The notes below the pieces were generated by a model. The model had not been told where the DNA came from. It did not search any database and was given only the letters and a program-made list of their open reading frames with translations. The translations under genes and the position numbers were made by a program. A DNA stretch of 64,000 bases from the NCBI RefSeq assembly GCF_008039875.1, contig NZ_VRUU01000005.1, positions 62,001 through 126,000 of the forward strand, in the 5' to 3' direction. Positions 1 through 64,000 of this stretch are shown piece by piece (within the stretch, counting starts at the first letter, position 1; each line of letters opens with the position of its first letter). Source of the stretch: Methylobacterium sp. WL119 (lineage in GTDB: Bacteria > Pseudomonadota > Alphaproteobacteria > Rhizobiales > Beijerinckiaceae).

Positions 1-221
1 GGCTCGACGTGCTTCGTGATGCGCTGGGCGAGCAGCTCGTAGAGGTGCGCGCGCTCCTTCTCGTTCTTCGCCGCCTTGAAGGTCGGCGTGACGATCAGCT
101 TCATCTCGGAAGCGGTGAGCAGTCCGCACCGGGCGGCGAGCCACTCGTCGGTGCCCTGGCCGAGGTCGGTGTAAAGACGGACCGAGGACGGCGCCCGGCC
201 GGCGTTGGCGATCATTTCCAT
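1..221 (-). CDS. YqaJ-type phage recombination exonuclease, N-terminal part
   Basis: Reading leftward from an ATG at 219-221, the frame stays open to the window edge, giving about 73 residues. The N-terminal part contains GTDEWLAARCGLLTASE, the conserved substrate-binding opening of the YqaJ/lambda-exonuclease family, which degrades one strand of phage DNA ends for recombination. A GGAG ribosome site lies just upstream and the start is only 5 bases after the stop of the ATPase gene, so the two are co-translated. The catalytic Asp/Glu/Lys core lies outside the window. The partner annealing protein, if present, would be further left. Confidence 0.75.
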   Translation of the reverse strand, partial: MEMIANAGRAPSSVRLYTDLGQGTDEWLAARCGLLTASEMKLIVTPTFKAAKNEKERAHLYELLAQRITKHVE

Positions 222-226
222 GGTGG

Positions 227-1513
227 TCACTCCGCGGCTGCGACGAGCATGGTGCCGCGCACCGCGCCGTCTTCGATGACGATGGCGGCCGACCGGCCGG
301 ACTGAACGACCTCGATCCAGACCTGGTAGTCCGAGGCCTGGGCCATCTCGGCGAGGATCCGCATGGCTTCCTCGTCGAGGAGTGAGCCGTCCTGGACGCG
401 GATCACGCGGAGCTTCGGGTTCGCGGCCATGGCGATCGCGACGGAGGTCCGCAGCTGCTCGGCGCTCGACGCCTGGTCGAACGGCACGCCGTCCAGCAGG
501 ATCTCGTCGTCGCCGAACTCGATTCCCGGCACCGGCAGGTCGGCCTTCGCGATCGCCTCGCGCTTGGCCGCGGTGCGCTCGTCCATCGCCTTCGTCAGCG
601 CGGCGGACGTGGCCTCGGCTTCCGCGGCGCGGGCTTCGATGCGGGCGCGCTCCTCGCGGCGGGCGACCAGCGCGTTGACGCGGCCGGCGTCGGCGATACG
701 CTCCCGCAGGGCGGCGGTGTCGATCTGTTTCGGCAGGGTCTCGGCGTTGGCGAGCTGCCCGCGCTTCTGGTCGGCGGATCCCTCGGCATCGCGCAGACGG
801 TCGTTAAGCGCCGCGATCTCAGCGCGGATGCGCTCGGCCTCGATGTCCAGCCGTTTTACCTCGGCGGCAGCAGCCTCACGGTTGGCGCGCCGCCGCTCGA
901 TGAGCGCATTCTGCTCGCCGGCCCGCTCCATTTCCGCGACGAGCGCCGCGTCGTCGACACGCTCGGCCGGAGCGTCGGCCGGGATCTCGATGCCGGCGGC
1001 CTGCGAGCGGAGCGTCCGCGCGTCCCGGTTCCAGGCGGTGCGCCGGTCGAAGTCCTCTTTGTTCGCCTTCTCGATCGCGGCGAAGTCGACGCCGGGGACG
1101 AAGCGCTTCAGCGCCTCCATCTGCGCCTTGCCGTCCATCCGGGTGAAGGCCAGCGGATCGAACGACAAGGCGCCGAGGAGCGCGTCGAGCATCTTTTGGG
1201 GCGACGGGTAGCGGGCGCCCTCCTCGCTCTCGACGACGAGAGTCGTGGCGAAGGTCTCGTCCTCGCGCTTCTTGAAGGTGCGCACGACCTTGATCTCGCC
1301 GAGGTCGAGCCGGATGCGGGCCTCGTTCTCGCCCTTGCGGATCGGCACCGCCTGGATGTGCGTGGTGCCCGAGAGGGCCCACCAGATCGCGTCGAGGACG
1401 GAGCTCTTGCCCTGCCCGTTCCGCCCGGTGATCTCGACGATGTTGCCGTCGGGCTCGATCGACACGGCGCGGAGCCGCTTCACGTTCTCGGCCTGCAGTT
1501 GAACGATCTTCAT
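227..1513 (-). CDS. SbcC/RecF-like AAA ATPase of phage recombination module
   Basis: 428 residues. Walker A GRNGQGKSS is at about residues 30-38, after an N-terminal strand typical of SMC/RecN/RecF ATPases. A charged, Glu/Arg/Ala-rich coiled coil fills roughly 140-300. The C-terminal half carries an ABC-signature-like SSAEQLRTSVAIA and a following hydrophobic strand plus DGSLLD in the Walker B region. It is shorter than SbcC/Rad50, as is usual for phage versions that sit beside YqaJ nucleases. Likely role: ATP-dependent help for recombination or end processing of phage DNA. Family placement is from motifs; the exact partner is inference from the adjacent exonuclease. Confidence 0.75.
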   Translation of the reverse strand: MKIVQLQAENVKRLRAVSIEPDGNIVEITGRNGQGKSSVLDAIWWALSGTTHIQAVPIRKGENEARIRLDLGEIKVVRTFKKREDETFATTLVVESEEGARYPSPQKMLDALLGALSFDPLAFTRMDGKAQMEALKRFVPGVDFAAIEKANKEDFDRRTAWNRDARTLRSQAAGIEIPADAPAERVDDAALVAEMERAGEQNALIERRRANREAAAAEVKRLDIEAERIRAEIAALNDRLRDAEGSADQKRGQLANAETLPKQIDTAALRERIADAGRVNALVARREERARIEARAAEAEATSAALTKAMDERTAAKREAIAKADLPVPGIEFGDDEILLDGVPFDQASSAEQLRTSVAIAMAANPKLRVIRVQDGSLLDEEAMRILAEMAQASDYQVWIEVVQSGRSAAIVIEDGAVRGTMLVAAAE

Positions 1514-1519
1514 AGCTGG

Positions 1520-1858
1520 CTACTCCGCGGCGTCGGGAAGGCGGCCGCGGTTCATCCGCTCGGCCTGCTGGCGGCTCTCGGCGCGGACGGCCGCGACGTG
1601 ATGGGGGTCGAGTGGCGCGGCGACGTCGGGCGCCGGGACGCCACAGCCGGCGTTGATGGCGGTCGCGATGGTCTCGGCGAGCGCGTGGTCGGACGCGGCC
1701 GATCCGGTCGGGATCAGCACGGCGAACACCTTGCCGTCGGCGTCGACGAGGGCGCGCAGGGCGCCCTCCCCGGTGCGCACCGGTAGGCGCACGCCCTGGG
1801 CGGTGAGGCTCTTGCGCCTGTGGGCCAGGGTGAGATTGGCGCGGGTGTAGGGGCTCAT
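1520..1858 (-). CDS. hypothetical phage early protein
   Basis: 112 residues, not recognised. The N-terminal third is basic (Arg/Lys-rich), and the C-terminal part is Ala/Glu-rich helix. It starts inside the stop region of the upstream gene (ATGAG overlap) and ends 6 bases before the ATPase gene, so it belongs to the leftward early operon. No transmembrane segment or known motif is visible. Confidence 0.6.
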   Translation of the reverse strand: MSPYTRANLTLAHRRKSLTAQGVRLPVRTGEGALRALVDADGKVFAVLIPTGSAASDHALAETIATAINAGCGVPAPDVAAPLDPHHVAAVRAESRQQAERMNRGRLPDAAE

Positions 1859-2148
1859 GGGCGCACCTCGGCGGCGTGGGAGATCAGGACGGTGCCGCCC
1901 GCGATGCCGACCGGCTCGAACAGGCCGGCGGCGCGGAGGGCGGCGAAGTGGCGGGGCGAGGCACCGGCGAGGTCGGCGTCGGCGAGGGTGACGCCGCGCC
2001 AGAGCGAGCCGTCGGCGCGGTGCTCGGGCTCGCCCCGGGCGTTGGCGCGGAGAGCGGCGAGCAGGTGGACCTGCAGGTCGGTGAGGCCGGCGCGCATGAC
2101 CGCGCGGACCGTGGCGAACTCGTCCTGGGAGAAGGGCGTGAGGATCAC
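1855..2148 (-). CDS. hypothetical phage early protein
   Basis: 97 residues from a GTG start at 2146-2148, chosen because GTGA overlaps the upstream stop and GGGAGGG lies 4-5 bases before it; the frame stays open further upstream but that part is the antisense-like shadow of the neighbour. A predicted helix with TDLQVHLLAALRANARG is followed by LWRGVTLADADL. The alternation of helices suggests a winged-helix-like fold, but this is a guess. Function unknown. Confidence 0.6.
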   Translation of the reverse strand: MILTPFSQDEFATVRAVMRAGLTDLQVHLLAALRANARGEPEHRADGSLWRGVTLADADLAGASPRHFAALRAAGLFEPVGIAGGTVLISHAAEVRP

Positions 2149-2480
2149 AGCGCCCTCCCGTCCGTCCGCGGCGCGACCCGCCGGCGGCGCGTCTCGGCGA
2201 GGTCGGCCACGCCCGCCGGCAGGGCCGAAACCCGCATCTCCTGGGCGTGGATCTCGGCGACCGTCATCAGGCCGCGGATGGTGTCGAAGGCCTCCTCGTT
2301 GCGGCTGGCGCCAAGGAGGGTGAGCACGTCGTAGAGGGCGTCGCGCATACCAGCGTGCGCCAGGCGGAGCGTGCGGTTCTCGGCGCGCATGATGCAGAAC
2401 GTCGCCTCGACGCGCTCGGCGAAGCACCGCAGCTCCTCGTGCTCCTCGGCGGTGATCGTGATGGGAGGCGCGGCGCTCAC
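2145..2480 (-). CDS. hypothetical phage early protein
   Basis: 111 residues. It begins MSAAPPITITAEEHEEL and is mostly helical with a single internal Cys in CFAERVEATFCIM. The start overlaps the previous stop by ATGA and its own stop overlaps the next GTG start, so translation is chained. No family recognised. Confidence 0.6.
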   Translation of the reverse strand: MSAAPPITITAEEHEELRCFAERVEATFCIMRAENRTLRLAHAGMRDALYDVLTLLGASRNEEAFDTIRGLMTVAEIHAQEMRVSALPAGVADLAETRRRRVAPRTDGRAL

Positions 2481-2770
2481 GACCGGCGCTCCCGGATCGC
2501 GCGGTTCTCAACGCTGATCCGCTCGGCCAGCTCGGCGTGCCGCTCGTAGGCGCTGGCCAGGTAGTAGGCCGCCTCGTCGGTGAGCATGGCCCAACCGAAG
2601 TCGCGAAAGAGGTCGCTCATCAGGTCGAGGTCGAGCGTCCGGTTTGCACCGTGGTGCTCGCCGATCGTCGCGATGTCCTTGTCGCGCTCGGTCGCCGCCA
2701 CGAGGCGGCACGCGAGGCCGGTGGTCTCGGCAATGCTCGGCAGCGGCGGAATGGGCGTGTGCTGGTTCAT
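2477..2770 (-). CDS. hypothetical phage early protein
   Basis: 97 residues, acidic and helical, with segments such as LMSDLFRDFGWAMLTDEAAY. It overlaps the downstream gene by ATGA and follows the upstream stop without a gap. No recognisable domain. Membership of the leftward early operon is clear from spacing; function is unknown. Confidence 0.6.
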   Translation of the reverse strand: MNQHTPIPPLPSIAETTGLACRLVAATERDKDIATIGEHHGANRTLDLDLMSDLFRDFGWAMLTDEAAYYLASAYERHAELAERISVENRAIRERRS

Positions 2771-3054
2771 CAGTAGTCCCCGTCGTAGTATTCGTCGCGG
2801 GCGGTGAAGTCGTAGTCTTCGAGGATCTTGGTCTCGATCGCTTCGTACTGATCGGGCGTCAGTAGCGAGAGGACGTCGGCGCCGGTGCTGTCCCGCGCCT
2901 CGTCGATCGTGATCTCGGGAGCTTCGCCCGGATCGCAGTTTTCGGGCGGCCCGTAGGTCTGCGGGGCCGAGCCGTGATGGTCGATCGTGAACTCGACCTC
3001 GAGGCAGGCGTCGCCTGATGCGTCGCGCGGGTCGGTCGCGGTGAAGGACGGCAT
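2770..3054 (-). CDS. hypothetical acidic phage protein
   Basis: 94 residues from the ATG at 3052-3054, selected because it overlaps the preceding stop as ATGA; a longer reading frame upstream has no support. The protein is strongly acidic (many Asp/Glu, ending DEYYDGDY), which could suit a DNA-mimic or a binding partner, but there is no motif to prove it. Confidence 0.55.
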   Translation of the reverse strand: MPSFTATDPRDASGDACLEVEFTIDHHGSAPQTYGPPENCDPGEAPEITIDEARDSTGADVLSLLTPDQYEAIETKILEDYDFTARDEYYDGDY

Positions 3055-3347
3055 CAGTCGAGCCCCCGCACGTGGCCGCACCAGCCCTTACCGTTCGGGC
3101 GTTGCTCGTAGTTCGGATCGCGACTGCTGTAGCTTTCGCCCGGGATCAGGAACCGATCCTTGGCGATGTCGAAAGTCTGCTCGGCCGCGATCCAGGCCAT
3201 GCAGTCGGAAGCGATGCAGCCGGTGCATTCCGCCGAGGGAGGCGTCCCCGGGATGCGATTGAAGGACGTCGCCCCTACGAAGCCAGCGCTATGCGCGACC
3301 CGACTGAACGGGCACCATTTCTTGCGAGCCTGATCTTCGGTGATCAT
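3054..3347 (-). CDS. small Cys-rich phage protein, metal binding likely
   Basis: 97 residues with five cysteines arranged as KKWCPFSR near the N terminus, a central CTGCIASDCMAW and a C-terminal GWCG. This layout recurs in small phage early proteins of unknown function and suggests a zinc or Fe-S site. It overlaps both neighbours by four bases (ATGA). Metal binding is inference from the cysteine spacing. Confidence 0.65.
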   Translation of the reverse strand: MITEDQARKKWCPFSRVAHSAGFVGATSFNRIPGTPPSAECTGCIASDCMAWIAAEQTFDIAKDRFLIPGESYSSRDPNYEQRPNGKGWCGHVRGLD

Positions 3348-3655
3348 GCGAGGAAGCCCTTCAGGTTGGGGCTGCGGTCACGGGCGGGGATGAGGTCGGT
3401 GCCGGCGAGCGCGTCGCGGCGGGCCTGTGCCCAGCGGCCGGCGTGCTCGGCCATTGCAGCCTCGGCGGCGGCGAACGCCGGGCTCGGCCCGTGCTCGGCC
3501 ATCGCGACGGCCCGGTCGGCTTCGGCGAGGCGGTAGGCGGCCTCCCGGGCGCGGCAGTCTGCGCGGAAGCGCTCGGTCGAGAGGCGGAGGTCGTCGGGCA
3601 GCGCCGGCGCGCTGATCGTGGCGTCGGCCGGGGTGCGGAGCTTGGGGGCGGCCAT
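3344..3655 (-). CDS. hypothetical phage protein
   Basis: 103 residues from the ATG at 3653-3655, which overlaps the stop of the HTH gene (ATGA); an earlier in-frame Met exists but would run deep into that gene. The middle is Ala/Arg/Glu-rich helix (REAAYRLAEADRAVAMAEH) that could form a coiled coil. Function unknown. Confidence 0.55.
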   Translation of the reverse strand: MAAPKLRTPADATISAPALPDDLRLSTERFRADCRAREAAYRLAEADRAVAMAEHGPSPAFAAAEAAMAEHAGRWAQARRDALAGTDLIPARDRSPNLKGFLA

Positions 3656-3951
3656 CAGGCGGCCTCCACGATGGCGAGGCCGGGCGGGTAGGTCCGGCAG
3701 CCCTCGACGCTTGGCAGGCACGGCGCCGGGCAGTCGAAGAAGGTGGCGACCGGGCGGCCGACGGTGTCGGCGATCACCTGCAGCGTGCTCGCGCTGACGC
3801 GGTTCTTGCCGTTCTCGTACTTCTGCAGCTGTGCGGCCGAGACACCGGCGGCGGTGGCGACCTCGCGCTGGGTCAGCTGCGCCGCCTGTCGAGCGTACTG
3901 GATGCGTTCGCCGATGCGACGGTCGGCGTCGGTTGCGGGAAGGCCGGCCAT
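3655..3951 (-). CDS. XRE-family helix-turn-helix regulator
   Basis: 98 residues starting at 3949-3951 (MAGLPATDAD). Residues about 15-70 form a classical HTH_3 domain: QAAQLTQREVATAAGVSAAQLQ then KYENGKNRVSASTL, followed by a short tail with FFDCPAPC. It is the first regulator of the leftward early operon, just downstream of a promoter with GGTTGT half-sites. It could control that operon or act as a CII-like or secondary repressor; its operator is not proven. Confidence 0.8.
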   Translation of the reverse strand: MAGLPATDADRRIGERIQYARQAAQLTQREVATAAGVSAAQLQKYENGKNRVSASTLQVIADTVGRPVATFFDCPAPCLPSVEGCRTYPPGLAIVEAA

Positions 3952-3952
3952 G

Positions 3953-4066
3953 TCAGCGGCCCTCCCCAAAGGTTGGGGCGCCGCCGAGCAGGTGGTAGCC
4001 GACGAGCCAGCCGATGCAGCCCGCACCGGGGAACGCGAGAACGGTCAGGATTTCGGAGAGGGGCAT
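3953..4066 (-). CDS. very small hydrophobic leader protein
   Basis: 37 codons: MPLSEILTVLAFPGAG followed by a Gly/Trp/Leu stretch and a short polar tail. GGAG lies 7 bases before the ATG and the stop is two bases before the start of the HTH gene. The composition suggests one membrane span. It is too short to be sure it is translated; spacing and a ribosome site are the only support. Confidence 0.4.
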   Translation of the reverse strand: MPLSEILTVLAFPGAGCIGWLVGYHLLGGAPTFGEGR

Positions 4067-4106
4067 CGTCTTGCTCCATCGGGCTCGGTGAGCGGCGATG
4101 GAGAAA

Positions 4107-4173
4107 GGTTATAACCGAGGTTGTTGGTTGTCAACTACCCGAGTAGCACGCGTGGTTGTCAGCGGTTATCCAC
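4107..4173 (-). promoter_or_regulatory. putative early leftward promoter with repressor half-sites
   Basis: On the minus strand TTGACA (4129-4134) and TATAAC (4108-4113) are 15 bases apart, a plausible but short-spaced promoter for the leftward operon. The same stretch carries GGTTATAACC (4107-4116), GGTTGT at 4119-4124 and 4126-4131, and a degenerate palindrome at 4152-4173. The GGTTGT half-site is the one in the cI/cro palindromes 1.1 kb to the right, so the same repressor may act at both places. Confidence 0.5.
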
Positions 4174-4257
4174 AGGTGGGAGGCAACCACCGCAGTTGAC
4201 TAGGAGTAGCACAAAACAGGAACATCACATCCATGGTGTTCAGGGTTAGAGGCGGCC

Positions 4258-4524
4258 ATGGGATCTCGGGAACCTGCGCGGAAGTCGTTCTACATCGTCC
4301 AGAGCTTCACCAGCGGACGGGATGGGGTTCGCATGGACGCGCCCGTGGAGGCTCGGACCGAGGCTGCGGCACGGCGCATTGCGGAACGGCTGTCAGCTCG
4401 AAAATCGTCCGTCATCGCTTTTGAGCGGACTGGCGATATCTCAAGCGGCGACTTCGACGAACCGCGGGTGCTGGTGAGCTACGGGAACATGGACGGCGAG
4501 GGGCCGGACAGCCTACCTTTCTGA
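4258..4524 (+). CDS. hypothetical protein of the immunity region
   Basis: 88 residues. The N-terminal half looks like an alpha/beta fold (FYIVQSFTSGRDGVRMDAPV then TEAAARRIAERLSARKSSVI), the layout seen in small phage proteins annotated only as hypothetical. It faces the repressor gene, whose stop is 3 bases away. Transcription would start in the region with repressor half-sites, so it may be controlled by the repressor. Function unknown. Confidence 0.6.
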   Translation: MGSREPARKSFYIVQSFTSGRDGVRMDAPVEARTEAAARRIAERLSARKSSVIAFERTGDISSGDFDEPRVLVSYGNMDGEGPDSLPF

Positions 4525-4527
4525 CCG

Positions 4528-5211
4528 CTATCGAAAATTCTTCGACACGACACGGTGGCGGAGGCCCCATTCGGCGCGATCTAGAGTGAAGTCACGCATG
4601 GGGTTGTACTGCCTCACGCGCCATTCCTCATCAGTCGATCCAAGGAAGCGCTTCACCATCGCGCGCGGCTCATCCGCTTTGGTGTTGTAGAAGACGCACG
4701 ATGTGTTCACGAGCACTGGAAGCCGTGGGTTCACAAACAGCGTGTCGCCCGGCTCGAACTCAGGCACCATTGAATCGCCGACGTGGTAGATGGCGTAACC
4801 GTCTTTCACACCTTGGAGAAGGGGCGGGCGCTTTGCACTGCCGATCGGATCGCGCTCGATGATCAGCGCGCCTTCGCCACCCTCAGCTGACGCATAGAGG
4901 GGCACATCCCCGATTAAGCCGGCGGCCGCGGCCCAATATGCCGGGTCCTTCGCGTATTCCGGCACACTGATGCGTGACGGTTGCGCGATCGACGGCCTGG
5001 TGACCCGACCGCGCCCGAACGCTTCCTCGGGCATGGTTGCCGCGTCGATGCCGAGCGCCTCGCACAGCTTGTCGAGCAGATCGGTCGTCTGGGTGTCTTT
5101 CGTCTCGATCTTGGCGATGGCAGCCTGAGAGACGCCGACGAGGTTCGCCAACGCCTTTTGGCTCAGGCCCTTAGCCTGCCGAGCCTCTCGAATTTCGTCC
5201 TGCCATGCCAT
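4528..5211 (-). CDS. phage CI-type repressor, XRE HTH + S24 peptidase-like
   Basis: 227 residues from ATG 5209-5211. Residues 8-60 are a helix-turn-helix (LSQKALANLVGVSQAAIAKIE). Residues about 100-225 are an S24/LexA-like domain with the catalytic pair in YHVGDSMVPEFEPGD (Ser147) and AMVKRF (Lys187). At the place where self-cleaving members have Ala-Gly, this protein reads ASAEGGEG; an Ala97-Gly98 lies slightly upstream. RecA-stimulated cleavage is therefore possible but not assured. Lytic genes face away across two palindromic operators. The role as lysogeny repressor is inferred from family and position. Confidence 0.85.
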   Translation of the reverse strand: MAWQDEIREARQAKGLSQKALANLVGVSQAAIAKIETKDTQTTDLLDKLCEALGIDAATMPEEAFGRGRVTRPSIAQPSRISVPEYAKDPAYWAAAAGLIGDVPLYASAEGGEGALIIERDPIGSAKRPPLLQGVKDGYAIYHVGDSMVPEFEPGDTLFVNPRLPVLVNTSCVFYNTKADEPRAMVKRFLGSTDEEWRVRQYNPMRDFTLDRAEWGLRHRVVSKNFR

Positions 5212-5224
5212 CGCCAACAATCCT

Positions 5225-5278
5225 ACAACCTTGGTTGTGGAACTGCTCGGGAATTCTGGTTGTTGACAACCAACAACC
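5225..5278. promoter_or_regulatory. repressor operators between cI and cro
   Basis: Two 14-base inverted repeats lie in the 88-base divergent gap: ACAACCTTGGTTGT at 5225-5238 (perfect) and GGTTGTTGACAACC at 5258-5271 (near perfect), plus an extra ACAACC half-site at 5273-5278. Centres are 33 bases apart, about three helical turns, which suits cooperative binding of a dimeric repressor. Confidence 0.7.
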
Positions 5279-5291
5279 GAAGCACTCATAT
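5263..5291 (+). promoter_or_regulatory. rightward early promoter (PR-like)
   Basis: TTGACA (5263-5268) and TCATAT (5286-5291) are separated by exactly 17 bases. The -35 hexamer is inside the second operator, so repressor would block it. Transcription would begin about 5298, only two bases before the ATG of the cro-like gene, predicting a nearly leaderless mRNA. Confidence 0.6.
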
Positions 5292-5299
5292 TTCCGGCC

Positions 5300-5539
5300 A
5301 TGTCGGACGTACGCCCCCTCATCGAAGCCGCAATCCGAGACAAGGGCTCGGAAGCGAAGCTGGCCGTGGCCTGCAAGGTCTCACAGGCCGCCATCAACAA
5401 GGCGAAGAAGGTGGGCCGCTGCTCACCCCGCCTCGCGGTCAAGATCGAAGGCGCGTGCGGCATTAGCCGACGGCTTCTCTGCCCCGAGTTCTTCGGGACG
5501 AGCTCCTTCCCCGCTGGGCTCACCGAGCTCAGCGCATGA
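5300..5539 (+). CDS. Cro/YdaS-like DNA-binding protein
   Basis: 79 residues. SEAKLAVACKVSQAAINKAK forms the helix-turn-helix of the YdaS/Cro family, followed by SPRLAVKIEGACGISRRLLCPEFF, the typical continuation in which Cro-like proteins read host-style recognition helices. It is the first gene right of the operators and faces the repressor. Expected role: antagonist of the repressor, committing to lytic growth. There is no ribosome site upstream, in line with a leaderless start. Confidence 0.8.
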   Translation: MSDVRPLIEAAIRDKGSEAKLAVACKVSQAAINKAKKVGRCSPRLAVKIEGACGISRRLLCPEFFGTSSFPAGLTELSA

Positions 5540-5877
5540 CCCGCCCCCGCACGCTCACCGCGCGCGGCGTGGCGCTCGGCATCCTCCTCGTGCTCGCCGG
5601 CTGCACCGATCCCGACGGGTCGCGCGATGTGCTCGAGGCCGCCGGCTACTCCGAAGTCCGCATCGTCGAGCGCCCGCACTGGTGGACCTCGAACTGCGGC
5701 GAGCGCGACACCTATGCGACGCCGTTCACCGCCGAGGGTCCGACGGGCATCCCCGTCGAGGGCGTCGTCTGCTCGCAAGGCCCCTACGGGAAGGGCGCCA
5801 CGATCCGGATCACGCGGGTGAACCGGCCGGCTCGCGCGACCGGGCTCCCGCTGATGCCGGGGAGCACGGTGCGATGA
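5536..5877 (+). CDS. small lipoprotein
   Basis: 113 residues, overlapping the cro-like gene by ATGA. The N terminus has Arg residues, a hydrophobic stretch and a lipobox LVLAGC, so Cys at about residue 23 should be lipidated. The rest is a small alpha/beta domain with two further cysteines. An early-expressed lipoprotein in a temperate phage could act in superinfection exclusion, but only the lipobox is seen; the role is conjecture. Confidence 0.65.
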   Translation: MTRPRTLTARGVALGILLVLAGCTDPDGSRDVLEAAGYSEVRIVERPHWWTSNCGERDTYATPFTAEGPTGIPVEGVVCSQGPYGKGATIRITRVNRPARATGLPLMPGSTVR

Positions 5878-6098
5878 GCGCGTTCGCCCTACTCGTCTCT
5901 GTTCCCGCCGAACCACCAGTCCGGGCTCCGGTCGACGCGGTCTGCCGTCTTCGGGTGCGCGCCCGGTGGCGTGACGACGGTTCGATCCTGACCGTCCTCT
6001 TCGACTCTCACGGCTACCGGCACTTCGAGACGCTGTTCCTGACAACGGCGAGCGGGGAGCTCGCGCTGCATTTCCTGCCCGTCTGTGGTCGCGCCTGA
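5874..6098 (+). CDS. hypothetical phage protein
   Basis: 74 residues starting at an ATG that overlaps the lipoprotein stop (ATGA). Mainly beta (VCRLRVRARWRDDGSILTVLF), no known motif. Spacing ties it to the early rightward operon. Confidence 0.5.
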   Translation: MSAFALLVSVPAEPPVRAPVDAVCRLRVRARWRDDGSILTVLFDSHGYRHFETLFLTTASGELALHFLPVCGRA

Positions 6099-6298
6099 TA
6101 AGCGCGCCCCTCCCCCATTCCGAGATCCGCACCACCAACGGCCTGGTCGGCCGGGTGCGGCGGGACGCCTGCGCTGCCGAACCCATCGTCACAGCAGGCG
6201 TCCCAACCCTTTCACCGCGTATCCCGGCCTCCGACCAGCGTCAGGAGGGTCAGCCGGCCCATCCGGTGGCGGCCCCCTCCGACCTGGGGCTCACCACG

Positions 6299-6664
6299 AT
6301 GCAGTCGGCCGATGGGGCGCAGAGCGCTCACCTCACCCAATGCGCCTATGCCGTCGAGACGGTCATGCCGGTGCTGCGCGAGCGCGATGCCGCCCATCAG
6401 GCTCGATGCCTGGAGATGGGGCCGCGCGCCGTCCACGCGCTCCAACGGGCGAAAACCTTCCATGTCGCGGTTTCCAATCTCGCGGCGGTGGGCGAGCTTG
6501 CCGAACGTCTGGCGCTCTACCCTGATCTGCTGACCGTGCTCCAACATTTGGAGCGTGGCGACTCGGTTCGCATCGTGGTCACCGCGAATTCGGGCGGGAC
6601 CGTTACTGAATTCGTGGGCGGGGGCGACGTCGTTGCCTTCGCTCCCATCGAGCGGGTGGCCTGA
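6299..6664 (+). CDS. hypothetical phage protein
   Basis: 121 residues from the Met at 6299 (MQSADGAQ), picked because the longer reading frame upstream is low-complexity and lacks a ribosome site. Helical centre with two Cys, and a C-terminal half (DLLTVLQHLERGDSVRIVVT) that looks like a compact domain. Unknown function. A small frame starts two bases after its stop. Confidence 0.5.
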   Translation: MQSADGAQSAHLTQCAYAVETVMPVLRERDAAHQARCLEMGPRAVHALQRAKTFHVAVSNLAAVGELAERLALYPDLLTVLQHLERGDSVRIVVTANSGGTVTEFVGGGDVVAFAPIERVA

Positions 6665-6665
6665 C

Positions 6666-6815
6666 ATGTTCGGCGCCCTTGCTCTTCTGCTCGCCGCCGC
6701 GTCGGTCTCGTGCTTCACGCTCGCCGCCGTGCGGGGCACCGCGCATCTCGTCGGCGTCGGCGTGATCGACGCGCTCGCAGCGGCCTGCTGTTTCATTGCG
6801 AGGTCGCTGTCGTGA
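6666..6815 (+). CDS. small membrane protein
   Basis: 49 residues, nearly all hydrophobic, with two possible spans (FGALALLLAAASVSCFTLAA and VGVIDALAAACCFIA). Start is directly behind the preceding stop and its stop overlaps a GTG start, suggesting translational coupling. Function unknown. Confidence 0.5.
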   Translation: MFGALALLLAAASVSCFTLAAVRGTAHLVGVGVIDALAAACCFIARSLS

Positions 6816-7129
6816 CCGTGGCCGTCCCCTATCGCGCCGGGCTCACCGGCCGATCGCGCGCCCGTTCGTTCCGACCTGTCGTCGGGCGCGCGTCCTCTTT
6901 GGACCTTCCCGCCGTGCATCCGGATCAGGCGCGCCAACGCCTGCCGGCCCCGTCGGGTCGTGTTCTCGTCTCGCGTGATCGCCTCAGCTTCCCGGCCGTC
7001 GATCGTGCTCGTGTCACCGCCGCGTTTGTCTTTCCTCTGCTGCACGTCGCGGCTCCCGTTGCTTCGATCCTCTTGAAGCACGCGGGGCTGATCGAATGTG
7101 GTCAAAGAACAAGGGGCGTCGGCCGATGA
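6812..7129 (+). CDS. hypothetical phage protein, weakly supported
   Basis: 105 codons from GTG 6812 (GTGA overlap with the preceding gene). Arg-rich, ends in a hydrophobic helix-like part. Third-position GC is fairly high, consistent with coding, but the end overlaps the next gene by 34 bases. It may not be real. Confidence 0.35.
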   Translation: MTVAVPYRAGLTGRSRARSFRPVVGRASSLDLPAVHPDQARQRLPAPSGRVLVSRDRLSFPAVDRARVTAAFVFPLLHVAAPVASILLKHAGLIECGQRTRGVGR

Positions 7130-7614
7130 TGACCGCCGAAGCCGAAGCCGGCCTGATCCGGCCGCAGGTCGTCGCGCTCGTCGCGAAGCTACGCGCCGAC
7201 GGCCTATCCACCATGGGTGCCTACGAGGCGCTCGGCGGCATGGTCGGCAAGTCCGACACCTGGGTCCGTAAGGTCGTCGGCCGCTCGCCCGACGTCGCGA
7301 TCCGCCTGCGCGACGCGCTCAGCGTCACAGCCGCCTACCGGCGGCTCTGCACCAGCATCGAGGCCGCCGCGGACGACGCCGCCGCCAACAACGCCCTGCT
7401 CCGGGAGGAACTCCATGCGGCTGTTTCGAGCCATCGCCCGGCTGCTCGTGGAGCGTCGGGACGGGCGCCGGCTGCGGGCGCAACTGCGCGCCGTCCAGGA
7501 CGGTCGGCCGCATCCACACTGGTCCGCTCGTCTGCTGCGCCGGGTGTGCCGGCAGCGGCGGATCCGAGCCTGAACGACCTGCCGCTGTGGCGGGCGCTGA
7601 ACGAGGGAGAGTGA
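7096..7614 (+). CDS. putative DNA-binding phage protein
   Basis: 172 residues. The first 105 look like a helix-turn-helix protein: MMTAEAEAGLIRPQVVALVA, then STMGAYEALGGMVGKSDTWV and RKVVGRSPDVAIRLRD, similar to phage proteins that bind DNA through a tandem HTH. From base 7415 onward the residues become Ala/Pro/Arg low complexity and codon usage in this frame worsens while the +1 frame is clearly coding, so the last third overlaps another gene. Codon bias returns to this frame near the stop. Confidence 0.6.
   Translation: MWSKNKGRRPMMTAEAEAGLIRPQVVALVAKLRADGLSTMGAYEALGGMVGKSDTWVRKVVGRSPDVAIRLRDALSVTAAYRRLCTSIEAAADDAAANNALLREELHAAVSSHRPAARGASGRAPAAGATARRPGRSAASTLVRSSAAPGVPAAADPSLNDLPLWRALNEGE
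7415..7573 (+). CDS. nested small basic protein inside preceding gene
   Basis: 52 codons in another frame: MRLFRAIARLLVERRDGRRL followed by an Arg-rich tail. GGGAGGAA lies 5 bases before the ATG, the best ribosome site in the area, and the third codon positions are about 80% G or C against a poor pattern in the overlapping frame. The protein is very basic and amphipathic. Likely a true overlapping gene; function unknown. Confidence 0.5.
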   Translation: MRLFRAIARLLVERRDGRRLRAQLRAVQDGRPHPHWSARLLRRVCRQRRIRA

Positions 7615-7616
7615 CG

Positions 7617-7925
7617 ATGGTGGATGGTGGCGAGCAGCTGCGCGGGTTCGCGGCGAACGAGGCGCTCAAGCAGGGCGTGGCGCCGTTCGGCGACGCGATC
7701 CAGGCCCTGAAGGCTGGCCTGCGCGTCGCCCGCGCCGGGTGGAACGGCAAGGGCATGTGGCTCTCGCTGGTCACGACCTGGAGCGGAAACGTCGGCCCGG
7801 CTCCCGAGCAGTATGCCCTGCTGCCCTTCATCTGCATGCGCACCGTGCAGGCTGACTTCGTCCCTTGGCTCGCCTCGCAGACGGACATGCTCGCCGACGA
7901 CTGGATGGTCGTCCCCGCCGCCTGA
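7617..7925 (+). CDS. Tad2/DUF2829-family protein (anti-Thoeris type)
   Basis: 102 residues. Residues 24-48 contain FGDAIQALKAGLRVAR and GWNGKGMWL, and residues 71-96 contain CMRTVQADFVPWLASQTD followed by MLADDW. These are the hallmark blocks of DUF2829. Members named Tad2 bind the cyclic ADP-ribose isomer made by Thoeris TIR proteins and so block that defence. Full length for the family. It sits in the early rightward operon, where anti-defence proteins are useful soon after entry. Ligand binding by this member is inferred, not shown; some DUF2829 proteins may do something else. Confidence 0.85.
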   Translation: MVDGGEQLRGFAANEALKQGVAPFGDAIQALKAGLRVARAGWNGKGMWLSLVTTWSGNVGPAPEQYALLPFICMRTVQADFVPWLASQTDMLADDWMVVPAA

Positions 7926-7982
7926 TCCCGCACCACCGGGCGGCGCGCGGCGTCGCTCGGCTCACCCTCCAGGAGCACGAGC

Positions 7983-8588
7983 ATGGGCCACTACACGAAG
8001 AAGCCAGTCACCGTGGAAGCGATACTCTGGGCCGGCACCTCCATCGTCGGGGGCGCGCCCGCTTGGATCAGCGAAGCGCTTCAGAAGGATCCGCACGAGC
8101 CCGGCGCGATATTTCGCCTGGACGACGACGTGCACATCTTCACGACCGAGGGCGTGATGATCGCGCGACCCGGCGACTGGATCATCCGCGGCGTCGAGGG
8201 CGAGATCTACCCGTGCCGGGACTCGGTGTTCCAGGCGACCTACGCCGTCGCCTCTGCTGCTCCCGACGGTAGCGGCACGCCGGCCATCACCCGCGGCGAG
8301 GCGGACGCCATCGTCGAGGCCTCCACCGCCCCGCGTGTCACCGCGGACGCGATCAAGGCCAAGATCGCCAGCGCGGACTTCTTCCGCTCGGGCGTGCTGA
8401 CGATCTGCATCATCGAGATGGTGAGCGGCTTCACCTTCGTCGGCAAGTCGGCCTGCGTCTCGCCGGAGAACTACGACCAGGCCGCCGGCGAGCGCTACGC
8501 CTACGACGACGCCTTCCGGCAGATCTGGGCCTTCGAGGCCTACCTGCTGCGCGAGCAGCTGTCGGCGGCCTCGAACCAGGCGGCCTGA
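7983..8588 (+). CDS. phage protein with C-terminal N4 gp49/Sf6 gp66-type domain
   Basis: 201 residues in two modules. Residues 1-90 (KPVTVEAILW, then TTEGVMIARPGDWIIRGVEG and IYPCRDSVF) match a widespread small phage protein. Residues about 110-195 (VTADAIKAKIASADFF, CIIEMVSGFTFVGKSACV, GERYAYDDAFRQIWAFEAYL) match the gp49/gp66 family. The two usually occur as separate proteins, so this is a fusion. No enzymatic role is known for either. It is the second gene after the Tad2-like gene. Confidence 0.75.
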   Translation: MGHYTKKPVTVEAILWAGTSIVGGAPAWISEALQKDPHEPGAIFRLDDDVHIFTTEGVMIARPGDWIIRGVEGEIYPCRDSVFQATYAVASAAPDGSGTPAITRGEADAIVEASTAPRVTADAIKAKIASADFFRSGVLTICIIEMVSGFTFVGKSACVSPENYDQAAGERYAYDDAFRQIWAFEAYLLREQLSAASNQAA

Positions 8589-8591
8589 TCG

Positions 8592-8939
8592 ATGGCGCCC
8601 TTCGCCCCGAACTTCGAGACCGTGAAGCGCGTCGAGGCGTACCCGATCGCCGCCGTTGGTCCGACGTGGGTCACGGTCGATCTGCCGAACGGCGGGCAAC
8701 GCTCGGTGCCGGTGACGGAGGGCTTCTCGGCGCGCCAGCCCGCCGTCGGCGACATGCTCGTCCGGTACGTCGACGGCTACCTCTCGCACTGCCCGGCCGA
8801 GATTTTCTGGCGGGATGCAGTGCCGCTCGACGCGAACCTCGTCGAGCCCGCCCGCGCGCCGGTCCGCACGCCCGTCGTCGAGGAGCCGCGCGTGCCACGG
8901 CGCGACGCCGGTCTGCCGCACGGCCGCCCGCATCCCTGA
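8592..8939 (+). CDS. hypothetical phage protein
   Basis: 115 residues starting 3 bases after the preceding stop. Residues 1-75 form a beta-rich domain with VGDMLVRYVDGYLSHCPAEIF, a pattern seen in small phage proteins next to gp49-like genes; the C-terminal 40 residues are a Pro/Arg-rich tail. Function unknown. Confidence 0.6.
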   Translation: MAPFAPNFETVKRVEAYPIAAVGPTWVTVDLPNGGQRSVPVTEGFSARQPAVGDMLVRYVDGYLSHCPAEIFWRDAVPLDANLVEPARAPVRTPVVEEPRVPRRDAGLPHGRPHP

Positions 8940-8969
8940 CCTTCCGCCGTCACCCCGAGGAGAGCCCCT

Positions 8970-9173
8970 ATGCGCAACCCCGTGTCCGCCTTTTTCGATC
9001 TCCTGAAGAGCGCGTTCCCCGAGACTCGCGAGCGCTTCGCGGCCGCCGAGAAGGATTTGGCGGACCACATCACGGCCGAGATCGAATCCGCCGTCGCGCC
9101 GCTGCGCGATGAGATCGCCGCCCTGCGCGCGGAGATCGGCGGGACCGCTCCGACGCCGCCTGCCGCGGCCTGA
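8970..9173 (+). CDS. small coiled-coil protein
   Basis: 67 residues. After FFDLLKSAFPETRERF the middle is an uninterrupted amphipathic helix (heptads across AAEKDLADHITAEIESA and beyond), ending in an Ala/Pro tail. GAGGAGAG precedes the start. Function unknown; may pair with the following helical protein. Confidence 0.5.
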   Translation: MRNPVSAFFDLLKSAFPETRERFAAAEKDLADHITAEIESAVAPLRDEIAALRAEIGGTAPTPPAAA

Positions 9174-9178
9174 CGGCG

Positions 9179-9619
9179 GTGCGCAGCGCCTTCCTCGAAT
9201 CCTTCTTCCCGTTCGGACGCCGCCGGCCGTCCGATCAGGCTCCCCTCGCCGGCATCCGGATCCAGCTCATGAGCCTGCAACAGACCATCGACACCCTCGC
9301 CTCGGACGTGAAGCTCAGCGCCACGGTGACGATGCAGACCGCCGCCCTCGCTGCGGCCACCGCCGTCTCGGTGAAGGCGATCGGCGAGACCGTCGCCAAG
9401 CTGGCCGCGGACAAGGGCATCAACACGACGGCGGCCGACGCTTCGCTCGAGGGCCTCGGCGAGCACCTGTCGGCTCTGGTGACGACGACGGGCCAGACCG
9501 GGGCGACGCTGCCCGGAACCGATGCGGCTCCGGCCGCCGGCGCAGCCACAGGCTCGACCTCCGAAGCGACTGCCGAGGCGCCGGCGACGGAGACCGAGAA
9601 GCCGCCCGCCGCAGCTTGA
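9179..9619 (+). CDS. helical hypothetical protein
   Basis: 146 residues if the GTG at 9179 is used, or 117 from ATG 9269 (MSLQQTIDTLASDV). Upstream codons look coding, so the long form is listed. The centre is an Ala/Thr-rich amphipathic helix similar to small phage proteins in which bundle-forming helices follow each other; the tail is Ala/Pro/Glu-rich and disordered. Function unknown. Confidence 0.5.
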   Translation: MRSAFLESFFPFGRRRPSDQAPLAGIRIQLMSLQQTIDTLASDVKLSATVTMQTAALAAATAVSVKAIGETVAKLAADKGINTTAADASLEGLGEHLSALVTTTGQTGATLPGTDAAPAAGAATGSTSEATAEAPATETEKPPAAA

Positions 9620-9712
9620 CCTTACCCAGTACGAAAACCGCCCGGCCTGCTGGGGAGCATGGCGCCGGGCGGTCCCCCTGAACGCGGGCGATGGGCCCGC
9701 ATGGAGAGCACC

Positions 9713-10471
9713 ATGGAAAACACGGCACACACCTCACTGCAAGCCGCCGCCGTCGCGCAGCTCGCGGCCGAAACCTTGTCCGGCGACGTCCGCGACGTGC
9801 TGCTCACTCAGGTGAGGGGCATGCAGATTCCTTGGTCGCAGCTGTCCGAGAAGGATCAGCAGTGGCGGATCGAGGCCATCCAGAAGCTGGCCGAGACGGT
9901 CGTCCGGCGGGCGATGACTGTCGTCGCGCATCAGGGCTTTACGCACCTCGATGTGCGGATCGCCACCAAGGGCAAGTTCGGTGACGGCGGGATCGAGCTG
10001 ACGGCGAACGCCCCGTTCACGGTCGACAACATGATGCGGCTGGCCGAGCACAAGGGCGGTTCCGCGATCCTGGTTCTGACCGAGGTCGGCGAGTTCTTCG
10101 GGCAGCGCCGCGCTGCGCGGGCCGAGCCCGACCAGCGGGCGATGCCGCTCGGCGAGGACGAGGGCGTGGACGAGACGGCGCTTGAGGCCGAGGGCGTGTC
10201 TTACGCTGCGACGCTCCGCATGATCGAAGCGGCCCCCGAGCTGATCGGGCTGACCTTCGACCTGACCGCCTACACCGAGGAGGAACGGGCGGACCTCGCG
10301 TCGAAGATCATCGAGAAGAAGGGCAAGGTCTATCTCGGGCCGGAGGATGCTGCAGACGGCGGGGCCGGGGCCCCGGCCGACAGCGCCGAGACGCAGGAGC
10401 CCGCGCCGGAGGCCGCCCCCAAGACCGCGCGTCGCACGCGCCGTCAGATCCGCGAGACGGAAGCCGCCTGA
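9713..10471 (+). CDS. hypothetical phage early protein
   Basis: 252 residues from ATG 9713, which has GGAG 6 bases upstream; a Met 12 bases earlier is possible. The N-terminal 100 residues are helical, followed by a beta-rich stretch (LDVRIATKGKFGDGGIELTA). A long acidic linker leads to a basic tail (TARRTRRQIRE). The basic tail could contact DNA. It stands directly upstream of a nuclease-like gene and the helicase block, so a DNA-metabolism role is reasonable but unproven. Confidence 0.6.
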   Translation: MENTAHTSLQAAAVAQLAAETLSGDVRDVLLTQVRGMQIPWSQLSEKDQQWRIEAIQKLAETVVRRAMTVVAHQGFTHLDVRIATKGKFGDGGIELTANAPFTVDNMMRLAEHKGGSAILVLTEVGEFFGQRRAARAEPDQRAMPLGEDEGVDETALEAEGVSYAATLRMIEAAPELIGLTFDLTAYTEEERADLASKIIEKKGKVYLGPEDAADGGAGAPADSAETQEPAPEAAPKTARRTRRQIRETEAA

Positions 10472-10473
10472 CC

Positions 10474-10851
10474 ATGAACGCCCCCGTGCTGCCCCGGAAG
10501 GCCGGCCTGGGGGCGTCCGTTCTCGCGCTCGGACGCCTCAAGACCGGCGAGATGAACAAGACCGAGGCCGCGTACGCGCGGCACCTTGAGGGGCTGAAGG
10601 CTGCCGGTGAGGTCGCCTGGTACCGGTTCGAGGGCCTCAAGTTCCGGCTCGCCGACGGGTGCTTCTACACGCCCGACTTCGCCGTGATGCGCGGCGACGG
10701 CGCGATGGAGTGCCACGAGGTCAAGGGCCACTGGAGCGACGACGCGCGGGTCAAGATCAAGGTCGCAGCCGAAATGTACCCGCTGCGGTTCCTGGCGATC
10801 CGCGTCCTAGCGAAGAAGCACGGCGGCGGCTGGGAGGTCGAGGACTTCTGA
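10474..10851 (+). CDS. DUF1064 phage nuclease-like protein (PD-(D/E)xK type)
   Basis: 125 residues. MNKTEAAYARHLEGLKAAGE, then YRFEGLKFRLADGCFYTPDF and ECHEVKGHW are the DUF1064 signature. YTPDF and HEVKG give the PD...ExK residues of a PD-(D/E)xK nuclease fold (Asp in TPDF, Glu and Lys in EVK). Members are small phage endonuclease-like proteins, possibly Holliday-junction or VSR-like. It lies 2 bases after the preceding gene and overlaps the next (TGATG), upstream of the helicase. Activity is predicted from the residues only. Confidence 0.75.
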   Translation: MNAPVLPRKAGLGASVLALGRLKTGEMNKTEAAYARHLEGLKAAGEVAWYRFEGLKFRLADGCFYTPDFAVMRGDGAMECHEVKGHWSDDARVKIKVAAEMYPLRFLAIRVLAKKHGGGWEVEDF

Positions 10852-11102
10852 TGCTCGACGCTCGCGCCATCGCCCACCATCCGCCCGCCGTCCAGCGCCT
10901 GCTGGTGTGGTCCGCGCTCGGCTGCCGCCTCGTCCGCGAGGCCGGTCGCTGGCGGTTGGAGAAGCCCGCCGACATGCCGCGCGGCCGCGGGCCGGCGCCG
11001 ACCCCAATCCAGGACCGCACTGCGCGGGCCGCCATCGCCGCCGGCGCCCAGACGGGCGCGCCGGCCGACCTGTTCACCACCGACCACCGCCAGGCGGCGT
11101 AG
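10851..11102 (+). CDS. hypothetical phage protein
   Basis: 83 residues starting in the TGATG overlap with the nuclease gene. Helical N-terminal half (AVQRLLVWSALGCRLVREAG) and an Ala/Pro-rich tail. No motif recognised. Confidence 0.5.
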   Translation: MLDARAIAHHPPAVQRLLVWSALGCRLVREAGRWRLEKPADMPRGRGPAPTPIQDRTARAAIAAGAQTGAPADLFTTDHRQAA

Positions 11103-11106
11103 CGCC

Positions 11107-11412
11107 ATGAGCGAAGCCTTTCCGGACTGGATCGCCGACCAGGCGCGCGCCGAGCGCGACATGGTCGATCGCTTTCACGACCTCGACGCGGTGCTGCTGC
11201 GCGTCGATGGCTATGCGCGGGACGCCGACGAGCGTGCCGCCCTTCTTGACCGTCTGACGAACGCCTCCGGTGCAGCGCGCCGGGTGGAGGCGGCAGACCT
11301 CCGACAGCTGATCGCGATCGCTGCGCACCACTTCGCGAACCTCGACCGCGTGCACCTGATCGAGGAGCCGGCGCTGTCGCGGAAGTCCCGGTTTCGGGAG
11401 GAGCGCGCATGA
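11107..11412 (+). CDS. hypothetical helical phage protein
   Basis: 101 residues, almost fully helical (ARAERDMVDRFHDLDAVLLR). It overlaps the next gene by ATGA. The tight chain from 10474 to 13630 argues for a single DNA-replication/recombination transcript. Function unknown. Confidence 0.5.
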   Translation: MSEAFPDWIADQARAERDMVDRFHDLDAVLLRVDGYARDADERAALLDRLTNASGAARRVEAADLRQLIAIAAHHFANLDRVHLIEEPALSRKSRFREERA

Positions 11413-11999
11413 CGGCCCGGCGCTCTGTAGATCCCGAACGCGAGCAGGTGCGAGGCTCGCCGCTGCGCGCCGTCGACCTCGACTGGCTGCGCGGCCAGGG
11501 CCTGACCGGCTGCCTGACGGCCTGGGGCCCGGCCCATCGATTCGACGTGCTGCTGCGCGACCGCGTCGCCTTCATGCGCGGCCGCCGCTTCGAGTTCCTG
11601 CGCCATCTGCAGGGCGAGGACGTGGAGCGGGTCGTCGCCTACACGCTGCTCGCCCGCGACGCCGGCGGCGCGCCGCTCGACGTCGTCGCGTGGCACCCGC
11701 GCACCGGCCGCGTCGCGACTTGGCTCGGGCGCACCGGCCTCCTCGGGCTGGAACACCCCTGCCCGGCGACGGCGGACGATCCGCTTATCGTGTTTCCCGA
11801 TCCGCTGACCTGGCTCGCTGGGTCCCGCCGCGGTGTCGTCGTGGTCGACGAGCGCCTCGCGCGGCCGGATCTGCTCGAGGCCGGGTCGATCCAGGCCGCG
11901 GACATCGCGCACGGGGCGAAGCTCAAGGCGATGCTTGAGCGCGTGCGCCTGCCGCGGATCACCGTGCCGACGTCCTCGATCCGGTCGGTAGCCGCATGA
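11409..11999 (+). CDS. conserved-type protein beside replicative helicase
   Basis: 196 residues, overlapping both neighbours by four bases. Mixed alpha/beta: LDVVAWHPRTGRVATWLGR, then DDPLIVFPDPLTWLAGSRRG and VVVVDERLAR. The alternation of strands and Asp-containing turns could suit a nucleotide- or DNA-binding fold, and coupling to the helicase gene suggests a replication partner. No named family can be assigned. Confidence 0.55.
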   Translation: MTARRSVDPEREQVRGSPLRAVDLDWLRGQGLTGCLTAWGPAHRFDVLLRDRVAFMRGRRFEFLRHLQGEDVERVVAYTLLARDAGGAPLDVVAWHPRTGRVATWLGRTGLLGLEHPCPATADDPLIVFPDPLTWLAGSRRGVVVVDERLARPDLLEAGSIQAADIAHGAKLKAMLERVRLPRITVPTSSIRSVAA

Positions 12000-13630
12000 A
12001 CGAGGTCGTCACGCTTCACCACGGCCAACGCGAAACGAAGAAGCTCAACCGCGAGGCGGCGGACCTCGCCCGCTCGCGCTGGGGCCGGGACCTGCCCGTC
12101 GTCCAGGTGATGGCGGCGGAGATGCCGCGTGTCGTCGACGAGGCCGAGGAGACACTGATCGAGGCGGGTGCGCCCGTCTTCACCCGGGCCGGGGCGCTCG
12201 TCCGCCCCGTGTCGGAGCTGCTGCCGTCGACCAGCGGGCAACTCGCCCGCGTCGCGCACCTGCGCCCGCTCTGCAAAGCGTCGCTCGCGGACATCCTCGG
12301 GCAGACGATGCGATTCCAGCGCTGGGACGAGCGCCGGCAGTCCTTCGTGAACATGGACGTACCGCCGGTGGTGGCCGAGACGATGCTGGCCCGGCAGGGG
12401 CAGTGGCGCCTCCCGCCGCTCGCCGGGATCATCACCACGCCGACGCTGCGCGCCGACGGCACGCTGCTGTCTGAGCCCGGGTATGATCCGGAGACGCGCC
12501 TGTTCGTCATGCTCGACGAGGGCTTCACGCTCGGCCCCCTGCCGGAGCGACCGACCCGCGCCGATGTGGAAGCGGCTTTGAAGCTGCTGCTCGACCTGCT
12601 GTCCGGCTTCCCCTTCGTCGGACCCGTAGATCGCGCGGTCGCGCTGTCCGGGATCATCACCTCGGTGCTGCGACCTGGACTGCCGACGGCGCCTGCGCAC
12701 GGCATCCGGGCGCACACCGCCGGCACCGGCAAAAGCCTGATGGTCGACCTGTTCTCGGCGATCGCGCTCGGCCGGCCCTGCCCCGTGATCGCCGTCGGCA
12801 AGACGGAGGAGGAGACCGAGAAGCGCCTGGGCGCCCTGCTCCTGAACGCCGTCTCGGTGATCTCCATCGACAACGTCAACGGCGAGCTCGGCGGCGACCT
12901 GCTCTGCCAGATGACGGAGCGGCCCTTGGTTCGCGTCCGCAAGCTCGGGACGAGCGAGGCGCCGGAGATCGAGTGCCGGTCAATGGTATTCGCCACCGGC
13001 AACAACCTGGTGCTGGTCGGCGACATGACGCGGCGGACGGTGCTCTGCACGCTCGACGCCGGCGTGGAGCGACCGGAGACGCGCGAGTTCGAATTCGATC
13101 CGATCCAGCGCGTGATCGAGGACCGCGGGAAGTACGTTGCCGCGGCGCTCACCATCGCGCGCGCCTATCGCGTCGCCGGCTTCCCGAAGCGATGCGTGCC
13201 GCTCGGGAGCTATGGCGTCTGGTCCGACACGGTGCGCTCGGCCCTGATGTGGCTCGGCGAGGCCGATCCGGCGGCGAGCATGGAGACCATGCGCGACGAG
13301 GATCCGGAGCTGCTGGAGATCCGGAGCCTGCTCGCCCACTGGCGCGACAACCTCGCGGAGGCGTCCTTCTACACGGCGAGCCAGGTCATCGACACGGCCA
13401 TCGAGAAGGACACCGGAGGTGGCTTCCTGAGGCCCGAGTTCCGCGACCTGCTGCTGCGCATCGCCGGCGACGGGCCTGTCGTGTCGAGCAAGCGCCTAGG
13501 GCGGCGCCTCGTGAAGATGCACGGGCGCGTGGTCGGCCAGATGCGGCTCGACCTGCGGGCGGACGAGAAACGCGGCAATCGCTTCGCGCTGTCGAAGATC
13601 CGCGTCTGGGACGGGACGGGCGAGGAATGA
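11996..13630 (+). CDS. phage replicative helicase/ATPase
   Basis: 544 residues. Walker A TAGTGKSL is at about 241-248 and Walker B VISIDNVNG at about 288-296, followed by an Asn/Arg-rich sensor stretch (VFATGNNLVLVGDMTRRT) typical of SF3-like and D5-like viral helicases. The N-terminal 230 residues have no primase motif, so it probably works with the host primase or with the preceding protein. The C-terminal 130 residues look like a winged-helix DNA-binding part. This is the replication centre of the early operon; the transcript then reaches a strong inverted repeat. Confidence 0.8.
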   Translation: MNEVVTLHHGQRETKKLNREAADLARSRWGRDLPVVQVMAAEMPRVVDEAEETLIEAGAPVFTRAGALVRPVSELLPSTSGQLARVAHLRPLCKASLADILGQTMRFQRWDERRQSFVNMDVPPVVAETMLARQGQWRLPPLAGIITTPTLRADGTLLSEPGYDPETRLFVMLDEGFTLGPLPERPTRADVEAALKLLLDLLSGFPFVGPVDRAVALSGIITSVLRPGLPTAPAHGIRAHTAGTGKSLMVDLFSAIALGRPCPVIAVGKTEEETEKRLGALLLNAVSVISIDNVNGELGGDLLCQMTERPLVRVRKLGTSEAPEIECRSMVFATGNNLVLVGDMTRRTVLCTLDAGVERPETREFEFDPIQRVIEDRGKYVAAALTIARAYRVAGFPKRCVPLGSYGVWSDTVRSALMWLGEADPAASMETMRDEDPELLEIRSLLAHWRDNLAEASFYTASQVIDTAIEKDTGGGFLRPEFRDLLLRIAGDGPVVSSKRLGRRLVKMHGRVVGQMRLDLRADEKRGNRFALSKIRVWDGTGEE

Positions 13631-13657
13631 CGCGCGTCCGCACCGGTGGGGTTTTGT

Positions 13658-13742
13658 GGGGTTTCTGGGGTTTTTTCCGGCCCCTATACGCGCGCACGCA
13701 GCCGAGGATGCGTAGGTGTACTAAAATAACCCCAGAAACCCC
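13658..13742. repeat. 15-bp perfect inverted repeat behind helicase gene
   Basis: GGGGTTTCTGGGGTT at 13658-13672 and its exact complement at 13728-13742 enclose 55 bases. The right arm is extended by a direct repeat (CCCCAGAAACCC motif twice) and the left arm begins with another GGGGTTTTG unit and ends in a T6 run. It may be a terminator, a replication-origin structure or a protein-binding site. The whole gap 13631-13827 has no good gene; an open frame continues through it but the encoded peptide only reflects the repeat. Confidence 0.7.
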
Positions 13743-13827
13743 CAGAAACCCCCAATACCTTCCTGAACAGGTCCGGGCAGGACTGATCGGGAAAGGTCGT
13801 TCTCTCCTGCCCGGAGAGGACGTCACC

Positions 13828-14247
13828 ATGTCGAGCCAAGCCCAGCCGATCGACCTCACCAGCACCACCGCCCAGATCGCGGCCGCCTACGTCTCCCGGA
13901 ACCACGTCCAGGCCTCCGAGCTGCCGGGCATGCTCCGGACGATTCACGGGGCGCTGGCCGGCCTGGGGCAACCCGCGGCGGCTCCCGCGCCCGCCAAGCC
14001 GACCGAGGCGCAGATCCGCGCCTCCATCCGGCCGGACGCGCTCGTGAGCTTCGAGGACGGCAAGCCCTACAAGGCCCTGCGCCGGCACCTGACGCTGCGG
14101 GGGCTGTCGCCTGCGGATTACCGCCGGAAGCACGGCCTGCCGATCGACTATCCGATGACGTCGGCGGACTACTCCGCGCGTCGCTCGGCAATCTCGCAGG
14201 CGATCCAGGTCGGGCGCGGTGCGCCGGTCCTTCAGGCTGCCGAGTAG
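13828..14247 (+). CDS. phage-borne MucR/Ros-family transcriptional regulator
   Basis: 139 residues from ATG 13828 with GGAGAGG upstream. SFEDGKPYKALRRHLTLRGL and then LSPADYRRKHGLPIDYPM are the MucR/Ros DNA-binding core. The Cys pair and the second His of the Ros zinc finger are replaced (Ser, Asp, Arg), as in the zinc-free MucR relatives of Rhizobiales. MucR proteins bind AT-rich sites and shape host gene expression. A host copy with the same core is at 55171-55578, so this one may modulate host or phage genes. Its own promoter region contains the inverted repeat. Confidence 0.85.
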   Translation: MSSQAQPIDLTSTTAQIAAAYVSRNHVQASELPGMLRTIHGALAGLGQPAAAPAPAKPTEAQIRASIRPDALVSFEDGKPYKALRRHLTLRGLSPADYRRKHGLPIDYPMTSADYSARRSAISQAIQVGRGAPVLQAAE

Positions 14248-14285
14248 TTCCGCCCTGATCGAACCGCCGGGAGAGGCCGGCATGC

Positions 14286-14633
14286 GTGACGAACACACCA
14301 ACGCCGGGGCCGCGAGCCCTGGCCTACCCGCCGCGGTACAGCCATCGCCAAGTCGCGGCGTGGGTGATCTCAGGCCTCACGGACAAGCCGCCGATGCCGG
14401 GCCTCGGTGAAGCGCCGTCCGACGTGCGGATGCGGCGCCTCGTCGAGCGGCACGTGCCGGACCGGGAGCACCGGGAGCAGCTGAAGGCCTGGTCTCGCGC
14501 ACAGTCCGACGACGGCGCATTCCGCGAGGCCTGCCGGCTGCGGGGCTGGAACCGCACCTCGGCGCAGCGGCACGTCGACCTCGCGCTCGCACAGATCTTC
14601 CTCGTGATGTGCACGGCGGATTGTGCGCTGTAG
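14286..14633 (+). CDS. hypothetical protein, possible HTH
   Basis: 115 residues from GTG 14286. After a Pro-rich start, HRQVAAWVISGLTDKP and the C-terminal FREACRLRGWNRTSAQRHVD look like helix-turn-helix units such as those in small phage regulators. It follows the MucR gene by 38 bases. Function unknown; a late-gene regulator is one possibility from position. Confidence 0.5.
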   Translation: MTNTPTPGPRALAYPPRYSHRQVAAWVISGLTDKPPMPGLGEAPSDVRMRRLVERHVPDREHREQLKAWSRAQSDDGAFREACRLRGWNRTSAQRHVDLALAQIFLVMCTADCAL

Positions 14634-14694
14634 CTGCCTCGGCACGTTGGCTGAACCTCTCCCTAAACGTCCGAGAAGAGCGGGGAGCCAACCA

Positions 14695-14931
14695 TCAGCC
14701 CCTCCATTTGAGAACCAGAAACCGGATCAGGAGGACCAATGCGATCACCGCCACCGTTAGTGCCTGTGCAAGGAGCGTAAGCGCCCCAGGAGCCCATCCG
14801 GCAAACATGGGTAGGGGCTTGCCGAAGTAATGGAACATCGGGGTTACAATCACCGCGACCGCGATCGGCAGCCACCAACCCCAAAGCCACTTTGGAGTTT
14901 CGCTCTCCTTATCCCGCGGCGGTTCGGACAT
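14695..14931 (-). CDS. small two-span membrane protein (moron)
   Basis: 78 residues, leftward among rightward genes. Two hydrophobic stretches: LWGWWLPIAVAVIVTPMF and LLAQALTVAVIALVLLIRFL; charged N terminus faces the cytoplasm. The opposite direction, lower GC and isolation mark it as an accessory lysogeny gene. A role in superinfection exclusion is possible but only topology is seen. Confidence 0.6.
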   Translation of the reverse strand: MSEPPRDKESETPKWLWGWWLPIAVAVIVTPMFHYFGKPLPMFAGWAPGALTLLAQALTVAVIALVLLIRFLVLKWRG

Positions 14932-15147
14932 CCCATCTCCTCTTGCTTTCGATCGACGCTGCTATCACCGACGAGGCCGCATGCTTGGTTCGGATCGTTG
15001 TCGGTCGGACAGGGAGGCTGCCGTCTCTCTGGTGCTCGCTGGGTGCGTCAAGAACTGAATGCAATCGCCCTTGACCACTGTGCCAATTTGGTCCGACCCC
15101 CAAAATACGGGCCCGGCAACGACGCCGCGCCATAGGGGAACGCAACC

Positions 15148-15813
15148 GTGACCGCGTCGGCCAGCCAGTCGTCCAGCACCACCCGCACCATCCGGATCGC
15201 CACCACCACTGCCGAACGCCGCCGCGCGAAGAACGGGCGGCTCGGCCCGCTCACCGCCCGCGACGTGAACATCGAGGTCGGCGAGGCGTCGATCGCCGAT
15301 CCCTACGCGCCGGGCTCATTCCGCACCGGCCAGGTCAACCGCCGCGTCGACGTGCTGGCAACCGAGCACAGCGCCGGCCGGATCACGGAATCGCAGTTCC
15401 TCGTCGGCCGCATGATCCAGGCGGTGTTCGAGCGGGGTTCGGGCGCGAAGCTCGGATCGGGCGGATGGAACCCGGGCGGGTCGCGCGATCAGACCATCGC
15501 CCACGAGCTGCAGATCATCTTCGCGATCGAGGACGCCGAGAAGGTCAAGAAATTCGTCGGGCACCTCGAGCGCGCGATCGGCGCGGTTGGTGTCCGGTTC
15601 CTCCGGGCCATCCTCTCCGAGGGCCAGACCTTCGCGACCTACGCCGCCGCCCGCGGCAAGGCTGGGGAGCGAGGCGCGGCCCAGATCGCGGGGCACTTCC
15701 GGCTCCTGCTCGAAGGCCTGGTGGAGAGTCAGCACACCGCGACCGGGGCGGGGCGGCCGGTGCCGGACGATCAGTATGCTGCGCGAGCGCGGGAGGTGGT
15801 GTTCACCCGCTGA
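15148..15813 (+). CDS. hypothetical phage protein, possible late regulator
   Basis: 221 residues from GTG 15148 with GGGGAA upstream. Ser/Thr-rich, basic N-terminal 35 residues (TTTAERRRAKNGR) are followed by a helical domain (RITESQFLVGRMIQAVFERG; AERGAAQIAGHFRLLLEGLV-like helices). It is a lone rightward gene between early and late regions, where late activators or antiterminators often sit. No known family recognised, so this is positional inference only. Confidence 0.6.
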   Translation: MTASASQSSSTTRTIRIATTTAERRRAKNGRLGPLTARDVNIEVGEASIADPYAPGSFRTGQVNRRVDVLATEHSAGRITESQFLVGRMIQAVFERGSGAKLGSGGWNPGGSRDQTIAHELQIIFAIEDAEKVKKFVGHLERAIGAVGVRFLRAILSEGQTFATYAAARGKAGERGAAQIAGHFRLLLEGLVESQHTATGAGRPVPDDQYAARAREVVFTR

Positions 15814-15884
15814 CGAAAGACTTGGGGCGTCAAAGTGAAGGAAGACAGGCGGACGGCGAACACCCGCGCTTGCGCACTGCGAAA

Positions 15885-16643
15885 TCAATGTAAGTTCTCC
15901 GGTGATTTTTCTTCAAACATTGCCTCATACAAAGACGGCGCAACGCCCGTTTCGACATCAAGAGGGGCTTCTTCAAAAACGAGTATCTTTGAAAAGCTTT
16001 GAATTGCTAAAGCAATTCCACGTTCTATCTTTTCCAAATCGCTTTGGGGCGCGCCAAAGCTGTCGCGCAAACTATACAGCTCTGATCTTAATGCGGCTTC
16101 GGACTCTATTATTTTCCAATCGATGCCTTCACCAATGAGGCGCAGGCGTTTGGGGGTCGTTCCGTATCTATTCATCAAAACTTCGTTGAAAGCATTGGCG
16201 AGACGCCATCCCGCTCTTTGAATAATCTTTTGTTCAACTGCCGCAACTTCTGCAGGTATTTCCCGATCCTTGTAAAGCTTCCTAATGTTGCGGATTATGC
16301 CGCTTTTTTCATTCCAGTCGGGCGATGCAATCATTCCTACGTACAAAACCCAATTCAATGTTGTAAGGCCAATCACCGAAGATATCTCGTCCATTCTTGC
16401 CAGCATTTCTTCGGCTCGACCGAGTTTTTCTTCAACTGCTCGCTCTCTTAATTTGGCCTCGACTCCCCAGCCTTTTAAGCTCTCTAACAGAGGTAGATTG
16501 TGAACGAATATTAAAGCGATAGTAAATCCAGCAACTACTGTTGCTGACGCAGTTTTGTCGGCTATAGCAAGACCTAAAGTCACGCTCGCGGAAGCGCCCG
16601 CCGCGAGCAGTAGCCAGTTTTTTCTGTAAGCATCGAAATTCAT
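15885..16643 (-). CDS. low-GC two-span membrane protein (moron)
   Basis: 252 residues from ATG 16641-16643. Two membrane spans near the N terminus (NWLLLAAGASASVTLGLAIA; ATVVAGFTIALIFVHNLPLL), then a long cytoplasmic helical domain with coiled-coil-like segments and a third hydrophobic stretch (VIGLTTLNWVLYVGMIA). GC content is far below its neighbours, indicating recent transfer. It has no close functional family I recognise. Element A lies 20 bases upstream of its start. Candidate phage-exclusion or lysogenic-conversion protein. Confidence 0.65.
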   Translation of the reverse strand: MNFDAYRKNWLLLAAGASASVTLGLAIADKTASATVVAGFTIALIFVHNLPLLESLKGWGVEAKLRERAVEEKLGRAEEMLARMDEISSVIGLTTLNWVLYVGMIASPDWNEKSGIIRNIRKLYKDREIPAEVAAVEQKIIQRAGWRLANAFNEVLMNRYGTTPKRLRLIGEGIDWKIIESEAALRSELYSLRDSFGAPQSDLEKIERGIALAIQSFSKILVFEEAPLDVETGVAPSLYEAMFEEKSPENLH

Positions 16644-16663
16644 GGATGGCACCCAAGCTTGTA

Positions 16664-16761
16664 GGTGGGCACAATAGATGCTTGACCCGACGGGCGAAAC
16701 AGGCGAGATCACCACCGTCGGAAGACATGCGCCCGGGGCTCACAAGCCGCCGGGCGTTTCC
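16664..16761. promoter_or_regulatory. structured element A upstream of low-GC moron
   Basis: 98 bases. It carries GGTGGGCA (16664-16671), TTGACCCGACGGGC (16682-16695), 16 bases, CCACCGTCGG (16712-16721), then a perfect long hairpin CGCCCGG...CCGGGCG (about 16729-16756) and TTTCC. CCGACGG and CCGTCGG can pair. Element B at 40223-40347 has the same blocks in the same order with the same 16-base spacer. Read leftward it is the leader or promoter of the 15885-16643 gene; read rightward it ends like a terminator. Confidence 0.6.
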
Positions 16762-17093
16762 ATGTCAGACCGAAACTACCCCAGCACACTAGGGGCCTGA
16801 TGGCACCGTCGCTGCCGCGGTCTCGGGACGGGTCGCCGGGGCCCCGCCTTCCCCAGAGCCGTGACCACTCCTCGGACCGCGAGGGGGCTGGCGGATGTTC
16901 GGTGTAGCGCACGCCGAACGGTAGGCATGGCGCACAGGTGCCGCCTGGAGCCGACCTGATAACGGTCCCGATCGCCCGGCGGGGCGACGAGCTAGGTGGA
17001 AAGCCCGGCGCCCTTCTTCAGCGAACCCGCTCAACAGCTTAGGCGTTCTCCTCGGAGACGTGAGCGCAGTTCCGTGCCATGATCGGTTCCACG
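16762..17093. other. gap without a supported gene
   Basis: 332 bases between element A and the small gene at 17094. Several frames stay open on the minus strand but encode only low-complexity Arg/Pro/Gly peptides without ribosome sites. I see no repeat or RNA gene in it. It may contain the promoter for the rightward 17094 gene. Confidence 0.4.
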
Positions 17094-17360
17094 ATGAGCG
17101 CGATCCAGATTGCCAACGAGATGCGTGCCGCCGCCCGGGACTTCGGGCGCCGCACCCGTTTCGGCGACCAGGCCGAATACCTCGAGGCCAAGGACGATCA
17201 CTGCCGGCGCATGGACCGGCTGCTCGCCGACCTCGTCCGCGCGATCGGCACACCGCCGCCGCTCTCGATCCAGCCCGGCACCCGCCGTCTCGGCGCGCGC
17301 TCGGTCCAGGTCGTGATCCGGGATCGCACGCCCCAGAAGCGGGTCGCGGCGCGAGGCTGA
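17094..17360 (+). CDS. hypothetical phage protein
   Basis: 88 residues starting MSAIQIANEMRAAARDFG; an ATG 15 bases earlier is the alternative. Helical N-terminal part with HCRRMDRLLADLVRAIG, basic tail. Stands alone between the membrane moron and the integrase. Function unknown. Confidence 0.45.
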   Translation: MSAIQIANEMRAAARDFGRRTRFGDQAEYLEAKDDHCRRMDRLLADLVRAIGTPPPLSIQPGTRRLGARSVQVVIRDRTPQKRVAARG

Positions 17361-17369
17361 GCAGCGCCG

Positions 17370-17624
17370 TCAGCAACCGATGCAGATGTCGTGGACCGTG
17401 CGAGGTTCGCGCTTCGGGCCGATTTTCTGATTTGGAAGCCGACCAGCCGGGACCGGCCTCTCGTTCGTGGGCTCAAATGGCCCTCGTTTGGGCGGCGTTT
17501 GCGCAAGTTCGGCGGCTGGAACCGGGGCTCGCGGAACCGTCAAAGCCATCCCCTGAGCGTGGGTCTCGGCGATCGATGTCGCGTCGATCAGTAGGGCAAC
17601 GAGCAGCACCTTCGACCAGGACAT
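17370..17624 (-). CDS. small secreted protein
   Basis: 84 residues with a signal peptide (SKVLLVALLIDATSIAETHA, cleavage near AQG). The mature part is Pro/Arg-rich and ends CIGC. Leftward gene converging on 17094-17360, hence probably an accessory lysogeny gene. Function unknown. Confidence 0.5.
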   Translation of the reverse strand: MSWSKVLLVALLIDATSIAETHAQGMALTVPRAPVPAAELAQTPPKRGPFEPTNERPVPAGRLPNQKIGPKREPRTVHDICIGC

Positions 17625-17744
17625 CGGACCTCACCTTGGCGGCCTAACGCGGGGTCGAAAAAAGAGGTCCATCCCATCGTTCGGCCGCTCGGAGCGGCTG
17701 CACGATAATCGCCCTTCTCGTGCATCCAAACCGGGGTTTTCGGC

Positions 17745-18707
17745 ATGGCCGGAGGCGCAGTTATCGTGCGTCCGGCGACGGATGCGGCGACCCTTCCTGA
17801 TGCGCTCGACCAGGCCGCGGCCGGGTTCGCTGCAGCCTCAAAGTCGGCCGCCACCCGCCGCGCCTACGCCGCCGACTGGCGCGACTTCCTCGGCTGGTGC
17901 GCCGAACATGGCGACGCCACCCTGCCCGCATCGGGCCGCACGGTCGGGCGCTACCTGACCCATCTCGCCGGCCTCGGCCGCTCGGTCTCGACGATCGATC
18001 GCCGGGCCGCCGCCATCGCCGCCGTGCACCGCGCCGCCGGCCACACCGCGCCGACGGCGCTCGAGGAGGTCCGGTCGATCCTGACCGGCATCCGCAACAC
18101 CCTCGGCCGCCGCCCGGACAAGCAACAGGCCCTCACCGCCGACCTGGTGGCGAAGGTCGTGAAGCGCATCCGCGGAACGGACCTCGCGAGCCATCGCGAC
18201 CGCGCGCTGATCCTGCTGTGCTTCGGCGCTGCGCTCCGCCGGTCCGAGCTCGTCGCGCTCGACGTCGCCAATCTGGAACGCCACCGCCGCGGGCTCCTCG
18301 TCCGGATCGGCAAGAGCAAGACCGATCAGCAGGGCATGGGCCGCTCGGTCGCGATCCTCGACGGCAAGCTGAAGATCCCCGCGGCCGTCGCCGCCTGGCT
18401 CGAGATCTCGGGTATCGCCGACGGTCCGGTGTTCCGCGGCGCCGACCGCGGTCGTCTCTCCGCCGATCGCCTTACCGCCGGGCAGTTCGCCCGCATCCTG
18501 AAATCGCGCTGTGCGACGGCCGGGCTCGACCCGGAGGCCTTCAGCGGCCACTCGCCCCGCCGCGGATTCGCGACGTCGGCCGGTGACGACGGGGCCGACC
18601 TCCGGCTGACGGCCAAGCACATGCGCCACGCGAAGCTCGAGACGACGCTGGGCTACATGGAAGACGGCGAGCTGTTCCGCGAGAACGCCGGCCGGAGCTT
18701 CCTGTGA
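17745..18707 (+). CDS. tyrosine recombinase / integrase
   Basis: 320 residues. N-terminal SAM-like core-binding domain (about 20-115: SAATRRAYAADWRDFLGWC) and C-terminal catalytic domain with the full set: Arg165 (GAALRRSELVAL), Lys in GKSKTDQQ (190-192), His269-x-x-Arg272 (GHSPRRG), His295 (MRHAKLETT) and the nucleophile Tyr304 (LGYMED). It can cut and rejoin DNA at an att site or resolve multimers. It is in the interior of the prophage, at least 17.7 kb from one end and about 28 kb from the other, which is unusual for an integrase that uses attP beside its own gene. A chain of small genes starts at its stop (GTGA). Confidence 0.9.
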   Translation: MAGGAVIVRPATDAATLPDALDQAAAGFAAASKSAATRRAYAADWRDFLGWCAEHGDATLPASGRTVGRYLTHLAGLGRSVSTIDRRAAAIAAVHRAAGHTAPTALEEVRSILTGIRNTLGRRPDKQQALTADLVAKVVKRIRGTDLASHRDRALILLCFGAALRRSELVALDVANLERHRRGLLVRIGKSKTDQQGMGRSVAILDGKLKIPAAVAAWLEISGIADGPVFRGADRGRLSADRLTAGQFARILKSRCATAGLDPEAFSGHSPRRGFATSAGDDGADLRLTAKHMRHAKLETTLGYMEDGELFRENAGRSFL

Positions 18708-18895
18708 GCCCCGCGACCACCGCCCGCGCCCTCGCCGGGCTCAACGTCCAGCGCGGCCGCCCGACCGCCGCGCAGTGGGTCGACGCCCTCGCGATCCTCG
18801 CGAACACCACCCGCGCGCCCCGGCACACGCTCCACGTCGAGTTCACGCCGGGCGGCTCGGCCCGGATCACCGAACATCCTTTCGAGAAGGTCTGA
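18704..18895 (+). CDS. hypothetical small phage protein
   Basis: 63 residues from a GTG overlapping the integrase stop. Begins with helix TARALAGLNVQRGRPTAAQW, then a strand pair (HTLHVEFTPGGSARI). The coupling suggests joint expression with the integrase; an excisionase role cannot be shown, as no wHTH is evident. Confidence 0.5.
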   Translation: MSPATTARALAGLNVQRGRPTAAQWVDALAILANTTRAPRHTLHVEFTPGGSARITEHPFEKV

Positions 18896-18897
18896 GT

Positions 18898-19125
18898 ATG
18901 AGCCGCGCATCCGACCTCATCGATCAGGTGGAGGCGAGCGTCGCGGCGCTCGTCGGTCGCTCCGTCGCCGAAGCCGAAGGGCTCGCGATCGATTTCGAGG
19001 CCTACGCGAGCATCGCGCCGAATCCGCTTCGGGAGCGGGTCGCGCTGATCCTCGCCGAGGAAATCCGGACGGCCTCCGACCAGCGTGAGCACCGCCGCGC
19101 GAGCATGCAGAGGTTCCGCCTGTGA
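18898..19125 (+). CDS. hypothetical helical protein
   Basis: 75 residues, start two bases after the preceding stop. Helical (ASDLIDQVEASVAALVGRSV; RERVALILAEEIRTASDQRE). No motif. Stop overlaps the next start. Confidence 0.5.
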   Translation: MSRASDLIDQVEASVAALVGRSVAEAEGLAIDFEAYASIAPNPLRERVALILAEEIRTASDQREHRRASMQRFRL

Positions 19126-19361
19126 TGACCGCCGAGCAGTTCGACCGCCTCCCGGAAATGCTCCGGGACATCGTCGTCACCGACCGGAAGCTCGACGCGG
19201 CTCGCGCCGCGGTCCGTGCCGCCGCCGTGCCCATGATTGCGGACATCCGCCGCCTCGCCGGGCTTCGCGCCGACCAGGTGCGGCGCGCCCGCCACCTCTA
19301 CGGCCGCGCGCCCCTGCGCGGCGAGAACGGGCCGGGCCGGCCCACATCTGCGAGAGCATGA
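19125..19361 (+). CDS. hypothetical helical protein
   Basis: 78 residues from ATG 19125 (GTG 19122 would add one residue). Helical core LDAARAAVRAAAVPMIADIRR and a basic Arg-rich end. Overlaps the next gene by ATGA. Unknown function. Confidence 0.45.
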   Translation: MTAEQFDRLPEMLRDIVVTDRKLDAARAAVRAAAVPMIADIRRLAGLRADQVRRARHLYGRAPLRGENGPGRPTSARA

Positions 19362-19474
19362 TCATGCCCCGCGTCTGCGCCTTCCTGTTCCTGGCCGGCC
19401 TTGCGCTGGCAGCGACGCCCGCCCGGCCGCGCCCCGCGCGGTACGTGTTCCCCGTCTCGCCGACGAGGCACTGA
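19358..19474 (+). CDS. very small signal-peptide-like protein
   Basis: 38 codons (MIMPRVCAFLFLAGLALA then Ala/Pro/Arg). The start overlaps the previous stop by ATGA and the stop overlaps the next start. Likely membrane-anchored or exported. Only coupling supports it as a gene. Confidence 0.4.
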   Translation: MIMPRVCAFLFLAGLALAATPARPRPARYVFPVSPTRH

Positions 19475-19779
19475 TGCGCGACGTGCTCGGCTTCCGCCAC
19501 ACCGCCGGCGTCGCGCTGATCCTCGCCGCCGGCTGGGGCTGGGTCTGGGCGTTCACGCCAGCCCACGCCGACGAAGGTCGCAGCTTCCTCGCCGTCGCGC
19601 TGGTCTGTCCGGCCAACCTCGCCGGCCCGGACTGCTCGCGTGACACGGCGCTCGACATGGCCGTCCAGCCCGTCGCGCTGGTGACGGAATGTGCGCAGGT
19701 CGGCGTGCTGCTCGCGACGCACTTGGCGCTGCAGCCCGGCGAGAGCCACAAGATCCTGTGCGAGCGGCGCCGCGGCTGA
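19474..19779 (+). CDS. small exported Cys-containing protein
   Basis: 101 residues. Signal peptide-like start (GVALILAAGWGWVWAFTPAHA) with a good cleavage site before DEGRSF. The mature part has four Cys (ALVCPANLAGPDCS; ECAQVG; ILCERR), suited to two disulfides in the periplasm. TGATG overlap with the previous gene. Function unknown. Confidence 0.5.
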   Translation: MRDVLGFRHTAGVALILAAGWGWVWAFTPAHADEGRSFLAVALVCPANLAGPDCSRDTALDMAVQPVALVTECAQVGVLLATHLALQPGESHKILCERRRG

Positions 19780-20420
19780 TGCTCACCCGCCCGCGCCCGC
19801 CGACGGACCTGCTCGGGCAGGCCGGCGCGGACACCGCGAACCCGGTCGCCCCCGCGGTCGATCTCGAAGCCTGGATGCGCGCGACCTTCATCGACGAGGA
19901 CGCGCCGCTTCTGAACGAGGACCACGCGCACCTCCGCGATGCCAGCCTCGGCGTCCTGTGGTGCTCGATCCCGAACGAGCGCCAGGGCAACGGCGTCGTC
20001 GGCATGTGCGAGGAGGCGACCTTCATCGGCAACCGCTGGGCGAAGGCCCGGTGGGCGATGCAGATCGCGGGCTGGTTCGGGTCGATCCCGGACTTCCTGC
20101 TGACCTTCCATGCCGACTACGCCGACCAGTGCTCCGACGCCGCGTTCTGCGCGCTGGTCGAACACGAGCTCTACCACGCGGGCCAGAAGAAGGACCGCTG
20201 GGGCGCGCCGCGCTTCAACAGCCAGACCGGCCGGCCCGTCTTCGGCATCCGCGGCCACGACGTCGAGGAGTTCGTCGGCATCGTCGAGCGCTACGGCGTC
20301 GGCAACGCGGCGGGCCAGACCGCGGCGCTGGTCGAGGCGGCCCGGCACACCCCGATCGTCTGCGAGACGGACATCGCCGGCGCCTGCGGGACCTGCGGCC
20401 GATCTTTGACCTCCGCCTGA
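19779..20420 (+). CDS. putative phage metallopeptidase
   Basis: 213 residues starting in a TGATG overlap. The zinc motif HELYH (His129-Glu130-x-x-His133) is followed by GIRGHDVEEFVGIVERYG, the layout of the putative phage metallopeptidase family seen just upstream of terminase genes. Residues 1-60 are a linker. Target unknown; a role in head maturation or host-protein cleavage has not been shown for the family. Proteolysis is inferred from the motif. Confidence 0.7.
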   Translation: MLTRPRPPTDLLGQAGADTANPVAPAVDLEAWMRATFIDEDAPLLNEDHAHLRDASLGVLWCSIPNERQGNGVVGMCEEATFIGNRWAKARWAMQIAGWFGSIPDFLLTFHADYADQCSDAAFCALVEHELYHAGQKKDRWGAPRFNSQTGRPVFGIRGHDVEEFVGIVERYGVGNAAGQTAALVEAARHTPIVCETDIAGACGTCGRSLTSA

Positions 20421-20433
20421 CAGGATTCGCGCC

Positions 20434-20898
20434 GTGGCCACGCTCAACGACGAGGTAAAAACCTTCATCGTCCAACAGCTTGCGTGCTTCGATACGCCCT
20501 CCGGGGTGGCGAAGGCCGTCAAAGAGGAATTCGGGCTCGAGGTGAGCCGACAGGCAGTCGAAGCCTACGATCCCGGCAAGCGGGCGGCGGCCAACCTGTC
20601 GGACGGCTACCGTCAGATCTTCGAGGCGACCCGCACGGCGTTCCTCGCCGAGACGGCGACGATCGGCATCTCGCACAAGGCCGTCCGTCTCCGCACGCTG
20701 CAGCGCCTCGCCGAGAAGGCCGAGCGTCAGGGCAACATGGCCTTCGTGGCTTCGGTGCTTGAGCAGGCCGCAAAAGAGTGCGGCGACGCCTTCACGAACA
20801 AGCGCCAGGTCGAGGCCACGGGCAAGGATGGTTCGCCGCTGATCGACGGCGGGATCACGGTCGCGTTCGTGCGGGCGCCGCCGGTCCATGCAGGTTGA
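20434..20898 (+). CDS. DUF2280 phage protein, small terminase candidate
   Basis: 154 residues from GTG 20434. Opening LNDEVKTFIVQQLACFDTPS, then VAKAVKEEFGLEVSRQAVEA and YDPGKR are the DUF2280 pattern, an HTH-like DNA-recognition domain. The C-terminal part, including VEATGKDGSPLID, is shared with many small terminase subunits. It overlaps the large terminase start by 11 bases. Expected job: recognise phage DNA and load the large subunit. Confidence 0.8.
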   Translation: MATLNDEVKTFIVQQLACFDTPSGVAKAVKEEFGLEVSRQAVEAYDPGKRAAANLSDGYRQIFEATRTAFLAETATIGISHKAVRLRTLQRLAEKAERQGNMAFVASVLEQAAKECGDAFTNKRQVEATGKDGSPLIDGGITVAFVRAPPVHAG

Positions 20899-22201
20899 GT
20901 TTCCGGAGAAGCTCGACTTCCTGTTCGAGCCGGCACGCTACAAGATCGCTTACGGCGGCCGCGGGGGCGCCAAGTCCTGGGGCTTCGGCCGCGCCCTGGT
21001 GATCATGGGCGCGCAGCGGAAGCTTCGGGTGCTCTGCGCTCGCGAATTCCAGAACTCGATCGCGGAATCGGCGCACGCGCTGCTCGCCCAGCAAATCGAC
21101 CTCCTCGGCCTCTCCGGCTTCTACGACACGCAGGAGAAGCGGATCCTCGGCGCGAACGGCACCGAATTCATCTTCAAGGGGCTCCGGCACAACGTCGCCT
21201 CGGTGAAGTCGACCGAGGGCGTCGACGTGTGCTGGGTCGAAGAGGCCCGCACTGTCTCGAAGGCCTCCTGGGACGTGCTGATCCCGACCATCCGCAAGGA
21301 AGGCTCGGAGATCTGGATCAGCTTCAACACCGAGCTCGAAGGCGACGAGACCTACCAGCGCTTCGTGAAGAAGCCGCCGACCGGCGCGCGCGTCGTCAAG
21401 ATCGGCTGGGAGGACAACCCGTGGTTCCCGGACGTGCTCCGGCAGGAGGCGCTCGACCTCAAGGCGCGCGACCCGATCGCCTACGAGACGGTCTGGGGCG
21501 GCAACTGCAAGCAGGTCCTCGACGGCGCGATCTACGCGAACGAGATCCTCGCCGCGGCTCGTGAGAACCGCTTCACGAAGGTCGCCTACGACCCGTCGAA
21601 GCCGGTCCACACCTTCTGGGACCTGGGCCGAGCCGACAAGACGAGCATCTGGTTCGCTCAGATCGTCGGGTTCGAGTTCCGGCTGATCGACTTCTACGAA
21701 AACCGCGGCTTCGCGCTCCAGCACTACCTCGATGTGCTGAAGGCGCGCTCCGAGGGCAAGGACGGCGTCCCGGGCTACGTCTACGGCGAGCACTGGCTGC
21801 CGCACGACGCGCGGAACGAGCTGCTCGCATCCGAGCGAACGATCGAGCAGCAGATGTGGGCGGCCGGGCATCGCGTCCGGATTACTCCGAAGCTCTCGGT
21901 CGCGGCCGGCATCGACGCGGCCCGCAAGATCTTCGCCCGGTGCTGGTTCGACGAGGAGCGGTGCGCCGACGGGCTCCAGGCCCTGCGGAACTACCGCTAC
22001 GAGGTCGACGAGAAGACGCAGGCCTTCTCGAAGAGCCCGCTGCACGACTGGGCCAGCCACGGCTCCGACGCCTTCCGCTACTTCGCCGTCGGCATCGCCG
22101 AGCCGCGCGAGGACGACGCTCCGCCGGACGGCCCCAACGACCGCTACGCGCGCCGCCGGCGCAGCGAGGCACAACCCTCAGGATCGGCATGGGCGGCATG
22201 A
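20888..22201 (+). CDS. terL: terminase large subunit
   Basis: 437 residues, usual length for the PBSX-type group. Walker A GGRGGAKSW at 23-31 and Walker B VDVCWVEEA at 112-120 drive ATP-powered DNA packaging. The C-terminal nuclease begins near FWDLGRADKTSIWF, whose Asp fits the first RuvC-like metal ligand, and ends with HDWASHGSDAFRY. It docks on the portal and cuts concatemers. Followed directly by the portal gene. Confidence 0.9.
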   Translation: MQVEFPEKLDFLFEPARYKIAYGGRGGAKSWGFGRALVIMGAQRKLRVLCAREFQNSIAESAHALLAQQIDLLGLSGFYDTQEKRILGANGTEFIFKGLRHNVASVKSTEGVDVCWVEEARTVSKASWDVLIPTIRKEGSEIWISFNTELEGDETYQRFVKKPPTGARVVKIGWEDNPWFPDVLRQEALDLKARDPIAYETVWGGNCKQVLDGAIYANEILAAARENRFTKVAYDPSKPVHTFWDLGRADKTSIWFAQIVGFEFRLIDFYENRGFALQHYLDVLKARSEGKDGVPGYVYGEHWLPHDARNELLASERTIEQQMWAAGHRVRITPKLSVAAGIDAARKIFARCWFDEERCADGLQALRNYRYEVDEKTQAFSKSPLHDWASHGSDAFRYFAVGIAEPREDDAPPDGPNDRYARRRRSEAQPSGSAWAA

Positions 22202-24156
22202 GCGACATCGACGACGATGCCGGCGCCGACGCGCGCTCGCCCGAGGAGCAGGCCGACCTCGACCGCGAGGCCCGCTTCCGCAAGCTGAAGGCGTGGTACC
22301 GCACCGACCGCGATGCGTCCTCGGCTTGGCGCGCCGACGCGCGGATCGACTTCGACATGGTCGCCGGCCACCAGTGGGCCTCCGAGGACGAGGCCGCCCT
22401 GCGCGAGCAGGGCCGGCCGCCGATCACGTTCAACCGCGTCCTCCCGATCATCAAGGCGGTGGCTGGCGCGGAGGTGAACGCCCGCCTCGACATCCAGTAT
22501 CTGCCCCGGGAGGTCGGCGACGCCGCGCTGAACGAGCTGCTGACCGAGGGCTCGCGCTACCTCGCCGACGAGGCCGAGGCCGAGGACGAGGAGTCGGACG
22601 CATTCGTCGACACGGCGATCTGCGGCATGGGCTGGGTCGAAATGCGTCTCGACTACGAGACCAACCCGGACGGCGACTACGTCGAAGACCGGGTCAACCC
22701 GCTCGAGATGATCTGGGACGCCTCGGCGACGAAGCGGAACCTCGTCGACGCCCGCCGCCTGTTCCGCGCCAAGAGCATGGACATGGCCGAGGCGCGCGGG
22801 CTGTTCCCGGACGCCGACCCCGAGGACCTCGACGCGGCCTGGGCCGAGGATCGCGACGGAGAGCAGCACCACCAGATCCAGCCGGACCAGAAACGCAGCG
22901 ACCGCCCCGGCGACGTCTCTGACGGCACCTCGCGCGTCACCATCGTCGAGGCGACCTGGTGGGAGCGCAAGCGCGTCGCCATCGTCACCGACCCGACCAC
23001 GGGCGAGAGCCAGGAGATGGAGCCGGCCAAGGCCGACGTCCTCGAGCGGCGCGCCGCCGCGCTTGGGATGCAGGTCGACATCCGCCGCATCACGAAGCGG
23101 GTCTACCGCCGCGCCTTCCTCGGCAACACGATCCTGAAGGAGACGCCCTCGCCCGCCGGGGACCGCTTCGCCTACGCCTGCATCACGGGCGACCGCGACC
23201 AGAACCGGAACTCGTGGTTCGGCATCGTGCGCCCGATGCGCGACCCGCAGCGCTTCGCGAACAAGTGGCTCTCGCAGACCCTCGACATGCTTAACCGCCA
23301 AGCCAAGGGCGGCCTGCTGATGGAGAAGACTGCGGTGCCCGACCAAGCCGCGTTCGAGGCGAGCTACGGCAAGCCCGGCGCCATTTCGTGGGTGACGGAC
23401 GGTACCCTGCAAAGCAGTCGCATGAAGGAAAAGCCGCTGCCGGTCCTGCCGGCCGGCCACTACCAGCTGATGGAGTTCGCCATTGGCTCGATCCGCGACG
23501 CCTCGGGCGTGAACCTCGAGCTGCTCGGCCAGAAGCAGAACGACCAAGCCGGCGTGCTGGAGTACCAGCGCAAGCAGGCCGCGATGACGATCCTCGCCTC
23601 GCTGTTCGACAGCCTCCGGCGCGCGCGCAAGCACATCGGTCGGGTGCGCCTCTACATGATCCAGACCTTCCTCTCGGACGGACGCTTGGTTCGGATCATG
23701 GGCGAAGGCGTGATGCGGATCGTGCCGATGCTGCGGGACAAGACCGCCGGCGACTACGACGTGGTGATCGACGACGCGCCGTCCTCGCCGAACCAGCAGC
23801 AGGTCGTCTGGCAGACCTTCACCAGCGTCCTGCCGATCATCAAGGACATGATCACCCCGCAGGTCCTGCTCGAGGTCCTGCCCTACTCGCCGTTCCCCGA
23901 CTCGTTCGTCGCCAAGATGCGCGAGCTGCTCGCCCAGCCAGCGCAACCGTCGCCGGAACAGCAGCAGCACCAGCAGATCGCCGTCCAGACCGCGCTCGCC
24001 AAGATCCAGGACATGACGGCCGGCGCGAACCTGAAGAACGCCAAGGCCGGCCGCGAGGCGGGCCTGACGCATCACGACACCCTCGACGGCTTCGCCAAGG
24101 TCGCGGCGATGGCCGCGCCGCCTCAGGCGCCCGCACAGGCCGGCTTCGCCGCCTGA
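22189..24156 (+). CDS. portal protein, P22-like
   Basis: 655 residues from ATG 22189 (AGGA 5-8 bases upstream); ATG 22198, which overlaps the terminase stop, is the alternative. Residues about 45-85 (DFDMVAGHQWASEDEAALRE, GRPPITFNRVLPIIKAVAG) and 90-240 match podoviral P22-type portals; the middle has GIVRPMRDPQRFANKWLSQT and NLELLGQKQNDQAGVLEYQR. C-terminal 70 residues are Gln/Ala-rich helix, as in P22 barrel. Forms the dodecameric DNA gate at one capsid vertex. Confidence 0.85.
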   Translation: MGGMSDIDDDAGADARSPEEQADLDREARFRKLKAWYRTDRDASSAWRADARIDFDMVAGHQWASEDEAALREQGRPPITFNRVLPIIKAVAGAEVNARLDIQYLPREVGDAALNELLTEGSRYLADEAEAEDEESDAFVDTAICGMGWVEMRLDYETNPDGDYVEDRVNPLEMIWDASATKRNLVDARRLFRAKSMDMAEARGLFPDADPEDLDAAWAEDRDGEQHHQIQPDQKRSDRPGDVSDGTSRVTIVEATWWERKRVAIVTDPTTGESQEMEPAKADVLERRAAALGMQVDIRRITKRVYRRAFLGNTILKETPSPAGDRFAYACITGDRDQNRNSWFGIVRPMRDPQRFANKWLSQTLDMLNRQAKGGLLMEKTAVPDQAAFEASYGKPGAISWVTDGTLQSSRMKEKPLPVLPAGHYQLMEFAIGSIRDASGVNLELLGQKQNDQAGVLEYQRKQAAMTILASLFDSLRRARKHIGRVRLYMIQTFLSDGRLVRIMGEGVMRIVPMLRDKTAGDYDVVIDDAPSSPNQQQVVWQTFTSVLPIIKDMITPQVLLEVLPYSPFPDSFVAKMRELLAQPAQPSPEQQQHQQIAVQTALAKIQDMTAGANLKNAKAGREAGLTHHDTLDGFAKVAAMAAPPQAPAQAGFAA

Positions 24157-24217
24157 CCCCTTACGCCCGCCGGCGGCGCACGCCGGCATCCGTCTCCATC
24201 ACGTCACGAGGTTCCAC

Positions 24218-25246
24218 ATGAACGACCACGCCGAAGGCATGGGCGAAGACGCCTTCTCGACCGAAGATCAGGCCGCCTGGGACGCGATGCGCGAGGGCGG
24301 TGACGCCGCTCCAGAGCCCGTGGGCGCCGTCGAGCCGGCCGCCGCTGCGCCGGTCGCTCCAGCGGCCGCCGAGCCCGCTGCTGCGGCCCCCGGCGAGGTC
24401 ATCGACCCCGAGAACGAAGAGGGCGCTCCCGAGGAGAACAAGGGCAAGTTCGTCCGCCACGGCGCGTTCCACCAGGAGCGCGAGCGCCGGAAGGCCGTCG
24501 AGCGCCAGTTCGCCGAGCTGCAGGAGCGCCACGCCCGCGTCGACGAGCGGGTCCGCATCCTGTCGGAGGCGATGAACCGCCCGGCGCCGGCCGCCGCCGC
24601 ACAGCCGGCCGCCGCCGCCGAGCCCGAGAAGGTGCCGGACCCCGCCGAGGACATCTTCGGCTACGTGAAGCACCTGGAGAAGCAGCTGGAAGCCGTGCGC
24701 ACCGGCCAGAGTCAGATGACCGAGGCGCAGAAGCAGGCCGAGACCGCGCGTCAGGCCGAGGCCGAGCGCAACACCGTCATCGGCCACTACCAGACCGACA
24801 TCCGCACCGCGGTCGCCGCCGATCCGACCTTCGCCGACGCCTACGAGCACCTGTTCTCGGGTCGCGTGAACGAGCTGCAGTTCGCCGCCGGCCTGACCCA
24901 GCAGCAGGCCGTCGAAACCGCGCGCGAGGAGGAATTCCAGCTGGTCCAGGCGGCGATCGCCCGGCGCGTATCCCCGGCCGCGCTGATCCTGAAGATGGCC
25001 AAGGGCCGCGGGTTCTCTCCGAAGGCGCCCGAGCCGACCCCGATGCCGGCAGCCGCCGCCGAGACCCCGGCCGAGCGCGCCGCGCGCATCAGCAAGGGCC
25101 AGGAGGCGTCCCTGTCGCTCTCGGCCGCCGGCGGCTCGCCGGCCGGGGAGATCACGCTGGAGATGCTCGCCAGCATGAGCGAGGCGGACTTCGCCAAGCT
25201 CGAAAAATCCAACCCGGGCCGCGTCCGCGCCCTGATGGGGGGCTGA
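24218..25246 (+). CDS. scaffold-like protein
   Basis: 342 residues. Acidic and Ala/Glu/Pro-rich N-terminal third, then a long coiled coil (about 80-190), a helical domain (TFADAYEHLFSGRVNELQFA) and a C-terminal end rich in Ser/Glu/Lys. This composition and the place between portal and capsid genes fit a head-assembly scaffold that leaves the procapsid. There is no sequence motif for scaffolds, so it is inferred from context. Confidence 0.65.
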   Translation: MNDHAEGMGEDAFSTEDQAAWDAMREGGDAAPEPVGAVEPAAAAPVAPAAAEPAAAAPGEVIDPENEEGAPEENKGKFVRHGAFHQERERRKAVERQFAELQERHARVDERVRILSEAMNRPAPAAAAQPAAAAEPEKVPDPAEDIFGYVKHLEKQLEAVRTGQSQMTEAQKQAETARQAEAERNTVIGHYQTDIRTAVAADPTFADAYEHLFSGRVNELQFAAGLTQQQAVETAREEEFQLVQAAIARRVSPAALILKMAKGRGFSPKAPEPTPMPAAAAETPAERAARISKGQEASLSLSAAGGSPAGEITLEMLASMSEADFAKLEKSNPGRVRALMGG

Positions 25247-25250
25247 TCCG

Positions 25251-26207
25251 ATGCGTCGCCTGATCCTCGCCGCGGCTCTCATCGTCGCGCTCCAGCCGGC
25301 CGAGTTCGCGCGCACGGCGATGGAGACCAACCAACTCGTCGACGACAACGGCGCCCCGATCGGGACGCCGGCGAACCCGCTGAACGTGACCTGTAAGGCG
25401 GGCTGCACGGGCGGCTCCGGCGGAAGCGGTGGCACGGTCACGCAGGGACCGGCCGCGACCGACACGTCTGCCAACCGCTGGCCGGTGCTGGCCTACCAGG
25501 GCGGGACGTGGGTGCTCGGCGCGGGATCGGCCAGCATCGGCTCGATCGCCAACACCGCGTTCGGCATCTCCGGCACGCTGCCGGCCTTTGCTGCGACGCC
25601 GACGTTCAATCTCGGCACGCTGAACGGTGCGGCGACCGCTGCGAACCAAGCTTCGGAGATCGCGGCCCTCGGCGCGCCGGGCGATGCTGCCAACGCCAAT
25701 ACCGTCATCGGCCAGCTGAAGCAGGCGAACGCGAACCTGCTCGTCGCCACGCCTGCTGCGGTCACGACGGCCGCACCGTCCTACGCGACAGGGACGACGC
25801 AGGCCCTGAGCCTGACAACGGCGGGCGGCCTTCGCGTTGATGGCTCGGGCGTGACACAGCCCGCACTTCTCCGGCCCACCGCCGATACCGCCAGCGGTAT
25901 CACGCCGGCCGGCGCGAGCGCATCCACCGCCTACGCGGTTAAGAGCGGTTCGACCAACCTCTACGGCTACAGCATCACGATGAGCTCGACGGCGGGTTTC
26001 CTCGCGCTGCTGAACAGTGGGTCCGCACCAGCTTCCGGGGCGACCATCGGACCGCTCGAATGCATTCCGGTCGCGGCGGCGGGGTACGCCGTCCGGCGTC
26101 AGGACATTCCCGACCGTTACCCGGCTGGGCTCACCGTCGTCATCACGTCGTCCTGCACGACCTACACCCCGGTGACGCCGGTGGTTTCGACCGTGCTGGC
26201 TCAGTAG
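25251..26207 (+). CDS. head-region structural protein with signal-like N terminus
   Basis: 318 residues. The N terminus is an export-type stretch (LILAAALIVALQPAEFA). An internal start at METNQLVDDN (residue 24) would remove it. The rest is Thr/Ser/Ala/Gly-rich and beta-prone with short repeats (ANPLNVTCKAGC; AATAANQASEIAAL), resembling decoration or fibre-like proteins. It lies between scaffold and capsid genes. Role unknown; decoration or fibre is inference. Confidence 0.55.
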   Translation: MRRLILAAALIVALQPAEFARTAMETNQLVDDNGAPIGTPANPLNVTCKAGCTGGSGGSGGTVTQGPAATDTSANRWPVLAYQGGTWVLGAGSASIGSIANTAFGISGTLPAFAATPTFNLGTLNGAATAANQASEIAALGAPGDAANANTVIGQLKQANANLLVATPAAVTTAAPSYATGTTQALSLTTAGGLRVDGSGVTQPALLRPTADTASGITPAGASASTAYAVKSGSTNLYGYSITMSSTAGFLALLNSGSAPASGATIGPLECIPVAAAGYAVRRQDIPDRYPAGLTVVITSSCTTYTPVTPVVSTVLAQ

Positions 26208-26538
26208 CCGCTTGACCCCGCGGGCGAACCCCGTCATTCCCCTATTCGTCGCGAGACGTGCGGGCGCCCTGCCCCGGTCGCGACCTTCACCTTCGACCGA
26301 CCGGCCCTGAACACACCCTCCATCTCGCGGGGCGCGTTCGTGTGTCCGGTCACCTTCGCCTGATCGCCCGTCACGCGATCCGCACAGCCGCGTCAGAGCC
26401 TTCGTCCGCGCCACGTACGGCGCCCGTCCGACCACCGTCCCCAACGGTCATCCGGGGCCCGGCCTTCGTCCGCTCGCGGCGTCACGCGCAGCACGAACCC
26501 CTTCCCGCATTCCCCCGATCTCCGAAGGACCCCCTCCG
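26208..26538. other. leader region before the capsid gene
   Basis: 331 bases with no supported gene. It is C-rich with few purine runs. TTGACCCCGCGGGC at 26212-26225 resembles the core of elements A and B in 12 of 14 positions but lacks the second block. GAAGGA before the capsid ATG is the ribosome site. It probably acts as an untranslated leader or promoter for abundant capsid expression. Confidence 0.5.
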
Positions 26539-27642
26539 ATGGGTACCACCACCTATGGCCTGAACGACGCGCTCGCCGCCAAGCTCTGGTCGATGAAGCT
26601 CTCCACCGAGGCCACCAAGGCGCTCGACATCGGCCCGCTGTTCGGCGAGTCCGCCAAGTCCGTGATCCAGGTCAAGACCGAGACCCAAAAGGGCACCGGC
26701 GACAAGGTCACCTTCGGCCTGCGCATGCAGCTGTCGGGCAACGGCTTCACCTCGTCCGATCGCGCCGAGGGTAACGGCGAGCAGCTGACCACGAACTCCG
26801 ACGCGATCACCATCGACGAGCTCGGCAACGTCGTCGGCATCCGCTCGAAGAACACCATCGATTCCCAGCGCGTGCCGTTCAACCTGCGCGACGAGGCCAA
26901 GGACGGCCTGGTCGATTGGTTCCAGCTGCGCACCTCGGTGACGTTCTTCAACCACGTCTGTGGCTACACCCCCGCGAACTTCGTCCAGGTCGACGGCTCG
27001 GGCGGCGTGAAGTTCACCGGCAACAACGTGGTCACCGCCGCGACCCGCGTCATCCGCCCGAACGCCCGCGCCAACGACGGCGCGCTGGTCGCCGGCGACA
27101 TCCTCACGCTCGACCAGATCGACGCCGCGGTCGAGATCGCCAAGACCGGCGGCAACGCCGGCGGCGTGAAGATGCGCCCGATCACCATCGACGGCATGGA
27201 CGAGTGCTGGGTGATGTACCTCCACCCGACGCAGGTGACGCAGCTGCGCCGCAACACCGCCGCGGGTCAGTGGTTCGACATCAAGAAGGCCGCGCTTCAG
27301 GGTGGCCAGATCACCAAGAACGCGATCTTCAACGGCTCGGTCGGCATGTACAACAGGGTCATCCTGCGCGAGTCGCAGCAGGTGACCCTCGGCGTCGCCG
27401 CCGACGGCAAGACCATCATCCCGACCGTGCGCCGCGCGGTCCTGATGGGTGCCCAGGCCGCGACTGCCGCCTTCGGCAAGTCCGGCGGCCCGACGAAGTA
27501 CCGCTGGAACGAAGAGCTCTACGACCACAAGCGCGAGCTCGAGGTCTCGGCCTGGGCGATCTGGGGCCTGAAGAAGACGACCTTCAACGGTGCCGACTTC
27601 GCCGCGATCGTCATCCCGACCTACGCCGTCAACGCCGGCTGA
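26539..27642 (+). CDS. major capsid protein, N4 gp56/DUF4043 type
   Basis: 367 residues. Near-start YGLNDALAAKLWSMKLSTEA, then LDIGPLFGESAKSVIQVKTE, then GDKVTFGLRMQLSGNGF and RSKNTIDSQRVPFNLRDEA match the N4-gp56 family capsid proteins, an HK97-like fold. Later WVMYLHPTQVTQLRRN and ELEVSAWAIWGLKKTTF fit as well. It forms the icosahedral shell. A 9-bp inverted repeat follows the stop, as often behind capsid genes. Confidence 0.85.
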   Translation: MGTTTYGLNDALAAKLWSMKLSTEATKALDIGPLFGESAKSVIQVKTETQKGTGDKVTFGLRMQLSGNGFTSSDRAEGNGEQLTTNSDAITIDELGNVVGIRSKNTIDSQRVPFNLRDEAKDGLVDWFQLRTSVTFFNHVCGYTPANFVQVDGSGGVKFTGNNVVTAATRVIRPNARANDGALVAGDILTLDQIDAAVEIAKTGGNAGGVKMRPITIDGMDECWVMYLHPTQVTQLRRNTAAGQWFDIKKAALQGGQITKNAIFNGSVGMYNRVILRESQQVTLGVAADGKTIIPTVRRAVLMGAQAATAAFGKSGGPTKYRWNEELYDHKRELEVSAWAIWGLKKTTFNGADFAAIVIPTYAVNAG

Positions 27643-27647
27643 TCCGC

Positions 27648-27679
27648 GCCGACCCGTGATCCCTGACGCGCGGGTCGGC
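27648..27679. terminator. hairpin after the capsid gene
   Basis: GCCGACCCG at 27648-27656 pairs perfectly with CGGGTCGGC at 27671-27679 around a 14-base loop, 6 bases after the capsid stop. Only TTCGG follows, without a U-run, so it is more likely a partial terminator or an RNA-stabilising hairpin. Confidence 0.5.
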
Positions 27680-27729
27680 TTCGGCCGCCTGCGCGTCGTC
27701 CGCCGTTTCCAGCACTGAGAGGGCCCGAC

Positions 27730-28152
27730 ATGGCCACCAACGTCACCCCGACCAAGCCGCCCGTCCGCTCGACCTTCCACGGGCAGGTCGGCGAGATCCG
27801 CTCGCGCGTCACCTTCTCCGACATCGGCCTCGTGGCCGGCCTGCCGATGAAGAACGCCTTCCCGATGGGCGCGATCATCACCCGCACGACCATCATCGTG
27901 AGCCAGGCCTTCAACGCCGCAACGACCAACCCGCTCGTCGTCGGCTCGACGCCCGGCGGCAACGACCTCGTCGCGGCGGCCGACGCCAACGCCGGCGCCG
28001 TCGGCGTGAAGCGCCCCGACACCGCGACCGCCCTCGCGCAGCTGCCCGCCGACACGGTGCCGTACGTCTCCTACGCCCCGACCGGCGCCGCGCCGACGGC
28101 GGGCGTGGCCGACATCGTGTTCGAATACGTCGCGCCGCGTCCGGTCGCCTGA
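27730..28152 (+). CDS. head decoration-like structural protein
   Basis: 140 residues, beta-rich and Thr/Val/Ala-rich (SRVTFSDIGLVAGLPMKNAF; GAIITRTTIIVSQAFNAATT). Position directly after the capsid gene is where decoration proteins sit. No family recognised, so the call is from place and composition. Confidence 0.55.
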   Translation: MATNVTPTKPPVRSTFHGQVGEIRSRVTFSDIGLVAGLPMKNAFPMGAIITRTTIIVSQAFNAATTNPLVVGSTPGGNDLVAAADANAGAVGVKRPDTATALAQLPADTVPYVSYAPTGAAPTAGVADIVFEYVAPRPVA

Positions 28153-28379
28153 TGAGCGTCATGGCGTGGGCGCTATGCGCCGCCCGCGTCGCCGATCTCG
28201 AACCGACGGCGGAGCCCAGCGCTCCGCCGTCGCCCCCTTCCGATCCGGAGACGCGCCCCGATGACGGCATCGACGCTCGGCGACCTGGTCGTGGAGATCA
28301 TGGACGATCTCGACAGGCCCGACCTCGAGCCGCAGATCCGGCGCGGAATCGCGGCCGCCGTCCGGCACTTCCAGCCTGA
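28152..28379 (+). CDS. doubtful small frame before adaptor gene
   Basis: 75 codons from an ATG that overlaps the preceding stop. The first third has good codon use (MSVMAWALCAARVADLEP), the last third is Arg/Pro-rich and overlaps the adaptor gene by 119 bases in another frame. Real only if a short product is made; listed because of the coupled start. Confidence 0.25.
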   Translation: MSVMAWALCAARVADLEPTAEPSAPPSPPSDPETRPDDGIDARRPGRGDHGRSRQARPRAADPARNRGRRPALPA

Positions 28380-28890
28380 GCGGTTCGCGTTCAACGAGCG
28401 CATCCTGACCTTCCAGACGATCCCGGGCGCCGACGTCTACGGGAAGGGCGACGCGCCCGCGATCCCCGGTCTCTACGCGATCGGCAGCGTCGTGCTCGTC
28501 GACGGCGATCAGGTCTGCGACCTCAACCGTGTCGCGGAGACGTGGGTCGAGAGCGCCGACCAGCCGGCGAGCGAAGCCCAGCCCTGCGCCTACTCCTACT
28601 TCGACAGCACGCTCCGGCTCTGGCCGGTGCCGTGCGATGCCTGGACGATCCGGCTGTCGGCGCACGTGAAGCTCGACATTCCGGCTGAGGACGACACGCC
28701 GAGCGCGTGGTTCGACGAAGCCCGCGACATGATCTCGGCGCGGGCGAAGTGGCACCTCGCGCTGCACGTCCTGAAAGATGCGGGCCTCGCCGCCGCGATG
28801 CAGGTCGCGTTCACCGAGGCGTTCGGGACGCTGCGCGCCCGTGCGAACGGGATCGCGTCGACCGGGCAGATCCAGGCCTGGAACCTCTGA
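28261..28890 (+). CDS. head-to-tail adaptor protein
   Basis: 209 residues. N-terminal helical part (LGDLVVEIMDDLDRPDLEPQ; IRRGIAAAVRHFQPERFAFN) resembles the four-helix adaptors of short-tailed phages that seat under the portal; a beta insertion follows, and a terminal helix (ARDMISARAKWHLALHVLK). The context, between capsid and tail-hub genes, supports it. Confidence 0.7.
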   Translation: MTASTLGDLVVEIMDDLDRPDLEPQIRRGIAAAVRHFQPERFAFNERILTFQTIPGADVYGKGDAPAIPGLYAIGSVVLVDGDQVCDLNRVAETWVESADQPASEAQPCAYSYFDSTLRLWPVPCDAWTIRLSAHVKLDIPAEDDTPSAWFDEARDMISARAKWHLALHVLKDAGLAAAMQVAFTEAFGTLRARANGIASTGQIQAWNL

Positions 28891-28891
28891 C

Positions 28892-30373
28892 ATGGCGGTG
28901 GTGAAGCTCGCGCCGTTCGCGCCCGACATCGCCTCGGTCGACGCCTCGGTATCGAGCGTGGCCACCAACGTGCTGCCGCGCGCCGATGGCTATGGGCCGT
29001 GCCTGTCACCGGCCCCCATCTCCCTGCCCCTGCCGGCCGACTGCCGCGGCGCCATTGAGGTGAACTCGCCCGGCTTCGGCTTCCCGGTCTACTTCGCCGG
29101 CACCGGCACCAAGCTCTACAAGTTCAACCTCGGCACCTCGGGCTGGGACGACGTGTCGAAGGACGGCGCAACCTACTCCGTACCGCCGGGCGACTATTGG
29201 TCGTTCGCCGTCTACGGGACGCGCCTGGTCGCCGTGGCGCTCGGCGGCCGCCCGCAGGCGATCGACATCGACATCGGTAAGGCCTTCGCGGATCTCGGCG
29301 GCATGCCGCCCCGGGCCCGCCATTGCGGCGTCGTCGGCGAGTTCCTGGTGCTGGCCGGCCTCGCCTCCGATCCGAACGCCGTCCAGTGGTCCGACCTCGG
29401 CAATATCGATTCCTGGCCGCTCGGGCTCGCCAACGGCCACGAGGGCGACATTCAGCTCTTCCCCGACGGCGGCGCGGTCACGGGCTTCGCCGGCGGCGAG
29501 TTCGGCATCGTCTTCCAGGAGCGCACGATCCGCCGCATGGTGTTCGTGCCGAACTCGACCGAGGTGTTCGACTTTTCGATCCTCGAGGAGAATCGCGGCT
29601 CGGTCGCGCCCTGGTCGCTGACCAAGGTCGGGCCGCGGGTGTTCTTTCTCGACCGCGACGGGTTCTACGTCTTCACCGGCGGCGCGTCGTCGACGATCGG
29701 CGCCGAGCGCGTGAACCGCTTCTTTTTCGATCGGGTCGATCCGAACGCCGTTGCGAGCACCGTGGTGATCCGCGACGCGACCGGGCCGCGGGTCCTGTTC
29801 GCCTACCGCTCGAAGATGGCCTCGGGCTCCGATCCGACGCTCCTCGATCAGGTCCTGCTCTACGACTGGCTGCTCGACCGCTGGACGTACATCGACCTGC
29901 CGGTGCGGTTCGGCCTCGTGGCGGCAACGCCCGCGACCTCGATCGACAACATCCCCGGCTCCCTGGACGACGCGGGCCAGAAGCCGCTCGACGATCCCTC
30001 CTATGCCGGCGGCGCGCCTGCGCTCGGGCTGGTGACGCTCGACAACCGCCTGGCGCTGCTGAATGGCCCGGCGCTCGAGGCGCACGTCGAGACGCCGGAC
30101 GCGATGCTGTCTCGGCCCAACCGCGCCTTCGTGCGCGGCGTGCGACTCGACAGCGATGCCGATGACTGGCGCGCGCAGGTCGGGACGCGCGAGACCACGC
30201 GGCAGGCCGACGTCGTCCGCTACCGCCCGGAGACCGCCCCGAATTTCGAGCGTTTCGCCCCGTGCCGCGCCTCGGGTCGGTATCACCGCGCGCGCATCCG
30301 CATTCCGGCCGGCACCGCCTGGTCCTACGCTTCCGGCATCGAGCCGGACGTGACCGTCGAGGGCTCGCGATGA
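28892..30373 (+). CDS. tail hub / DNA-stabilisation protein
   Basis: 493 residues. Blade-like repeats of beta strands, with FAVYGTRLVAVALGGRPQAI, FGIVFQERTIRRMVF and RVFFLDRDGFYVFTGG, suggest a beta-propeller, as in tail-hub proteins of podoviruses with this capsid type. Near the start PRADGYGPCLSPAPISLPL fits the family of proteins that plug the adaptor ring. Likely lies under the adaptor and keeps the packaged DNA in. Name comes from context and similarity of pattern. Confidence 0.65.
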   Translation: MAVVKLAPFAPDIASVDASVSSVATNVLPRADGYGPCLSPAPISLPLPADCRGAIEVNSPGFGFPVYFAGTGTKLYKFNLGTSGWDDVSKDGATYSVPPGDYWSFAVYGTRLVAVALGGRPQAIDIDIGKAFADLGGMPPRARHCGVVGEFLVLAGLASDPNAVQWSDLGNIDSWPLGLANGHEGDIQLFPDGGAVTGFAGGEFGIVFQERTIRRMVFVPNSTEVFDFSILEENRGSVAPWSLTKVGPRVFFLDRDGFYVFTGGASSTIGAERVNRFFFDRVDPNAVASTVVIRDATGPRVLFAYRSKMASGSDPTLLDQVLLYDWLLDRWTYIDLPVRFGLVAATPATSIDNIPGSLDDAGQKPLDDPSYAGGAPALGLVTLDNRLALLNGPALEAHVETPDAMLSRPNRAFVRGVRLDSDADDWRAQVGTRETTRQADVVRYRPETAPNFERFAPCRASGRYHRARIRIPAGTAWSYASGIEPDVTVEGSR

Positions 30374-30675
30374 TCGTCCCGGGCAAGTCCGAGCGCGATC
30401 TGGCCAAGTTCGCGCAGGCGCTGGGCGACCTCGCGCAGGGCGGCTCCAATGCGCTCGGCGCATCCGGCGTGACGCTGGCGCCCGGGGCCGTCGAGACGGT
30501 CGTCGCCGATTCCCGCTGCACCGAGGGCGCGCTGGTCGCGCCGATCCCGACCTCGGCCTCCGCCGCGGCGACGACGATCTGGCTGAAGGCGACCGCGCGC
30601 GGCTCGTTCACCTGGGGGCACGACGCTTCGGACGCCGCCGACCGCACGTTCCGCTACGAGATCCGGCGGCCCTGA
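30370..30675 (+). CDS. small structural protein
   Basis: 101 residues, overlapping both neighbours (ATGA; stop/ATG). After a helix (RDLAKFAQALGDLAQGGSNA) it is beta-rich (GVTLAPGAVETVVADSRC then TEGALVAPIPTS), reminiscent of short fibre-connector or spike-base proteins. Function not established. Confidence 0.55.
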   Translation: MIVPGKSERDLAKFAQALGDLAQGGSNALGASGVTLAPGAVETVVADSRCTEGALVAPIPTSASAAATTIWLKATARGSFTWGHDASDAADRTFRYEIRRP

Positions 30676-31100
30676 TGCACCTGCAGCCGATCGACCGCAC
30701 CGACCTCGCGCGAGCCTGGGCGGTGGCGGAGCCGTGGCTGGCGCAGGCCTGCGCAAGGCCCGGCTGCGACCTCACCGTCGCCGACCTCCACGCCGCGCTC
30801 GAGCGCGACGAGGCCGCGTTGATCCTGATCGTCGACGGCGGGCGGCCGGTCGCCGCCGGCGTGACGCAGGTGCGGGATCACCGGAGCGGGCAGCGAGCCT
30901 GCTGGATCCTCGCCCTCGGCGGAAGCGGCGGCGCACGCGCCTTGGCGTCCACCATCCACGAAATCGAGGCTGGCGCTGCTCGGGTCGGATGCGCGCAGGT
31001 TGAATTCATCGGCCGCCCGGCCTGGGGCCGGCTGCACTCGAGCTACGTCGCCACCCGCTGCTCCGCCGGCACCCACTTCTCGAAGACGCTGAGGCACTGA
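30675..31100 (+). CDS. GNAT-like fold phage protein
   Basis: 141 residues. LERDEAALILIVDGGRPVAA, then ACWILALGGSGGARALASTI and GCAQVEFIGRPAWGRLHSSY match a small protein family that recurs beside ejection proteins and has a GNAT acetyltransferase-like pattern (strand, Gly-rich turn, helix). The acetyl-CoA loop is weak (GGSGGARA). Catalysis is unproven; may be only a structural fold. Confidence 0.6.
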   Translation: MHLQPIDRTDLARAWAVAEPWLAQACARPGCDLTVADLHAALERDEAALILIVDGGRPVAAGVTQVRDHRSGQRACWILALGGSGGARALASTIHEIEAGAARVGCAQVEFIGRPAWGRLHSSYVATRCSAGTHFSKTLRH

Positions 31101-31101
31101 C

Positions 31102-32415
31102 ATGGGCGGCGGCACCAAGACCCAGACCACGACGCAGAACACCAAGTCTGACCCGTGGGATCCGGCACAGCCCGCGCTCCAGCAGATCCTCGGCGGTGCC
31201 ACCACGGCGCTGAACTCGGGCGTCGGATCGCAGGTCTACACCGGGCAGCGTGTGGCCGGGCTCGGGTCCGACACGCTCGACGGCCTCGATGCGATGAAGA
31301 CGGGCGCGGCCGCCGGCACCGGCACCGCAGCGGCCGGCAACAGCTACCTCGGAGGCTTGCTCGGCTCGGGCGGCTCGACCCCGGCGACGCAGGCGGCGGT
31401 CGCCGGTCTCGGGGGCGTCAACACCAACGTCGACACGTCGGGCGTCTCGTCCGCCGCGGCGCGCCTCGCCGATCCGAACAGCATCGCCCGGACCACCGGG
31501 GCGGCGCTGGCCGGCGGCGACTACGCGACCGACGCCTCGCCATTGTCCGGTCTCGCGAGCAATCTCGCCACCGGCGGGACGCAGACCGAGCGCTCGCTTC
31601 AGGACGTCGCCGACGGGAAGTACCTGTCGGGGGGCAACCCGTACCTGCAGGCGATGATCGACAAGGCGACGACCAGCGCCGCCTCGACCGTCGGGCAGAA
31701 GTTCGCAGCCTCGGGTCGGTATGGCTCCGGCCGGTTCGCCGGCGCCACGGCGGAGGCGGCCCAGAATGCCGACCTTGGCCTGCGCTACCAGGATTACTCG
31801 ACCGAGCGCGACCGGCAGGCCGCGGCCGCCGGCGCGATCGACAGCGCGGAGAACGCGCGCGCCAGTACCGCGACGGGCGTCTACCAGGGCCTCGTGGGTA
31901 TCAATCAGGGCAACGCGGGGCTCGCCGCCACCGGTGCCGGCCTCTCGCTCTCCGCCGATCAGGCCGGGCTCACCGGCGCCTCGACGCTCGCCTCGCTCCA
32001 GGGCTCGAACGCCGACCGCACGCTCGGCCAGCAGGGTGCGCTCCTCTCGGCCGCGCAGGGCGACCGCGCGGCGGGCCTCGCGGCGATCGGCGCCGAGGGG
32101 GCGAACCAGACTGCCCTCACCGCACCCGGGCAGACCCTCGCGCAGGTCGGTGCGATCCAGGATGCGGCCCGGCAAGATCAGCTCACGTCGGATCAGACCG
32201 TCTTCGACGAGCAGCAGGCCGCGCCGTGGAAGCAGCTCGGGCTCGCCTCGAGCGTCGTCGATCCCATCGCCGGCCTCGGCGGCACGACGAGCGGCACGAC
32301 GGTCCAGAAGATCCCGCAGGCGAGCTTCTTCCAGCAGCTGATGGGCGGGCTGATCGGCGCCGGCGGCGCTGCCGCCAATTCGGCCTCCGCGCTCGGCAAG
32401 GCCGGCCTGATCTGA
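31102..32415 (+). CDS. DNA-ejection (internal virion) protein
   Basis: 437 residues. The start (GGGTKTQTTTQNTKSDPWDP) and YLSGGNPYLQAMIDKATTSA are signatures of podoviral ejection proteins. Composition is Ala/Gly/Thr/Ser-rich and repetitive, mostly helical, with a hydrophobic glycine-rich end (MGGLIGAGGAAANSAS). Such proteins leave the virion first and build a channel across the envelope. It heads a row of three ejection-protein genes. Confidence 0.7.
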   Translation: MGGGTKTQTTTQNTKSDPWDPAQPALQQILGGATTALNSGVGSQVYTGQRVAGLGSDTLDGLDAMKTGAAAGTGTAAAGNSYLGGLLGSGGSTPATQAAVAGLGGVNTNVDTSGVSSAAARLADPNSIARTTGAALAGGDYATDASPLSGLASNLATGGTQTERSLQDVADGKYLSGGNPYLQAMIDKATTSAASTVGQKFAASGRYGSGRFAGATAEAAQNADLGLRYQDYSTERDRQAAAAGAIDSAENARASTATGVYQGLVGINQGNAGLAATGAGLSLSADQAGLTGASTLASLQGSNADRTLGQQGALLSAAQGDRAAGLAAIGAEGANQTALTAPGQTLAQVGAIQDAARQDQLTSDQTVFDEQQAAPWKQLGLASSVVDPIAGLGGTTSGTTVQKIPQASFFQQLMGGLIGAGGAAANSASALGKAGLI

Positions 32416-32425
32416 GGGCGGTTCC

Positions 32426-35400
32426 GTGGCATCCTCTCCCGCCCCCTTCGGCTTCTTGCCGCCCGGCGTGCTTTCGGGCCTGCGCCGGTCCGTGATCGAT
32501 CCCGAGACCGGTAACGCGGTCGTCACATCGGCGCCTACCGGCGAGGTGGTCCAGCGGTCCGCGGTCCTGCCGATCGGGCGGGATGACGACGGGCGGCTGA
32601 CGCCGGCGGTACCGGGGCTGATCGCCGACGCCCCGCAGAGCATCGCGTCGGCCCTCACGTTGCCTCGCGATGCCTGGCGCGGAGATGTCCAGACCCAGCC
32701 CACGATGATGAGCGCGGACGAGGGGCGGCGCGTCGCCGACCTCGCCGGCACCGCGATGACGGGATCGCTGCCGTTCGGGGTGCCGAAGGGCGCGCTGCGG
32801 ATGTTCGGCGGCGCCGCGACGCACGAGGTCGACCCGTTCGCGGCGCTCGAGGCGGGACTGGCCGCCGGCATGAAGGATGCGGAGCCGATCGCCCGGCCGA
32901 TCGCCCGCGTCGACCCGACGGCGAAGTCGTGGGACCTGTTCCACGGCACCGCGGCGCCGGAGGATTTCGCGCGCTTCAACCCGCACCTCGCGGCATCCTC
33001 GCGTCCGCACACGCCCGAGGGCGAGACCGGCGCCGTGTTCCTGTCGCCGGCTGCAGGGGAGGCCAACCATTACGCCTCGGCGCGCTCGTCGTCCGGCCCG
33101 GATGCAGCCGGTCCCCGCGTGATCCGCACGACCGTCGATCCGGGCAAGACCGACGTCTTCGACCTCCCGGCCCTGTTCGAGAACGACCCGACCTTCGTCG
33201 CACGGGCGCGGGACGCGTTCATCCAGGACGCGAAGAGCAACGGCGCCGACCCCGACGTGGTCGCACGCGCCGGCTCGGTTTTCGACGAGCGCCATGCCCG
33301 GATGCTCGACGAGTTCCGGATCGCCCGCGATCTGAACGCGCAGCTCGCCGAGCTCGGCTACCCGGCGACCGAGGTCCCGCAGGTGCAATGGGGCTACGGC
33401 GCGACTTCGGCGGCGATCCAGCGCGCTCGCGAACAGGGTCTCGACACCGCGGTCCTGCGCGGCCTGAGCGAGAGCAACGGCGGTGACCAGGTCGTCGCCC
33501 TGACGCCGGGCCGGGTCCGCTCGTTCTACGCGCCCGACCAGCTTCTCTACTCCGGCGGCCCGTCGGGGGCCGGCGTCGGCGTCGCCGCGCTCGCCGCCCG
33601 CTCCGACGCGCAGGCCGCCCCCTCCCAAGGAACCCCGCCTATGTCCGCTGGCCCTGCTCTGTTCGGCTTCAACCTGTCGCCCGAGGACATCGCGCGGCTG
33701 ATGCGCCAGCAGGGCGCCGACCCGCGCGCCGACATGCCGGCAGAGGATGCGGCCCCGGTCTCGTTCCTGACGCAGCACGGCCCCGACGGCTTCGTGATCC
33801 CGCCGGCCGTCCGCGCGACGGCGCCGGCGGGCGATCCGTCCGCGCTGCGCCCCGACGAACAGGCGGCCGCCGTGGCTGCCAGCGCGCCGGCCCCGTCGCT
33901 CGAGAACGCTCCGGCCAGACTGGCCCCGGCACCGCAGAGCCTCACCGGCCTTCCGCCGTCCTTCAGCTTCCCCGATCCGGTCGCGCCGCGCTCCGCACCA
34001 GCGCCGGCCTCGCGCGTCGCCGCCCACGCTCCCGCACCCGAAGTCGACGACGCGCCGGCGCCGATGACGGTGCCCCTGCCGCCGCAGCGTGCGCTCGGCC
34101 TCGGCGCGCCGTCGCAGGCCGACATGCCCGCTGTCGGTGCCGTCCCCGCGCAGGGCCAAGCGCCGGCCGGTGCGCCGGCGGTGCCGGAGAAGGAAGGCCC
34201 CGGCATCGGCGCCATCCTCGGCCGCCTCGGCGATGCGGGGGTCGGCGATCAGATGATGGCCTTCGGGTCCGGCCTGATGAGCAAGCACGGCTTCGGCGCC
34301 GGCGCGGCGGCCGGCTTTGACAACATGCAGCGGGCCTCGAAGGACCGCGCCGTCACGGATCTCGCGAAGGCCGACCTCTCCCTCAAGCAGCGTAAAATCG
34401 CGCAGGAGACGGCCGCGCTCGGCGGCAACGCGGCGATCATCAAGCGCGCCTTCCCCACCCTGTCCGATGCCGAGGCGATCGCAGCAGGCTCGAACGGCGG
34501 CCAGGTCACCGAGGCGCTCAAGATCCTGCGCGACCCGAACCACGGGCGCGAGAACGATCCGGCCATCGTGAAGGCGCGCGCGCAGGCGCAGGCCGAGGGT
34601 ACGGCGGCGGGGTCGAAGGACGATGTGCAGATCGTGACGCGCCCCGACGGCTCGATCGCTGCGGTGAACAAGAGCCAGATTGGCGAGCCGAACGCCGCTG
34701 CGGTCACCACCGTCGCCCCGGCGACCGGCGGCACGCGGATCTGGGGCGCACCGGGCCCGGATGGGCAGGTAGTCCAGGCGCCGCCGAACACGCCGGCCGG
34801 CACGCCGGGCTACTACGACGAGAAGGGCGCGCCGCACGTCTCCCTGACGCAGGGCACGAACCAGCTGCCGCAGAAGGCCAACACCGAGCTCGACGCGGCT
34901 GCCGTGAAGGCCATCACCGAGAGCCGGGCGAAGGCCGAGGGTGCCGTCGGCACCATCGCGGCGATCAACCGGCAGAAGGAAGCCCTCGACAACGGCATCG
35001 TGTCGGGCGCGGGCGCGGACTGGCGCACCAAGGCGCGAGCGATCACGGCGCAGATCCTCGGCATCCCGGACAGCTACGTGACGCAGTCGCAGCTCTTCGA
35101 CCAGGCCGCGACCCAGAAGAGCGCCGAGCTCGCCAAGGCGATCTCGCAGTCCGGCCACACGACGAACATGGACCTTCAACTCGGCAAGACGATCTCGTCG
35201 GGCGACCGCTCCAGCGTCGAGGCCGCGCTGCGGGCCGGCATCGAGGCGCAGGAGATCCTCGCCAAGAAGACGATCGAGCACCACAACAGCAGCGTGGATC
35301 GGTTCGCGACGCCCGAGACGGCCCAGCGTGCCGGGTTCTTCAAGGTCGAGCAGCCCGAGATCTACCAGTACAAGCCCACGGCCCCCGACCGGTCCGCCGT

Positions 35401-35437
35401 CGAGACCGAACTGCGTCGCCGGGGGATGATGCGTTGA
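32426..35437 (+). CDS. large ejected virion protein with ADP-ribosyltransferase-like domain
   Basis: 1003 residues. Residues about 169-370 carry an ART-like pattern: WDLFHGT (169-175), a FLSPAAGEANHYA motif (about 204) and DQVVALTPGRVRSF (about 354-367), the ends that flank NAD-binding in phage and bacterial ART domains. Residues 400-590 are a Pro/Ala-rich linker, and the C-terminal 400 residues are helical with an Ala/Gly-rich segment, as in internal virion proteins. Overlaps the next gene by ATGA. If ART activity is real, it would enter the cell with the DNA. The catalytic Glu cannot be fixed by eye. Confidence 0.6.
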   Translation: MASSPAPFGFLPPGVLSGLRRSVIDPETGNAVVTSAPTGEVVQRSAVLPIGRDDDGRLTPAVPGLIADAPQSIASALTLPRDAWRGDVQTQPTMMSADEGRRVADLAGTAMTGSLPFGVPKGALRMFGGAATHEVDPFAALEAGLAAGMKDAEPIARPIARVDPTAKSWDLFHGTAAPEDFARFNPHLAASSRPHTPEGETGAVFLSPAAGEANHYASARSSSGPDAAGPRVIRTTVDPGKTDVFDLPALFENDPTFVARARDAFIQDAKSNGADPDVVARAGSVFDERHARMLDEFRIARDLNAQLAELGYPATEVPQVQWGYGATSAAIQRAREQGLDTAVLRGLSESNGGDQVVALTPGRVRSFYAPDQLLYSGGPSGAGVGVAALAARSDAQAAPSQGTPPMSAGPALFGFNLSPEDIARLMRQQGADPRADMPAEDAAPVSFLTQHGPDGFVIPPAVRATAPAGDPSALRPDEQAAAVAASAPAPSLENAPARLAPAPQSLTGLPPSFSFPDPVAPRSAPAPASRVAAHAPAPEVDDAPAPMTVPLPPQRALGLGAPSQADMPAVGAVPAQGQAPAGAPAVPEKEGPGIGAILGRLGDAGVGDQMMAFGSGLMSKHGFGAGAAAGFDNMQRASKDRAVTDLAKADLSLKQRKIAQETAALGGNAAIIKRAFPTLSDAEAIAAGSNGGQVTEALKILRDPNHGRENDPAIVKARAQAQAEGTAAGSKDDVQIVTRPDGSIAAVNKSQIGEPNAAAVTTVAPATGGTRIWGAPGPDGQVVQAPPNTPAGTPGYYDEKGAPHVSLTQGTNQLPQKANTELDAAAVKAITESRAKAEGAVGTIAAINRQKEALDNGIVSGAGADWRTKARAITAQILGIPDSYVTQSQLFDQAATQKSAELAKAISQSGHTTNMDLQLGKTISSGDRSSVEAALRAGIEAQEILAKKTIEHHNSSVDRFATPETAQRAGFFKVEQPEIYQYKPTAPDRSAVETELRRRGMMR

Positions 35438-38400
35438 GCGACCTGTCGAAGCTCTCCGACGACGAGCTGATGCGGCTCTACCACGCCACGCCGGAGCCGA
35501 AGCCGGCGCCCGGCGCGGCGCCGACGGCAGATCTCTCCAAGATGTCGGACGCCGACCTGATGAAGCTGCACGCCAGCTTCACGGACGCGCCCTCCTCCGG
35601 CGTGGCCGGCGATGATGTTGCTGCCGTCGGGCGCGGGATCATCGACGGCGTGCCGGTGGTCGGCCCGTACCTCACCGCTGGCGTGAACAAGGCCGTCGCC
35701 GGCGTGCGCGCGCTCCAGCACGACACGAAGTACAGCGACGAGCTGCGCAACGTGGAGAATTTCGGACGCGCCACGGCGGCCGAGCACCCGATCGCCGACA
35801 TGGCGGGCCAGCTGGCGGGCGGTGTCGTCGGCACGCTTCCGCTAGTTGCCGTCGCGCCCGCCGCGTTCGGCGCGGGTGCCGGCGGGTTGGCAGCTCGCAC
35901 GGGCGCCTCGCTTCTTAGCGGGGGCGTACTGGGTGGTGCCGATGCGGCCGTCCGGAACGATGGCGACCTGCCTGCGACCAAGGATGGCGCCTTGATTGGC
36001 GCGGGCCTTGGCGCGGCCGGTCCTATCGCTGGGCGCCTCGTCGGCAAGGCTGTCACCGCGATGCGGGGTGGCGATCCCGGGATGCACCTCCTGCGGGAAG
36101 CGACGCACGGGATATCCGAATCCGAACTAGCCTCGGCGCAGGCGATCCGTGACAGCTCGCGCGCGCTTCCGGGCGGCGGCGTCGAAATCCCCCTCGACGA
36201 GGCGCTGAACCGCGCCACCGACGGACGGGCCGGGCGCGTTTCGCAGCTCTCCCGCGTCGCGGCGAACTCCGGCGGCGAGGGCGGGCGGATCGCCTCCGAG
36301 GTCTATGCCGGCCGGCCCGCGTCGATCGACAACGTGTCCCGTGCGCTATTCGACCAGATCGCGCCGGAGAACGTGGCGCCGTCGGCCGTCGGGCTCGACG
36401 TCCAGTCGGCGGCGCGCGCCGGCGTCCGACAGACCCCCGAGGGCGTAGCCCTGGATCAGGCCCGCGCCGCCGTCGGCCCGCGCGTCACGCCGGATCAGGC
36501 CGGCCGCACGATCCAGCCGGAGATGCGCAACGTCGCCGACGCACGCGAGGCCGTCCGGTCGCTGCAGGCCGATCGCGATTATGCCGCCGCGCGCGCTGCG
36601 CCGGAGAATGCCGGCATCGAGCGCACGGTCACGGTGGAGCGCCCCGGCGAGCCGGTCGTGATCCAGCCGACCTACAGCCGGCCACAGTTCGAGGCCGATG
36701 CTCCCCGCCCGGCTGACCCGGCACCGGTCCGCGGCGCGGCCACCGAGGCTGATGCGCAGGGTGAGAGCCTCGCCCGCTTCATCGCGCGCAACGGCGGCCT
36801 CGACCTCACGAGCGATCTGCGCAGCCAGGACTTCCACCGGTTCAACATCCCCGGCGCCGGCACGGTGGCGCGAGAGGGCGGCAAGCCGCTCGACAGCTTC
36901 TGGCGCGTGAAGCTGATGGAGGCGGGCTACCTGCGGCCGGACGCCGACGGTGGCATGGCACGGGACATCCGCGGCGAGCTGATGCGCAAGCTCACGAACG
37001 AGCGCCGCGGCGTGCCGTCGTACCCGATCGGGCAGGAGCGGGCGCCGCTCGGCGAGCGGCTGAAGGCCGGGCAGATCGCCGACGACTTCAGCCACGCCCG
37101 CGACCTCGCCGAGAGCCGCCTGAACGAGGACCTGACCCGCGTCGGCGTCGATCCGGCGAGCGTGCATCCGGACATCCGCGACCGCGTCCTCGGCACGCTG
37201 ATGCGCGACGGCGGCGCTGATCCGGTCGAAGCCTACGAAGCGGTCGTCGGCAAGATGAAGGGGCCGCTCGAGCCCTACACAAAGACGCCGACCATCACCG
37301 AGGAGATCCCGGACGTCCGATTCGGGCAGGTGAACCCGATGCCGGCGCTTGATGCGGTCGCCGGGCAAGCCCGCACCGCCAAGAGCGACGTGCGGGGGGC
37401 GCTCGGCAACGTCCGACGCGACCTGATTAGCGCGGACGGCCAGCCCGACATGAGCGTCGAGGGCCTGCTGCACGCCCGCGAGCGCAACGACTTCGCGATC
37501 CGGCAGGCGCAGGAGGTCGGCGACGCGACGAAGGTGCGTGACCTCACGATCCCTCGGCAGGCGCTCGACCGGCAGCTGAAGGCCGTCCCCGAGGTCGCGA
37601 CGGCCGACGCCAACTTCGCCGCGAACAGTCGGCCTCTGGAGCCGTTCACCGGCAACACCCCGCTCGGGCGCGTGGTCCAGCGCGATCCGACCACCGGCCG
37701 GATGGCGACGCCGACCGAGCAGGTACCGAGCCATCTGCAGGGCGCCTCGGCCGCACGCGAGTTCCTGGCGAATGCGACGCCGGCCGCGCGCCAGGCCTAC
37801 GAGGGCCATGTCGCGACCCGCATCCTCGACGCGGCGACCGACCGGCGCGGCACGATCAATCCGGACGCCCTGAACCAGGCGCTGCGCGAGCACGTCGACG
37901 TGCTGACGGAGATGCCGGACGTCTACCATCGCCTCGACGACGTGGTGCGCGCCCGCGACGGGCTCGCTCGCGTCGAGAAGAGCCCGCTCGGGCAGCTCGC
38001 CCAGACCGACGACGTCCGCCGCGCCGTCAACGTGCTGTTCCCGCAGGTGCCGCAGGGCGCGAACCACCATGAGATCGCCGCGGCGATGACGGCGGTGGCC
38101 CGCAACAACCCGGCGGCCGCGCGTGACCTGACGCGGATCTACCTCGAGACGCTGTTCAATGAATCGACCCAGCAGGTGAAGGGCATCGCGGCGCAATACG
38201 GCGGCGCGGGCTTCGCCTCAGCGGTACGCGGCAACCCCCAGCAGCGCCACAACCTCGAAGCGGTCCTGCGCGTCCTGCCCGACGGCGAGATGCGCGCGGC
38301 TGCGGTCGACCGGCTGCTGACGACCCTCGAGGCGACCGGCTACAGGCCGCAGAAGGGCTCGGATACCGCGTTCAACCAGGCGATCCAGAAGCAACTCGCC

Positions 38401-38730
38401 AGCGGCAACACCCCGGTCGGACAGGCGATCGCGAGCGCAGCGTCCGGCGCGACGGCGGGCGCCACCGTCGGCGGCCTTAGCGGGGCGCTCGGCGGCGGTG
38501 TGGTCGGCCTGAAGCACGGCATCAGCGATGCGGTGACCCATGCTCGGATGATGGGGAACGGCGAGGCGATCGCGCGGCTGATCTACGATCCGAAGGCGCT
38601 TCCGGACCTGCGGGCTCTCTCGAAGTCGCCGCCCGGCTCGAAGAACGCCGAGCTCTTCACGGCGCGGCTGCTGCGCCTGGCGAACGACGGCCAGCGGCCG
38701 GTCGTGAATCAGTCAGCGACGGCGCGGTAG
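35434..38730 (+). CDS. very large ejection (internal virion) protein
   Basis: 1098 residues. The N terminus repeats a short helix, LSKLSDDELMRLYHA then LSKMSDADLMKLHASF. Glycine/alanine-rich hydrophobic stretches at about 120-190 (GQLAGGVVGTLPLVAVAPAA) and near 1020-1040 (SGATAGATVGGLSGALGGGV) suit membrane insertion during ejection. The rest is helical and rich in Arg/Ala/Asp. It is the last gene of the ejection block. Its last 18 bases overlap the end of the convergent leftward moron. Confidence 0.7.
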   Translation: MSDLSKLSDDELMRLYHATPEPKPAPGAAPTADLSKMSDADLMKLHASFTDAPSSGVAGDDVAAVGRGIIDGVPVVGPYLTAGVNKAVAGVRALQHDTKYSDELRNVENFGRATAAEHPIADMAGQLAGGVVGTLPLVAVAPAAFGAGAGGLAARTGASLLSGGVLGGADAAVRNDGDLPATKDGALIGAGLGAAGPIAGRLVGKAVTAMRGGDPGMHLLREATHGISESELASAQAIRDSSRALPGGGVEIPLDEALNRATDGRAGRVSQLSRVAANSGGEGGRIASEVYAGRPASIDNVSRALFDQIAPENVAPSAVGLDVQSAARAGVRQTPEGVALDQARAAVGPRVTPDQAGRTIQPEMRNVADAREAVRSLQADRDYAAARAAPENAGIERTVTVERPGEPVVIQPTYSRPQFEADAPRPADPAPVRGAATEADAQGESLARFIARNGGLDLTSDLRSQDFHRFNIPGAGTVAREGGKPLDSFWRVKLMEAGYLRPDADGGMARDIRGELMRKLTNERRGVPSYPIGQERAPLGERLKAGQIADDFSHARDLAESRLNEDLTRVGVDPASVHPDIRDRVLGTLMRDGGADPVEAYEAVVGKMKGPLEPYTKTPTITEEIPDVRFGQVNPMPALDAVAGQARTAKSDVRGALGNVRRDLISADGQPDMSVEGLLHARERNDFAIRQAQEVGDATKVRDLTIPRQALDRQLKAVPEVATADANFAANSRPLEPFTGNTPLGRVVQRDPTTGRMATPTEQVPSHLQGASAAREFLANATPAARQAYEGHVATRILDAATDRRGTINPDALNQALREHVDVLTEMPDVYHRLDDVVRARDGLARVEKSPLGQLAQTDDVRRAVNVLFPQVPQGANHHEIAAAMTAVARNNPAAARDLTRIYLETLFNESTQQVKGIAAQYGGAGFASAVRGNPQQRHNLEAVLRVLPDGEMRAAAVDRLLTTLEATGYRPQKGSDTAFNQAIQKQLASGNTPVGQAIASAASGATAGATVGGLSGALGGGVVGLKHGISDAVTHARMMGNGEAIARLIYDPKALPDLRALSKSPPGSKNAELFTARLLRLANDGQRPVVNQSATAR

Positions 38731-38937
38731 GAAGGGGCGCATCCGGCCGGCCTCGTTGCGAGGCCAGTAGCCGACGACCGCCGCAACGACGAATATCGCC
38801 ACGATGAAGGCGATTGAGCCGCACTCACCGACGGAGTCGGTCAGCCAACGATTGAAGCCCGGCACAACGAGCTTCAGCACCCAGCCGATTGCCAGCATGA
38901 CGGCGGTGAACAGGACGAAGGCCACGACGCGATGCAT
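38713..38937 (-). CDS. small two-span membrane protein, moron gene 5
   Basis: 74 residues from ATG 38935-38937. Spans: VVAFVLFTAVMLAIGWVLKL and SIAFIVAIFVVAAVVGYW; Arg-rich C terminus (RMRPFLPRRR). Last gene of the leftward five-gene cluster, sharing a base with the preceding stop/start. No recognised family. Confidence 0.55.
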   Translation of the reverse strand: MHRVVAFVLFTAVMLAIGWVLKLVVPGFNRWLTDSVGECGSIAFIVAIFVVAAVVGYWPRNEAGRMRPFLPRRR

Positions 38938-39167
38938 CACAGCACCTTCGTGCAGACCGCGTGGATGCTTCCCTCGCCGTTGGGGCCGGTCGGGATCGCA
39001 CAACGCTGCATGCTACCGGTCAGCCTGTCCAGGAGATAGAAGGTGTCCCAGCCCATCGAATCCTTCGAGAAGTTGACCGCTTCCCAGCGGTTGGATAGCG
39101 CGCCGACCATCGCAGAAATGATGATCGCTGCGAGGAGCGTGGCGGGAACGGCGAGCCAGCGGGGCAT
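38937..39167 (-). CDS. small membrane-anchored protein, moron gene 4
   Basis: 76 residues from ATG 39165-39167. One N-terminal span (WLAVPATLLAAIIISAMVGA) followed by an outside domain with two Cys (RCAIPTGP; HAVCTKVL), which could form a disulfide. Coupled to the next gene. Exclusion or immunity is possible but unproven. Confidence 0.55.
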   Translation of the reverse strand: MPRWLAVPATLLAAIIISAMVGALSNRWEAVNFSKDSMGWDTFYLLDRLTGSMQRCAIPTGPNGEGSIHAVCTKVL

Positions 39168-39172
39168 AGTGA

Positions 39173-39655
39173 TCAGTGCATGAGCTTGGAGATCGCGAAC
39201 GCGATCGCGCTGATGCCGCCCAACATGCCGACAATGATCGCCACCGTCTGCCACGTGGTCGGGATGCTCGTTACGCGGCCAGAGACATTCTCCATCTTGC
39301 CGGTCAGTTCTCCATGCATCCGCGCCAACCCGGCCGCGTCAGCAGTGTGATCGAGACGCGTTTCGAGTTTCGCCAGTACCGTATCGACGGCGCCGAATCG
39401 ATCCGACATCCCACTGAACCGCTTCTCGTTCTCCAAACGGCCGTCGCCGATGGACCTTGAGATAGCGTCCAGCTTGTCGAGGATCGCCTTCTGACCGTCT
39501 TCGAGAGCTTTAACGCGCGGTCCCATAGGATCTTCTGGGCCTCCCCCGTCTCCGGTATTCATAGCCCCACCTATGACTGCACGATCGACAGCAATCGCAC
39601 TGCGGCTGGACGACGATGCTAACTGCGAATAGCTCGTCTTTCGCCTTTCAGCCAT
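39173..39655 (-). CDS. coiled-coil protein with C-terminal membrane span, moron gene 3
   Basis: 160 residues from ATG 39653-39655, which has GGAGGGAG upstream. Heptads over about 45-130 (ALEDGQKAILDKLDAISRSI) and a C-terminal span (VAIIVGMLGGISAIAFAI). Layout resembles tail-anchored phage proteins such as the one at 45748 in the lysis block. It may oligomerise at the inner membrane. Function unknown. Confidence 0.6.
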   Translation of the reverse strand: MAERRKTSYSQLASSSSRSAIAVDRAVIGGAMNTGDGGGPEDPMGPRVKALEDGQKAILDKLDAISRSIGDGRLENEKRFSGMSDRFGAVDTVLAKLETRLDHTADAAGLARMHGELTGKMENVSGRVTSIPTTWQTVAIIVGMLGGISAIAFAISKLMH

Positions 39656-39659
39656 ACAG

Positions 39660-39968
39660 TTACTCCCTCCCTAAATTTTTTTCTTTTATCCATTTAACTA
39701 TCGCAGCGCGTCGAATGAATTTTACGTTGGCGCAGGTTTGACACTCGACAATCATAACTTTAATGTTGTTACTAGTAATTTCTTGGTCGCTGGACTTTAC
39801 GTCGATTGCACCATAAATTTGTTCATCAAGTGGTCCTATGAACCAGCTTTGACTTTTACAAATTTCACATATGAATTCCCCACCGGATTTTTCTTCAAGA
39901 TAGCTCGTTACATCGGAGTATGAGAGCTTTTCGATGTCTGGCGGGTCGAACAAATTTGGAAAAGCCAT
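39660..39968 (-). CDS. low-GC zinc-ribbon-like protein, moron gene 2
   Basis: 102 residues from ATG 39966-39968. Two CxxC knuckles, FICEICKSQSW and VECQTCANVKF, 45 residues apart, suggest one zinc ribbon; the C terminus is basic (WIKEKNLGRE). Much lower GC than its surroundings (about 40%), so acquired separately. Function unknown; binding of nucleic acid or protein is possible. Confidence 0.6.
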   Translation of the reverse strand: MAFPNLFDPPDIEKLSYSDVTSYLEEKSGGEFICEICKSQSWFIGPLDEQIYGAIDVKSSDQEITSNNIKVMIVECQTCANVKFIRRAAIVKWIKEKNLGRE

Positions 39969-40198
39969 CAGTTCGCCCCCTCTGGATCTTCTCGGTTCGG
40001 GAGCAGGCCCTGGCCTGTAAGCCAATCGCGTAGCGCGTAACGAACAGCGTCAGGCCGCGACGCTAAAGGCTCATTCGCTGTCTTGGCGCGCATGAAAGCA
40101 TCCAGCGCGTCGATCATCGGCGCGGGCATGCGGACGTTCACGGCAGCGGTATCGAGCCGCGGCCTGCCCCTTGGTCGGCGATCCAAATGCGTCGTCAT
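39968..40198 (-). CDS. ribbon-helix-helix DNA-binding protein, moron gene 1
   Basis: 76 residues. Basic start (RRPRGRPRLDTAAVNVRMPA) gives the beta strand, then PMIDALDAFMRAKT and ASRPDAVRYALRDWLTGQG the two helices of an Arc/CopG-type fold. First gene of the leftward cluster, 24 bases after element B, so it may regulate its own cluster. Confidence 0.7.
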   Translation of the reverse strand: MTTHLDRRPRGRPRLDTAAVNVRMPAPMIDALDAFMRAKTANEPLASRPDAVRYALRDWLTGQGLLPNREDPEGAN

Positions 40199-40222
40199 CG
40201 CTTTTCATAGCGCTATTAAATC

Positions 40223-40347
40223 GGTGGGCAAGCTGCCCCCTGTATTACCCTTGACCCGACGGGCAATCCGCCTGAATAAGCCACCGTCAGGCGCCCTGCG
40301 CGCCGGCAGACAAGGCCGCTCCGAGATGGGCGGCCTTTCGCGTTTCC
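40223..40347. promoter_or_regulatory. structured element B upstream of five-gene moron
   Basis: 125 bases with GGTGGGCA (40223-40230), TTGACCCGACGGGC (40251-40264), 16 bases, CCACCGTCAG (40281-40290), then AAGGCCGC...GCGGCCTT as an 8-bp perfect stem (about 40312-40337) and GCGTTTCC (40340-40347). Same order and the same 16-base spacer as element A, 23.6 kb away. Read leftward it precedes the cluster; on the other side it ends 10 bases before the lysozyme start. Confidence 0.6.
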
Positions 40348-40357
40348 GGAGCACCGC

Positions 40358-41110
40358 ATGGCCGCAGATCCTCGCGCCGCGGCGCTCATCGTGTCGGCCC
40401 AGCGCATCGGTGCCAACCCGCTCGATTACGCGACCGTCATGTCCTACGAGACCGGCGGCAAGCTCGATCCGAGCGTTCGGGGCGGAGCCGGCAACCGGCA
40501 TATCGGCCTGATCCAGTTCGGCCCGGCCGAGCAGAAGGCCTACGGCGCGAGTCAGGACCAGAGCTTCGAGGAGCAGCTGCCGGCGGTCGAAGCGTACCTG
40601 ACCGACCGCGGCTTCAAGCCCGGGATGGGGCGCCTTGACCTCTACTCGACCATCAACGCCGGGCACCCGGGGCTCTATGACAAGAGCGACGCCGGCAACG
40701 GTGGCGCGCCCGGGACCGTCGCCGACAAGGTCAACGGGCAGATGGCCGGGCACGAGGCGAAGGCCGCGGCCTTCCTCGGCGGCGACTTCACGCCGTCGAT
40801 GCCCGGCGGTGCAGCGCCAACGCCCGCTGCCGGCGCTTTCGGTCTCGCCGGCCCCGTCGCGTCCGGTACCGCCGATTCCGTCACGCCCGCCGCTGGCGCC
40901 ACGATGCAGGCGCCCGCGAAGGACGACAGCGTCGACGTCGCCGGCCTGCTGAAGGCGCTGAACGGCGGCGGGCAGGCAGCGGCCTCGCCGGTCGCGCAAT
41001 CGGCCGCCGCATCGGCCGCACCGCAGATGCTGCAGCCGCATCGCCCGGCGGCCCAACCGTTCGACGCTTCGCGCTTCTTCGCCATGCTCCCCGGCGCCCG
41101 CTCGCGCTGA
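40358..41110 (+). CDS. virion-associated lytic transglycosylase-like protein
   Basis: 250 residues. The first 125 residues have an SLT-like fold: ALIVSAQRIGANPLDYATVM, then SYETGGKLDPSV with the catalytic Glu, and HIGLIQFGPAEQKAYGA. The second half is an Ala/Pro/Gly-rich tail. Located among ejection and fibre genes rather than beside the endolysin, so it probably acts at entry to open peptidoglycan. CCGGAG in the end of element B is its ribosome site. Confidence 0.75.
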   Translation: MAADPRAAALIVSAQRIGANPLDYATVMSYETGGKLDPSVRGGAGNRHIGLIQFGPAEQKAYGASQDQSFEEQLPAVEAYLTDRGFKPGMGRLDLYSTINAGHPGLYDKSDAGNGGAPGTVADKVNGQMAGHEAKAAAFLGGDFTPSMPGGAAPTPAAGAFGLAGPVASGTADSVTPAAGATMQAPAKDDSVDVAGLLKALNGGGQAAASPVAQSAAASAAPQMLQPHRPAAQPFDASRFFAMLPGARSR

Positions 41111-41191
41111 TCCACCCCAACCGCTGCACCACCCGATCCGGACGCGCTCGCGTCGTCGGAGCCGGACCCGTGCGCGCCGCCAGGAGCCGCC

Positions 41192-42454
41192 ATGACGGGC
41201 CTGAAAGACTTCTCCACCGACGCCGCGTCGAACGATGTCGGCGCCCCCCCGATCCTCTGGCAGGAGGGGCAGCCGGCCGGGACCGTGAACAACTCGGCGC
41301 GTGCGCTGATGGCCGCGTTGGCCTGCTGGCGTGACGACAACTCGGGCATTCTCGGCGCGACCGGGGGCGCGTCCGGCGCGTACAGCCTCGCCACAGAGCA
41401 AGGGTTCACGTCGGCCGACTACGCTCAAGCGTTCGACCTGGCCTGGACACCGGATGCCGCCAACCCCGGCCCGTGCACGTTCCAGCCGGACGCTGCCGGG
41501 CCAAAGCCGATGCGCAGGCCGGGCGGCGCCGAGCTCGCACCGGGCGATATCCAGGTCGGGCAGGTCTACCGGGTTCGGTGGCATCCCGGGACCACCGTCG
41601 TCACGGTCGTAGCTCCGTTCATCGAACAGGCCGGCTCGATCAAGGCTTTCGCGTCCGCTGCAGCCGTCCCCCCGGGGTGGCTGCCGTGCGTCGGGTCGCC
41701 GATCTCGCGCGGGGTGTATGCCGCCCTCTTCGGCGCGATCGGAACGACCTGGGGCGTCGGCGACGGATCGACCACGTTCAACCTGCCGAACTTCCAAGGC
41801 CGTACGTTGTTCGGGGCGGACATCAACGCGGGTCTCCTGACCGGCGCTGGTGGCATCAACCCCACCGTCGGATCGATCGGCGGTGCGGAAGCGATCGCGC
41901 TGTCTGCAGCGCAGCTGGCAAGCCATACCCACACCGGGGCGGCAGCGGCGGCGGGCGCGCACGATCACGGTGGCTCGGTCGTAGCGGCGGGGCAGCACTC
42001 CCACGGCGGTGCAACGACGGCGGCCGGAAACCATACGCACGGCGGTTCGACCGTGACCGCTGGCTCCCATGCACATACCGGCACGACCGCGTCTGCCGGC
42101 ACGCACGGACACCCGATCACCTACAGCATCGGAACCGCTGGCAGCGGCGGCACGAACCGCGTCGTCACGGATCTCGAGCCGAACGGCAGCAACAATGCGG
42201 GCGGCGCAACCGACGGAGCCGGTGCCCACACCCACGACTTCACGACAGCAGCGTCAGGCGACCACAGCCACGGCGTGACGATCGCTGCCGTCGGGGACCA
42301 CGCTCACGGCATCCTCGCCGACGGCCAGCATGCGCACGCGATCAACGTCGTCGCCGACCATACCCACACCCTGACGATCGACGCCGCCGGCTCCGGCGCA
42401 GCGCACCCGAACATGCCGCCAGGCGCGGTCATCGTCTGGGCGATCAAGGCCTGA
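41192..42454 (+). CDS. tail fibre with collar domain and HxH repeats
   Basis: 420 residues. Residues about 155-235 are a phage tail-collar domain (GWLPCVGSPISRGVYAALFG; TTFNLPNFQGRTLFGAD). Residues about 245-400 hold roughly ten units of the form AAGxHxHGG, so His-x-His pairs recur every 11 to 13 residues. In T4 gp37 and gp12-like tips such HxH pairs bind iron or zinc and lock trimers. The start has a fibre-attachment motif (EGQPAGTVNNSARALM). Likely trimeric receptor-binding fibre. Confidence 0.75.
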   Translation: MTGLKDFSTDAASNDVGAPPILWQEGQPAGTVNNSARALMAALACWRDDNSGILGATGGASGAYSLATEQGFTSADYAQAFDLAWTPDAANPGPCTFQPDAAGPKPMRRPGGAELAPGDIQVGQVYRVRWHPGTTVVTVVAPFIEQAGSIKAFASAAAVPPGWLPCVGSPISRGVYAALFGAIGTTWGVGDGSTTFNLPNFQGRTLFGADINAGLLTGAGGINPTVGSIGGAEAIALSAAQLASHTHTGAAAAAGAHDHGGSVVAAGQHSHGGATTAAGNHTHGGSTVTAGSHAHTGTTASAGTHGHPITYSIGTAGSGGTNRVVTDLEPNGSNNAGGATDGAGAHTHDFTTAASGDHSHGVTIAAVGDHAHGILADGQHAHAINVVADHTHTLTIDAAGSGAAHPNMPPGAVIVWAIKA

Positions 42455-42483
42455 ACCCGCCTCAGCAATCCTGGATCACGCCC

Positions 42484-43836
42484 ATGCTTGTGCGCAATGC
42501 GCTCCTCGCCGCCCTTGCCCTTGTCGCTGTCGCGAGCGGCCCCGCCGCATCCCAGACCGCGCCGGGTAGCGCCTTCTCCTGGAGCACCGATCCGGACCGG
42601 AATGCGGTGGTCGACCCGGCGATCCCGGCGCAGGACGGGGCTTCTGCCCGGTCGTACATGTCGACGGTGCGTGGGGTCATGTCCGGCGTAGCGCAGGCGC
42701 TCGGAACGCGCGGAGCCGCAGGCGGGATCGCGACCCTTGGATCGGACGGCCGGCTGCCCGGGCCGCAATCCCCAGCGAATCCCAGTTCCGTGACGAGCAC
42801 GGTCCTCGAATCACTCATCGTCTCGCCCAAGTTTTCGCACGGCGGGATGGTGTTTCAGAATACCGCCGTCGCGGCGGGTGACATCCTCGGTCCCCAGCAG
42901 CCGCCCTCGTACTTCACCCATGACGGCGTTCGGTCATCGATCGTCGTGATGCCGGATGCGACGGCGCAGACCACCTCCGCGTTCGGGGGCTACGTCCGCA
43001 ACAACTCGACGCGGGACGCCGCCGGCATTTTCACGACCTGCGCACAGGTCGCAGAAAACGGCCCTTGCTGGGGCGCCAACGTCACGATGATCGATGCCGG
43101 AGCGAACGGCGTCGTCACGAGCGGGGGCGGCAAGCGGCTGATCGGTATCGAGATTAACCCGTCCGTCACGAGCCCGAACACGACGGTCCAGGGCATCTCG
43201 ATCATCGGATCGTCGATCTCTCAACCGGCCTACTCCGATGGCATCACGGTCAGCCACCTGAACGCGAGCGCACCCGGCACCCGTACGTGGAGCCACGCCT
43301 TCGTCGTCGGCGATGCGTCCGCGCAAATCGGCTATCTGACGGGAGCGCTGTCGCTGACCGGCTCCAACGTCGGCGGCATCCAGAACTACCTGAACTATCG
43401 CGACTCGGCCGGCACCGCACAGGCGGTTCGGTACGCGGCGACCGGCGCCGGCGGTCTGGCGATTAGCGGCACGGCCGCCGCCAACGGCATCACCATCACG
43501 CCGGCCGCCGCCGGGCAGTTCCCGACGATCCAGGCATTCGGCTCGGATGCGAACCCCGGCCTCGTGCTCCAGGCGCAGGGTCTCGGTCAGGTGGTGACCC
43601 AGAGCCTCCTCAGCGTCGCCAAGGGTCTCTATGTCGCCGCCTCGGCCACGTTCGCCGTGCCGGTGAAGTTCCCGGTCTATCCTGTCGCCTCCCTGCCGAC
43701 CTGCAACGCGGCGGCACAGGGGAGCTACGCCGCGGTCTCCGACGCAACGACGCTGACGTATGGCGCCGCGCCGGTTGGCGGCGGGTCGATCTCGACGCCG
43801 GTCTATTGCCGCGGCGACGTGTGGACCATGCACTGA
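42484..43836 (+). CDS. putative tailspike/fibre with signal-like N terminus
   Basis: 450 residues. The N terminus (VRNALLAALALVAVASGPAASQ) is a signal peptide by composition, unusual for a virion part. The rest is Ser/Thr/Asn/Gly-rich with strand repeats (GISIIGSSISQPAYSDG), fitting a beta-helix. The C terminus (LPTCNAAAQGSYAAVSDA, CRGDVWTMH) is a common fibre-end module. Follows the collar fibre and overlaps the next gene by one base. Confidence 0.6.
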   Translation: MLVRNALLAALALVAVASGPAASQTAPGSAFSWSTDPDRNAVVDPAIPAQDGASARSYMSTVRGVMSGVAQALGTRGAAGGIATLGSDGRLPGPQSPANPSSVTSTVLESLIVSPKFSHGGMVFQNTAVAAGDILGPQQPPSYFTHDGVRSSIVVMPDATAQTTSAFGGYVRNNSTRDAAGIFTTCAQVAENGPCWGANVTMIDAGANGVVTSGGGKRLIGIEINPSVTSPNTTVQGISIIGSSISQPAYSDGITVSHLNASAPGTRTWSHAFVVGDASAQIGYLTGALSLTGSNVGGIQNYLNYRDSAGTAQAVRYAATGAGGLAISGTAAANGITITPAAAGQFPTIQAFGSDANPGLVLQAQGLGQVVTQSLLSVAKGLYVAASATFAVPVKFPVYPVASLPTCNAAAQGSYAAVSDATTLTYGAAPVGGGSISTPVYCRGDVWTMH

Positions 43837-44099
43837 TGAGCCGCCTCCTCGCAGCGGTCGCGCTGCTCAGCACGCTGGCTACTTCCGCCATGGCAGATGC
43901 CCTGCCCGTCTGGTGGCTGGGGGCGGTTTCGGCCGGTATCGTTGACCCGTCCAGCGTTCCCGCCGCGGACTCTTTAAGGCTGATCGGCGGTGAGATCGAG
44001 ATCTCGGGCATCGCCGTTCGCCGCCATCACCCGGTCTCCGTCGCCGTCGATGTCGAGGGCATCCCGGCCCGCATCTGCCCGGCGCCTCGCCGCCGCTGA
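43836..44099 (+). CDS. small exported protein beside endolysin
   Basis: 87 residues. Signal peptide (LLAAVALLSTLATSAMA, cleavage before DALPVW), then a small mature domain with one Cys. It could be a periplasmic lysis accessory or part of the spike; there is no lipobox, so a classic o-spanin is unlikely. Spacing links it to the spike gene. Confidence 0.5.
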   Translation: MSRLLAAVALLSTLATSAMADALPVWWLGAVSAGIVDPSSVPAADSLRLIGGEIEISGIAVRRHHPVSVAVDVEGIPARICPAPRRR

Positions 44100-44123
44100 T
44101 CCTTCATCTTCGTGGAGACGACC

Positions 44124-44981
44124 ATGGCCTCGTCCACCGACGCGGGGGCGTTCGCGCGCCTGGATCGCGCCCTGTTCTTCGCTGCGATCCGCCCGCTGTT
44201 CGGGTCGATGACGCAGGCGCAGGTGGACGGCGTGGGCCGGCTGCTCGACGCCTTCCTGCTGCACGCCCTGCTGCTCGACCGGCGCCACCTCGCCTACATC
44301 CTGGCCACGAGCTTCCACGAGACCGGCCGACGGATGATGCCGGTGCGGGAGGGGTTCGCGACCTCGGATGCGGCCGCGCGCCGGGCGGTAGCCGCCCTGT
44401 TCGCGTCAGGCAAGATCAGCCGAAACTACGCCCTGCCGAACGCGCGCGGGCTCTCGTTCTACGGCCGTGGCGACGTGCAGCTGACCTTCGAGGATAACTA
44501 CGCCGCGATGGGCAAGCTGCTCGGGCTCGACCTCGCCGGCAACCCGGACCTGGCGCTCGACCCGGCCGTGTCGGCCTGGATCCTGATCGAGGGCGTGACG
44601 CGCGGCGTGTCCATCAAGGGCGACTTCACCGGCCGGGCGCTCGAGGACTTCATCGCCGGCAACCGGTGCGACTACGTCGGGGCCCGCCGGACCGTGAACG
44701 GGACGGACAAGGCGGCGGCAATCGCGGGCTACGCGGAGCGGTTCGAGGCGGCGCTGGTCGCCGGCGGGATGCCGCTGACGGCGGCACGGATGCCGGGAGC
44801 GCTCGGGGCCGGGCCGCCGCCCATCGTCGCTCCGCCCCGGGCGGCCAGCCCCGCTCCGACGACTCCTGCCCTGCCCCAGCCCGCCCTCACCGGCGGGCTT
44901 TCTTCTGCGCCGAGCTTTGCGCCCGCCCCGGGGTTCTGGTCGCGCGTGCACGCCCTGCTCTCTCACCCAAAGGCTGCCTGA
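44124..44981 (+). CDS. GH19-type endolysin
   Basis: 285 residues from ATG 44124 with GGAG 7 bases upstream. SFHETGRRMMPVREG (Glu66, likely acid), SFYGRGDVQLTFEDNYAAMG (111-130) and NPDLALDPAVSAWILIEG match the chitinase-like family 19 endolysins that cleave peptidoglycan glycan strands. Residues 220-285 are a Pro/Ala-rich tail with a short basic end. No signal peptide, so it needs a holin. Sits before holin-like genes. Confidence 0.85.
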   Translation: MASSTDAGAFARLDRALFFAAIRPLFGSMTQAQVDGVGRLLDAFLLHALLLDRRHLAYILATSFHETGRRMMPVREGFATSDAAARRAVAALFASGKISRNYALPNARGLSFYGRGDVQLTFEDNYAAMGKLLGLDLAGNPDLALDPAVSAWILIEGVTRGVSIKGDFTGRALEDFIAGNRCDYVGARRTVNGTDKAAAIAGYAERFEAALVAGGMPLTAARMPGALGAGPPPIVAPPRAASPAPTTPALPQPALTGGLSSAPSFAPAPGFWSRVHALLSHPKAA

Positions 44982-44983
44982 CC

Positions 44984-45259
44984 ATGATCGCTCGTAATGC
45001 CCGCCGCATACAGGTGATCTGGCGTCGTCTCCGGGGCTGGCGCACGTTCATCTTTTTCACGCCGGCGTTCCTGGTGACGCTGCTCGACGCGCTCCACGCG
45101 ATCGACTTCCGGCAGCTGCTGCTTGACATGGGCGCGCCCGAGGGAACGGCGAAGGCGATCGTCGCCGGCTGCTTCCTCGTTGGCATCGTTCTGCGGGCTT
45201 ACACCACCACACCGCCGATGCGGCCGCAGGGTGGCCCGGACGCCGGAGGGCCACGCTGA
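44984..45259 (+). CDS. holin-like membrane protein
   Basis: 91 residues. Basic start (RNARRIQVIWRRLRGWR), then two spans (TFIFFTPAFLVTLLDALHAI; AKAIVAGCFLVGIVLRAY). Two bases after the endolysin gene and sharing a base with the next gene. Best candidate for holin by place and size, but no holin family signature is clear. Confidence 0.55.
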   Translation: MIARNARRIQVIWRRLRGWRTFIFFTPAFLVTLLDALHAIDFRQLLLDMGAPEGTAKAIVAGCFLVGIVLRAYTTTPPMRPQGGPDAGGPR

Positions 45260-45669
45260 TGGGCCTCCTCGCCTCGTTCATCCTCGGCCTGCCCGGCATC
45301 GCTGGGAAGCTGCTCGACTACCTCGGTAAGCGGTCCGACAACACGGTTCTGACCAACGGCCAGAACGTGACGGCCGACACGACCGTCGCGCAGGCGCAGC
45401 TCGTCGCGTACGTCGAGGAGCGCAAGGCCATCGAGGCAGAACGCGCGGCGCAGCGCCTCTCGCCGTGGTCCGCCTGGATGATCCCGACGGCGTTCGGGCT
45501 CTGCATGCTCCACTTCGGCGCGATCGTCCTCGACTCGACGTTCCTATTCAACTGGCAGGTCGCGAAGCTGCCGACGCCCTACGACGCGATGGAGCAGATG
45601 ATCGTCGCGTCCGTGATCGGCGTCGCCGGCGTCCAGGCCGCGGTCGGGCGTATCTTCTCGAAGCGGTAG
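45259..45669 (+). CDS. holin-associated membrane protein
   Basis: 136 residues. An N-terminal hydrophobic segment (GLLASFILGLPGIAGKLLDY), a soluble helix (QLVAYVEERKAIEAERAAQR), then two spans (WSAWMIPTAFGLCMLHFGAI; MIVASVIGVAGVQAAVG). The topology is that of 3-span phage proteins labelled holin. Could be the holin itself or its partner. Confidence 0.55.
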   Translation: MGLLASFILGLPGIAGKLLDYLGKRSDNTVLTNGQNVTADTTVAQAQLVAYVEERKAIEAERAAQRLSPWSAWMIPTAFGLCMLHFGAIVLDSTFLFNWQVAKLPTPYDAMEQMIVASVIGVAGVQAAVGRIFSKR

Positions 45670-45677
45670 CGCTTCAA

Positions 45678-45699
45678 CCTCCCCCGCAGCAGGGGGAGG
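45678..45699. terminator. hairpin between lysis genes
   Basis: CCTCCCCC at 45678-45685 pairs with GGGGGAGG at 45692-45699 around a 6-base loop. No U-run follows, so it is a weak terminator or processing hairpin. Confidence 0.4.
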
Positions 45700-45747
45700 G
45701 ATCACCGCGCGACCGGAACACCGGCGCGCCTCACTCGGGGCTGCACG

Positions 45748-46260
45748 ATGTCCGACACCGCCGAACCGAAGAGGGCGCGTCGTACGCGCCGCCACGATCC
45801 CACCGCCCTACGCCGTTCGGCGCTGGAGCACATCGGCTCCGAGCTCGGGGCCGCCATTCAGCCGCCGGTGCCGCCGGGGCTGGGCGAAGGGCTGCTGGAT
45901 CGAGCCGCCCGGGGGGACACGATGCAGGACCGGCATATCGCGAACCTGCTCGGACAGCTGCTGGCTCGGAGCGAGGCCAACGGCGACCAAATCGACGAAA
46001 CGCGAGCGCAGGTGACCCGCATGGACGAGAAGCTCGAGGCGATCAGCCGCCGGCTGGATGGAGTCGCCTACCAGAAGGACATCGCGTCGTTCATGACTCG
46101 CGAGGAGATCGAGCGGAAGATCGAGAAATCGGCCACGGAGATCAAGGGCGAGGTCGCCGGCCTGCGCAAGATCGGCTGGGGCCTCACCTCGGCTGTGCTC
46201 ATCGGTGCGGTCGGCCTGCTCGTGAAGGTCATCATGGCGGCGGCGCACATCGCGACCTGA
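45748..46260 (+). CDS. coiled-coil tail-anchored phage protein
   Basis: 170 residues. Very basic N terminus (EPKRARRTRRHDPTALRR), coiled coil about 70-135 (QVTRMDEKLEAISRRLDGVA) and a C-terminal span (GLTSAVLIGAVGLLVKVIMA). It is the last rightward gene of the lysis block and resembles the moron protein at 39173-39655 in layout. Function unknown; spanin or exclusion are options. Confidence 0.55.
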   Translation: MSDTAEPKRARRTRRHDPTALRRSALEHIGSELGAAIQPPVPPGLGEGLLDRAARGDTMQDRHIANLLGQLLARSEANGDQIDETRAQVTRMDEKLEAISRRLDGVAYQKDIASFMTREEIERKIEKSATEIKGEVAGLRKIGWGLTSAVLIGAVGLLVKVIMAAAHIAT

Positions 46261-46351
46261 CCTCGCGTTGACAACTGTTAACACCCTCGGCGCCCGGCGC
46301 TCACGCCATTCGAGATCGCCTGCGGACCGGCTCAGTGAGCTCCTGCCCCAA

Positions 46352-46394
46352 GGGATGAGGCTCCCTCGGCCTTGTTCTACTCCCGCCTCATCCC
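46352..46394. repeat. 9-bp inverted repeat at end of phage region
   Basis: GGGATGAGG (46352-46360) and CCTCATCCC (46386-46394) are perfect complements with a 25-base loop. No T-run follows. It may be the transcription stop for the late operon or a protein site near the prophage border. Confidence 0.4.
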
Positions 46395-46448
46395 GGCCGG
46401 CAGCGAGACGGACTTGGAGCTGATGGCGCTGGGTGGCATGTTTCTAGA

Positions 46449-46664
46449 ATGAGCGCTCATCCCATACGGGCCTTACACGGCAGCTTCTTTCGTTGCTCAG
46501 CATGCGGTGAACGGTACCTGACCACCTGCGGAACCAAAGCTGAAGGCCCTACATCGCAAGACGATGCTCGGTTCCTGAACTACGACTGCCGCCGGATTAT
46601 GGGCGACTACGAGGACCCGCGGTTTCGCTCCTTTCGCCGGTTGGGAGAGGATGAAACGATCTGA
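46449..46664 (+). CDS. small zinc-finger-like protein
   Basis: 71 residues with FRCSACGERYLTTCG near the N terminus and one more Cys at NYDCRRI: a CxxC and two single Cys that suit one metal site. No ribosome site is obvious before the ATG. Function unknown. Confidence 0.4.
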   Translation: MSAHPIRALHGSFFRCSACGERYLTTCGTKAEGPTSQDDARFLNYDCRRIMGDYEDPRFRSFRRLGEDETI

Positions 46665-46821
46665 TCATGTCTAAGTATAGCGCGGACTGAGGATGAGCGC
46701 CGGCTTCCCCCGTGGACGTAACCTCTCCCACGGCTTGCTCCCGAGCTTCGTCGTTTGGTATGCCAGAGATCTAGGGCCGCCGGGCTTTCGCTCTCCTCTA
46801 GCTTCGGTATCCACAACCTCG

Positions 46822-46854
46822 GCCCGGCCAGCACCCGCTGCGCCGGGCTTTTTC
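46822..46854 (+). terminator. rho-independent terminator
   Basis: GCCCGGC (46822-46828) and GCCGGGC (46842-46848) form a 7-bp stem followed by TTTTTC. It ends rightward transcripts coming from the small gene at 46449 or from the lysis block. Confidence 0.75.
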
Positions 46855-46863
46855 GTACCTGCA

Positions 46864-47145
46864 CTACCCCTCGCCCGGATACACCCCGGTCGCCCGCCAT
46901 ATCCGAATTCGCAGGAGCCGGATCTGCGCGCGCCGCAGCGCCGAGCCGGCATAGCCCTGAAGCACTGGATCGCCCCACAGCCTCAGGATCTTGCGGTTGT
47001 TCCGGCAGGTCCGGACAGCTCGTGTCCGATGCCAGGCGATCTGCTCCGCCAGTGAGGCGCAATCATACCAGCGGTGAAAGCCCTCGACGATCTCGCGGAT
47101 CTCGGGGTCCGGTTCGTCGGTTAGGTTGAGCTTCTCCATCCGCAT
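46864..47145 (-). CDS. hypothetical protein
   Basis: 93 residues from ATG 47143-47145 (GGGGAA 8 bases upstream; a GTG 30 bases earlier is the alternative). Acidic start (DEPDPEIREIVEGFHRWYDC), then a very basic helical half (RTRAVRTCRNNRKILRLWGD; RRAQIRLLRIRIWRATG). Such a layout could bind nucleic acid; no family recognised. Confidence 0.55.
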   Translation of the reverse strand: MRMEKLNLTDEPDPEIREIVEGFHRWYDCASLAEQIAWHRTRAVRTCRNNRKILRLWGDPVLQGYAGSALRRAQIRLLRIRIWRATGVYPGEG

Positions 47146-47302
47146 CGCGGCTTCCCCTGCGATCTCGGCTGGCACACTCGCTTAGCGAGCCTCCGCGCGC
47201 CAGCGGTTAGCGGGGAAACCTGCGGTTAGGATGAACGTATTTGTCTTGAGGAACTGGTTCGGAAGGCAGCAGGGGTAGCATTCCAGATTACGGGAGAAGC
47301 TG

Positions 47303-47497
47303 ATGGACGGCAGCACGAAGAACGACGACGCCGAAGCAATGCGGCTCGGTTGGGAGGCTGGCAAAATCGAGAAGAGCTCCGCGTGCGACTGTCCATACGA
47401 GCCCTCGGTGTTCGGGCTCCGGTTCGCCTGGCTGGATGGCTTCTCGAAGGGCCGCGTCGAGTTGCAGAAGGCGACAGGGACCGAGCCGGCAATCTGA
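47303..47497 (+). CDS. RMF/CrpP-like small protein
   Basis: 64 residues: AMRLGWEAGKIEKSSACDCP, then YEPSVFGLRFAWLDGFSKGR. The pattern of a G-x-x-AG helix, CPY and a second helix with W-L-x-G is the one of ribosome modulation factor and CrpP-like proteins. RMF dimerises ribosomes in resting cells. Similarity is short, so the role is only suggested. It is followed by an independent terminator. Confidence 0.55.
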   Translation: MDGSTKNDDAEAMRLGWEAGKIEKSSACDCPYEPSVFGLRFAWLDGFSKGRVELQKATGTEPAI

Positions 47498-47602
47498 ATC
47501 AAAGAGCCGGCGACGGGCGTCGTCGCGTTGGCACATCGATCGCTCAGGGTCACGGCGTGGGGCAATTCTGTTTCACGCTCATTCCTACCCGAGATCAACT
47601 TT

Positions 47603-47636
47603 AGCCCCACCGGCACCAGCCGTGCGGGGCTTTTTC
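47603..47636 (+). terminator. rho-independent terminator
   Basis: AGCCCC (47603-47608) pairs with GGGGCT (47626-47631), with extra pairs inside (GCAC-type), followed by TTTTCG. It closes the small RMF-like gene. The stretch 47637-47798 is low in GC (about 40%) and has no gene I can support; it probably contains the promoter of the secreted protein to the right. Confidence 0.75.
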
Positions 47637-47798
47637 GTGTCTTCGGGGTCTGATTAAGCCTATCGATCCAAGGCGTTTCGATCTAACAGAAATATCATTT
47701 GATTGTTGTGTTTGATTGATCGAAAGACGGGTTAGGTATTCCTTGATATTTTTTGAACATGTCCCGTTAAGCAGAGTTGCCGCCAAAAGGAGGCTCCC

Positions 47799-48260
47799 AT
47801 GCGCCAGATGATTAGTGCTTTAACATTTGTTTGTTTTGGCGGTGTTGCACTTGCTCAGTCTGCCGACAGCACGGTAGCCGATAAGACCAAAAACGACGTG
47901 CAGTTGAACGAGCTTCGAACCGCACCGACCCCAAAGCAGGTGGGCGACCTTGATCCCGTGCAGCTCGCGTCGGCCCATCGTGAGCGCGCGGCCTCCGTCG
48001 ACGAGAAAACAAATGGTCTTTGGCAGTCCTGGACGACCTCAATTTGCGAGGGATGTGGGAACACGCCCCCTTATCAGGATACGGTCCGGAACGACTTCGC
48101 CAATCGAAAAGGGCTTGCCGGTCTCAAGACTGAAGTCAACCCGGGAACACAGCAGCAAGCGGTCTCACAAAAAGCCCAGCCCGAGTCTCCTAAGCGGGGC
48201 CTATATACCGACCTGTCGAACGAGAACATCGACCAGATACGGCGCATGCCAGGACGGTAG
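47799..48260 (+). CDS. secreted hypothetical protein
   Basis: 153 residues with a signal peptide (MRQMISALTFVCFGGVALAQ, cleavage at AQS). AGGAGG lies 9 bases upstream. The mature part is Gln/Asp/Lys-rich with one CEGCG motif in the middle. It resembles small periplasmic proteins of Rhizobiales without known role. A terminator follows at once, so it is a single-gene unit. Confidence 0.6.
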   Translation: MRQMISALTFVCFGGVALAQSADSTVADKTKNDVQLNELRTAPTPKQVGDLDPVQLASAHRERAASVDEKTNGLWQSWTTSICEGCGNTPPYQDTVRNDFANRKGLAGLKTEVNPGTQQQAVSQKAQPESPKRGLYTDLSNENIDQIRRMPGR

Positions 48261-48287
48261 GAGCCCTTAAACGCAACGAAATACCCC

Positions 48288-48320
48288 AGCCCGCCCGTCA
48301 CCACCGGAGCGGGCTTTTTC
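48288..48320 (+). terminator. rho-independent terminator
   Basis: AGCCCGC (48288-48294) and GCGGGCT (48309-48315) form a 7-bp stem with a 14-base loop and a T-run (TTTTTC). It ends the rightward transcript of the secreted protein, 28 bases after its stop. Confidence 0.8.
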
Positions 48321-48331
48321 CTGTCCGCCCC

Positions 48332-48709
48332 CTACCGCGCCGCCTCCCAAACCGGCACGCCAACCGGTCGCCCCGGCCGATCCCGCCGAAAGGTCTGATT
48401 CCCGTACCGGATCCAGATGTCGCCGATCGCCTCGACGCGGCGGGCGTTGATCATCAGCCCGCCGCAGTAGTCGACGCGGACGACGCCGACGGTCGGGTGC
48501 ACGCCGAAGAGGTCGGTGGCTGTCCAGCCATGAGCGATGACGTCCTCGGCAAACCGGTCGAGGAAGTCGATCGCGGCCTCGCGCATCTCTTGCCAGCGCT
48601 GCGCCGAGAAGCCGGGACAGGGCGGCACCGTCGGCTTCATAGCCTCGAGCGCATCGCGCCAGGCCTGGACGTCGGAAGGCACGGGTCGAATCGGTGCGGG
48701 TGATGCCAT
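48332..48709 (-). CDS. hypothetical protein
   Basis: 125 residues from ATG 48707-48709. Near the start SDVQAWRDALEAMKPTVPPC, then helix RWQEMREAAIDFLDRFAEDV, then VVRVDYCGGLMINARRVEAI and an Arg-rich end. This kind of protein is found next to mobile regions in alphaproteobacteria but has no known function. Confidence 0.6.
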   Translation of the reverse strand: MASPAPIRPVPSDVQAWRDALEAMKPTVPPCPGFSAQRWQEMREAAIDFLDRFAEDVIAHGWTATDLFGVHPTVGVVRVDYCGGLMINARRVEAIGDIWIRYGNQTFRRDRPGRPVGVPVWEAAR

Positions 48710-48857
48710 GGGTCTCGCCGGATGTGGGCCGGCGGGGATAGGGGCCCTGGCTAGGTGGCGCAAGGCGGTGGACAGGCTCTGCTGCCACCCGGGGCGAGCT
48801 GTGAATTTCGTCGATGGCTTAATGTGATGATTACGCTCTTCTGGCCGCCACGAAATA

Positions 48858-49070
48858 TCAATCAGCGCTGATCTGATTTACCACCTGAGCAGGGAAAAAC
48901 CGCCTTACTGTGCAGGGCCCTGATTCGATAAGGTGGTCGAGGAGAACTTCGACTTCTGATCCCTCGTGAACTGGCCACGCAGCGACGACAAGCCCAGAGG
49001 TGTTCAAATCCATTAACAAAAGCCGTTGACCGACCTGGAAGCGTTGACGGAAGAGTCGTGGCTGAGCCAT
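48858..49070 (-). CDS. hypothetical small beta-rich protein
   Basis: 70 residues from ATG 49068-49070. RFQVGQRLLLMDLNTSGLVV is a beta-hairpin like that of PilZ or small-barrel folds, then a short helix (VEVLLDHLIESGP). No conserved RxxxR of PilZ. Function unknown. Confidence 0.45.
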   Translation of the reverse strand: MAQPRLFRQRFQVGQRLLLMDLNTSGLVVAAWPVHEGSEVEVLLDHLIESGPCTVRRFFPAQVVNQISAD

Positions 49071-49208
49071 CGGCGAGCTACCACTTGGGCTGTGACCGAG
49101 GATAGGTACGCCCGTAGTTAATTGAGCGGCAAGCCTTAATAGGCCAGTAGCGGACGAGCCTACGATCACATTCGCGTGGCGGTAAATGCAATTTATCGAA
49201 TTTTCGGC

Positions 49209-49841
49209 TCAACGTGCAGTGGTAAGTACCAGCAGATCCGACAGCAGCTTTGCCGCCGAATCTACAACGGAAAAGCCTTGTGTGCAAATCACCAGATCAG
49301 GCGCTGTAGGCACCTCGTAGGGCGCCGAGATCCCCGTGAAGTTCGGGATCGCGCCGGCCCGCGCCCTGTCGTACAGGCCCTTCGGGTCGCGCGCCTCGCA
49401 CACCGCCAGTGAGGTGTCGATGAAGACCTCCAGGAACGGGATGTCGCCCGCGATCTGCCGCGCCGTCGCGCGCTCGGCGCGGAACGGCGAGATCAGCGAC
49501 ACGATCACCACCAGTCCCGCCTCCGCCATCAGGCGCGCGGTCTCGGCCGCCCGCCGGATGTTCTCGGCGCGATCGGCCGCGGTGAACCCGAGGTCCCGGT
49601 TAAGGCCGTGGCGCAGGTTGTCGCCGTCGAGCACCATGGCGTGCCGCCCCGCCTTGGTGAGCGAGCGGTCGACGGCGTTGGCGATGCTCGACTTGCCCGC
49701 CCCCGACAGCCCGGTGAACCAGGCGATGGCCGGGCGCTGGTTTAAGCTGCGCCAGCGCATCTCGCGAGGCTGAAGGGTCTGCCAGACGAGGTTCGGATTA
49801 ACCTCATACGTGTCGCCTGTGGTCACTTTGCTTTCCGACAT
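49209..49841 (-). CDS. cysC: adenylyl-sulfate (APS) kinase
   Basis: 210 residues, usual size. Walker [13 protein letters not shown] (41-52), [20 protein letters not shown] (substrate loop), [20 protein letters not shown] and [13 protein letters not shown] with [20 protein letters not shown] are all family hallmarks. It phosphorylates APS with ATP to PAPS, used for sulfation or assimilation. No sulfate adenylyltransferase gene is next to it, so it is a stand-alone copy in an accessory strip; PAPS for sulfated products is possible. Confidence 0.9.
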
Positions 49842-49986
49842 GCGTGCATTCGGGGCCGACTTATCACGGGTTCGTTATCTCGATTGTTTCTTAGCAGCAC
49901 CACGGGTTGCATAGCTTTTACGCCAGGCGTGGTCGTTCCGGCACTGAACCACCTGGCTCGGGTCTGCCACGCGGGGCTTCTCGTGC

Positions 49987-50289
49987 CTACTCTACCGACC
50001 GCAGCTTCGGCCCCGCCCCGGTGTGCACGCCCGTGAAGTCGGGCCGGGTGCTGATCCGGTCCTTCCGCTTACAGGCCGAGCACACCAGCCGCAGCGCGAC
50101 ATCCGGTACGGGGAAGTCGTCCGGCAGGCCGGCGAAAGACATGGCTCCGCTGTGCCCGCACTCGCAGAACACCAGCAGCCCACGCGCGCCATTCGCCTTG
50201 CTGTTCGCGATCGTGGCCGGCGGCTGCTCGATGCCGTCGGCGTTGTACCAGCGGCGCGGATTGCGGAGGTGCCTCGGAACGCCCTTCAC
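49987..50289 (-). CDS. hypothetical zinc-ribbon protein
   Basis: 100 residues from GTG 50287-50289, coupled to the upstream gene by GTGA. FCECGHSGAMSF and RLVCSACKRKDRISTRPDF give two Cys pairs (CxC and CxxC) about 32 residues apart, a likely zinc ribbon. Related small proteins occur in many Rhizobiales, often next to the following genes. Function unknown. Confidence 0.6.
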   Translation of the reverse strand: MKGVPRHLRNPRRWYNADGIEQPPATIANSKANGARGLLVFCECGHSGAMSFAGLPDDFPVPDVALRLVCSACKRKDRISTRPDFTGVHTGAGPKLRSVE

Positions 50290-50474
50290 TGGATCGTCGC
50301 CGAGCCCGAGACCAGGCCTAGAAGCGCAGCGAGCTTCAACAGCCCCGCGTCGCTCATCTCCTCACCATTTACCAGCCACAAGCTTAGGTCGTCCCCGGTC
50401 GGCTCGACGTACATGCCGATCGCGCGAAGGGCTTCGACGGCTTCGTGGAACGGGTCGTCGCTCAACCACGCCAA
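50286..50474 (-). CDS. hypothetical small protein
   Basis: 62 residues. EAVEALRAIGMYVEPTGDDL then SLWLVNGEEMSDAGLLKLAA: an alpha/beta fold. Overlaps the HD gene by 13 bases and the next by 4. Part of the four-gene leftward operon. Confidence 0.5.
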   Translation of the reverse strand: MAWLSDDPFHEAVEALRAIGMYVEPTGDDLSLWLVNGEEMSDAGLLKLAALLGLVSGSATIQ

Positions 50475-50989
50475 CCCTTCGCCCGTACGGCCTCGTTCAG
50501 CATCGCCATGGATGGCTCGTACTTCGCAAGCAACCGTGCCTGCGTCCCTGCGTCGAGCTGAGCCAGCCGATCGAGATCCGCGTTGTCCTCATTGTCGGAG
50601 AGCTTCACGAGCAGCACGGCAAGTGGCGCGTCCTGGCAAAGATCGCGGATCGCCTCGTCGTACCGCACACCGGTGTGCTTCGTCAGCGCCAAGACCCCGA
50701 ACACAACCTCCGTGGAGAAACCCTCGCGAAAGAGATCCTGCTGCCGATATGGCGTGTCCTCAATCACATCGTGAAGCCATGCGATCTGAAGCATCTCGCT
50801 GACCATCATGTCGTTCAAATAGCCTGGCAGACCTGAGGCCTTCGCAGTGGTGCGCGCCGCGACGCGCCAAAGATGGTCGACGTAGGGGTCTCCTGCCTTG
50901 TCGATTTGATCGGCATGAACCGCGCACGCGAAAGCCTCGGCGTCAGCGGACGTACGCCGGAGCGGAGGCAGGATGAGGTCGCGCCTCAC
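50462..50989 (-). CDS. HD-domain hydrolase, SpoT/MESH1-like
   Basis: 175 residues from GTG 50987-50989 (GTGA overlap). The HD core is there: AFACAVHADQIDKAGDPYVD, HLWRVA, IAWLHDVIEDTPY (metal-binding His-Asp) and VLLVKLSDNEDNAD, equal to the KLADR/H-N element of (p)ppGpp hydrolases. No synthetase, TGS or ACT domain, so it is a small alarmone-hydrolase type. Whether the substrate is ppGpp or another nucleotide cannot be told. Coupled to three small genes. Confidence 0.75.
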   Translation of the reverse strand: MRRDLILPPLRRTSADAEAFACAVHADQIDKAGDPYVDHLWRVAARTTAKASGLPGYLNDMMVSEMLQIAWLHDVIEDTPYRQQDLFREGFSTEVVFGVLALTKHTGVRYDEAIRDLCQDAPLAVLLVKLSDNEDNADLDRLAQLDAGTQARLLAKYEPSMAMLNEAVRAKGWRG

Positions 50990-51246
50990 GCCGCCACCGG
51001 CCGAGCCAGCAGGATCGCGGTCCGCACCATGCCGCGCCGAAAGGACTCGGACGCGCCGGGCTCGGCGACCGCCTTCCGCGACGGCTCGTGGTCCTTCACC
51101 GCGGCGGACGGATCGACCGTGTGGCCGCTCGCGAACCGGAACAGGCTCACCGTCGGGTCGCGCATGAACACGTCGACCGCGTCGTTCACCTCGTCGGAGG
51201 CGATCGTCTTGGCTTTGATGAGGTCGCCGGTGGTGGGGTCTGCCAT
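50986..51246 (-). CDS. hypothetical protein
   Basis: 86 residues; first gene of the operon containing the HD hydrolase. SDEVNDAVDVFMRDPTVSLF then RFASGHTVDPSAAVKDHEP suggests a compact alpha/beta fold. No known family. Confidence 0.5.
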   Translation of the reverse strand: MADPTTGDLIKAKTIASDEVNDAVDVFMRDPTVSLFRFASGHTVDPSAAVKDHEPSRKAVAEPGASESFRRGMVRTAILLARPVAA

Positions 51247-51297
51247 GGTCGAATCCTAAAGTCGGCCTAGCATCGGCACTGCGGTCCGAGCCGCGGC

Positions 51298-51597
51298 TCA
51301 CCGAGCTAAGGTCTGAGCATCTTTAGGAGTGATGCCTTGCGATCTGAGCTGCTCGTTCTGCTCATTGACCTGGATGGGATCCACCCGGCGCACGGGCGCT
51401 CCTGGCAGCGTGATAGAAGGCTCAGAAACCGAACCTGCAGACACGGATGGCATGCAAAGCTTCTGGCAGATTGGCACGTTTTCGACCGTTGACGAGCAAC
51501 GACCTACAGCGGTGCCCTGAACGCAGACACATGCGCATATGGCGAACGCCGGGACGGGTGCGATCGCGATCGCAAGCGTGAGGATGATGGTTCGCAT
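51298..51597 (-). CDS. secreted Cys-rich hypothetical protein
   Basis: 99 residues from ATG 51595-51597. Signal peptide MRTIILTLAIAIAPVPAFA, then ICACVCVQGTAVGRCSSTVE and ICQKLC: six Cys within 40 residues, likely disulfide bonded. C-terminal tail is Pro/Gln-rich. Function unknown. Confidence 0.6.
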   Translation of the reverse strand: MRTIILTLAIAIAPVPAFAICACVCVQGTAVGRCSSTVENVPICQKLCMPSVSAGSVSEPSITLPGAPVRRVDPIQVNEQNEQLRSQGITPKDAQTLAR

Positions 51598-51752
51598 GGC
51601 GCTGACCTGGATGGTTGCACCTGATCCTAAAGCCCGTGGGTTATAGGGGCCACAGGTGATTGAAGGCATGTCGCTAGGAAGGCAGTTGCCCAGTCTGCTT
51701 ACTATGTGCTTACCGGTCATCATTTCCGGTAAGCAAGCAGAGGGCTAAGTGT

Positions 51753-51828
51753 TGGTGCCGCTTGAGGGATTCGAACCCCCGACCCCCTCATTACGAATGA
51801 GGTGCTCTACCAGCTGAGCTAAAGCGGC
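51753..51828 (-). tRNA. tRNA-Thr (anticodon CGU)
   Basis: 76 bases on the minus strand including an encoded CCA. The acceptor stem GCCGCTT pairs with AAGCGGC, and the D arm has AGCTCAGCTGGTAGAGC. The anticodon stem CCTCA/TGAGG encloses the loop TTCGTAA, so the anticodon is CGT. The T loop reads GTTCGAATC. tRNA genes are frequent phage integration sites; no duplicate of its 3' end is in this window. Confidence 0.95.
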
Positions 51829-52045
51829 ATCCGTCCGCGGTCGCAGGGTGCGATCGCCGAGGCAACGGTGCATAGCCGTCCGGTCTGCCGTTGGCAAGGC
51901 GGCACCGTTCGCGAGGCCGGCGGCGATGCAGGCGGGACACGGCGGCGCGGGGAAGCGTCGGGGCTGGGCTTCGCGTCCTTGACGGGGGCGGATGCGGCGG
52001 GAAGGGTCCCACCGCACCGGGCGCGCCGGTCGCGGGAACATCGCC

Positions 52046-52516
52046 ATGTCGCTGATCGCACGCCTGCGGGCCTATGCCGCCGAGGCCCTTGGGGTCGCCG
52101 CGCACGAGACGCCGGGCGACGACACCCACCTGGCCGCCACCGCGCTCCTCGTCCACGTGGCCCGGGCCGACGGCATCCTCGCGCCGGCGGAATCGGACCG
52201 CCTCGCGCGTCTGGTGCGCGGGCGCTACGCCGAGAGCGCCGAGGCCGCCGACGCCCTGATCGCCCGGGCCGCCGCCTTCGATTCCGAGACCCGCGACGTG
52301 GCGAGCCTCGTCGAGATGCTGCCGCACGAGGCCGATGCCGGCGAGCGCGGGCGCATCCTGGCGATGGCGTGGTCCGTCGCCGCCGCCGACGGCCACGTCG
52401 ACGAGTTCGAGGAGGCGCTGGTCTGGCGGCTCGGCAAGCTCCTCGGCTTCGACGAGGCCGGGATCGCGCGGGCGCGCGGCGAGGGCATCCCCGGCATCGC
52501 CGCCGATCCGGCCTGA
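52046..52516 (+). CDS. TerB-family protein
   Basis: 156 residues. TALLVHVARADGILAPAESD then RLARLVRGRY and ILAMAWSVAAADGHVDEFEE match the TerB (tellurite-resistance/DUF533-like) fold with two DG-containing helix pairs that hold metal ions. In many genomes TerB-like proteins of this size are stand-alone. No other ter gene is adjacent. Stress role is by family only. Confidence 0.8.
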   Translation: MSLIARLRAYAAEALGVAAHETPGDDTHLAATALLVHVARADGILAPAESDRLARLVRGRYAESAEAADALIARAAAFDSETRDVASLVEMLPHEADAGERGRILAMAWSVAAADGHVDEFEEALVWRLGKLLGFDEAGIARARGEGIPGIAADPA

Positions 52517-52529
52517 GCGGCGGCGATCG

Positions 52530-52928
52530 ATGATCGCGAGCCTGACCCTGATCCTGCTGGCGCAGCTCCTCGGCGAGGTGCTTGCCCGCAGCGCCGGGCT
52601 GCCCCTCCCCGGCCCGGTCCTCGGCATGGCCCTGATGCTGGGCTTCCTGGTGCTGCGCGACCGGCGCGCGCTGCACCTGGCGCGGGTCCTGCCGAAGCCG
52701 CTGACCGACGGGACGTTGGAGAACACGGCCCGCGGGCTGCTCGCGAACCTGTCGCTGATGTTCGTTCCGGCCGGCGCCGGAATCGTCGGGCGCCTCGACG
52801 TGGTGCAGGCGCAGGGGCTTCGCCTCGCGATCGTGGTCGTGGTCTCGACCGTGGCGGCGCTCGTCGCCACGGTTCTGGTGTTCCTCTGGGTCGCGCGGCT
52901 GACGGCGCGGATCGGGGGCGACCGGTGA
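52530..52928 (+). CDS. lrgA: LrgA/CidA-family protein
   Basis: 132 residues, four hydrophobic segments (LTLILLAQLLGEVLARSAGL; GPVLGMALMLGFLVL; LLANLSLMFVPAGAGIVG; LAIVVVVSTVAALVATVLVF). The LSLMFVPAGAGI and LPLPGPVLGM blocks are family signatures. LrgA/CidA proteins are holin-like and control murein hydrolases or export of pyruvate. Overlaps lrgB by four bases. Confidence 0.85.
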   Translation: MIASLTLILLAQLLGEVLARSAGLPLPGPVLGMALMLGFLVLRDRRALHLARVLPKPLTDGTLENTARGLLANLSLMFVPAGAGIVGRLDVVQAQGLRLAIVVVVSTVAALVATVLVFLWVARLTARIGGDR

Positions 52929-53641
52929 GCGGCGAGTTCGCGGTCTGGGTCTACCTCGCGCGCACGCCGCTGCTGTGGCTGACGGTGACGCTGGCCGCCT
53001 ACCTCGTGGCGGACCGGATCTCGGCCGCGAGCGGGCGCCACCCGGTGGCGAACCCGGTGCTCATCGCCATCGCGATCACCGGCACGGTGCTGACCCTGAC
53101 CGGCACGCCCTACGCCACCTACTTCGACGGCGCGCAGTTCGTCCACTTCCTGCTCGGGCCGGCGACGGTGGTGCTGGCGATGCCGCTGTACGAGCACCGC
53201 GCCACGGTGATGCGGGCGCTCCTGCCCATGCTCGCCGCCCTCGTCGCCGGCTGCACGGTGGCGCTCGGCAGCGCGATCGTGCTGGCGCGCCTCCTCGGCA
53301 TCCCGGAGCCCGTCATCGTCTCGCTCAGCCCGAAATCGGTCACGTCGGGGGTGGCGATGGGCATCTCGGAAGCGCTCGGCGGCGACCCGACGCTGACGGC
53401 GGTGCTGGTGATGCTGACCGGCATCACCGGGGCGATCCTCGTGACGCCGCTGATGCAGGCCTTGGGCATCCGCGACATGCGCGCCCGCGGTTTCGCGGTT
53501 GGGCTCGCCGCCCACGGCGTCGGCACCGCGCGGGCGTTCCAGGTGAGCGAGGTCGCCGGCACCTTCGCCGGCATCGCCATGGGGTTGAACGCCTTCCTCA
53601 CCGCGATCTTCGTGCCGCTGGCGCTGCGGATCCTGTCCTGA
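52925..53641 (+). CDS. lrgB: LrgB family membrane protein
   Basis: 238 residues from GTG 52925, six or seven spans. FDGAQFVHFLLGPATVVLAM, LSPKSVTSGVAMGISEALGG and GLAAHGVGTARAFQVSEVAG are LrgB hallmarks. Together with LrgA it forms the usual two-gene unit controlling cell lysis or small-molecule export. Start overlaps lrgA (GTGA). Confidence 0.9.
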   Translation: MSGEFAVWVYLARTPLLWLTVTLAAYLVADRISAASGRHPVANPVLIAIAITGTVLTLTGTPYATYFDGAQFVHFLLGPATVVLAMPLYEHRATVMRALLPMLAALVAGCTVALGSAIVLARLLGIPEPVIVSLSPKSVTSGVAMGISEALGGDPTLTAVLVMLTGITGAILVTPLMQALGIRDMRARGFAVGLAAHGVGTARAFQVSEVAGTFAGIAMGLNAFLTAIFVPLALRILS

Positions 53642-53651
53642 GAGCGCGCTG

Positions 53652-54746
53652 TCACGCGCCGAGGCGGTCGGCCACCGCCTCGGCCAGGGACAGGCTGGCG
53701 GTCAGGCCCGGGCTCTCGATTCCGAACAGGTGAACGAGGCCCGGCAGGCCGTGCTCGGCCGGCCCGTCGATCACGAAGTCGGCGGCCGGCTCGCCCGGGC
53801 CGGTGAGCTTCGGGCGGATGCCGGCGTAATCGGGGACCAGCGCGCCGTCGGGCAGGCCGGGCCAGTAGCGCCGGATCGCCGCGTAGAAGGCGTCGCCGCG
53901 CGCCGGATCGACCCGGTAGTCGACCGCCTCGATCCACTCGACGTCGGGGCCGAAGCGCATCCGCCCGGCGAGATCGAGGGTGAGATGGGTGCCGAGGCCG
54001 CCCTCGACCGGTGACGGATAGATCAGCCGGGAGAACGCGGGCTTTCCCGTGAAGCCGAAGTAGTTGCCGCGCGCCAGCACGCGGCGCGGTACCCGCTCGG
54101 CCGGGTAGCCCTCGGTCTGCGCGGCCAGGGCCTGTGCGTCGAGGCTCGCCGCGTTGACCACCGCGTCGCACGGATAGTCGCCGGGGCTCGCACCGCCGAA
54201 CGCCGCCGCCCAACGTCCGTCGCGGCGCGCTAGGCCGGTGACGGGGGTGTGCAGGGCGATCGCGCCGCCGCGATCCTCGAGGTCGCCCTGCAGCGCCAGC
54301 ATCAGGCCGTGGCTGTCGACGATTCCCGTCCGCGGCGACAAAAGCGCTGCGGTGCAGGCGAGGTTCGGCTCCAGGCGTCGGGCCTGGGCGGCGTCGAGCA
54401 GATCGAGTCCTTCGACGCCGTTGGCGACGCCGCGATCCCGGATCGCGGCGATCGTCTCCGCCTCGGCCTCCGTCGTGGCGACGATGAGCTTGCCGCAGGC
54501 GCGGTGGGCGATGCCGTGGCTTTCGCAGAGCGCGTAGAGCCGGCGCGCGCCGTCAACGCAGTGCTTCGCCCGCAGGGAGCCCGCCGGATAGTACATCCCG
54601 CCGTGGATCACCTCGGAGTTGCGCGCGGACACGCCGGTGCCGACCGCCTCCGCCGCCTCCGCGACGACGACCTCGTGCCCCCGCAGCGCCAGGGCGCGCG
54701 CTGTCGCGAGGCCGACGACGCCCGCACCGACGACCAGGACTTCCAT
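53652..54746 (-). CDS. lhgO: FAD-dependent oxidoreductase, LhgO type
   Basis: 364 residues from ATG 54744-54746. The FAD site is [20 protein letters not shown] (GxGxxG at 7-12). [20 protein letters not shown] and [20 protein letters not shown] then [17 protein letters not shown] match L-2-hydroxyglutarate dehydrogenase/oxidase. It oxidises L-2-hydroxyglutarate to 2-oxoglutarate, passing electrons to FAD. Its stop faces the lrgB stop. The exact substrate is by family. Confidence 0.8.
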
Positions 54747-55170
54747 GATGCGATCCTCCGCCGCCCGTTCTCGGCGAGGTCGCCGGACCGGTAAAGGCCC
54801 GATGCCTCGTCGAGGGCGTCGCACCGGGCGGAAGCGTGAGGCATACAACTAGAAAGTGCATAGCGATTCACGCGATCGGCGGACGATTTAGGGTTCGCCT
54901 AAGGGATTGTCTCCGTGAGCGAAATGGTCGACCGGAGCGCGCTACGTGCGTGCATTTGCAACCCGCTTGAGCGCGTTAATCAATTCTAAGTAGATTTAAC
55001 TCACTGAATGGATCGCGCATAAGTTGTGTTTTGAGCGCGCAGGCGCATAATCGTTCGGCAGCGGCTCCTCCCGCCGCGTCCCTCTAGAGCGATCGACCGC
55101 TGAAGCATCCTGGTTTCGACGACTTCGCGCCCCGGCGCACCCACCAGATTGAATTCGGAAGGACACGACC
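54747..55170. other. AT-richer gap with MucR promoter
   Basis: 424 bases between the divergent LhgO and MucR genes. GC is lower than around, above all at 54970-55030 (TTCTAAGTAGATTTAACTC region), the type of AT-rich stretch MucR proteins bind. A few short frames have no support. It likely holds both promoters and MucR autoregulation sites. Confidence 0.5.
55024..55051 (+). promoter_or_regulatory. putative mucR promoter
   Basis: TTGTGT (55024-55029) and CATAAT (55046-55051) spaced 16 bases. Transcription would start near 55058, leaving a leader of about 113 bases before the GTG at 55171. Confidence 0.35.
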
Positions 55171-55578
55171 GTGCAGACCACCTCAGACCCCATCGATCTC
55201 GCCGCGAAGATCCTCGCCGCCTACGTCGCCCGAAACTCGGTGCCGGCCGCCGGCTTGCCGGACCTCATCCGGACGGTCCACGGCTCGATCACCGGCCTGC
55301 AGACGCCGCCGAAGCCGGTGCTCGCCCGGCCGACCGACGCCCAGATCCGCGCCTCGATCCGCCAGGATTCGATCATCAGCTTCGAGGACGGCAAGCCCTA
55401 CAAGGCGTTGCGCCGGCACCTGACGCTCCGCGGCCTGTCGCCGGAGGCCTACCGCAGCAAGTGGGGCCTCCCGATCGACTACCCCCTGGTCTCGGCGAGC
55501 TACAGCGCCCGCCGCTCGGTGATCTCCCGGACCATCGGCCAGAACCAGCGCCTGCGGCTGCAGCAGGCGGCGGAGTGA
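55171..55578 (+). CDS. mucR: MucR/Ros-family transcriptional regulator (host copy)
   Basis: 135 residues from GTG 55171 with GAAGGA upstream. DPIDLAAKILAAYVARNSVP, then IISFEDGKPYKALRRHLTLR and LSPEAYRSKWGLPIDYPLV are the family core. Like the phage copy at 13828 it lacks the Ros-type zinc-finger Cys residues. MucR proteins are global regulators of polysaccharide, motility and cell-cycle genes in Rhizobiales. Confidence 0.9.
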   Translation: MQTTSDPIDLAAKILAAYVARNSVPAAGLPDLIRTVHGSITGLQTPPKPVLARPTDAQIRASIRQDSIISFEDGKPYKALRRHLTLRGLSPEAYRSKWGLPIDYPLVSASYSARRSVISRTIGQNQRLRLQQAAE

Positions 55579-55748
55579 TCCGCTGAACCTCGACCGCCCT
55601 CGCGTCCGACGTCGGCGCCGAGGGCGCATGGATGGGCCGAACCGGATCGGGCTGCCGCGGCGACCACCGTGCGGGCCCGATCCGATGCCGTCCCCGGGAT
55701 CCGACGATCCCGGCCGGGCGCCGTCGCGGCGATGCGCGGGCTCGCCGT

Positions 55749-55985
55749 TCAGATCGCGCGCATCTCGCCCGCCGACAGCCGGATCGCCTTCGCCATGCGG
55801 CTCGACAGCGACCCGACCACGACGACCTCGTCGCTCCCGTCGGCCTGCGCGCGCACGATCTCCAACGCCTCGTCCGGGCGTCGCGCCATCACCGCGTAGA
55901 CCGAAGCCGGCACCGTGCTTGTGGCCGCGTCCGCGGTCACCGCGACGAGGAAGGTGGTGTAGCGCCGTCCGATACGCTTCGGCAT
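55749..55985 (-). CDS. hypothetical protein
   Basis: 78 residues. RYTTFLVAVTADAATSTVPA, then SVYAVMARRPDEALEIVRAQ and DEVVVVGSLSSRMAKAI: an alpha/beta sandwich-like protein. Leftward gene between mucR and the phosphate-uptake pair. Function unknown. Confidence 0.55.
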   Translation of the reverse strand: MPKRIGRRYTTFLVAVTADAATSTVPASVYAVMARRPDEALEIVRAQADGSDEVVVVGSLSSRMAKAIRLSAGEMRAI

Positions 55986-56092
55986 GATCGGTCGAGCCTT
56001 TCACGCGCCCGCCCTCGCGCCGAGCCGCAAAGCGTGCCACGAGGGACCGGAAGCGGCGCGTCGACGGTCGGGCGCCGAGGGGTATCGCCGCG

Positions 56093-56737
56093 ATGCTGGG
56101 ATGGTTCCGGGCGCTGATGCCGCGCGAGGATCGGTTCTTCGATCTGTTCGCGCGCCACGCCGAGACGTTGGTCGCCGGAGCCGACGCCCTTCACGGCCTG
56201 CTCCAGGGCGGCGATGCCGTGCCGGAGTTCGGCCGCACGATCGTGGCGCGCGAGGCGGAGGCCGACGCGATCACCGGCGAGGTGCTGCTCGCGGTGCGCC
56301 GCAGCTTCATCACCCCGTTCGACCGCGGCGACATCAAGGACCTGATCCAGTCGATGGACGACGCCATCGACCAGATGCAGAAGACCGTGAAGACCATCGA
56401 GCTTTACGAGATCCGCACCTTCGAGCCGCTGATGCGCGAGATGGGCGACACGGTGGTGCAGGCGGCCCGCCTCACCGCCGAGGCCGTCCCGCTGCTGAGC
56501 GCGATCGGCACCCACGCCACGCGGCTCTCCGCCCTCACCGAGGAGATCACCCGCGTCGAGGGCCGCTCCGACGAGCTGCACGACCAGGGCCTCAAGGCGC
56601 TGTACCAGGCCCACGGCCACACCGACCCGATGCGCTACCTGATCGGACGCGAGATCTACGGCAGCCTCGAGAGCGTGGTCGACCGGTTCGAGGACGTCGC
56701 CAACGAGATCAGCGGCATCGTCATCGAGAACGTCTGA
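56093..56737 (+). CDS. DUF47/PhoU-like partner of phosphate transporter
   Basis: 214 residues, helical. EDRFFDLFARHAETLVAGAD, then AREAEADAITGEVLLAVRRS and FITPFDRGDIKDLIQSMDDA are DUF47 hallmarks; FDRGDIKDL includes metal ligands. It regulates the PiT transporter with which it forms an operon (2 bases apart). Soluble, at the inner membrane face. Confidence 0.9.
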   Translation: MLGWFRALMPREDRFFDLFARHAETLVAGADALHGLLQGGDAVPEFGRTIVAREAEADAITGEVLLAVRRSFITPFDRGDIKDLIQSMDDAIDQMQKTVKTIELYEIRTFEPLMREMGDTVVQAARLTAEAVPLLSAIGTHATRLSALTEEITRVEGRSDELHDQGLKALYQAHGHTDPMRYLIGREIYGSLESVVDRFEDVANEISGIVIENV

Positions 56738-56739
56738 GG

Positions 56740-57747
56740 ATGACGATCACCGCGCTCGCGCTGCCCTGGCTCGTCGGACTGATCGCCGTCGCGCTGGTCT
56801 TCGACTTCCTCAACGGCCTGCACGATGCGGCCAACTCGATCGCCACCATCGTCTCGACGCGGGTGCTGCGGCCGCGCTACGCCGTGATCTGGGCGGCGTT
56901 CTTCAACTTCATCGCTTTCCTGTTCTTCGGCCTCCACGTGGCGCAGACGCTCGGGACCGGCATCGTCGACGCCAGCATCGTCGACGCGCCGGTGATCTTC
57001 GCCGCGCTGATCGGCGCGATCGCCTGGAACGTCGCCACCTGGGTGCTCGGCATCCCGTCGAGCTCCTCGCACGCCCTCGTCGGCGGGCTCGTCGGCGCGG
57101 GCCTCGCCAAGGCCGGGCCGCCGGTGATCGTGTGGGCCGGCCTCGGCAAGACCATCGCCGCGATCGTGCTGTCGCCGCTGCTCGGCTTCCTGCTGGCGCT
57201 GCTGCTGGTGCTCGCCGTCTCCTGGAGCTTCGTGCGCGCGACGCCGTTCGCAGTCGACCGCACATTCCGGGTGATGCAGTTCCTCTCCGCCTCGCTCTAC
57301 TCCCTCGGGCACGGCGGCAACGACGCCCAGAAGACCATGGGCATCATCGCGGTGCTGCTCTACTCGCAGGGGCTGCTCGGATCCGAGTTCTACATCCCGC
57401 TCTGGGTCGTGCTCGCCTGCCAGGGCGCGATGGCGCTCGGGACGCTGCTCGGCGGCTGGCGCATCGTCCATACCATGGGCTCGCGCATCACCCGCCTGAA
57501 CCCGATGCAGGGGTTCTGCGCCGAGACCGGCGGGGCGATCACGCTGTTTGCCGCGACCTGGCTCGGCGTGCCGGTCTCGACCACCCACACCATCACCGGA
57601 GCCATCGTCGGCGTCGGTGCCGCCCGCCGCACCTCGGCGGTGCGCTGGGGCGTGGCCGGCAACATCGTCATCGCCTGGGTGCTGACGATGCCCGCCGCCG
57701 CGCTGATCGCGGCGGGGTGCTACGCGCTCGTCGGGCTGTTCGCCTGA
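56740..57747 (+). CDS. pit: PiT-family inorganic phosphate transporter
   Basis: 335 residues, the shorter alphaproteobacterial form. FDFLNGLHDAANSIATIVST (near 20-40) and GHGGNDAQKTMGIIAVLLYS (about 184-204) are the two PiT signatures carrying inverted repeats for phosphate and cation binding; VPVSTTHTITGAIVGVG lies in the last third. About ten spans. It takes up metal-phosphate with protons. Coupled to the DUF47 gene. Confidence 0.9.
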   Translation: MTITALALPWLVGLIAVALVFDFLNGLHDAANSIATIVSTRVLRPRYAVIWAAFFNFIAFLFFGLHVAQTLGTGIVDASIVDAPVIFAALIGAIAWNVATWVLGIPSSSSHALVGGLVGAGLAKAGPPVIVWAGLGKTIAAIVLSPLLGFLLALLLVLAVSWSFVRATPFAVDRTFRVMQFLSASLYSLGHGGNDAQKTMGIIAVLLYSQGLLGSEFYIPLWVVLACQGAMALGTLLGGWRIVHTMGSRITRLNPMQGFCAETGGAITLFAATWLGVPVSTTHTITGAIVGVGAARRTSAVRWGVAGNIVIAWVLTMPAAALIAAGCYALVGLFA

Positions 57748-57907
57748 CCCGCCGTCGGGGTCGCCGCGCAAGCCTGCCCCGATTCGCACATTGCGGCTGA
57801 CGGAGAGCACCCTGGCCCCGGTGCACGCTTTCGCGCCGAGCCGGTTTCTTCGCCGGCCGGAGAGCGCCGGTGCGTCCCGTCGAGGCGGCGCACCGGCGCG
57901 GCGCGCT

Positions 57908-60900
57908 TCAGGCGAGATGGCGCCCTTCCGCCATGCCGAACTGCAGGTAGTGGTGGAGCGGATCCATGCCGAGAGCCGCCACGTCCGAGTTCGCGGCGAG
58001 GTAGGCGTCGGTGTGGAAGGCCGTGCTCGGGTCGCGTCCCGCGAACCAGCCGGTCTGCTCGTAGTGCAGCAGCGGATTGGTCCCGGAGGCGGCGACGTCG
58101 GGGTTGGCGGCGAGGTAGCCGTCGGTCGAGAAGTAGGCGTTCGGGTCGCGGCCCTGATGCGCGCCGGTGGTGAGGTAGTGCGTGAAGGCGAACGAATCCG
58201 CCGACCCGCTCTGCGACCGTGCGGCGGCCGCCACGTCGAGGTTGTGGGCGAGATAGTAGGTCGCGTCGAAGTCGCCGTAGAGATGGTCGCCCGTGCCGTT
58301 GGCGATGGTCAGCCCGGGGAACGCGGCGCGGCCCTCCGCCTGTCCGGTCGCGAGGTAGTGCTTGAGCGGATCAATCTTCGCGGCGGCCACGTCCGGGTTC
58401 GCGGCCAGGTAGGCCTCGGCCGAGAAGTCCGCGCCGGGGCTGCGACCGTCCAGCCACCCGCGCACGTCGTAGTGCGTCAGCGGGTTCACGCCGGCGGGAC
58501 CGAGCTTCGGATTGGCCGCCAGGTAGGCGTTGGTCGAGAAGGAGGCGTTCGGGTCGCGGCCCTCGTGCCATCCGTACTGCGCGTAATGCGTGTCCGGATC
58601 GATGTGGGCGCGCCAGACGTCAAGGTTGTTCGCGTCGTAGTACAGGTCGTCGACCAGGGGCGACCCGTCCTTCTCCCGCACGGTCCCGTCGGTGAAGGCG
58701 ATGGTGGCGACGCCGGTCAGGTCGGTGACGATGCCGTTCGGCGTCGTCATCAGGGCGTGACCGTCGCGGAAGTCGAAGTGCGCCTCGGTCAGCGCGAAGC
58801 CGAAGCTCAGCGACGACGGGATCGCCGCCTTGGCGACGTTCAGCGTCAGCGTGGTCTGGCCGGTGTTGCCGGCCGCATCCGCCACCGTCTCGGTGTACAC
58901 CGCGTGGCCGACCTTCGTCGGCTGGTAGCTGTAGCTGCCGTCGGCCGAGACGGTGAGCGTGCCGCTCGGGTCGAAGGCCTGGACCGTGCCCGAGGCCGAA
59001 ACGGCGTGGGACGGCCCGTTGCCGAACTGCACCGCCACCAGGTGGAGCCCAGCTGCGCCGGTGTCGTTGGCCAGCACGTTGCCGGCGAGCGCCGCCGCGA
59101 AGCCGGTGCCGGAGGCGGTGTCGGCTTTCAGGGTCGGAGCGACGTGATCCAGCACGAAGCCGAGGGACCCGGCGACGGAGGCGTTGCCGGCGGCATCGGT
59201 CTGCACGACGGAGACGGTGTGGGCGCCGTCCTTGAGCGTGCTCGGGTTGTAGGCGGCGACCGCGCTGCCGTCGACGACGTAGCTCAGCTTGCCGCCGGCC
59301 TCGGCCGGCGTGACCTTGAGGGTCGCGTCGGCGGTGATCCGATCGGTCGAGGAGAAGCCGGTATCGTGGGCGAGCGCGATCGTCGGCGCAACCGGCGCGG
59401 TGTGGTCGAGGGTGAAGCCGACCGTGCGGGCGGCGGAGACGTTTCCGGCGGCGTCCGACTGGGTCACCGAGACCGTATGGGCGCCGTCCTTCAGCGCGCT
59501 CGGGTCGTAGGCCGCGACCGCGCTGCCGTCGACGACGTAGCTCAGCTTTCCGCCTGTCTCCGTTGCCTTCACGGTGAGCGATGCGTCCGAGGTGATCCGG
59601 TCGCTCGCCGACGCGCCGGTGTCGTGGGCGAGCGCGAGCCCGGGCGTGCCCGGCGCGGCACGGTCCAGGACGAGGCCGACACGTGCGGAGCCCGCCGCGA
59701 CGCCGAGATAAGTTTCCGTCGCCGTCAACGTGTGGACGCCGTCGGCGAGCCCGGCCGGGGCGATGGTGTATTGCCCGTTCGCATCGGCGGTCGCGCGGCC
59801 GACCGTGCGGCCGGCTTCGTCGACCAACGTCACCGTCGCGCCCGCATTGGTGACGCCGCTGACCGTGGCGTTCGCCGTGATGCCGTCGATCGCCGACGTG
59901 CCGGTGTCCTGTGCCAGCGCCGTCGTGATGCCGGGCGCCTTGATCACCACCGAGGTCGTGCTGTCGGTGGCGGCGGTCGGGTAGGCGTTCGAGATCGCCT
60001 GCAGGGTGAAGGCCGTCGTGCCGGGCTGGCCGACCGTGGGCGCGAAGGTGAGCGCGTGCAGGGCCGCGGTGATGGTCGCGGCCGAGCCGGACAGGATGTA
60101 GGCGCCGTCGTTGGTGGCGACGAGCCCGGCGCCGGACAGCGTGCCGCCGGCCCCGGTCATGGTGATCCGCAGGGTGTCGGTGGCGCCGAGGTTGGAGTCG
60201 GCGAGGGTCGTCGTCGCGAACGGGCTCATCGCGGCCTGCGCGGTGGTCTGGTTGGCGACCGTGCCGGTGATCGCCGGGCCCCCGGCGGCGACGTAGCCGA
60301 TCGGCAGGCCGTGCGGATCGACGGAGAGCGGCAGCCCGTTGTTGTCGTAGATCGCGTTGCCGTTGCCCGGGCCGTTGTTCTGCTGCAGGCGCAGGCTGCC
60401 CCAGCTGTAGAACAGCCGCTCGCCGGCCGGCACCGCGGTGTCGAAGGTCAGCAGCAGGTGGTTGGCGTCGACGATCTGGGCGGCGGTGCCGTTGGCCTCC
60501 GCGGTCGCGTCGTCGTAGCCCGCGCGAACGGACCAACCGGTGCCCGAGGCGGCCACGCCGTCGAGCCCCTGCAGGCTCGCGGCCTGATCGAAGGCCAGGG
60601 TGACGAGGAGCTGGTTGGCGTGCCCGGCCACCGCCGAGACCTGGGTGACCTGCGGCCCGAGATTGTCGATGTTGCCGTTGGCCAGGCTGATCGGCGAGCC
60701 CGGCATCGCCGATGCCGCGAACTGCTGGGCCAGGCCGAGGGCGGCGCGGCCGTAGAGCGCCTGCTGGTCCTGCGTATTGAGGTGGAACCCGCCGTTGGCG
60801 CCGTCGTGATCCATGGTCACGTCGCTGCTCTGCAGCGTGACCACCTTCGCGTTGAACGCCGCGTCGGCGCTGAGCTCGGCCTGCCCGACCGCGATCGCCT

Positions 60901-63019
60901 GATTCTGCAGGGGCTGCTGCGGCGCGCCGGCGGCGAAGGGGATCGGCGAGACGAACAGGTAGGGCGCGTCGTTGGCGCTCAGCCCGAGGACGGCGCGGGC
61001 GAGGCCGGCCTCGTAGCGCATGGCGCTCATCCAGCGGTCGGCCGTAAGCCCGGTGGTGAAGTTGCTGTCCCACTCGTTGTGGAGCATCACGATCGCGGTC
61101 GGCGCGCCGCGGTCGGTGGCCGGCAGCTGGTTGATCGCGCTGAGATAGCCGCGCTCGAGATAGGTCGAGGACCAGTCGGTTCCGTTGGGATGGAGCCAGT
61201 CGGCCGTCAGCGAGGTTCCGCCGATCTCGGTGTCGGCTTTGTTCGGATCGTTGCTCGTCGCGACGACGTTCACGCGCTGGTTGATGCCGTCGAAGCCGAG
61301 CAGCTTCTGGATCTCCTGGCGCATCACCTCGATCTGCCCCTCGACCGTGGGGTAGTAGGTGTTGGATTGGCCGCGCACGACGACGTTAATGACCTTGCTG
61401 ACCGTGGGCGGAACCACGGTGGCCGGCGGGATGGCCGCGACGACGGCGAGGTCGACATGGTCCAGGGCCTGGCCCGGGACGAGCGCCAGGCCCGAGACGC
61501 CGCGGGCGTCCTCGCTGGCGAAGCCGGCGGGCGGGCTGACGACGACGCGGTAGTTCTGCCCGGCATAGGGGTCCGGCAGGGTGTAGTGGCCGTTCGGATC
61601 GGCGGTCAGGGTCGCGACGACGTAGCCGCCGCCGTCCATCACCGCGACGTGCGCGCCGGCGACGCCGGCCTCGCCGGCATCGAAGCGCCCGTTGCCGTTG
61701 GCGTCGGCGAACACGGTGCCCGATAGGCCGGCCGCGACCTTCGCAGCTCCGGTGACGAGGGTGTGCTCGTAGTTGACGGCGGTGCCGTTCACGACCGTCC
61801 GCGAGACGCTCGCGAGCGCGTCGACGACGGCGTTCCCGAGACCGGGATCGAACGTGACCGTGTATTGCCCGCCGCCCAGGCCGAGAAAGGCCCAGGCGCC
61901 GTTCGGGCCCGTCGTCGTGGTCTGGATCGCGTGCCCGCTCGCGTCGTACAGCGTGACGACGGCGCCGGTCTGTCCGCCGTCGCTGGTGTCGATCCGCCCG
62001 TTGCCGTTGGAATCCGCGTAGACGATGCCGTTGATGCTGCCCGCGGGGGCCAGGTTGAACCCCTGGCTCACGAGGGTCGGCGCGCCGTGATCGACGGAGA
62101 CGGCCTGCCAGTTGAAGCCGTCGGCGGTGGTGATGCCCTGGTCGCCGTGGAAGCCGCCACTGGTGTGGTACCGCAGCGCGTAGGTTCCGTCGGCGAGGTT
62201 GGCGAAGACGAAGTTGCCGTTCGCGTCGGTGGCGGTGCTGCCGTAGAGGACCGTTCCGGCCGCATTATAGAGGTCGATCGGGAAGCCGGCGCCGAGGCTG
62301 TACTCGCCGGCTTGCTGGCTGCCGTCGGCATCCGTGTCGAAGAAGGTGTGGCCGCCGACGCTGCCGCTGCCGGCGGACGGCGCGAGCGTCGGCGCGGCCG
62401 CCAGGACGAAGCTGTTGCCGTCGGACCCCGAGGCGACCGAGGTCGCGACCGCCTTGTAGGCGCTTCCGACAACGGTCTGACCCGGCGGGTTGACCACCTT
62501 CACGGTGTAGGCGCCGGCGAGCCCCGAGAAGCCGTAATGGCCGTCGGCGTCGGTGCTCGTGCTTCCGACGAGGTTCCCGACGCCGTCGAAGGCGCGGACG
62601 ATGACGCCACCCTGGCCCTCGCCTGCCGTCACCTGCCCGTCGCCATCGCGGTCGGTCCCGACCGTGCCGCCGATCGTGCCGCCGGCGCCGACGTGGAAGC
62701 CCTGGTCGACCGTGGTGGTGGCGCCGCGGCCGACAGTGACGTTGGTGATCCAGCTGGCGCCGTCCGCGGTCATCGTGGCCTGGTCGCCCCGGAAGCCGCC
62801 GCCGCTGCCGAAGCGGATCGCGTAGGTGCCGTCGGGGCGCTGGCCGAAATCGTAGTTGCCGTCGGCGTCGGTCAAGGTCGTCGCGATCAGGGTCCTGCCG
62901 TCCGCGCTGTACAGGCCGACCGGGAACCCGCTGAACAGGTTGCCCTCACCGTATTCCTGCGTGCCGTTGCCGTTCGTGTCGAAGAACGTGTGCCCCTTGA
63001 GGCTGCCATAGACGGCCAT
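57908..63019 (-). CDS. giant surface/secreted protein: SdrB repeats, SGNH esterase, Ig-like and YLAANPDV repeats
   Basis: 1703 residues from ATG 63017-63019 (GGGGAG 8 bases upstream). No signal peptide. (1) Residues 1-540: five SdrB/Cna-B-like units beginning GHTFFDTNGNGTQEYGEG or a variant such as GTVFADANGNGRFDAG, calcium-type Asp loops. (2) About 545-760: SASA/SGNH esterase-like domain, GQSN (550-553, Ser552) and FHLN with His746. (3) About 960-1400: cadherin/Ig-like units, two nearly identical copies with YVVDGSAVAAY. (4) About 1455-1703: six repeats (YLAANPDVAA, NPLxHYxxxGxxEGRDP). The C-terminal repeats fit a type I secretion substrate. Possibly an adhesin with a carbohydrate-deacetylase head; function is inferred from domains. 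Confidence 0.75.
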   Translation of the reverse strand: MAVYGSLKGHTFFDTNGNGTQEYGEGNLFSGFPVGLYSADGRTLIATTLTDADGNYDFGQRPDGTYAIRFGSGGGFRGDQATMTADGASWITNVTVGRGATTTVDQGFHVGAGGTIGGTVGTDRDGDGQVTAGEGQGGVIVRAFDGVGNLVGSTSTDADGHYGFSGLAGAYTVKVVNPPGQTVVGSAYKAVATSVASGSDGNSFVLAAAPTLAPSAGSGSVGGHTFFDTDADGSQQAGEYSLGAGFPIDLYNAAGTVLYGSTATDANGNFVFANLADGTYALRYHTSGGFHGDQGITTADGFNWQAVSVDHGAPTLVSQGFNLAPAGSINGIVYADSNGNGRIDTSDGGQTGAVVTLYDASGHAIQTTTTGPNGAWAFLGLGGGQYTVTFDPGLGNAVVDALASVSRTVVNGTAVNYEHTLVTGAAKVAAGLSGTVFADANGNGRFDAGEAGVAGAHVAVMDGGGYVVATLTADPNGHYTLPDPYAGQNYRVVVSPPAGFASEDARGVSGLALVPGQALDHVDLAVVAAIPPATVVPPTVSKVINVVVRGQSNTYYPTVEGQIEVMRQEIQKLLGFDGINQRVNVVATSNDPNKADTEIGGTSLTADWLHPNGTDWSSTYLERGYLSAINQLPATDRGAPTAIVMLHNEWDSNFTTGLTADRWMSAMRYEAGLARAVLGLSANDAPYLFVSPIPFAAGAPQQPLQNQAIAVGQAELSADAAFNAKVVTLQSSDVTMDHDGANGGFHLNTQDQQALYGRAALGLAQQFAASAMPGSPISLANGNIDNLGPQVTQVSAVAGHANQLLVTLAFDQAASLQGLDGVAASGTGWSVRAGYDDATAEANGTAAQIVDANHLLLTFDTAVPAGERLFYSWGSLRLQQNNGPGNGNAIYDNNGLPLSVDPHGLPIGYVAAGGPAITGTVANQTTAQAAMSPFATTTLADSNLGATDTLRITMTGAGGTLSGAGLVATNDGAYILSGSAATITAALHALTFAPTVGQPGTTAFTLQAISNAYPTAATDSTTSVVIKAPGITTALAQDTGTSAIDGITANATVSGVTNAGATVTLVDEAGRTVGRATADANGQYTIAPAGLADGVHTLTATETYLGVAAGSARVGLVLDRAAPGTPGLALAHDTGASASDRITSDASLTVKATETGGKLSYVVDGSAVAAYDPSALKDGAHTVSVTQSDAAGNVSAARTVGFTLDHTAPVAPTIALAHDTGFSSTDRITADATLKVTPAEAGGKLSYVVDGSAVAAYNPSTLKDGAHTVSVVQTDAAGNASVAGSLGFVLDHVAPTLKADTASGTGFAAALAGNVLANDTGAAGLHLVAVQFGNGPSHAVSASGTVQAFDPSGTLTVSADGSYSYQPTKVGHAVYTETVADAAGNTGQTTLTLNVAKAAIPSSLSFGFALTEAHFDFRDGHALMTTPNGIVTDLTGVATIAFTDGTVREKDGSPLVDDLYYDANNLDVWRAHIDPDTHYAQYGWHEGRDPNASFSTNAYLAANPKLGPAGVNPLTHYDVRGWLDGRSPGADFSAEAYLAANPDVAAAKIDPLKHYLATGQAEGRAAFPGLTIANGTGDHLYGDFDATYYLAHNLDVAAAARSQSGSADSFAFTHYLTTGAHQGRDPNAYFSTDGYLAANPDVAASGTNPLLHYEQTGWFAGRDPSTAFHTDAYLAANSDVAALGMDPLHHYLQFGMAEGRHLA

Positions 63020-64000
63020 GATGCTTTCTCCCCAGTCTGATTGTCGTTGTTGATTGTCTTGAGGCAGGTGCCGTGCGGGCATCCGCCGCGATCGCGGCGA
63101 CGCTTGCAGCGAGGCGCGCCAGCAACGCGCGCCGCGCTGACCGCTTCAGCCTTCGAACGACGCGCGATGCATCGGCGCGGACGATTTTTTCGCGAATGAG
63201 ATCAGGCTAGGTCGCGTGAGAGGAGGATGATCCTCGGTCGCACGGATGGCCGATCGCATCGGGCCGGATGCGGCGGCGCGTCCCACGAAAGGCGTGCACC
63301 ACCCGCAACGCGACGCGTCGCCTGGTCGACAGTCTCGGCCAGGGGCAACATCTCTTGGTTGCACAGGATGTTTTTCATTGGTCTCGACATCGATCGGCCC
63401 GCCTCCCAGACGAACCCGACGCAGGGGGACATGGTCTCGCTGCATCGAGGGCAGCTTTTGAAGCTGCTTTTTTTCATGCGTATTAAGAACTATTAGCCAT
63501 ATACGGCCGGGCAATGACCGACCTAGGAAATATATCAACACGCCCCCGCATTTGTAACGCGGCCGAGGTCGGCGTTGGCGGTGTGTCGACGTCGAATGCA
63601 CCGACGCTGAGCTGCCGCGGCCCGGACGATCACACGCTGCCGACGGCGCTCTCGCCGTCAAAAAGATCATTTTATGACAACGATATAGCGCTGAACAACG
63701 TGTCGATGATGACCGCTGCCCGAACCTTCCTCGGCCCGTCGCCGCCGCCGAGCCAGTGCCGCTCGAATGGACCCATGAAGCTGCCGGCCAGTGGACGCGG
63801 AACGAGTCGTCGGGGACCCGAGTCCTTAATACCCTCAGATTGCATCACGAATAGGAATACCCACCGACGGTGATGCTGTGCGCCCCGCGCGGATCTCTGA
63901 TTCATCGTCGGCTGCGGAGGGCCGACGGACCGACCGACGTGCGGTGCCCAACGGAACGCCTCGCGGCGACCTCAACACCGTCGCGCGGTGAACGGCGGGG
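63020..64000. other. low-density end region without clear genes
   Basis: 981 bases to the window end. A leftward frame of 91 codons at 63202-63477 begins MKKSSFKSCPRCSETMSPC, with a CxxC pair, but its start codon falls in the terminator hairpin and has no ribosome site. A rightward frame at 63514-63873 is low complexity. I regard neither as proven. The region is GC-poorer than average and includes one good terminator. Confidence 0.5.
63451..63474 (+). terminator. rho-independent terminator
   Basis: GCAGCTT (63451-63457) and AAGCTGC (63461-63467) make a perfect 7-bp stem with a 3-base loop, then seven T. It stops rightward transcription though no supported rightward gene precedes it, so a short RNA transcribed from 63.1-63.4 kb is possible. 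Confidence 0.7.

Follow-up and report, generated by a model that had tools for sequence, protein, structure and literature searches.

Two similar structured elements lie in a prophage of Methylobacterium sp. WL119, each just upstream of a leftward low-GC gene or gene cluster, and the question they raise is which genes they serve and in which direction they read. The preliminary description saw in them a common leader, promoter or small RNA of leftward morons. Having analysed the 64,000-nucleotide stretch that carries them (the window), together with related prophages, we found that both elements are genuine and that their orientation is rightward. The prophage probably switches on its late-gene blocks with an antiterminator protein of its own, a strategy that phage lambda uses at a single site. 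To our knowledge, hardly anything is known about how temperate phages of Alphaproteobacteria control their late genes.

The shared blocks and their exact 16-base spacing were recovered as described: TTGACCCGACGGGC-N16-CCACCGTC(G/A)G occurs at 16682-16721 and 40251-40290, against a mean of 0.00 in 100 shuffles, and with up to 3 mismatches the two-block pattern matches only these two places in the whole 5.7-Mb genome. The 14-bp block by itself (up to 3 mismatches) gives 20 matches against 16.9 expected, which is not above chance; the significance rests on the two-block pattern. The downstream hairpins and GCGTTTCC are also present in both copies. GGTGGGCA, listed as a further part of the element, does not belong to it, being found within 70 bases upstream in only these two of 93 copies. 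At 26212, what was described as a "diverged single block" heads a full third copy. Further copies were found in Methylobacterium prophages, and 93 distinct ones were gathered into a family. A reversed-matrix control gave 0 matches of at least 12 bits in 1.58 Mb, and several genus-wide matches (e.g. TTGACCAGACGGGC types) are chance matches in coding sequence. A search of plasmid DNA returned a single 36-bp match, which was disregarded. tRNA was the sole match in an Rfam search of the window, and a strict built-in scanner called no promoter and no terminator at copies A, B and C.

The element consists, in order, of TTGACC (-35), a conserved 17-bp spacer with the dyad CCCG-A/T-CGGG, a weak -10, and a leader made of a small 5' hairpin followed by a terminator-like hairpin. 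Across copies, conservation starts abruptly at TTGACC, with no conserved site seen 5' of the -35 in the 93 copies, and is strongest in promoter DNA outside the putative transcript. The spacer between -35 and -10 is conserved beyond the need of a plain promoter. Its dyad is present in each group, while it is statistically notable solely in G086, G030 and G032 (in the latter two the elements are less certain, having been picked from 6 kb by a permissive search for TTGAC plus a hairpin) and unremarkable in the main group alone (P 0.16). The -10 positions, assigned from the 17-bp spacing and column conservation, match TATAAT at no more than 3 of 6 bases, and none of the 93 copies has T as the sixth base; such a poor -10 means that the promoter probably needs help. 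A -10-like pause element of the lambda/21 kind, with at least 4 of 6 matches, was seen in 1 of 93 copies, no more than in shuffles.

A terminator-like hairpin within 110 nt is found in 73 of the 93 copies compared with 221 of 2000 random stretches, and the copies lacking it are mostly of class B. The stem between CCGACGG and CCGTCGG that the preliminary description proposed is not kept: copies with CCCGTCGGG (T-variants) retain CCGTC or CCGTG downstream. Compensatory change is likewise absent from that stem, but is seen in a different one, GTC...GAC, which lies just downstream. For the 30 class C leaders (G017 22909, of class B, was left out), RNAalifold on a MAFFT alignment found the terminator stem in part (4 pairs) but missed the 5' hairpin, since the leaders vary in hairpin length. 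In the swap test used in its place, 18 of 20000 permutations did as well as the real leaders at pairing the 5' hairpin. The class C terminator-like hairpin occurs with 16 distinct stem sequences in these leaders. For class A, where a simple hairpin finder put several stems in the wrong place, the structure was taken from the consensus of 25 leaders; the 5' hairpin GTC-GGAA-GAC is absent from the minimum-energy fold of copy A itself.

The window prophage carries three rightward copies (Table 1), two of them directly followed by a terminator-like hairpin. The leader of copy B, which lies 327 bp 5' of the major capsid gene, is no more stable than shuffles (z 0.51), and its terminator is unconvincing. 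Of 23 prophage regions, 20 have three copies, and these always share the strand of the late genes: A follows the final early genes, B precedes the major capsid gene, and C stands ahead of a tail/lysis block, whose first gene in the window adjoins those for tail collar (41192-42454) and endolysin (44112-44981).

Table 1. Elements and neighbouring genes of the prophage, in window coordinates.
Feature	Position	Strand	Details
Candidate antiterminator gene, 221 aa, GTG start	15148-15813	+	Last clear rightward early gene before copy A
Low-GC cargo gene between candidate antiterminator gene and copy A	15885-16643	-	No PHROG match; neighbour, not target
Copy A promoter	16682-16710	+	-35 TTGACC 16682-16687; dyad CCCGACGGG 16686-16694; -10-like GAGATC 16705-16710
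Copy A putative RNA start and short 5' hairpin GTC-GGAA-GAC	16717-16726	+	Consensus GTC-N4-GAC, 25 class A leaders
Copy A terminator-like hairpin and T-rich tail	16729-16761	+	Folding z -3.68; class A consensus
Integrase (17745-18707), terminase large subunit (20888-22201), portal (21856-24156)	17745-24156	+	Downstream of copy A
Copy B	26212-26258	+	TTGACC 26212-26217; dyad CCCGCGGG 26217-26224; CATTCC 26235-26240; hairpin CGTC-GCGA-GACG 26247-26258
Major head protein gene	26539-27642	+	Downstream of copy B
Cargo genes between late block and copy C	38713-40198	-	Neighbours, not targets
Copy C promoter	40251-40279	+	-35 TTGACC 40251-40256; dyad CCCGACGGG 40255-40263; -10-like GAATAA 40274-40279
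Copy C putative RNA start and 5' hairpin	40286-40311	+	Folding; class C swap test
Copy C terminator-like hairpin AAGGCCGCTC/GGGCGGCCTT, tail TCGCGTTTCC	40312-40347	+	Class C stem comparison; folding
GGAG ribosome-binding site and first tail/lysis-block gene (40358-41110)	40348-41110	+	PHROG 'peptidase' match

This arrangement bears directly on the leftward morons. Both window copies described at the outset stand 39-53 bp before leftward genes, which would suit a leader, promoter or small RNA for those genes. However, every asymmetrical feature reads rightward: the -35 and -10, the leader hairpins with their T-rich tail, and also the ribosome-binding site and ATG that follow copy C. The nearest upstream gene is leftward in only 28 of 85 copies (crude gene caller). 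Since all copies lie on the late-gene strand and so few have a leftward neighbour, the morons are not the targets; they are frequent neighbours inserted 5' of late promoters. Three ORFs tested within 38713-40198 have no PHROG match. The promoter, the structured leader and possibly a small RNA survive from the original idea, but its strand and target do not, and as a control element of the leftward morons we give it next to no chance.

If the late genes are the targets, the gene at 15148-15813 is the candidate for their regulator. Its cluster is present in 22 of 23 prophage regions, where other late genes are likewise nearly universal, and copy A lies downstream of it in all 22 gene-bearing regions, at distances from -3 bp, where it overlaps the stop codon, up to 3 kb; cargo often lies in between. 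Among 111 genomes, the gene is found in 19 of 22 genomes with a strict element, a set chosen by hand, versus 11 of the remaining 89 (Fisher p 5e-11); without curation of the matches the figures are 22 of 36 versus 8 of 75 (p 6e-8). Three strict-element genomes are without the gene. Conversely, all 4 genomes with a close gene and no strict element match carry a diverged element downstream. A search of the diverged phages for dyad-bearing B and C copies turned up no more than a single copy of the element in each. No element was found near the distant homologues in G001, G002, G011 and G516.

The window protein matches 0 families of Pfam and PHROGs at E <= 10, and no protein of the known phages in INPHARED at E <= 1. 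Among its relatives, 4 of 22 match phrog_21451 (annotated function unknown; best 1.3e-4), while 0 of 22 members match PF20057 (DUF6456) at E <= 10; a profile search against PDB chains matched none, and no DUF6456 was found in ten of the phage records. The predicted structures, of middling quality (pLDDT 67 and 70), appear nearest to the phage-21 antiterminator Q21: it is the top VIA-align match (6p18; Z 9.3 in two models, the next match of the second model having 5.6), with rmsd 6.1-6.9 over 121-127 residues, and sigma-region-4 folds are also among the matches. In Foldseek, by contrast, no PDB entry matched at E <= 0.001, and the 50 matches listed do not include Q21. There is also a weak likeness to DUF6456/GafZ. 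Profile comparison with DUF6456 is weak and alignment-dependent (E 5.8e-4, probability 29%; E 0.081, 0.7%), and fold matches in BFVD include DUF6456 phage proteins (E 6.7e-3 and 0.029). Alignment A1 of the protein cluster comprised its 24 members minus one duplicate and one fragment.

The best reading, to which we assign a probability of about 0.78, is antitermination of the Q/GafZ kind, loaded at three sites in each prophage. We infer transcription start, binding, termination and read-through; the observed basis comprises the element family, its position and orientation, the conserved spacer, the A and C leader hairpins, the gene linkage and the Q21-like model. Each element would join a late promoter, reading rightward, to a leader that bears a terminator. 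As long as the phage regulator is absent, any transcript would stop at the hairpin as a short RNA resembling lambda 6S. The early protein of 15148-15813 may bind the spacer dyad and load onto RNA polymerase near the promoter, which would then read through the hairpin and later terminators. A single protein could thereby serve three sites: A before integrase, terminase and portal, B before capsid, and C before tail fibre and lysis.

Could the protein instead be a plain activator, or the late promoter be under another activator, with hairpins that only stabilise or time late mRNAs and no antitermination? The poor -10 of a promoter probably needing help and the sigma-region-4 folds among the structural matches would suit such a scheme, as would the observation, in the available text of PMC11150451, that GafZ raised reporter activity about fourfold without a terminator. 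Against it, the same text places the Q, AlpA and GafZ sites between -35 and -10, which is where the conserved block lies here, with nothing conserved 5' of the -35. The terminator-like hairpin of copy C, which abuts the ribosome-binding site, would moreover be hard to explain without read-through control. On balance, we judge an activator unlikely.

The dyad might also be the operator of the prophage repressor, silencing late promoters in the lysogen. Its overlap with the -35 end would block RNA polymerase, and stoperator-type sites occur, much as these elements do, in several copies on the same strand. Such an operator would leave the leader hairpins unexplained, however; the copies are linked to the 15148 gene and the late blocks, and none was found at the window's early divergent promoters. 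We hold repression to be very unlikely. Finally, the leader RNA alone might modify RNA polymerase with no phage protein, as in HK022, whose put RNA also has hairpins at the transcript start and, in the accessible part of PMC9378689, acts alone and in early operons. Two consecutive 5'-end hairpins with compensatory change fit that model. Unlike put, however, the element is most conserved in its DNA spacer, in promoter DNA that would not be transcribed; its hairpin sequences are variable, and a neighbouring regulator gene is tightly linked to it. This alternative is extremely improbable.

If Q/GafZ-like control at several sites is true, antitermination would be imposed anew at several points of one late region, so cargo (morons, tRNAs) could be inserted between late blocks with late expression intact. 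The elements would also be a simple marker of late promoters in Methylobacterium prophages, and the Q21-like predicted fold together with the GafZ-like position of the DNA site offers a testable link between phage antiterminators and a gene transfer agent (GTA) regulator. A tentative and rather doubtful extension is that the protein represents a new antiterminator family, a phage cousin of Q21 and of the GTA regulator GafZ, reloaded at three promoter-terminator stations where the 5' RNA hairpin replaces the sigma-dependent pause as loading signal. Were it true, three late blocks would be separately gated and GTA control would be tied to phage late control.

The closest parallel is Q of lambda and 21 with pR'-tR', where a regulator gene is likewise followed by a promoter with a conserved -35/-10 block, a terminator (here a terminator-like hairpin) soon after the start and the late genes beyond; the predicted fold, apparently nearest Q21, may add to the resemblance. 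Lambdoid Q has one site per prophage, whereas the Methylobacterium prophage has three. The element also differs from lambda/21 in having a conserved 5' hairpin and no -10-like pause element, and the protein in having no sequence match to any Q family. As far as the accessible portion of PMC6606751 describes the pR'/QBE anatomy of lambdoid phages, the phage 21 QBE is a 6-bp direct repeat, in contrast to the dyad found here. A dyad is also what GafZ recognises: the binding site of this antiterminator is a palindrome placed between -35 and -10 (PMC11150451). DUF6456 stands for Caulobacter GTA GafZ and for the C-terminal part of Rhodobacter GafA (PMC11150451 and PMC9638019). The systems share an alphaproteobacterial host, a -35/-10 dyad, a sigma-like helix-turn-helix (predicted here) and antitermination, the last presumptive here and, for GafZ/DUF6456, exerted with NusA, NusG and NusE. 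They differ in that the 15148-15813 cluster has no PF20057 match and only weak profile similarity, and in that GafZ acts on a single target and depends on GafY and IHF at its promoter, whereas no conserved upstream site is seen at the Methylobacterium element.

The pattern TTGACCCGACGGGC-N16-CCACCGTC(G/A)G, which the preliminary description had picked out twice in the window, occurs exactly at both places (copies A and C in the table), against a chance expectation of none, and has no third site in the WL119 genome at up to three mismatches. With the same tolerance it was matched in 36 of 111 genus genomes, part of these being chance coding matches. It was also matched in 20 viral contigs, 13 of which have several copies (42 matches altogether), and in 12 genome-contig stretches, including one from Bradyrhizobium and three, from Mycolicibacterium, Paenibacillus and Aeromicrobium, that look like chance. 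Scanning 40 fetched regions (1.58 Mb) with a matrix yielded 84 element copies scoring at least 18 bits; the reversed matrix gave zero matches at 12 bits or more in the same regions. Together with 13 copies from near diverged regulator genes, the total set holds 97 copies, 93 of them distinct.

The element reads rightward in all copies and consists, in order, of TTGACC, a 17-bp spacer beginning CGACGGGC(G/A)AA, a -10 hexamer, CCACCGTC, a short hairpin whose stem begins GTC, and a GC-rich hairpin with a T-rich tail, frequently GCGTTTC or GCATGTCC. Conservation ends upstream at TTGACC, the sole exception being C at -1. The hexamer has A at position 2 in 82/93 copies. It has T at position 6 in 0/93, as if selection acted against a strong promoter.

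Three copies are present in 20 of the 23 prophage regions, with four in region G017 and two each in G058 and G033; this count takes in window copy B, as well as the copies A of G113 and G127, whose dyad sits at a distance from TTGACA greater by 2 bp and which the matrix therefore missed. Within a region, every copy is on the same strand. Copy A lies after the regulator gene, with integrase, terminase or tRNA genes beyond it. Copy B, noted earlier as a diverged single block, is in fact a copy of the element in its own right; by crude gene calls, it lies 46-332 bp before the major head gene in 15/23 regions, and copy C 85-109 bp before a gene of the 40358 cluster, which merges two genes of the window, in 14/23. 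In 7 of 9 loci scanned, copy A is directly followed by a tRNA gene (for Asn, Met, Arg or Thr), which would make phage tRNAs the first genes of the late transcript. In the window, the integrase and 'transposase' PHROG genes come after copy A but before terminase and read in the late direction, an unusual placement for a temperate phage.

Coordinates of the features discussed (window positions unless a locus or genome contig is named)
Feature	Position	Strand
Regulator gene	15148-15813	+
Copy A	from 16682	+
Integrase gene	17745-18707	+
'Transposase' PHROG gene	19689-20420	+
Copy B	from 26212	+
Class B leader	26247-26350	
Copy C	from 40251	+
APS-kinase family gene	49209-49841	-
Host DUF6456 gene	G000:C219:4104-4496	
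tRNA gene after copy A	L014:1485-1560	
tRNA gene after copy A	L083:1842-1919	
tRNA gene after copy A	L087:14499-14575	
tRNA gene after copy A	L092:3851-3927	
tRNA gene after copy A	L134:11241-11393	
tRNA gene after copy A	L119:12838-12913	
tRNA gene after copy A	L122:2476-2551	

By clustering of predicted genes, the 221-aa regulator protein is found in 22 of 23 regions, portal in 21, terminase in 19 and major head protein in 16. Given that two further late clusters are present in 23 and 21 of 23 regions, presence alone fails to single out the regulator gene; its position does. In G031, G102, G111, G126, G113 and G127, the gene's stop codon and copy A overlap. G033, the sole region lacking it, has the gene on another contig, together with an element. 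Diverged regulator genes accompany diverged elements: in genome G086, TTGACCGCTGACAGCGG lies two bases past the gene, and one phage of genome G003 (loci L189, L190) has two dyads, CCCGTCGGG at copy A and CCTGAGG at copies B and C. The gene occurs in 30/111 genus genomes, where its association with the element is strong by three counts; three genomes (G005, G063, G101) have elements without it. Among 397 genomes sampled from the order, only 10 have the gene, mostly as weak matches.

The window protein and its profile gave zero matches against Pfam, PHROGs and PDB sequences, and an NCBIfam search gave nothing credible; 4/22 relatives match phrog_21451 (function unknown). Two structure models (pLDDT 67 and 70) have a confident helical core. 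In VIA-align, Q21 is the top hit for each of them (Z 9.3, with rmsd 6.1 and 6.9 over 121 and 127 residues), and sigma region-4 structures come next. Foldseek alone gave no significant PDB hit (the best had E 0.41); against viral models it found three uncharacterised proteins with E < 0.001 and, ranking after them, DUF6456 proteins. Profile comparison with DUF6456 (E 5.8e-4, 29% probability with 30 rows; E 0.081, 0.7% with 22 rows) is only suggestive. Apart from the prophage, the host carries a DUF6456 gene as well (E 1.2e-41), probably a GTA regulator.

For class A, RNAalifold on 25 leaders recovers GTC-N4-GAC and a second hairpin, 13 pairs in all, of which 3 are changed on both sides, chiefly within the second hairpin; the 5' hairpin is not formed in the minimum-energy fold of window copy A. 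RNAalifold recovered little structure from the class C alignment. In a swap test on class C, the 5' arm of a leader pairs with its own 3' arm over a mean of 4.2 bp, versus 3.5 bp when arms are swapped; 18 of 20000 permutations reach the observed value, and the pairs include 19 distinct ones. The second hairpin of this class has 16 different stems among 30 leaders. Window copy B's leader folds no better than shuffles. In class B leaders (the window, G098 and others), GAGACG has, by eye, two potential partners, CGTC on its upstream side and CGTCTC on its downstream side, and the leader might thus switch from one fold to another. A strict scanner called neither promoter nor terminator at the window copies; by our own, looser rule, a terminator-like hairpin is present in 73/93 copies versus 221/2000 random stretches.

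The leftward genes that had been tied to the window copies turn out to be neighbours; the nearest upstream gene is leftward at 28/85 copies. Cargo of either strand seems able to enter directly upstream of late promoters without doing harm. Close to the prophage's right side there is an APS-kinase family gene (PF01583, E 1.5e-63).

In lambda and 21, as described in PMC6606751, a late-promoter block between -35 and -10 is bound by Q, which loads onto RNA polymerase during a pause and suppresses termination further on. Caulobacter GafZ, according to PMC11150451, binds a near-perfect palindrome between -35 and -10 and enables polymerase to pass a terminator. As the Methylobacterium elements appear to share this layout, the simplest account would be that the prophage regulator acts as a Q/GafZ-like antiterminator and is loaded at three sites. 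Given the poor -10, it may also help initiation. However, lambda and 21 have a -10-like pause element, whereas the Methylobacterium elements are without one and have a conserved 5' hairpin, which, speculatively, might do its job.
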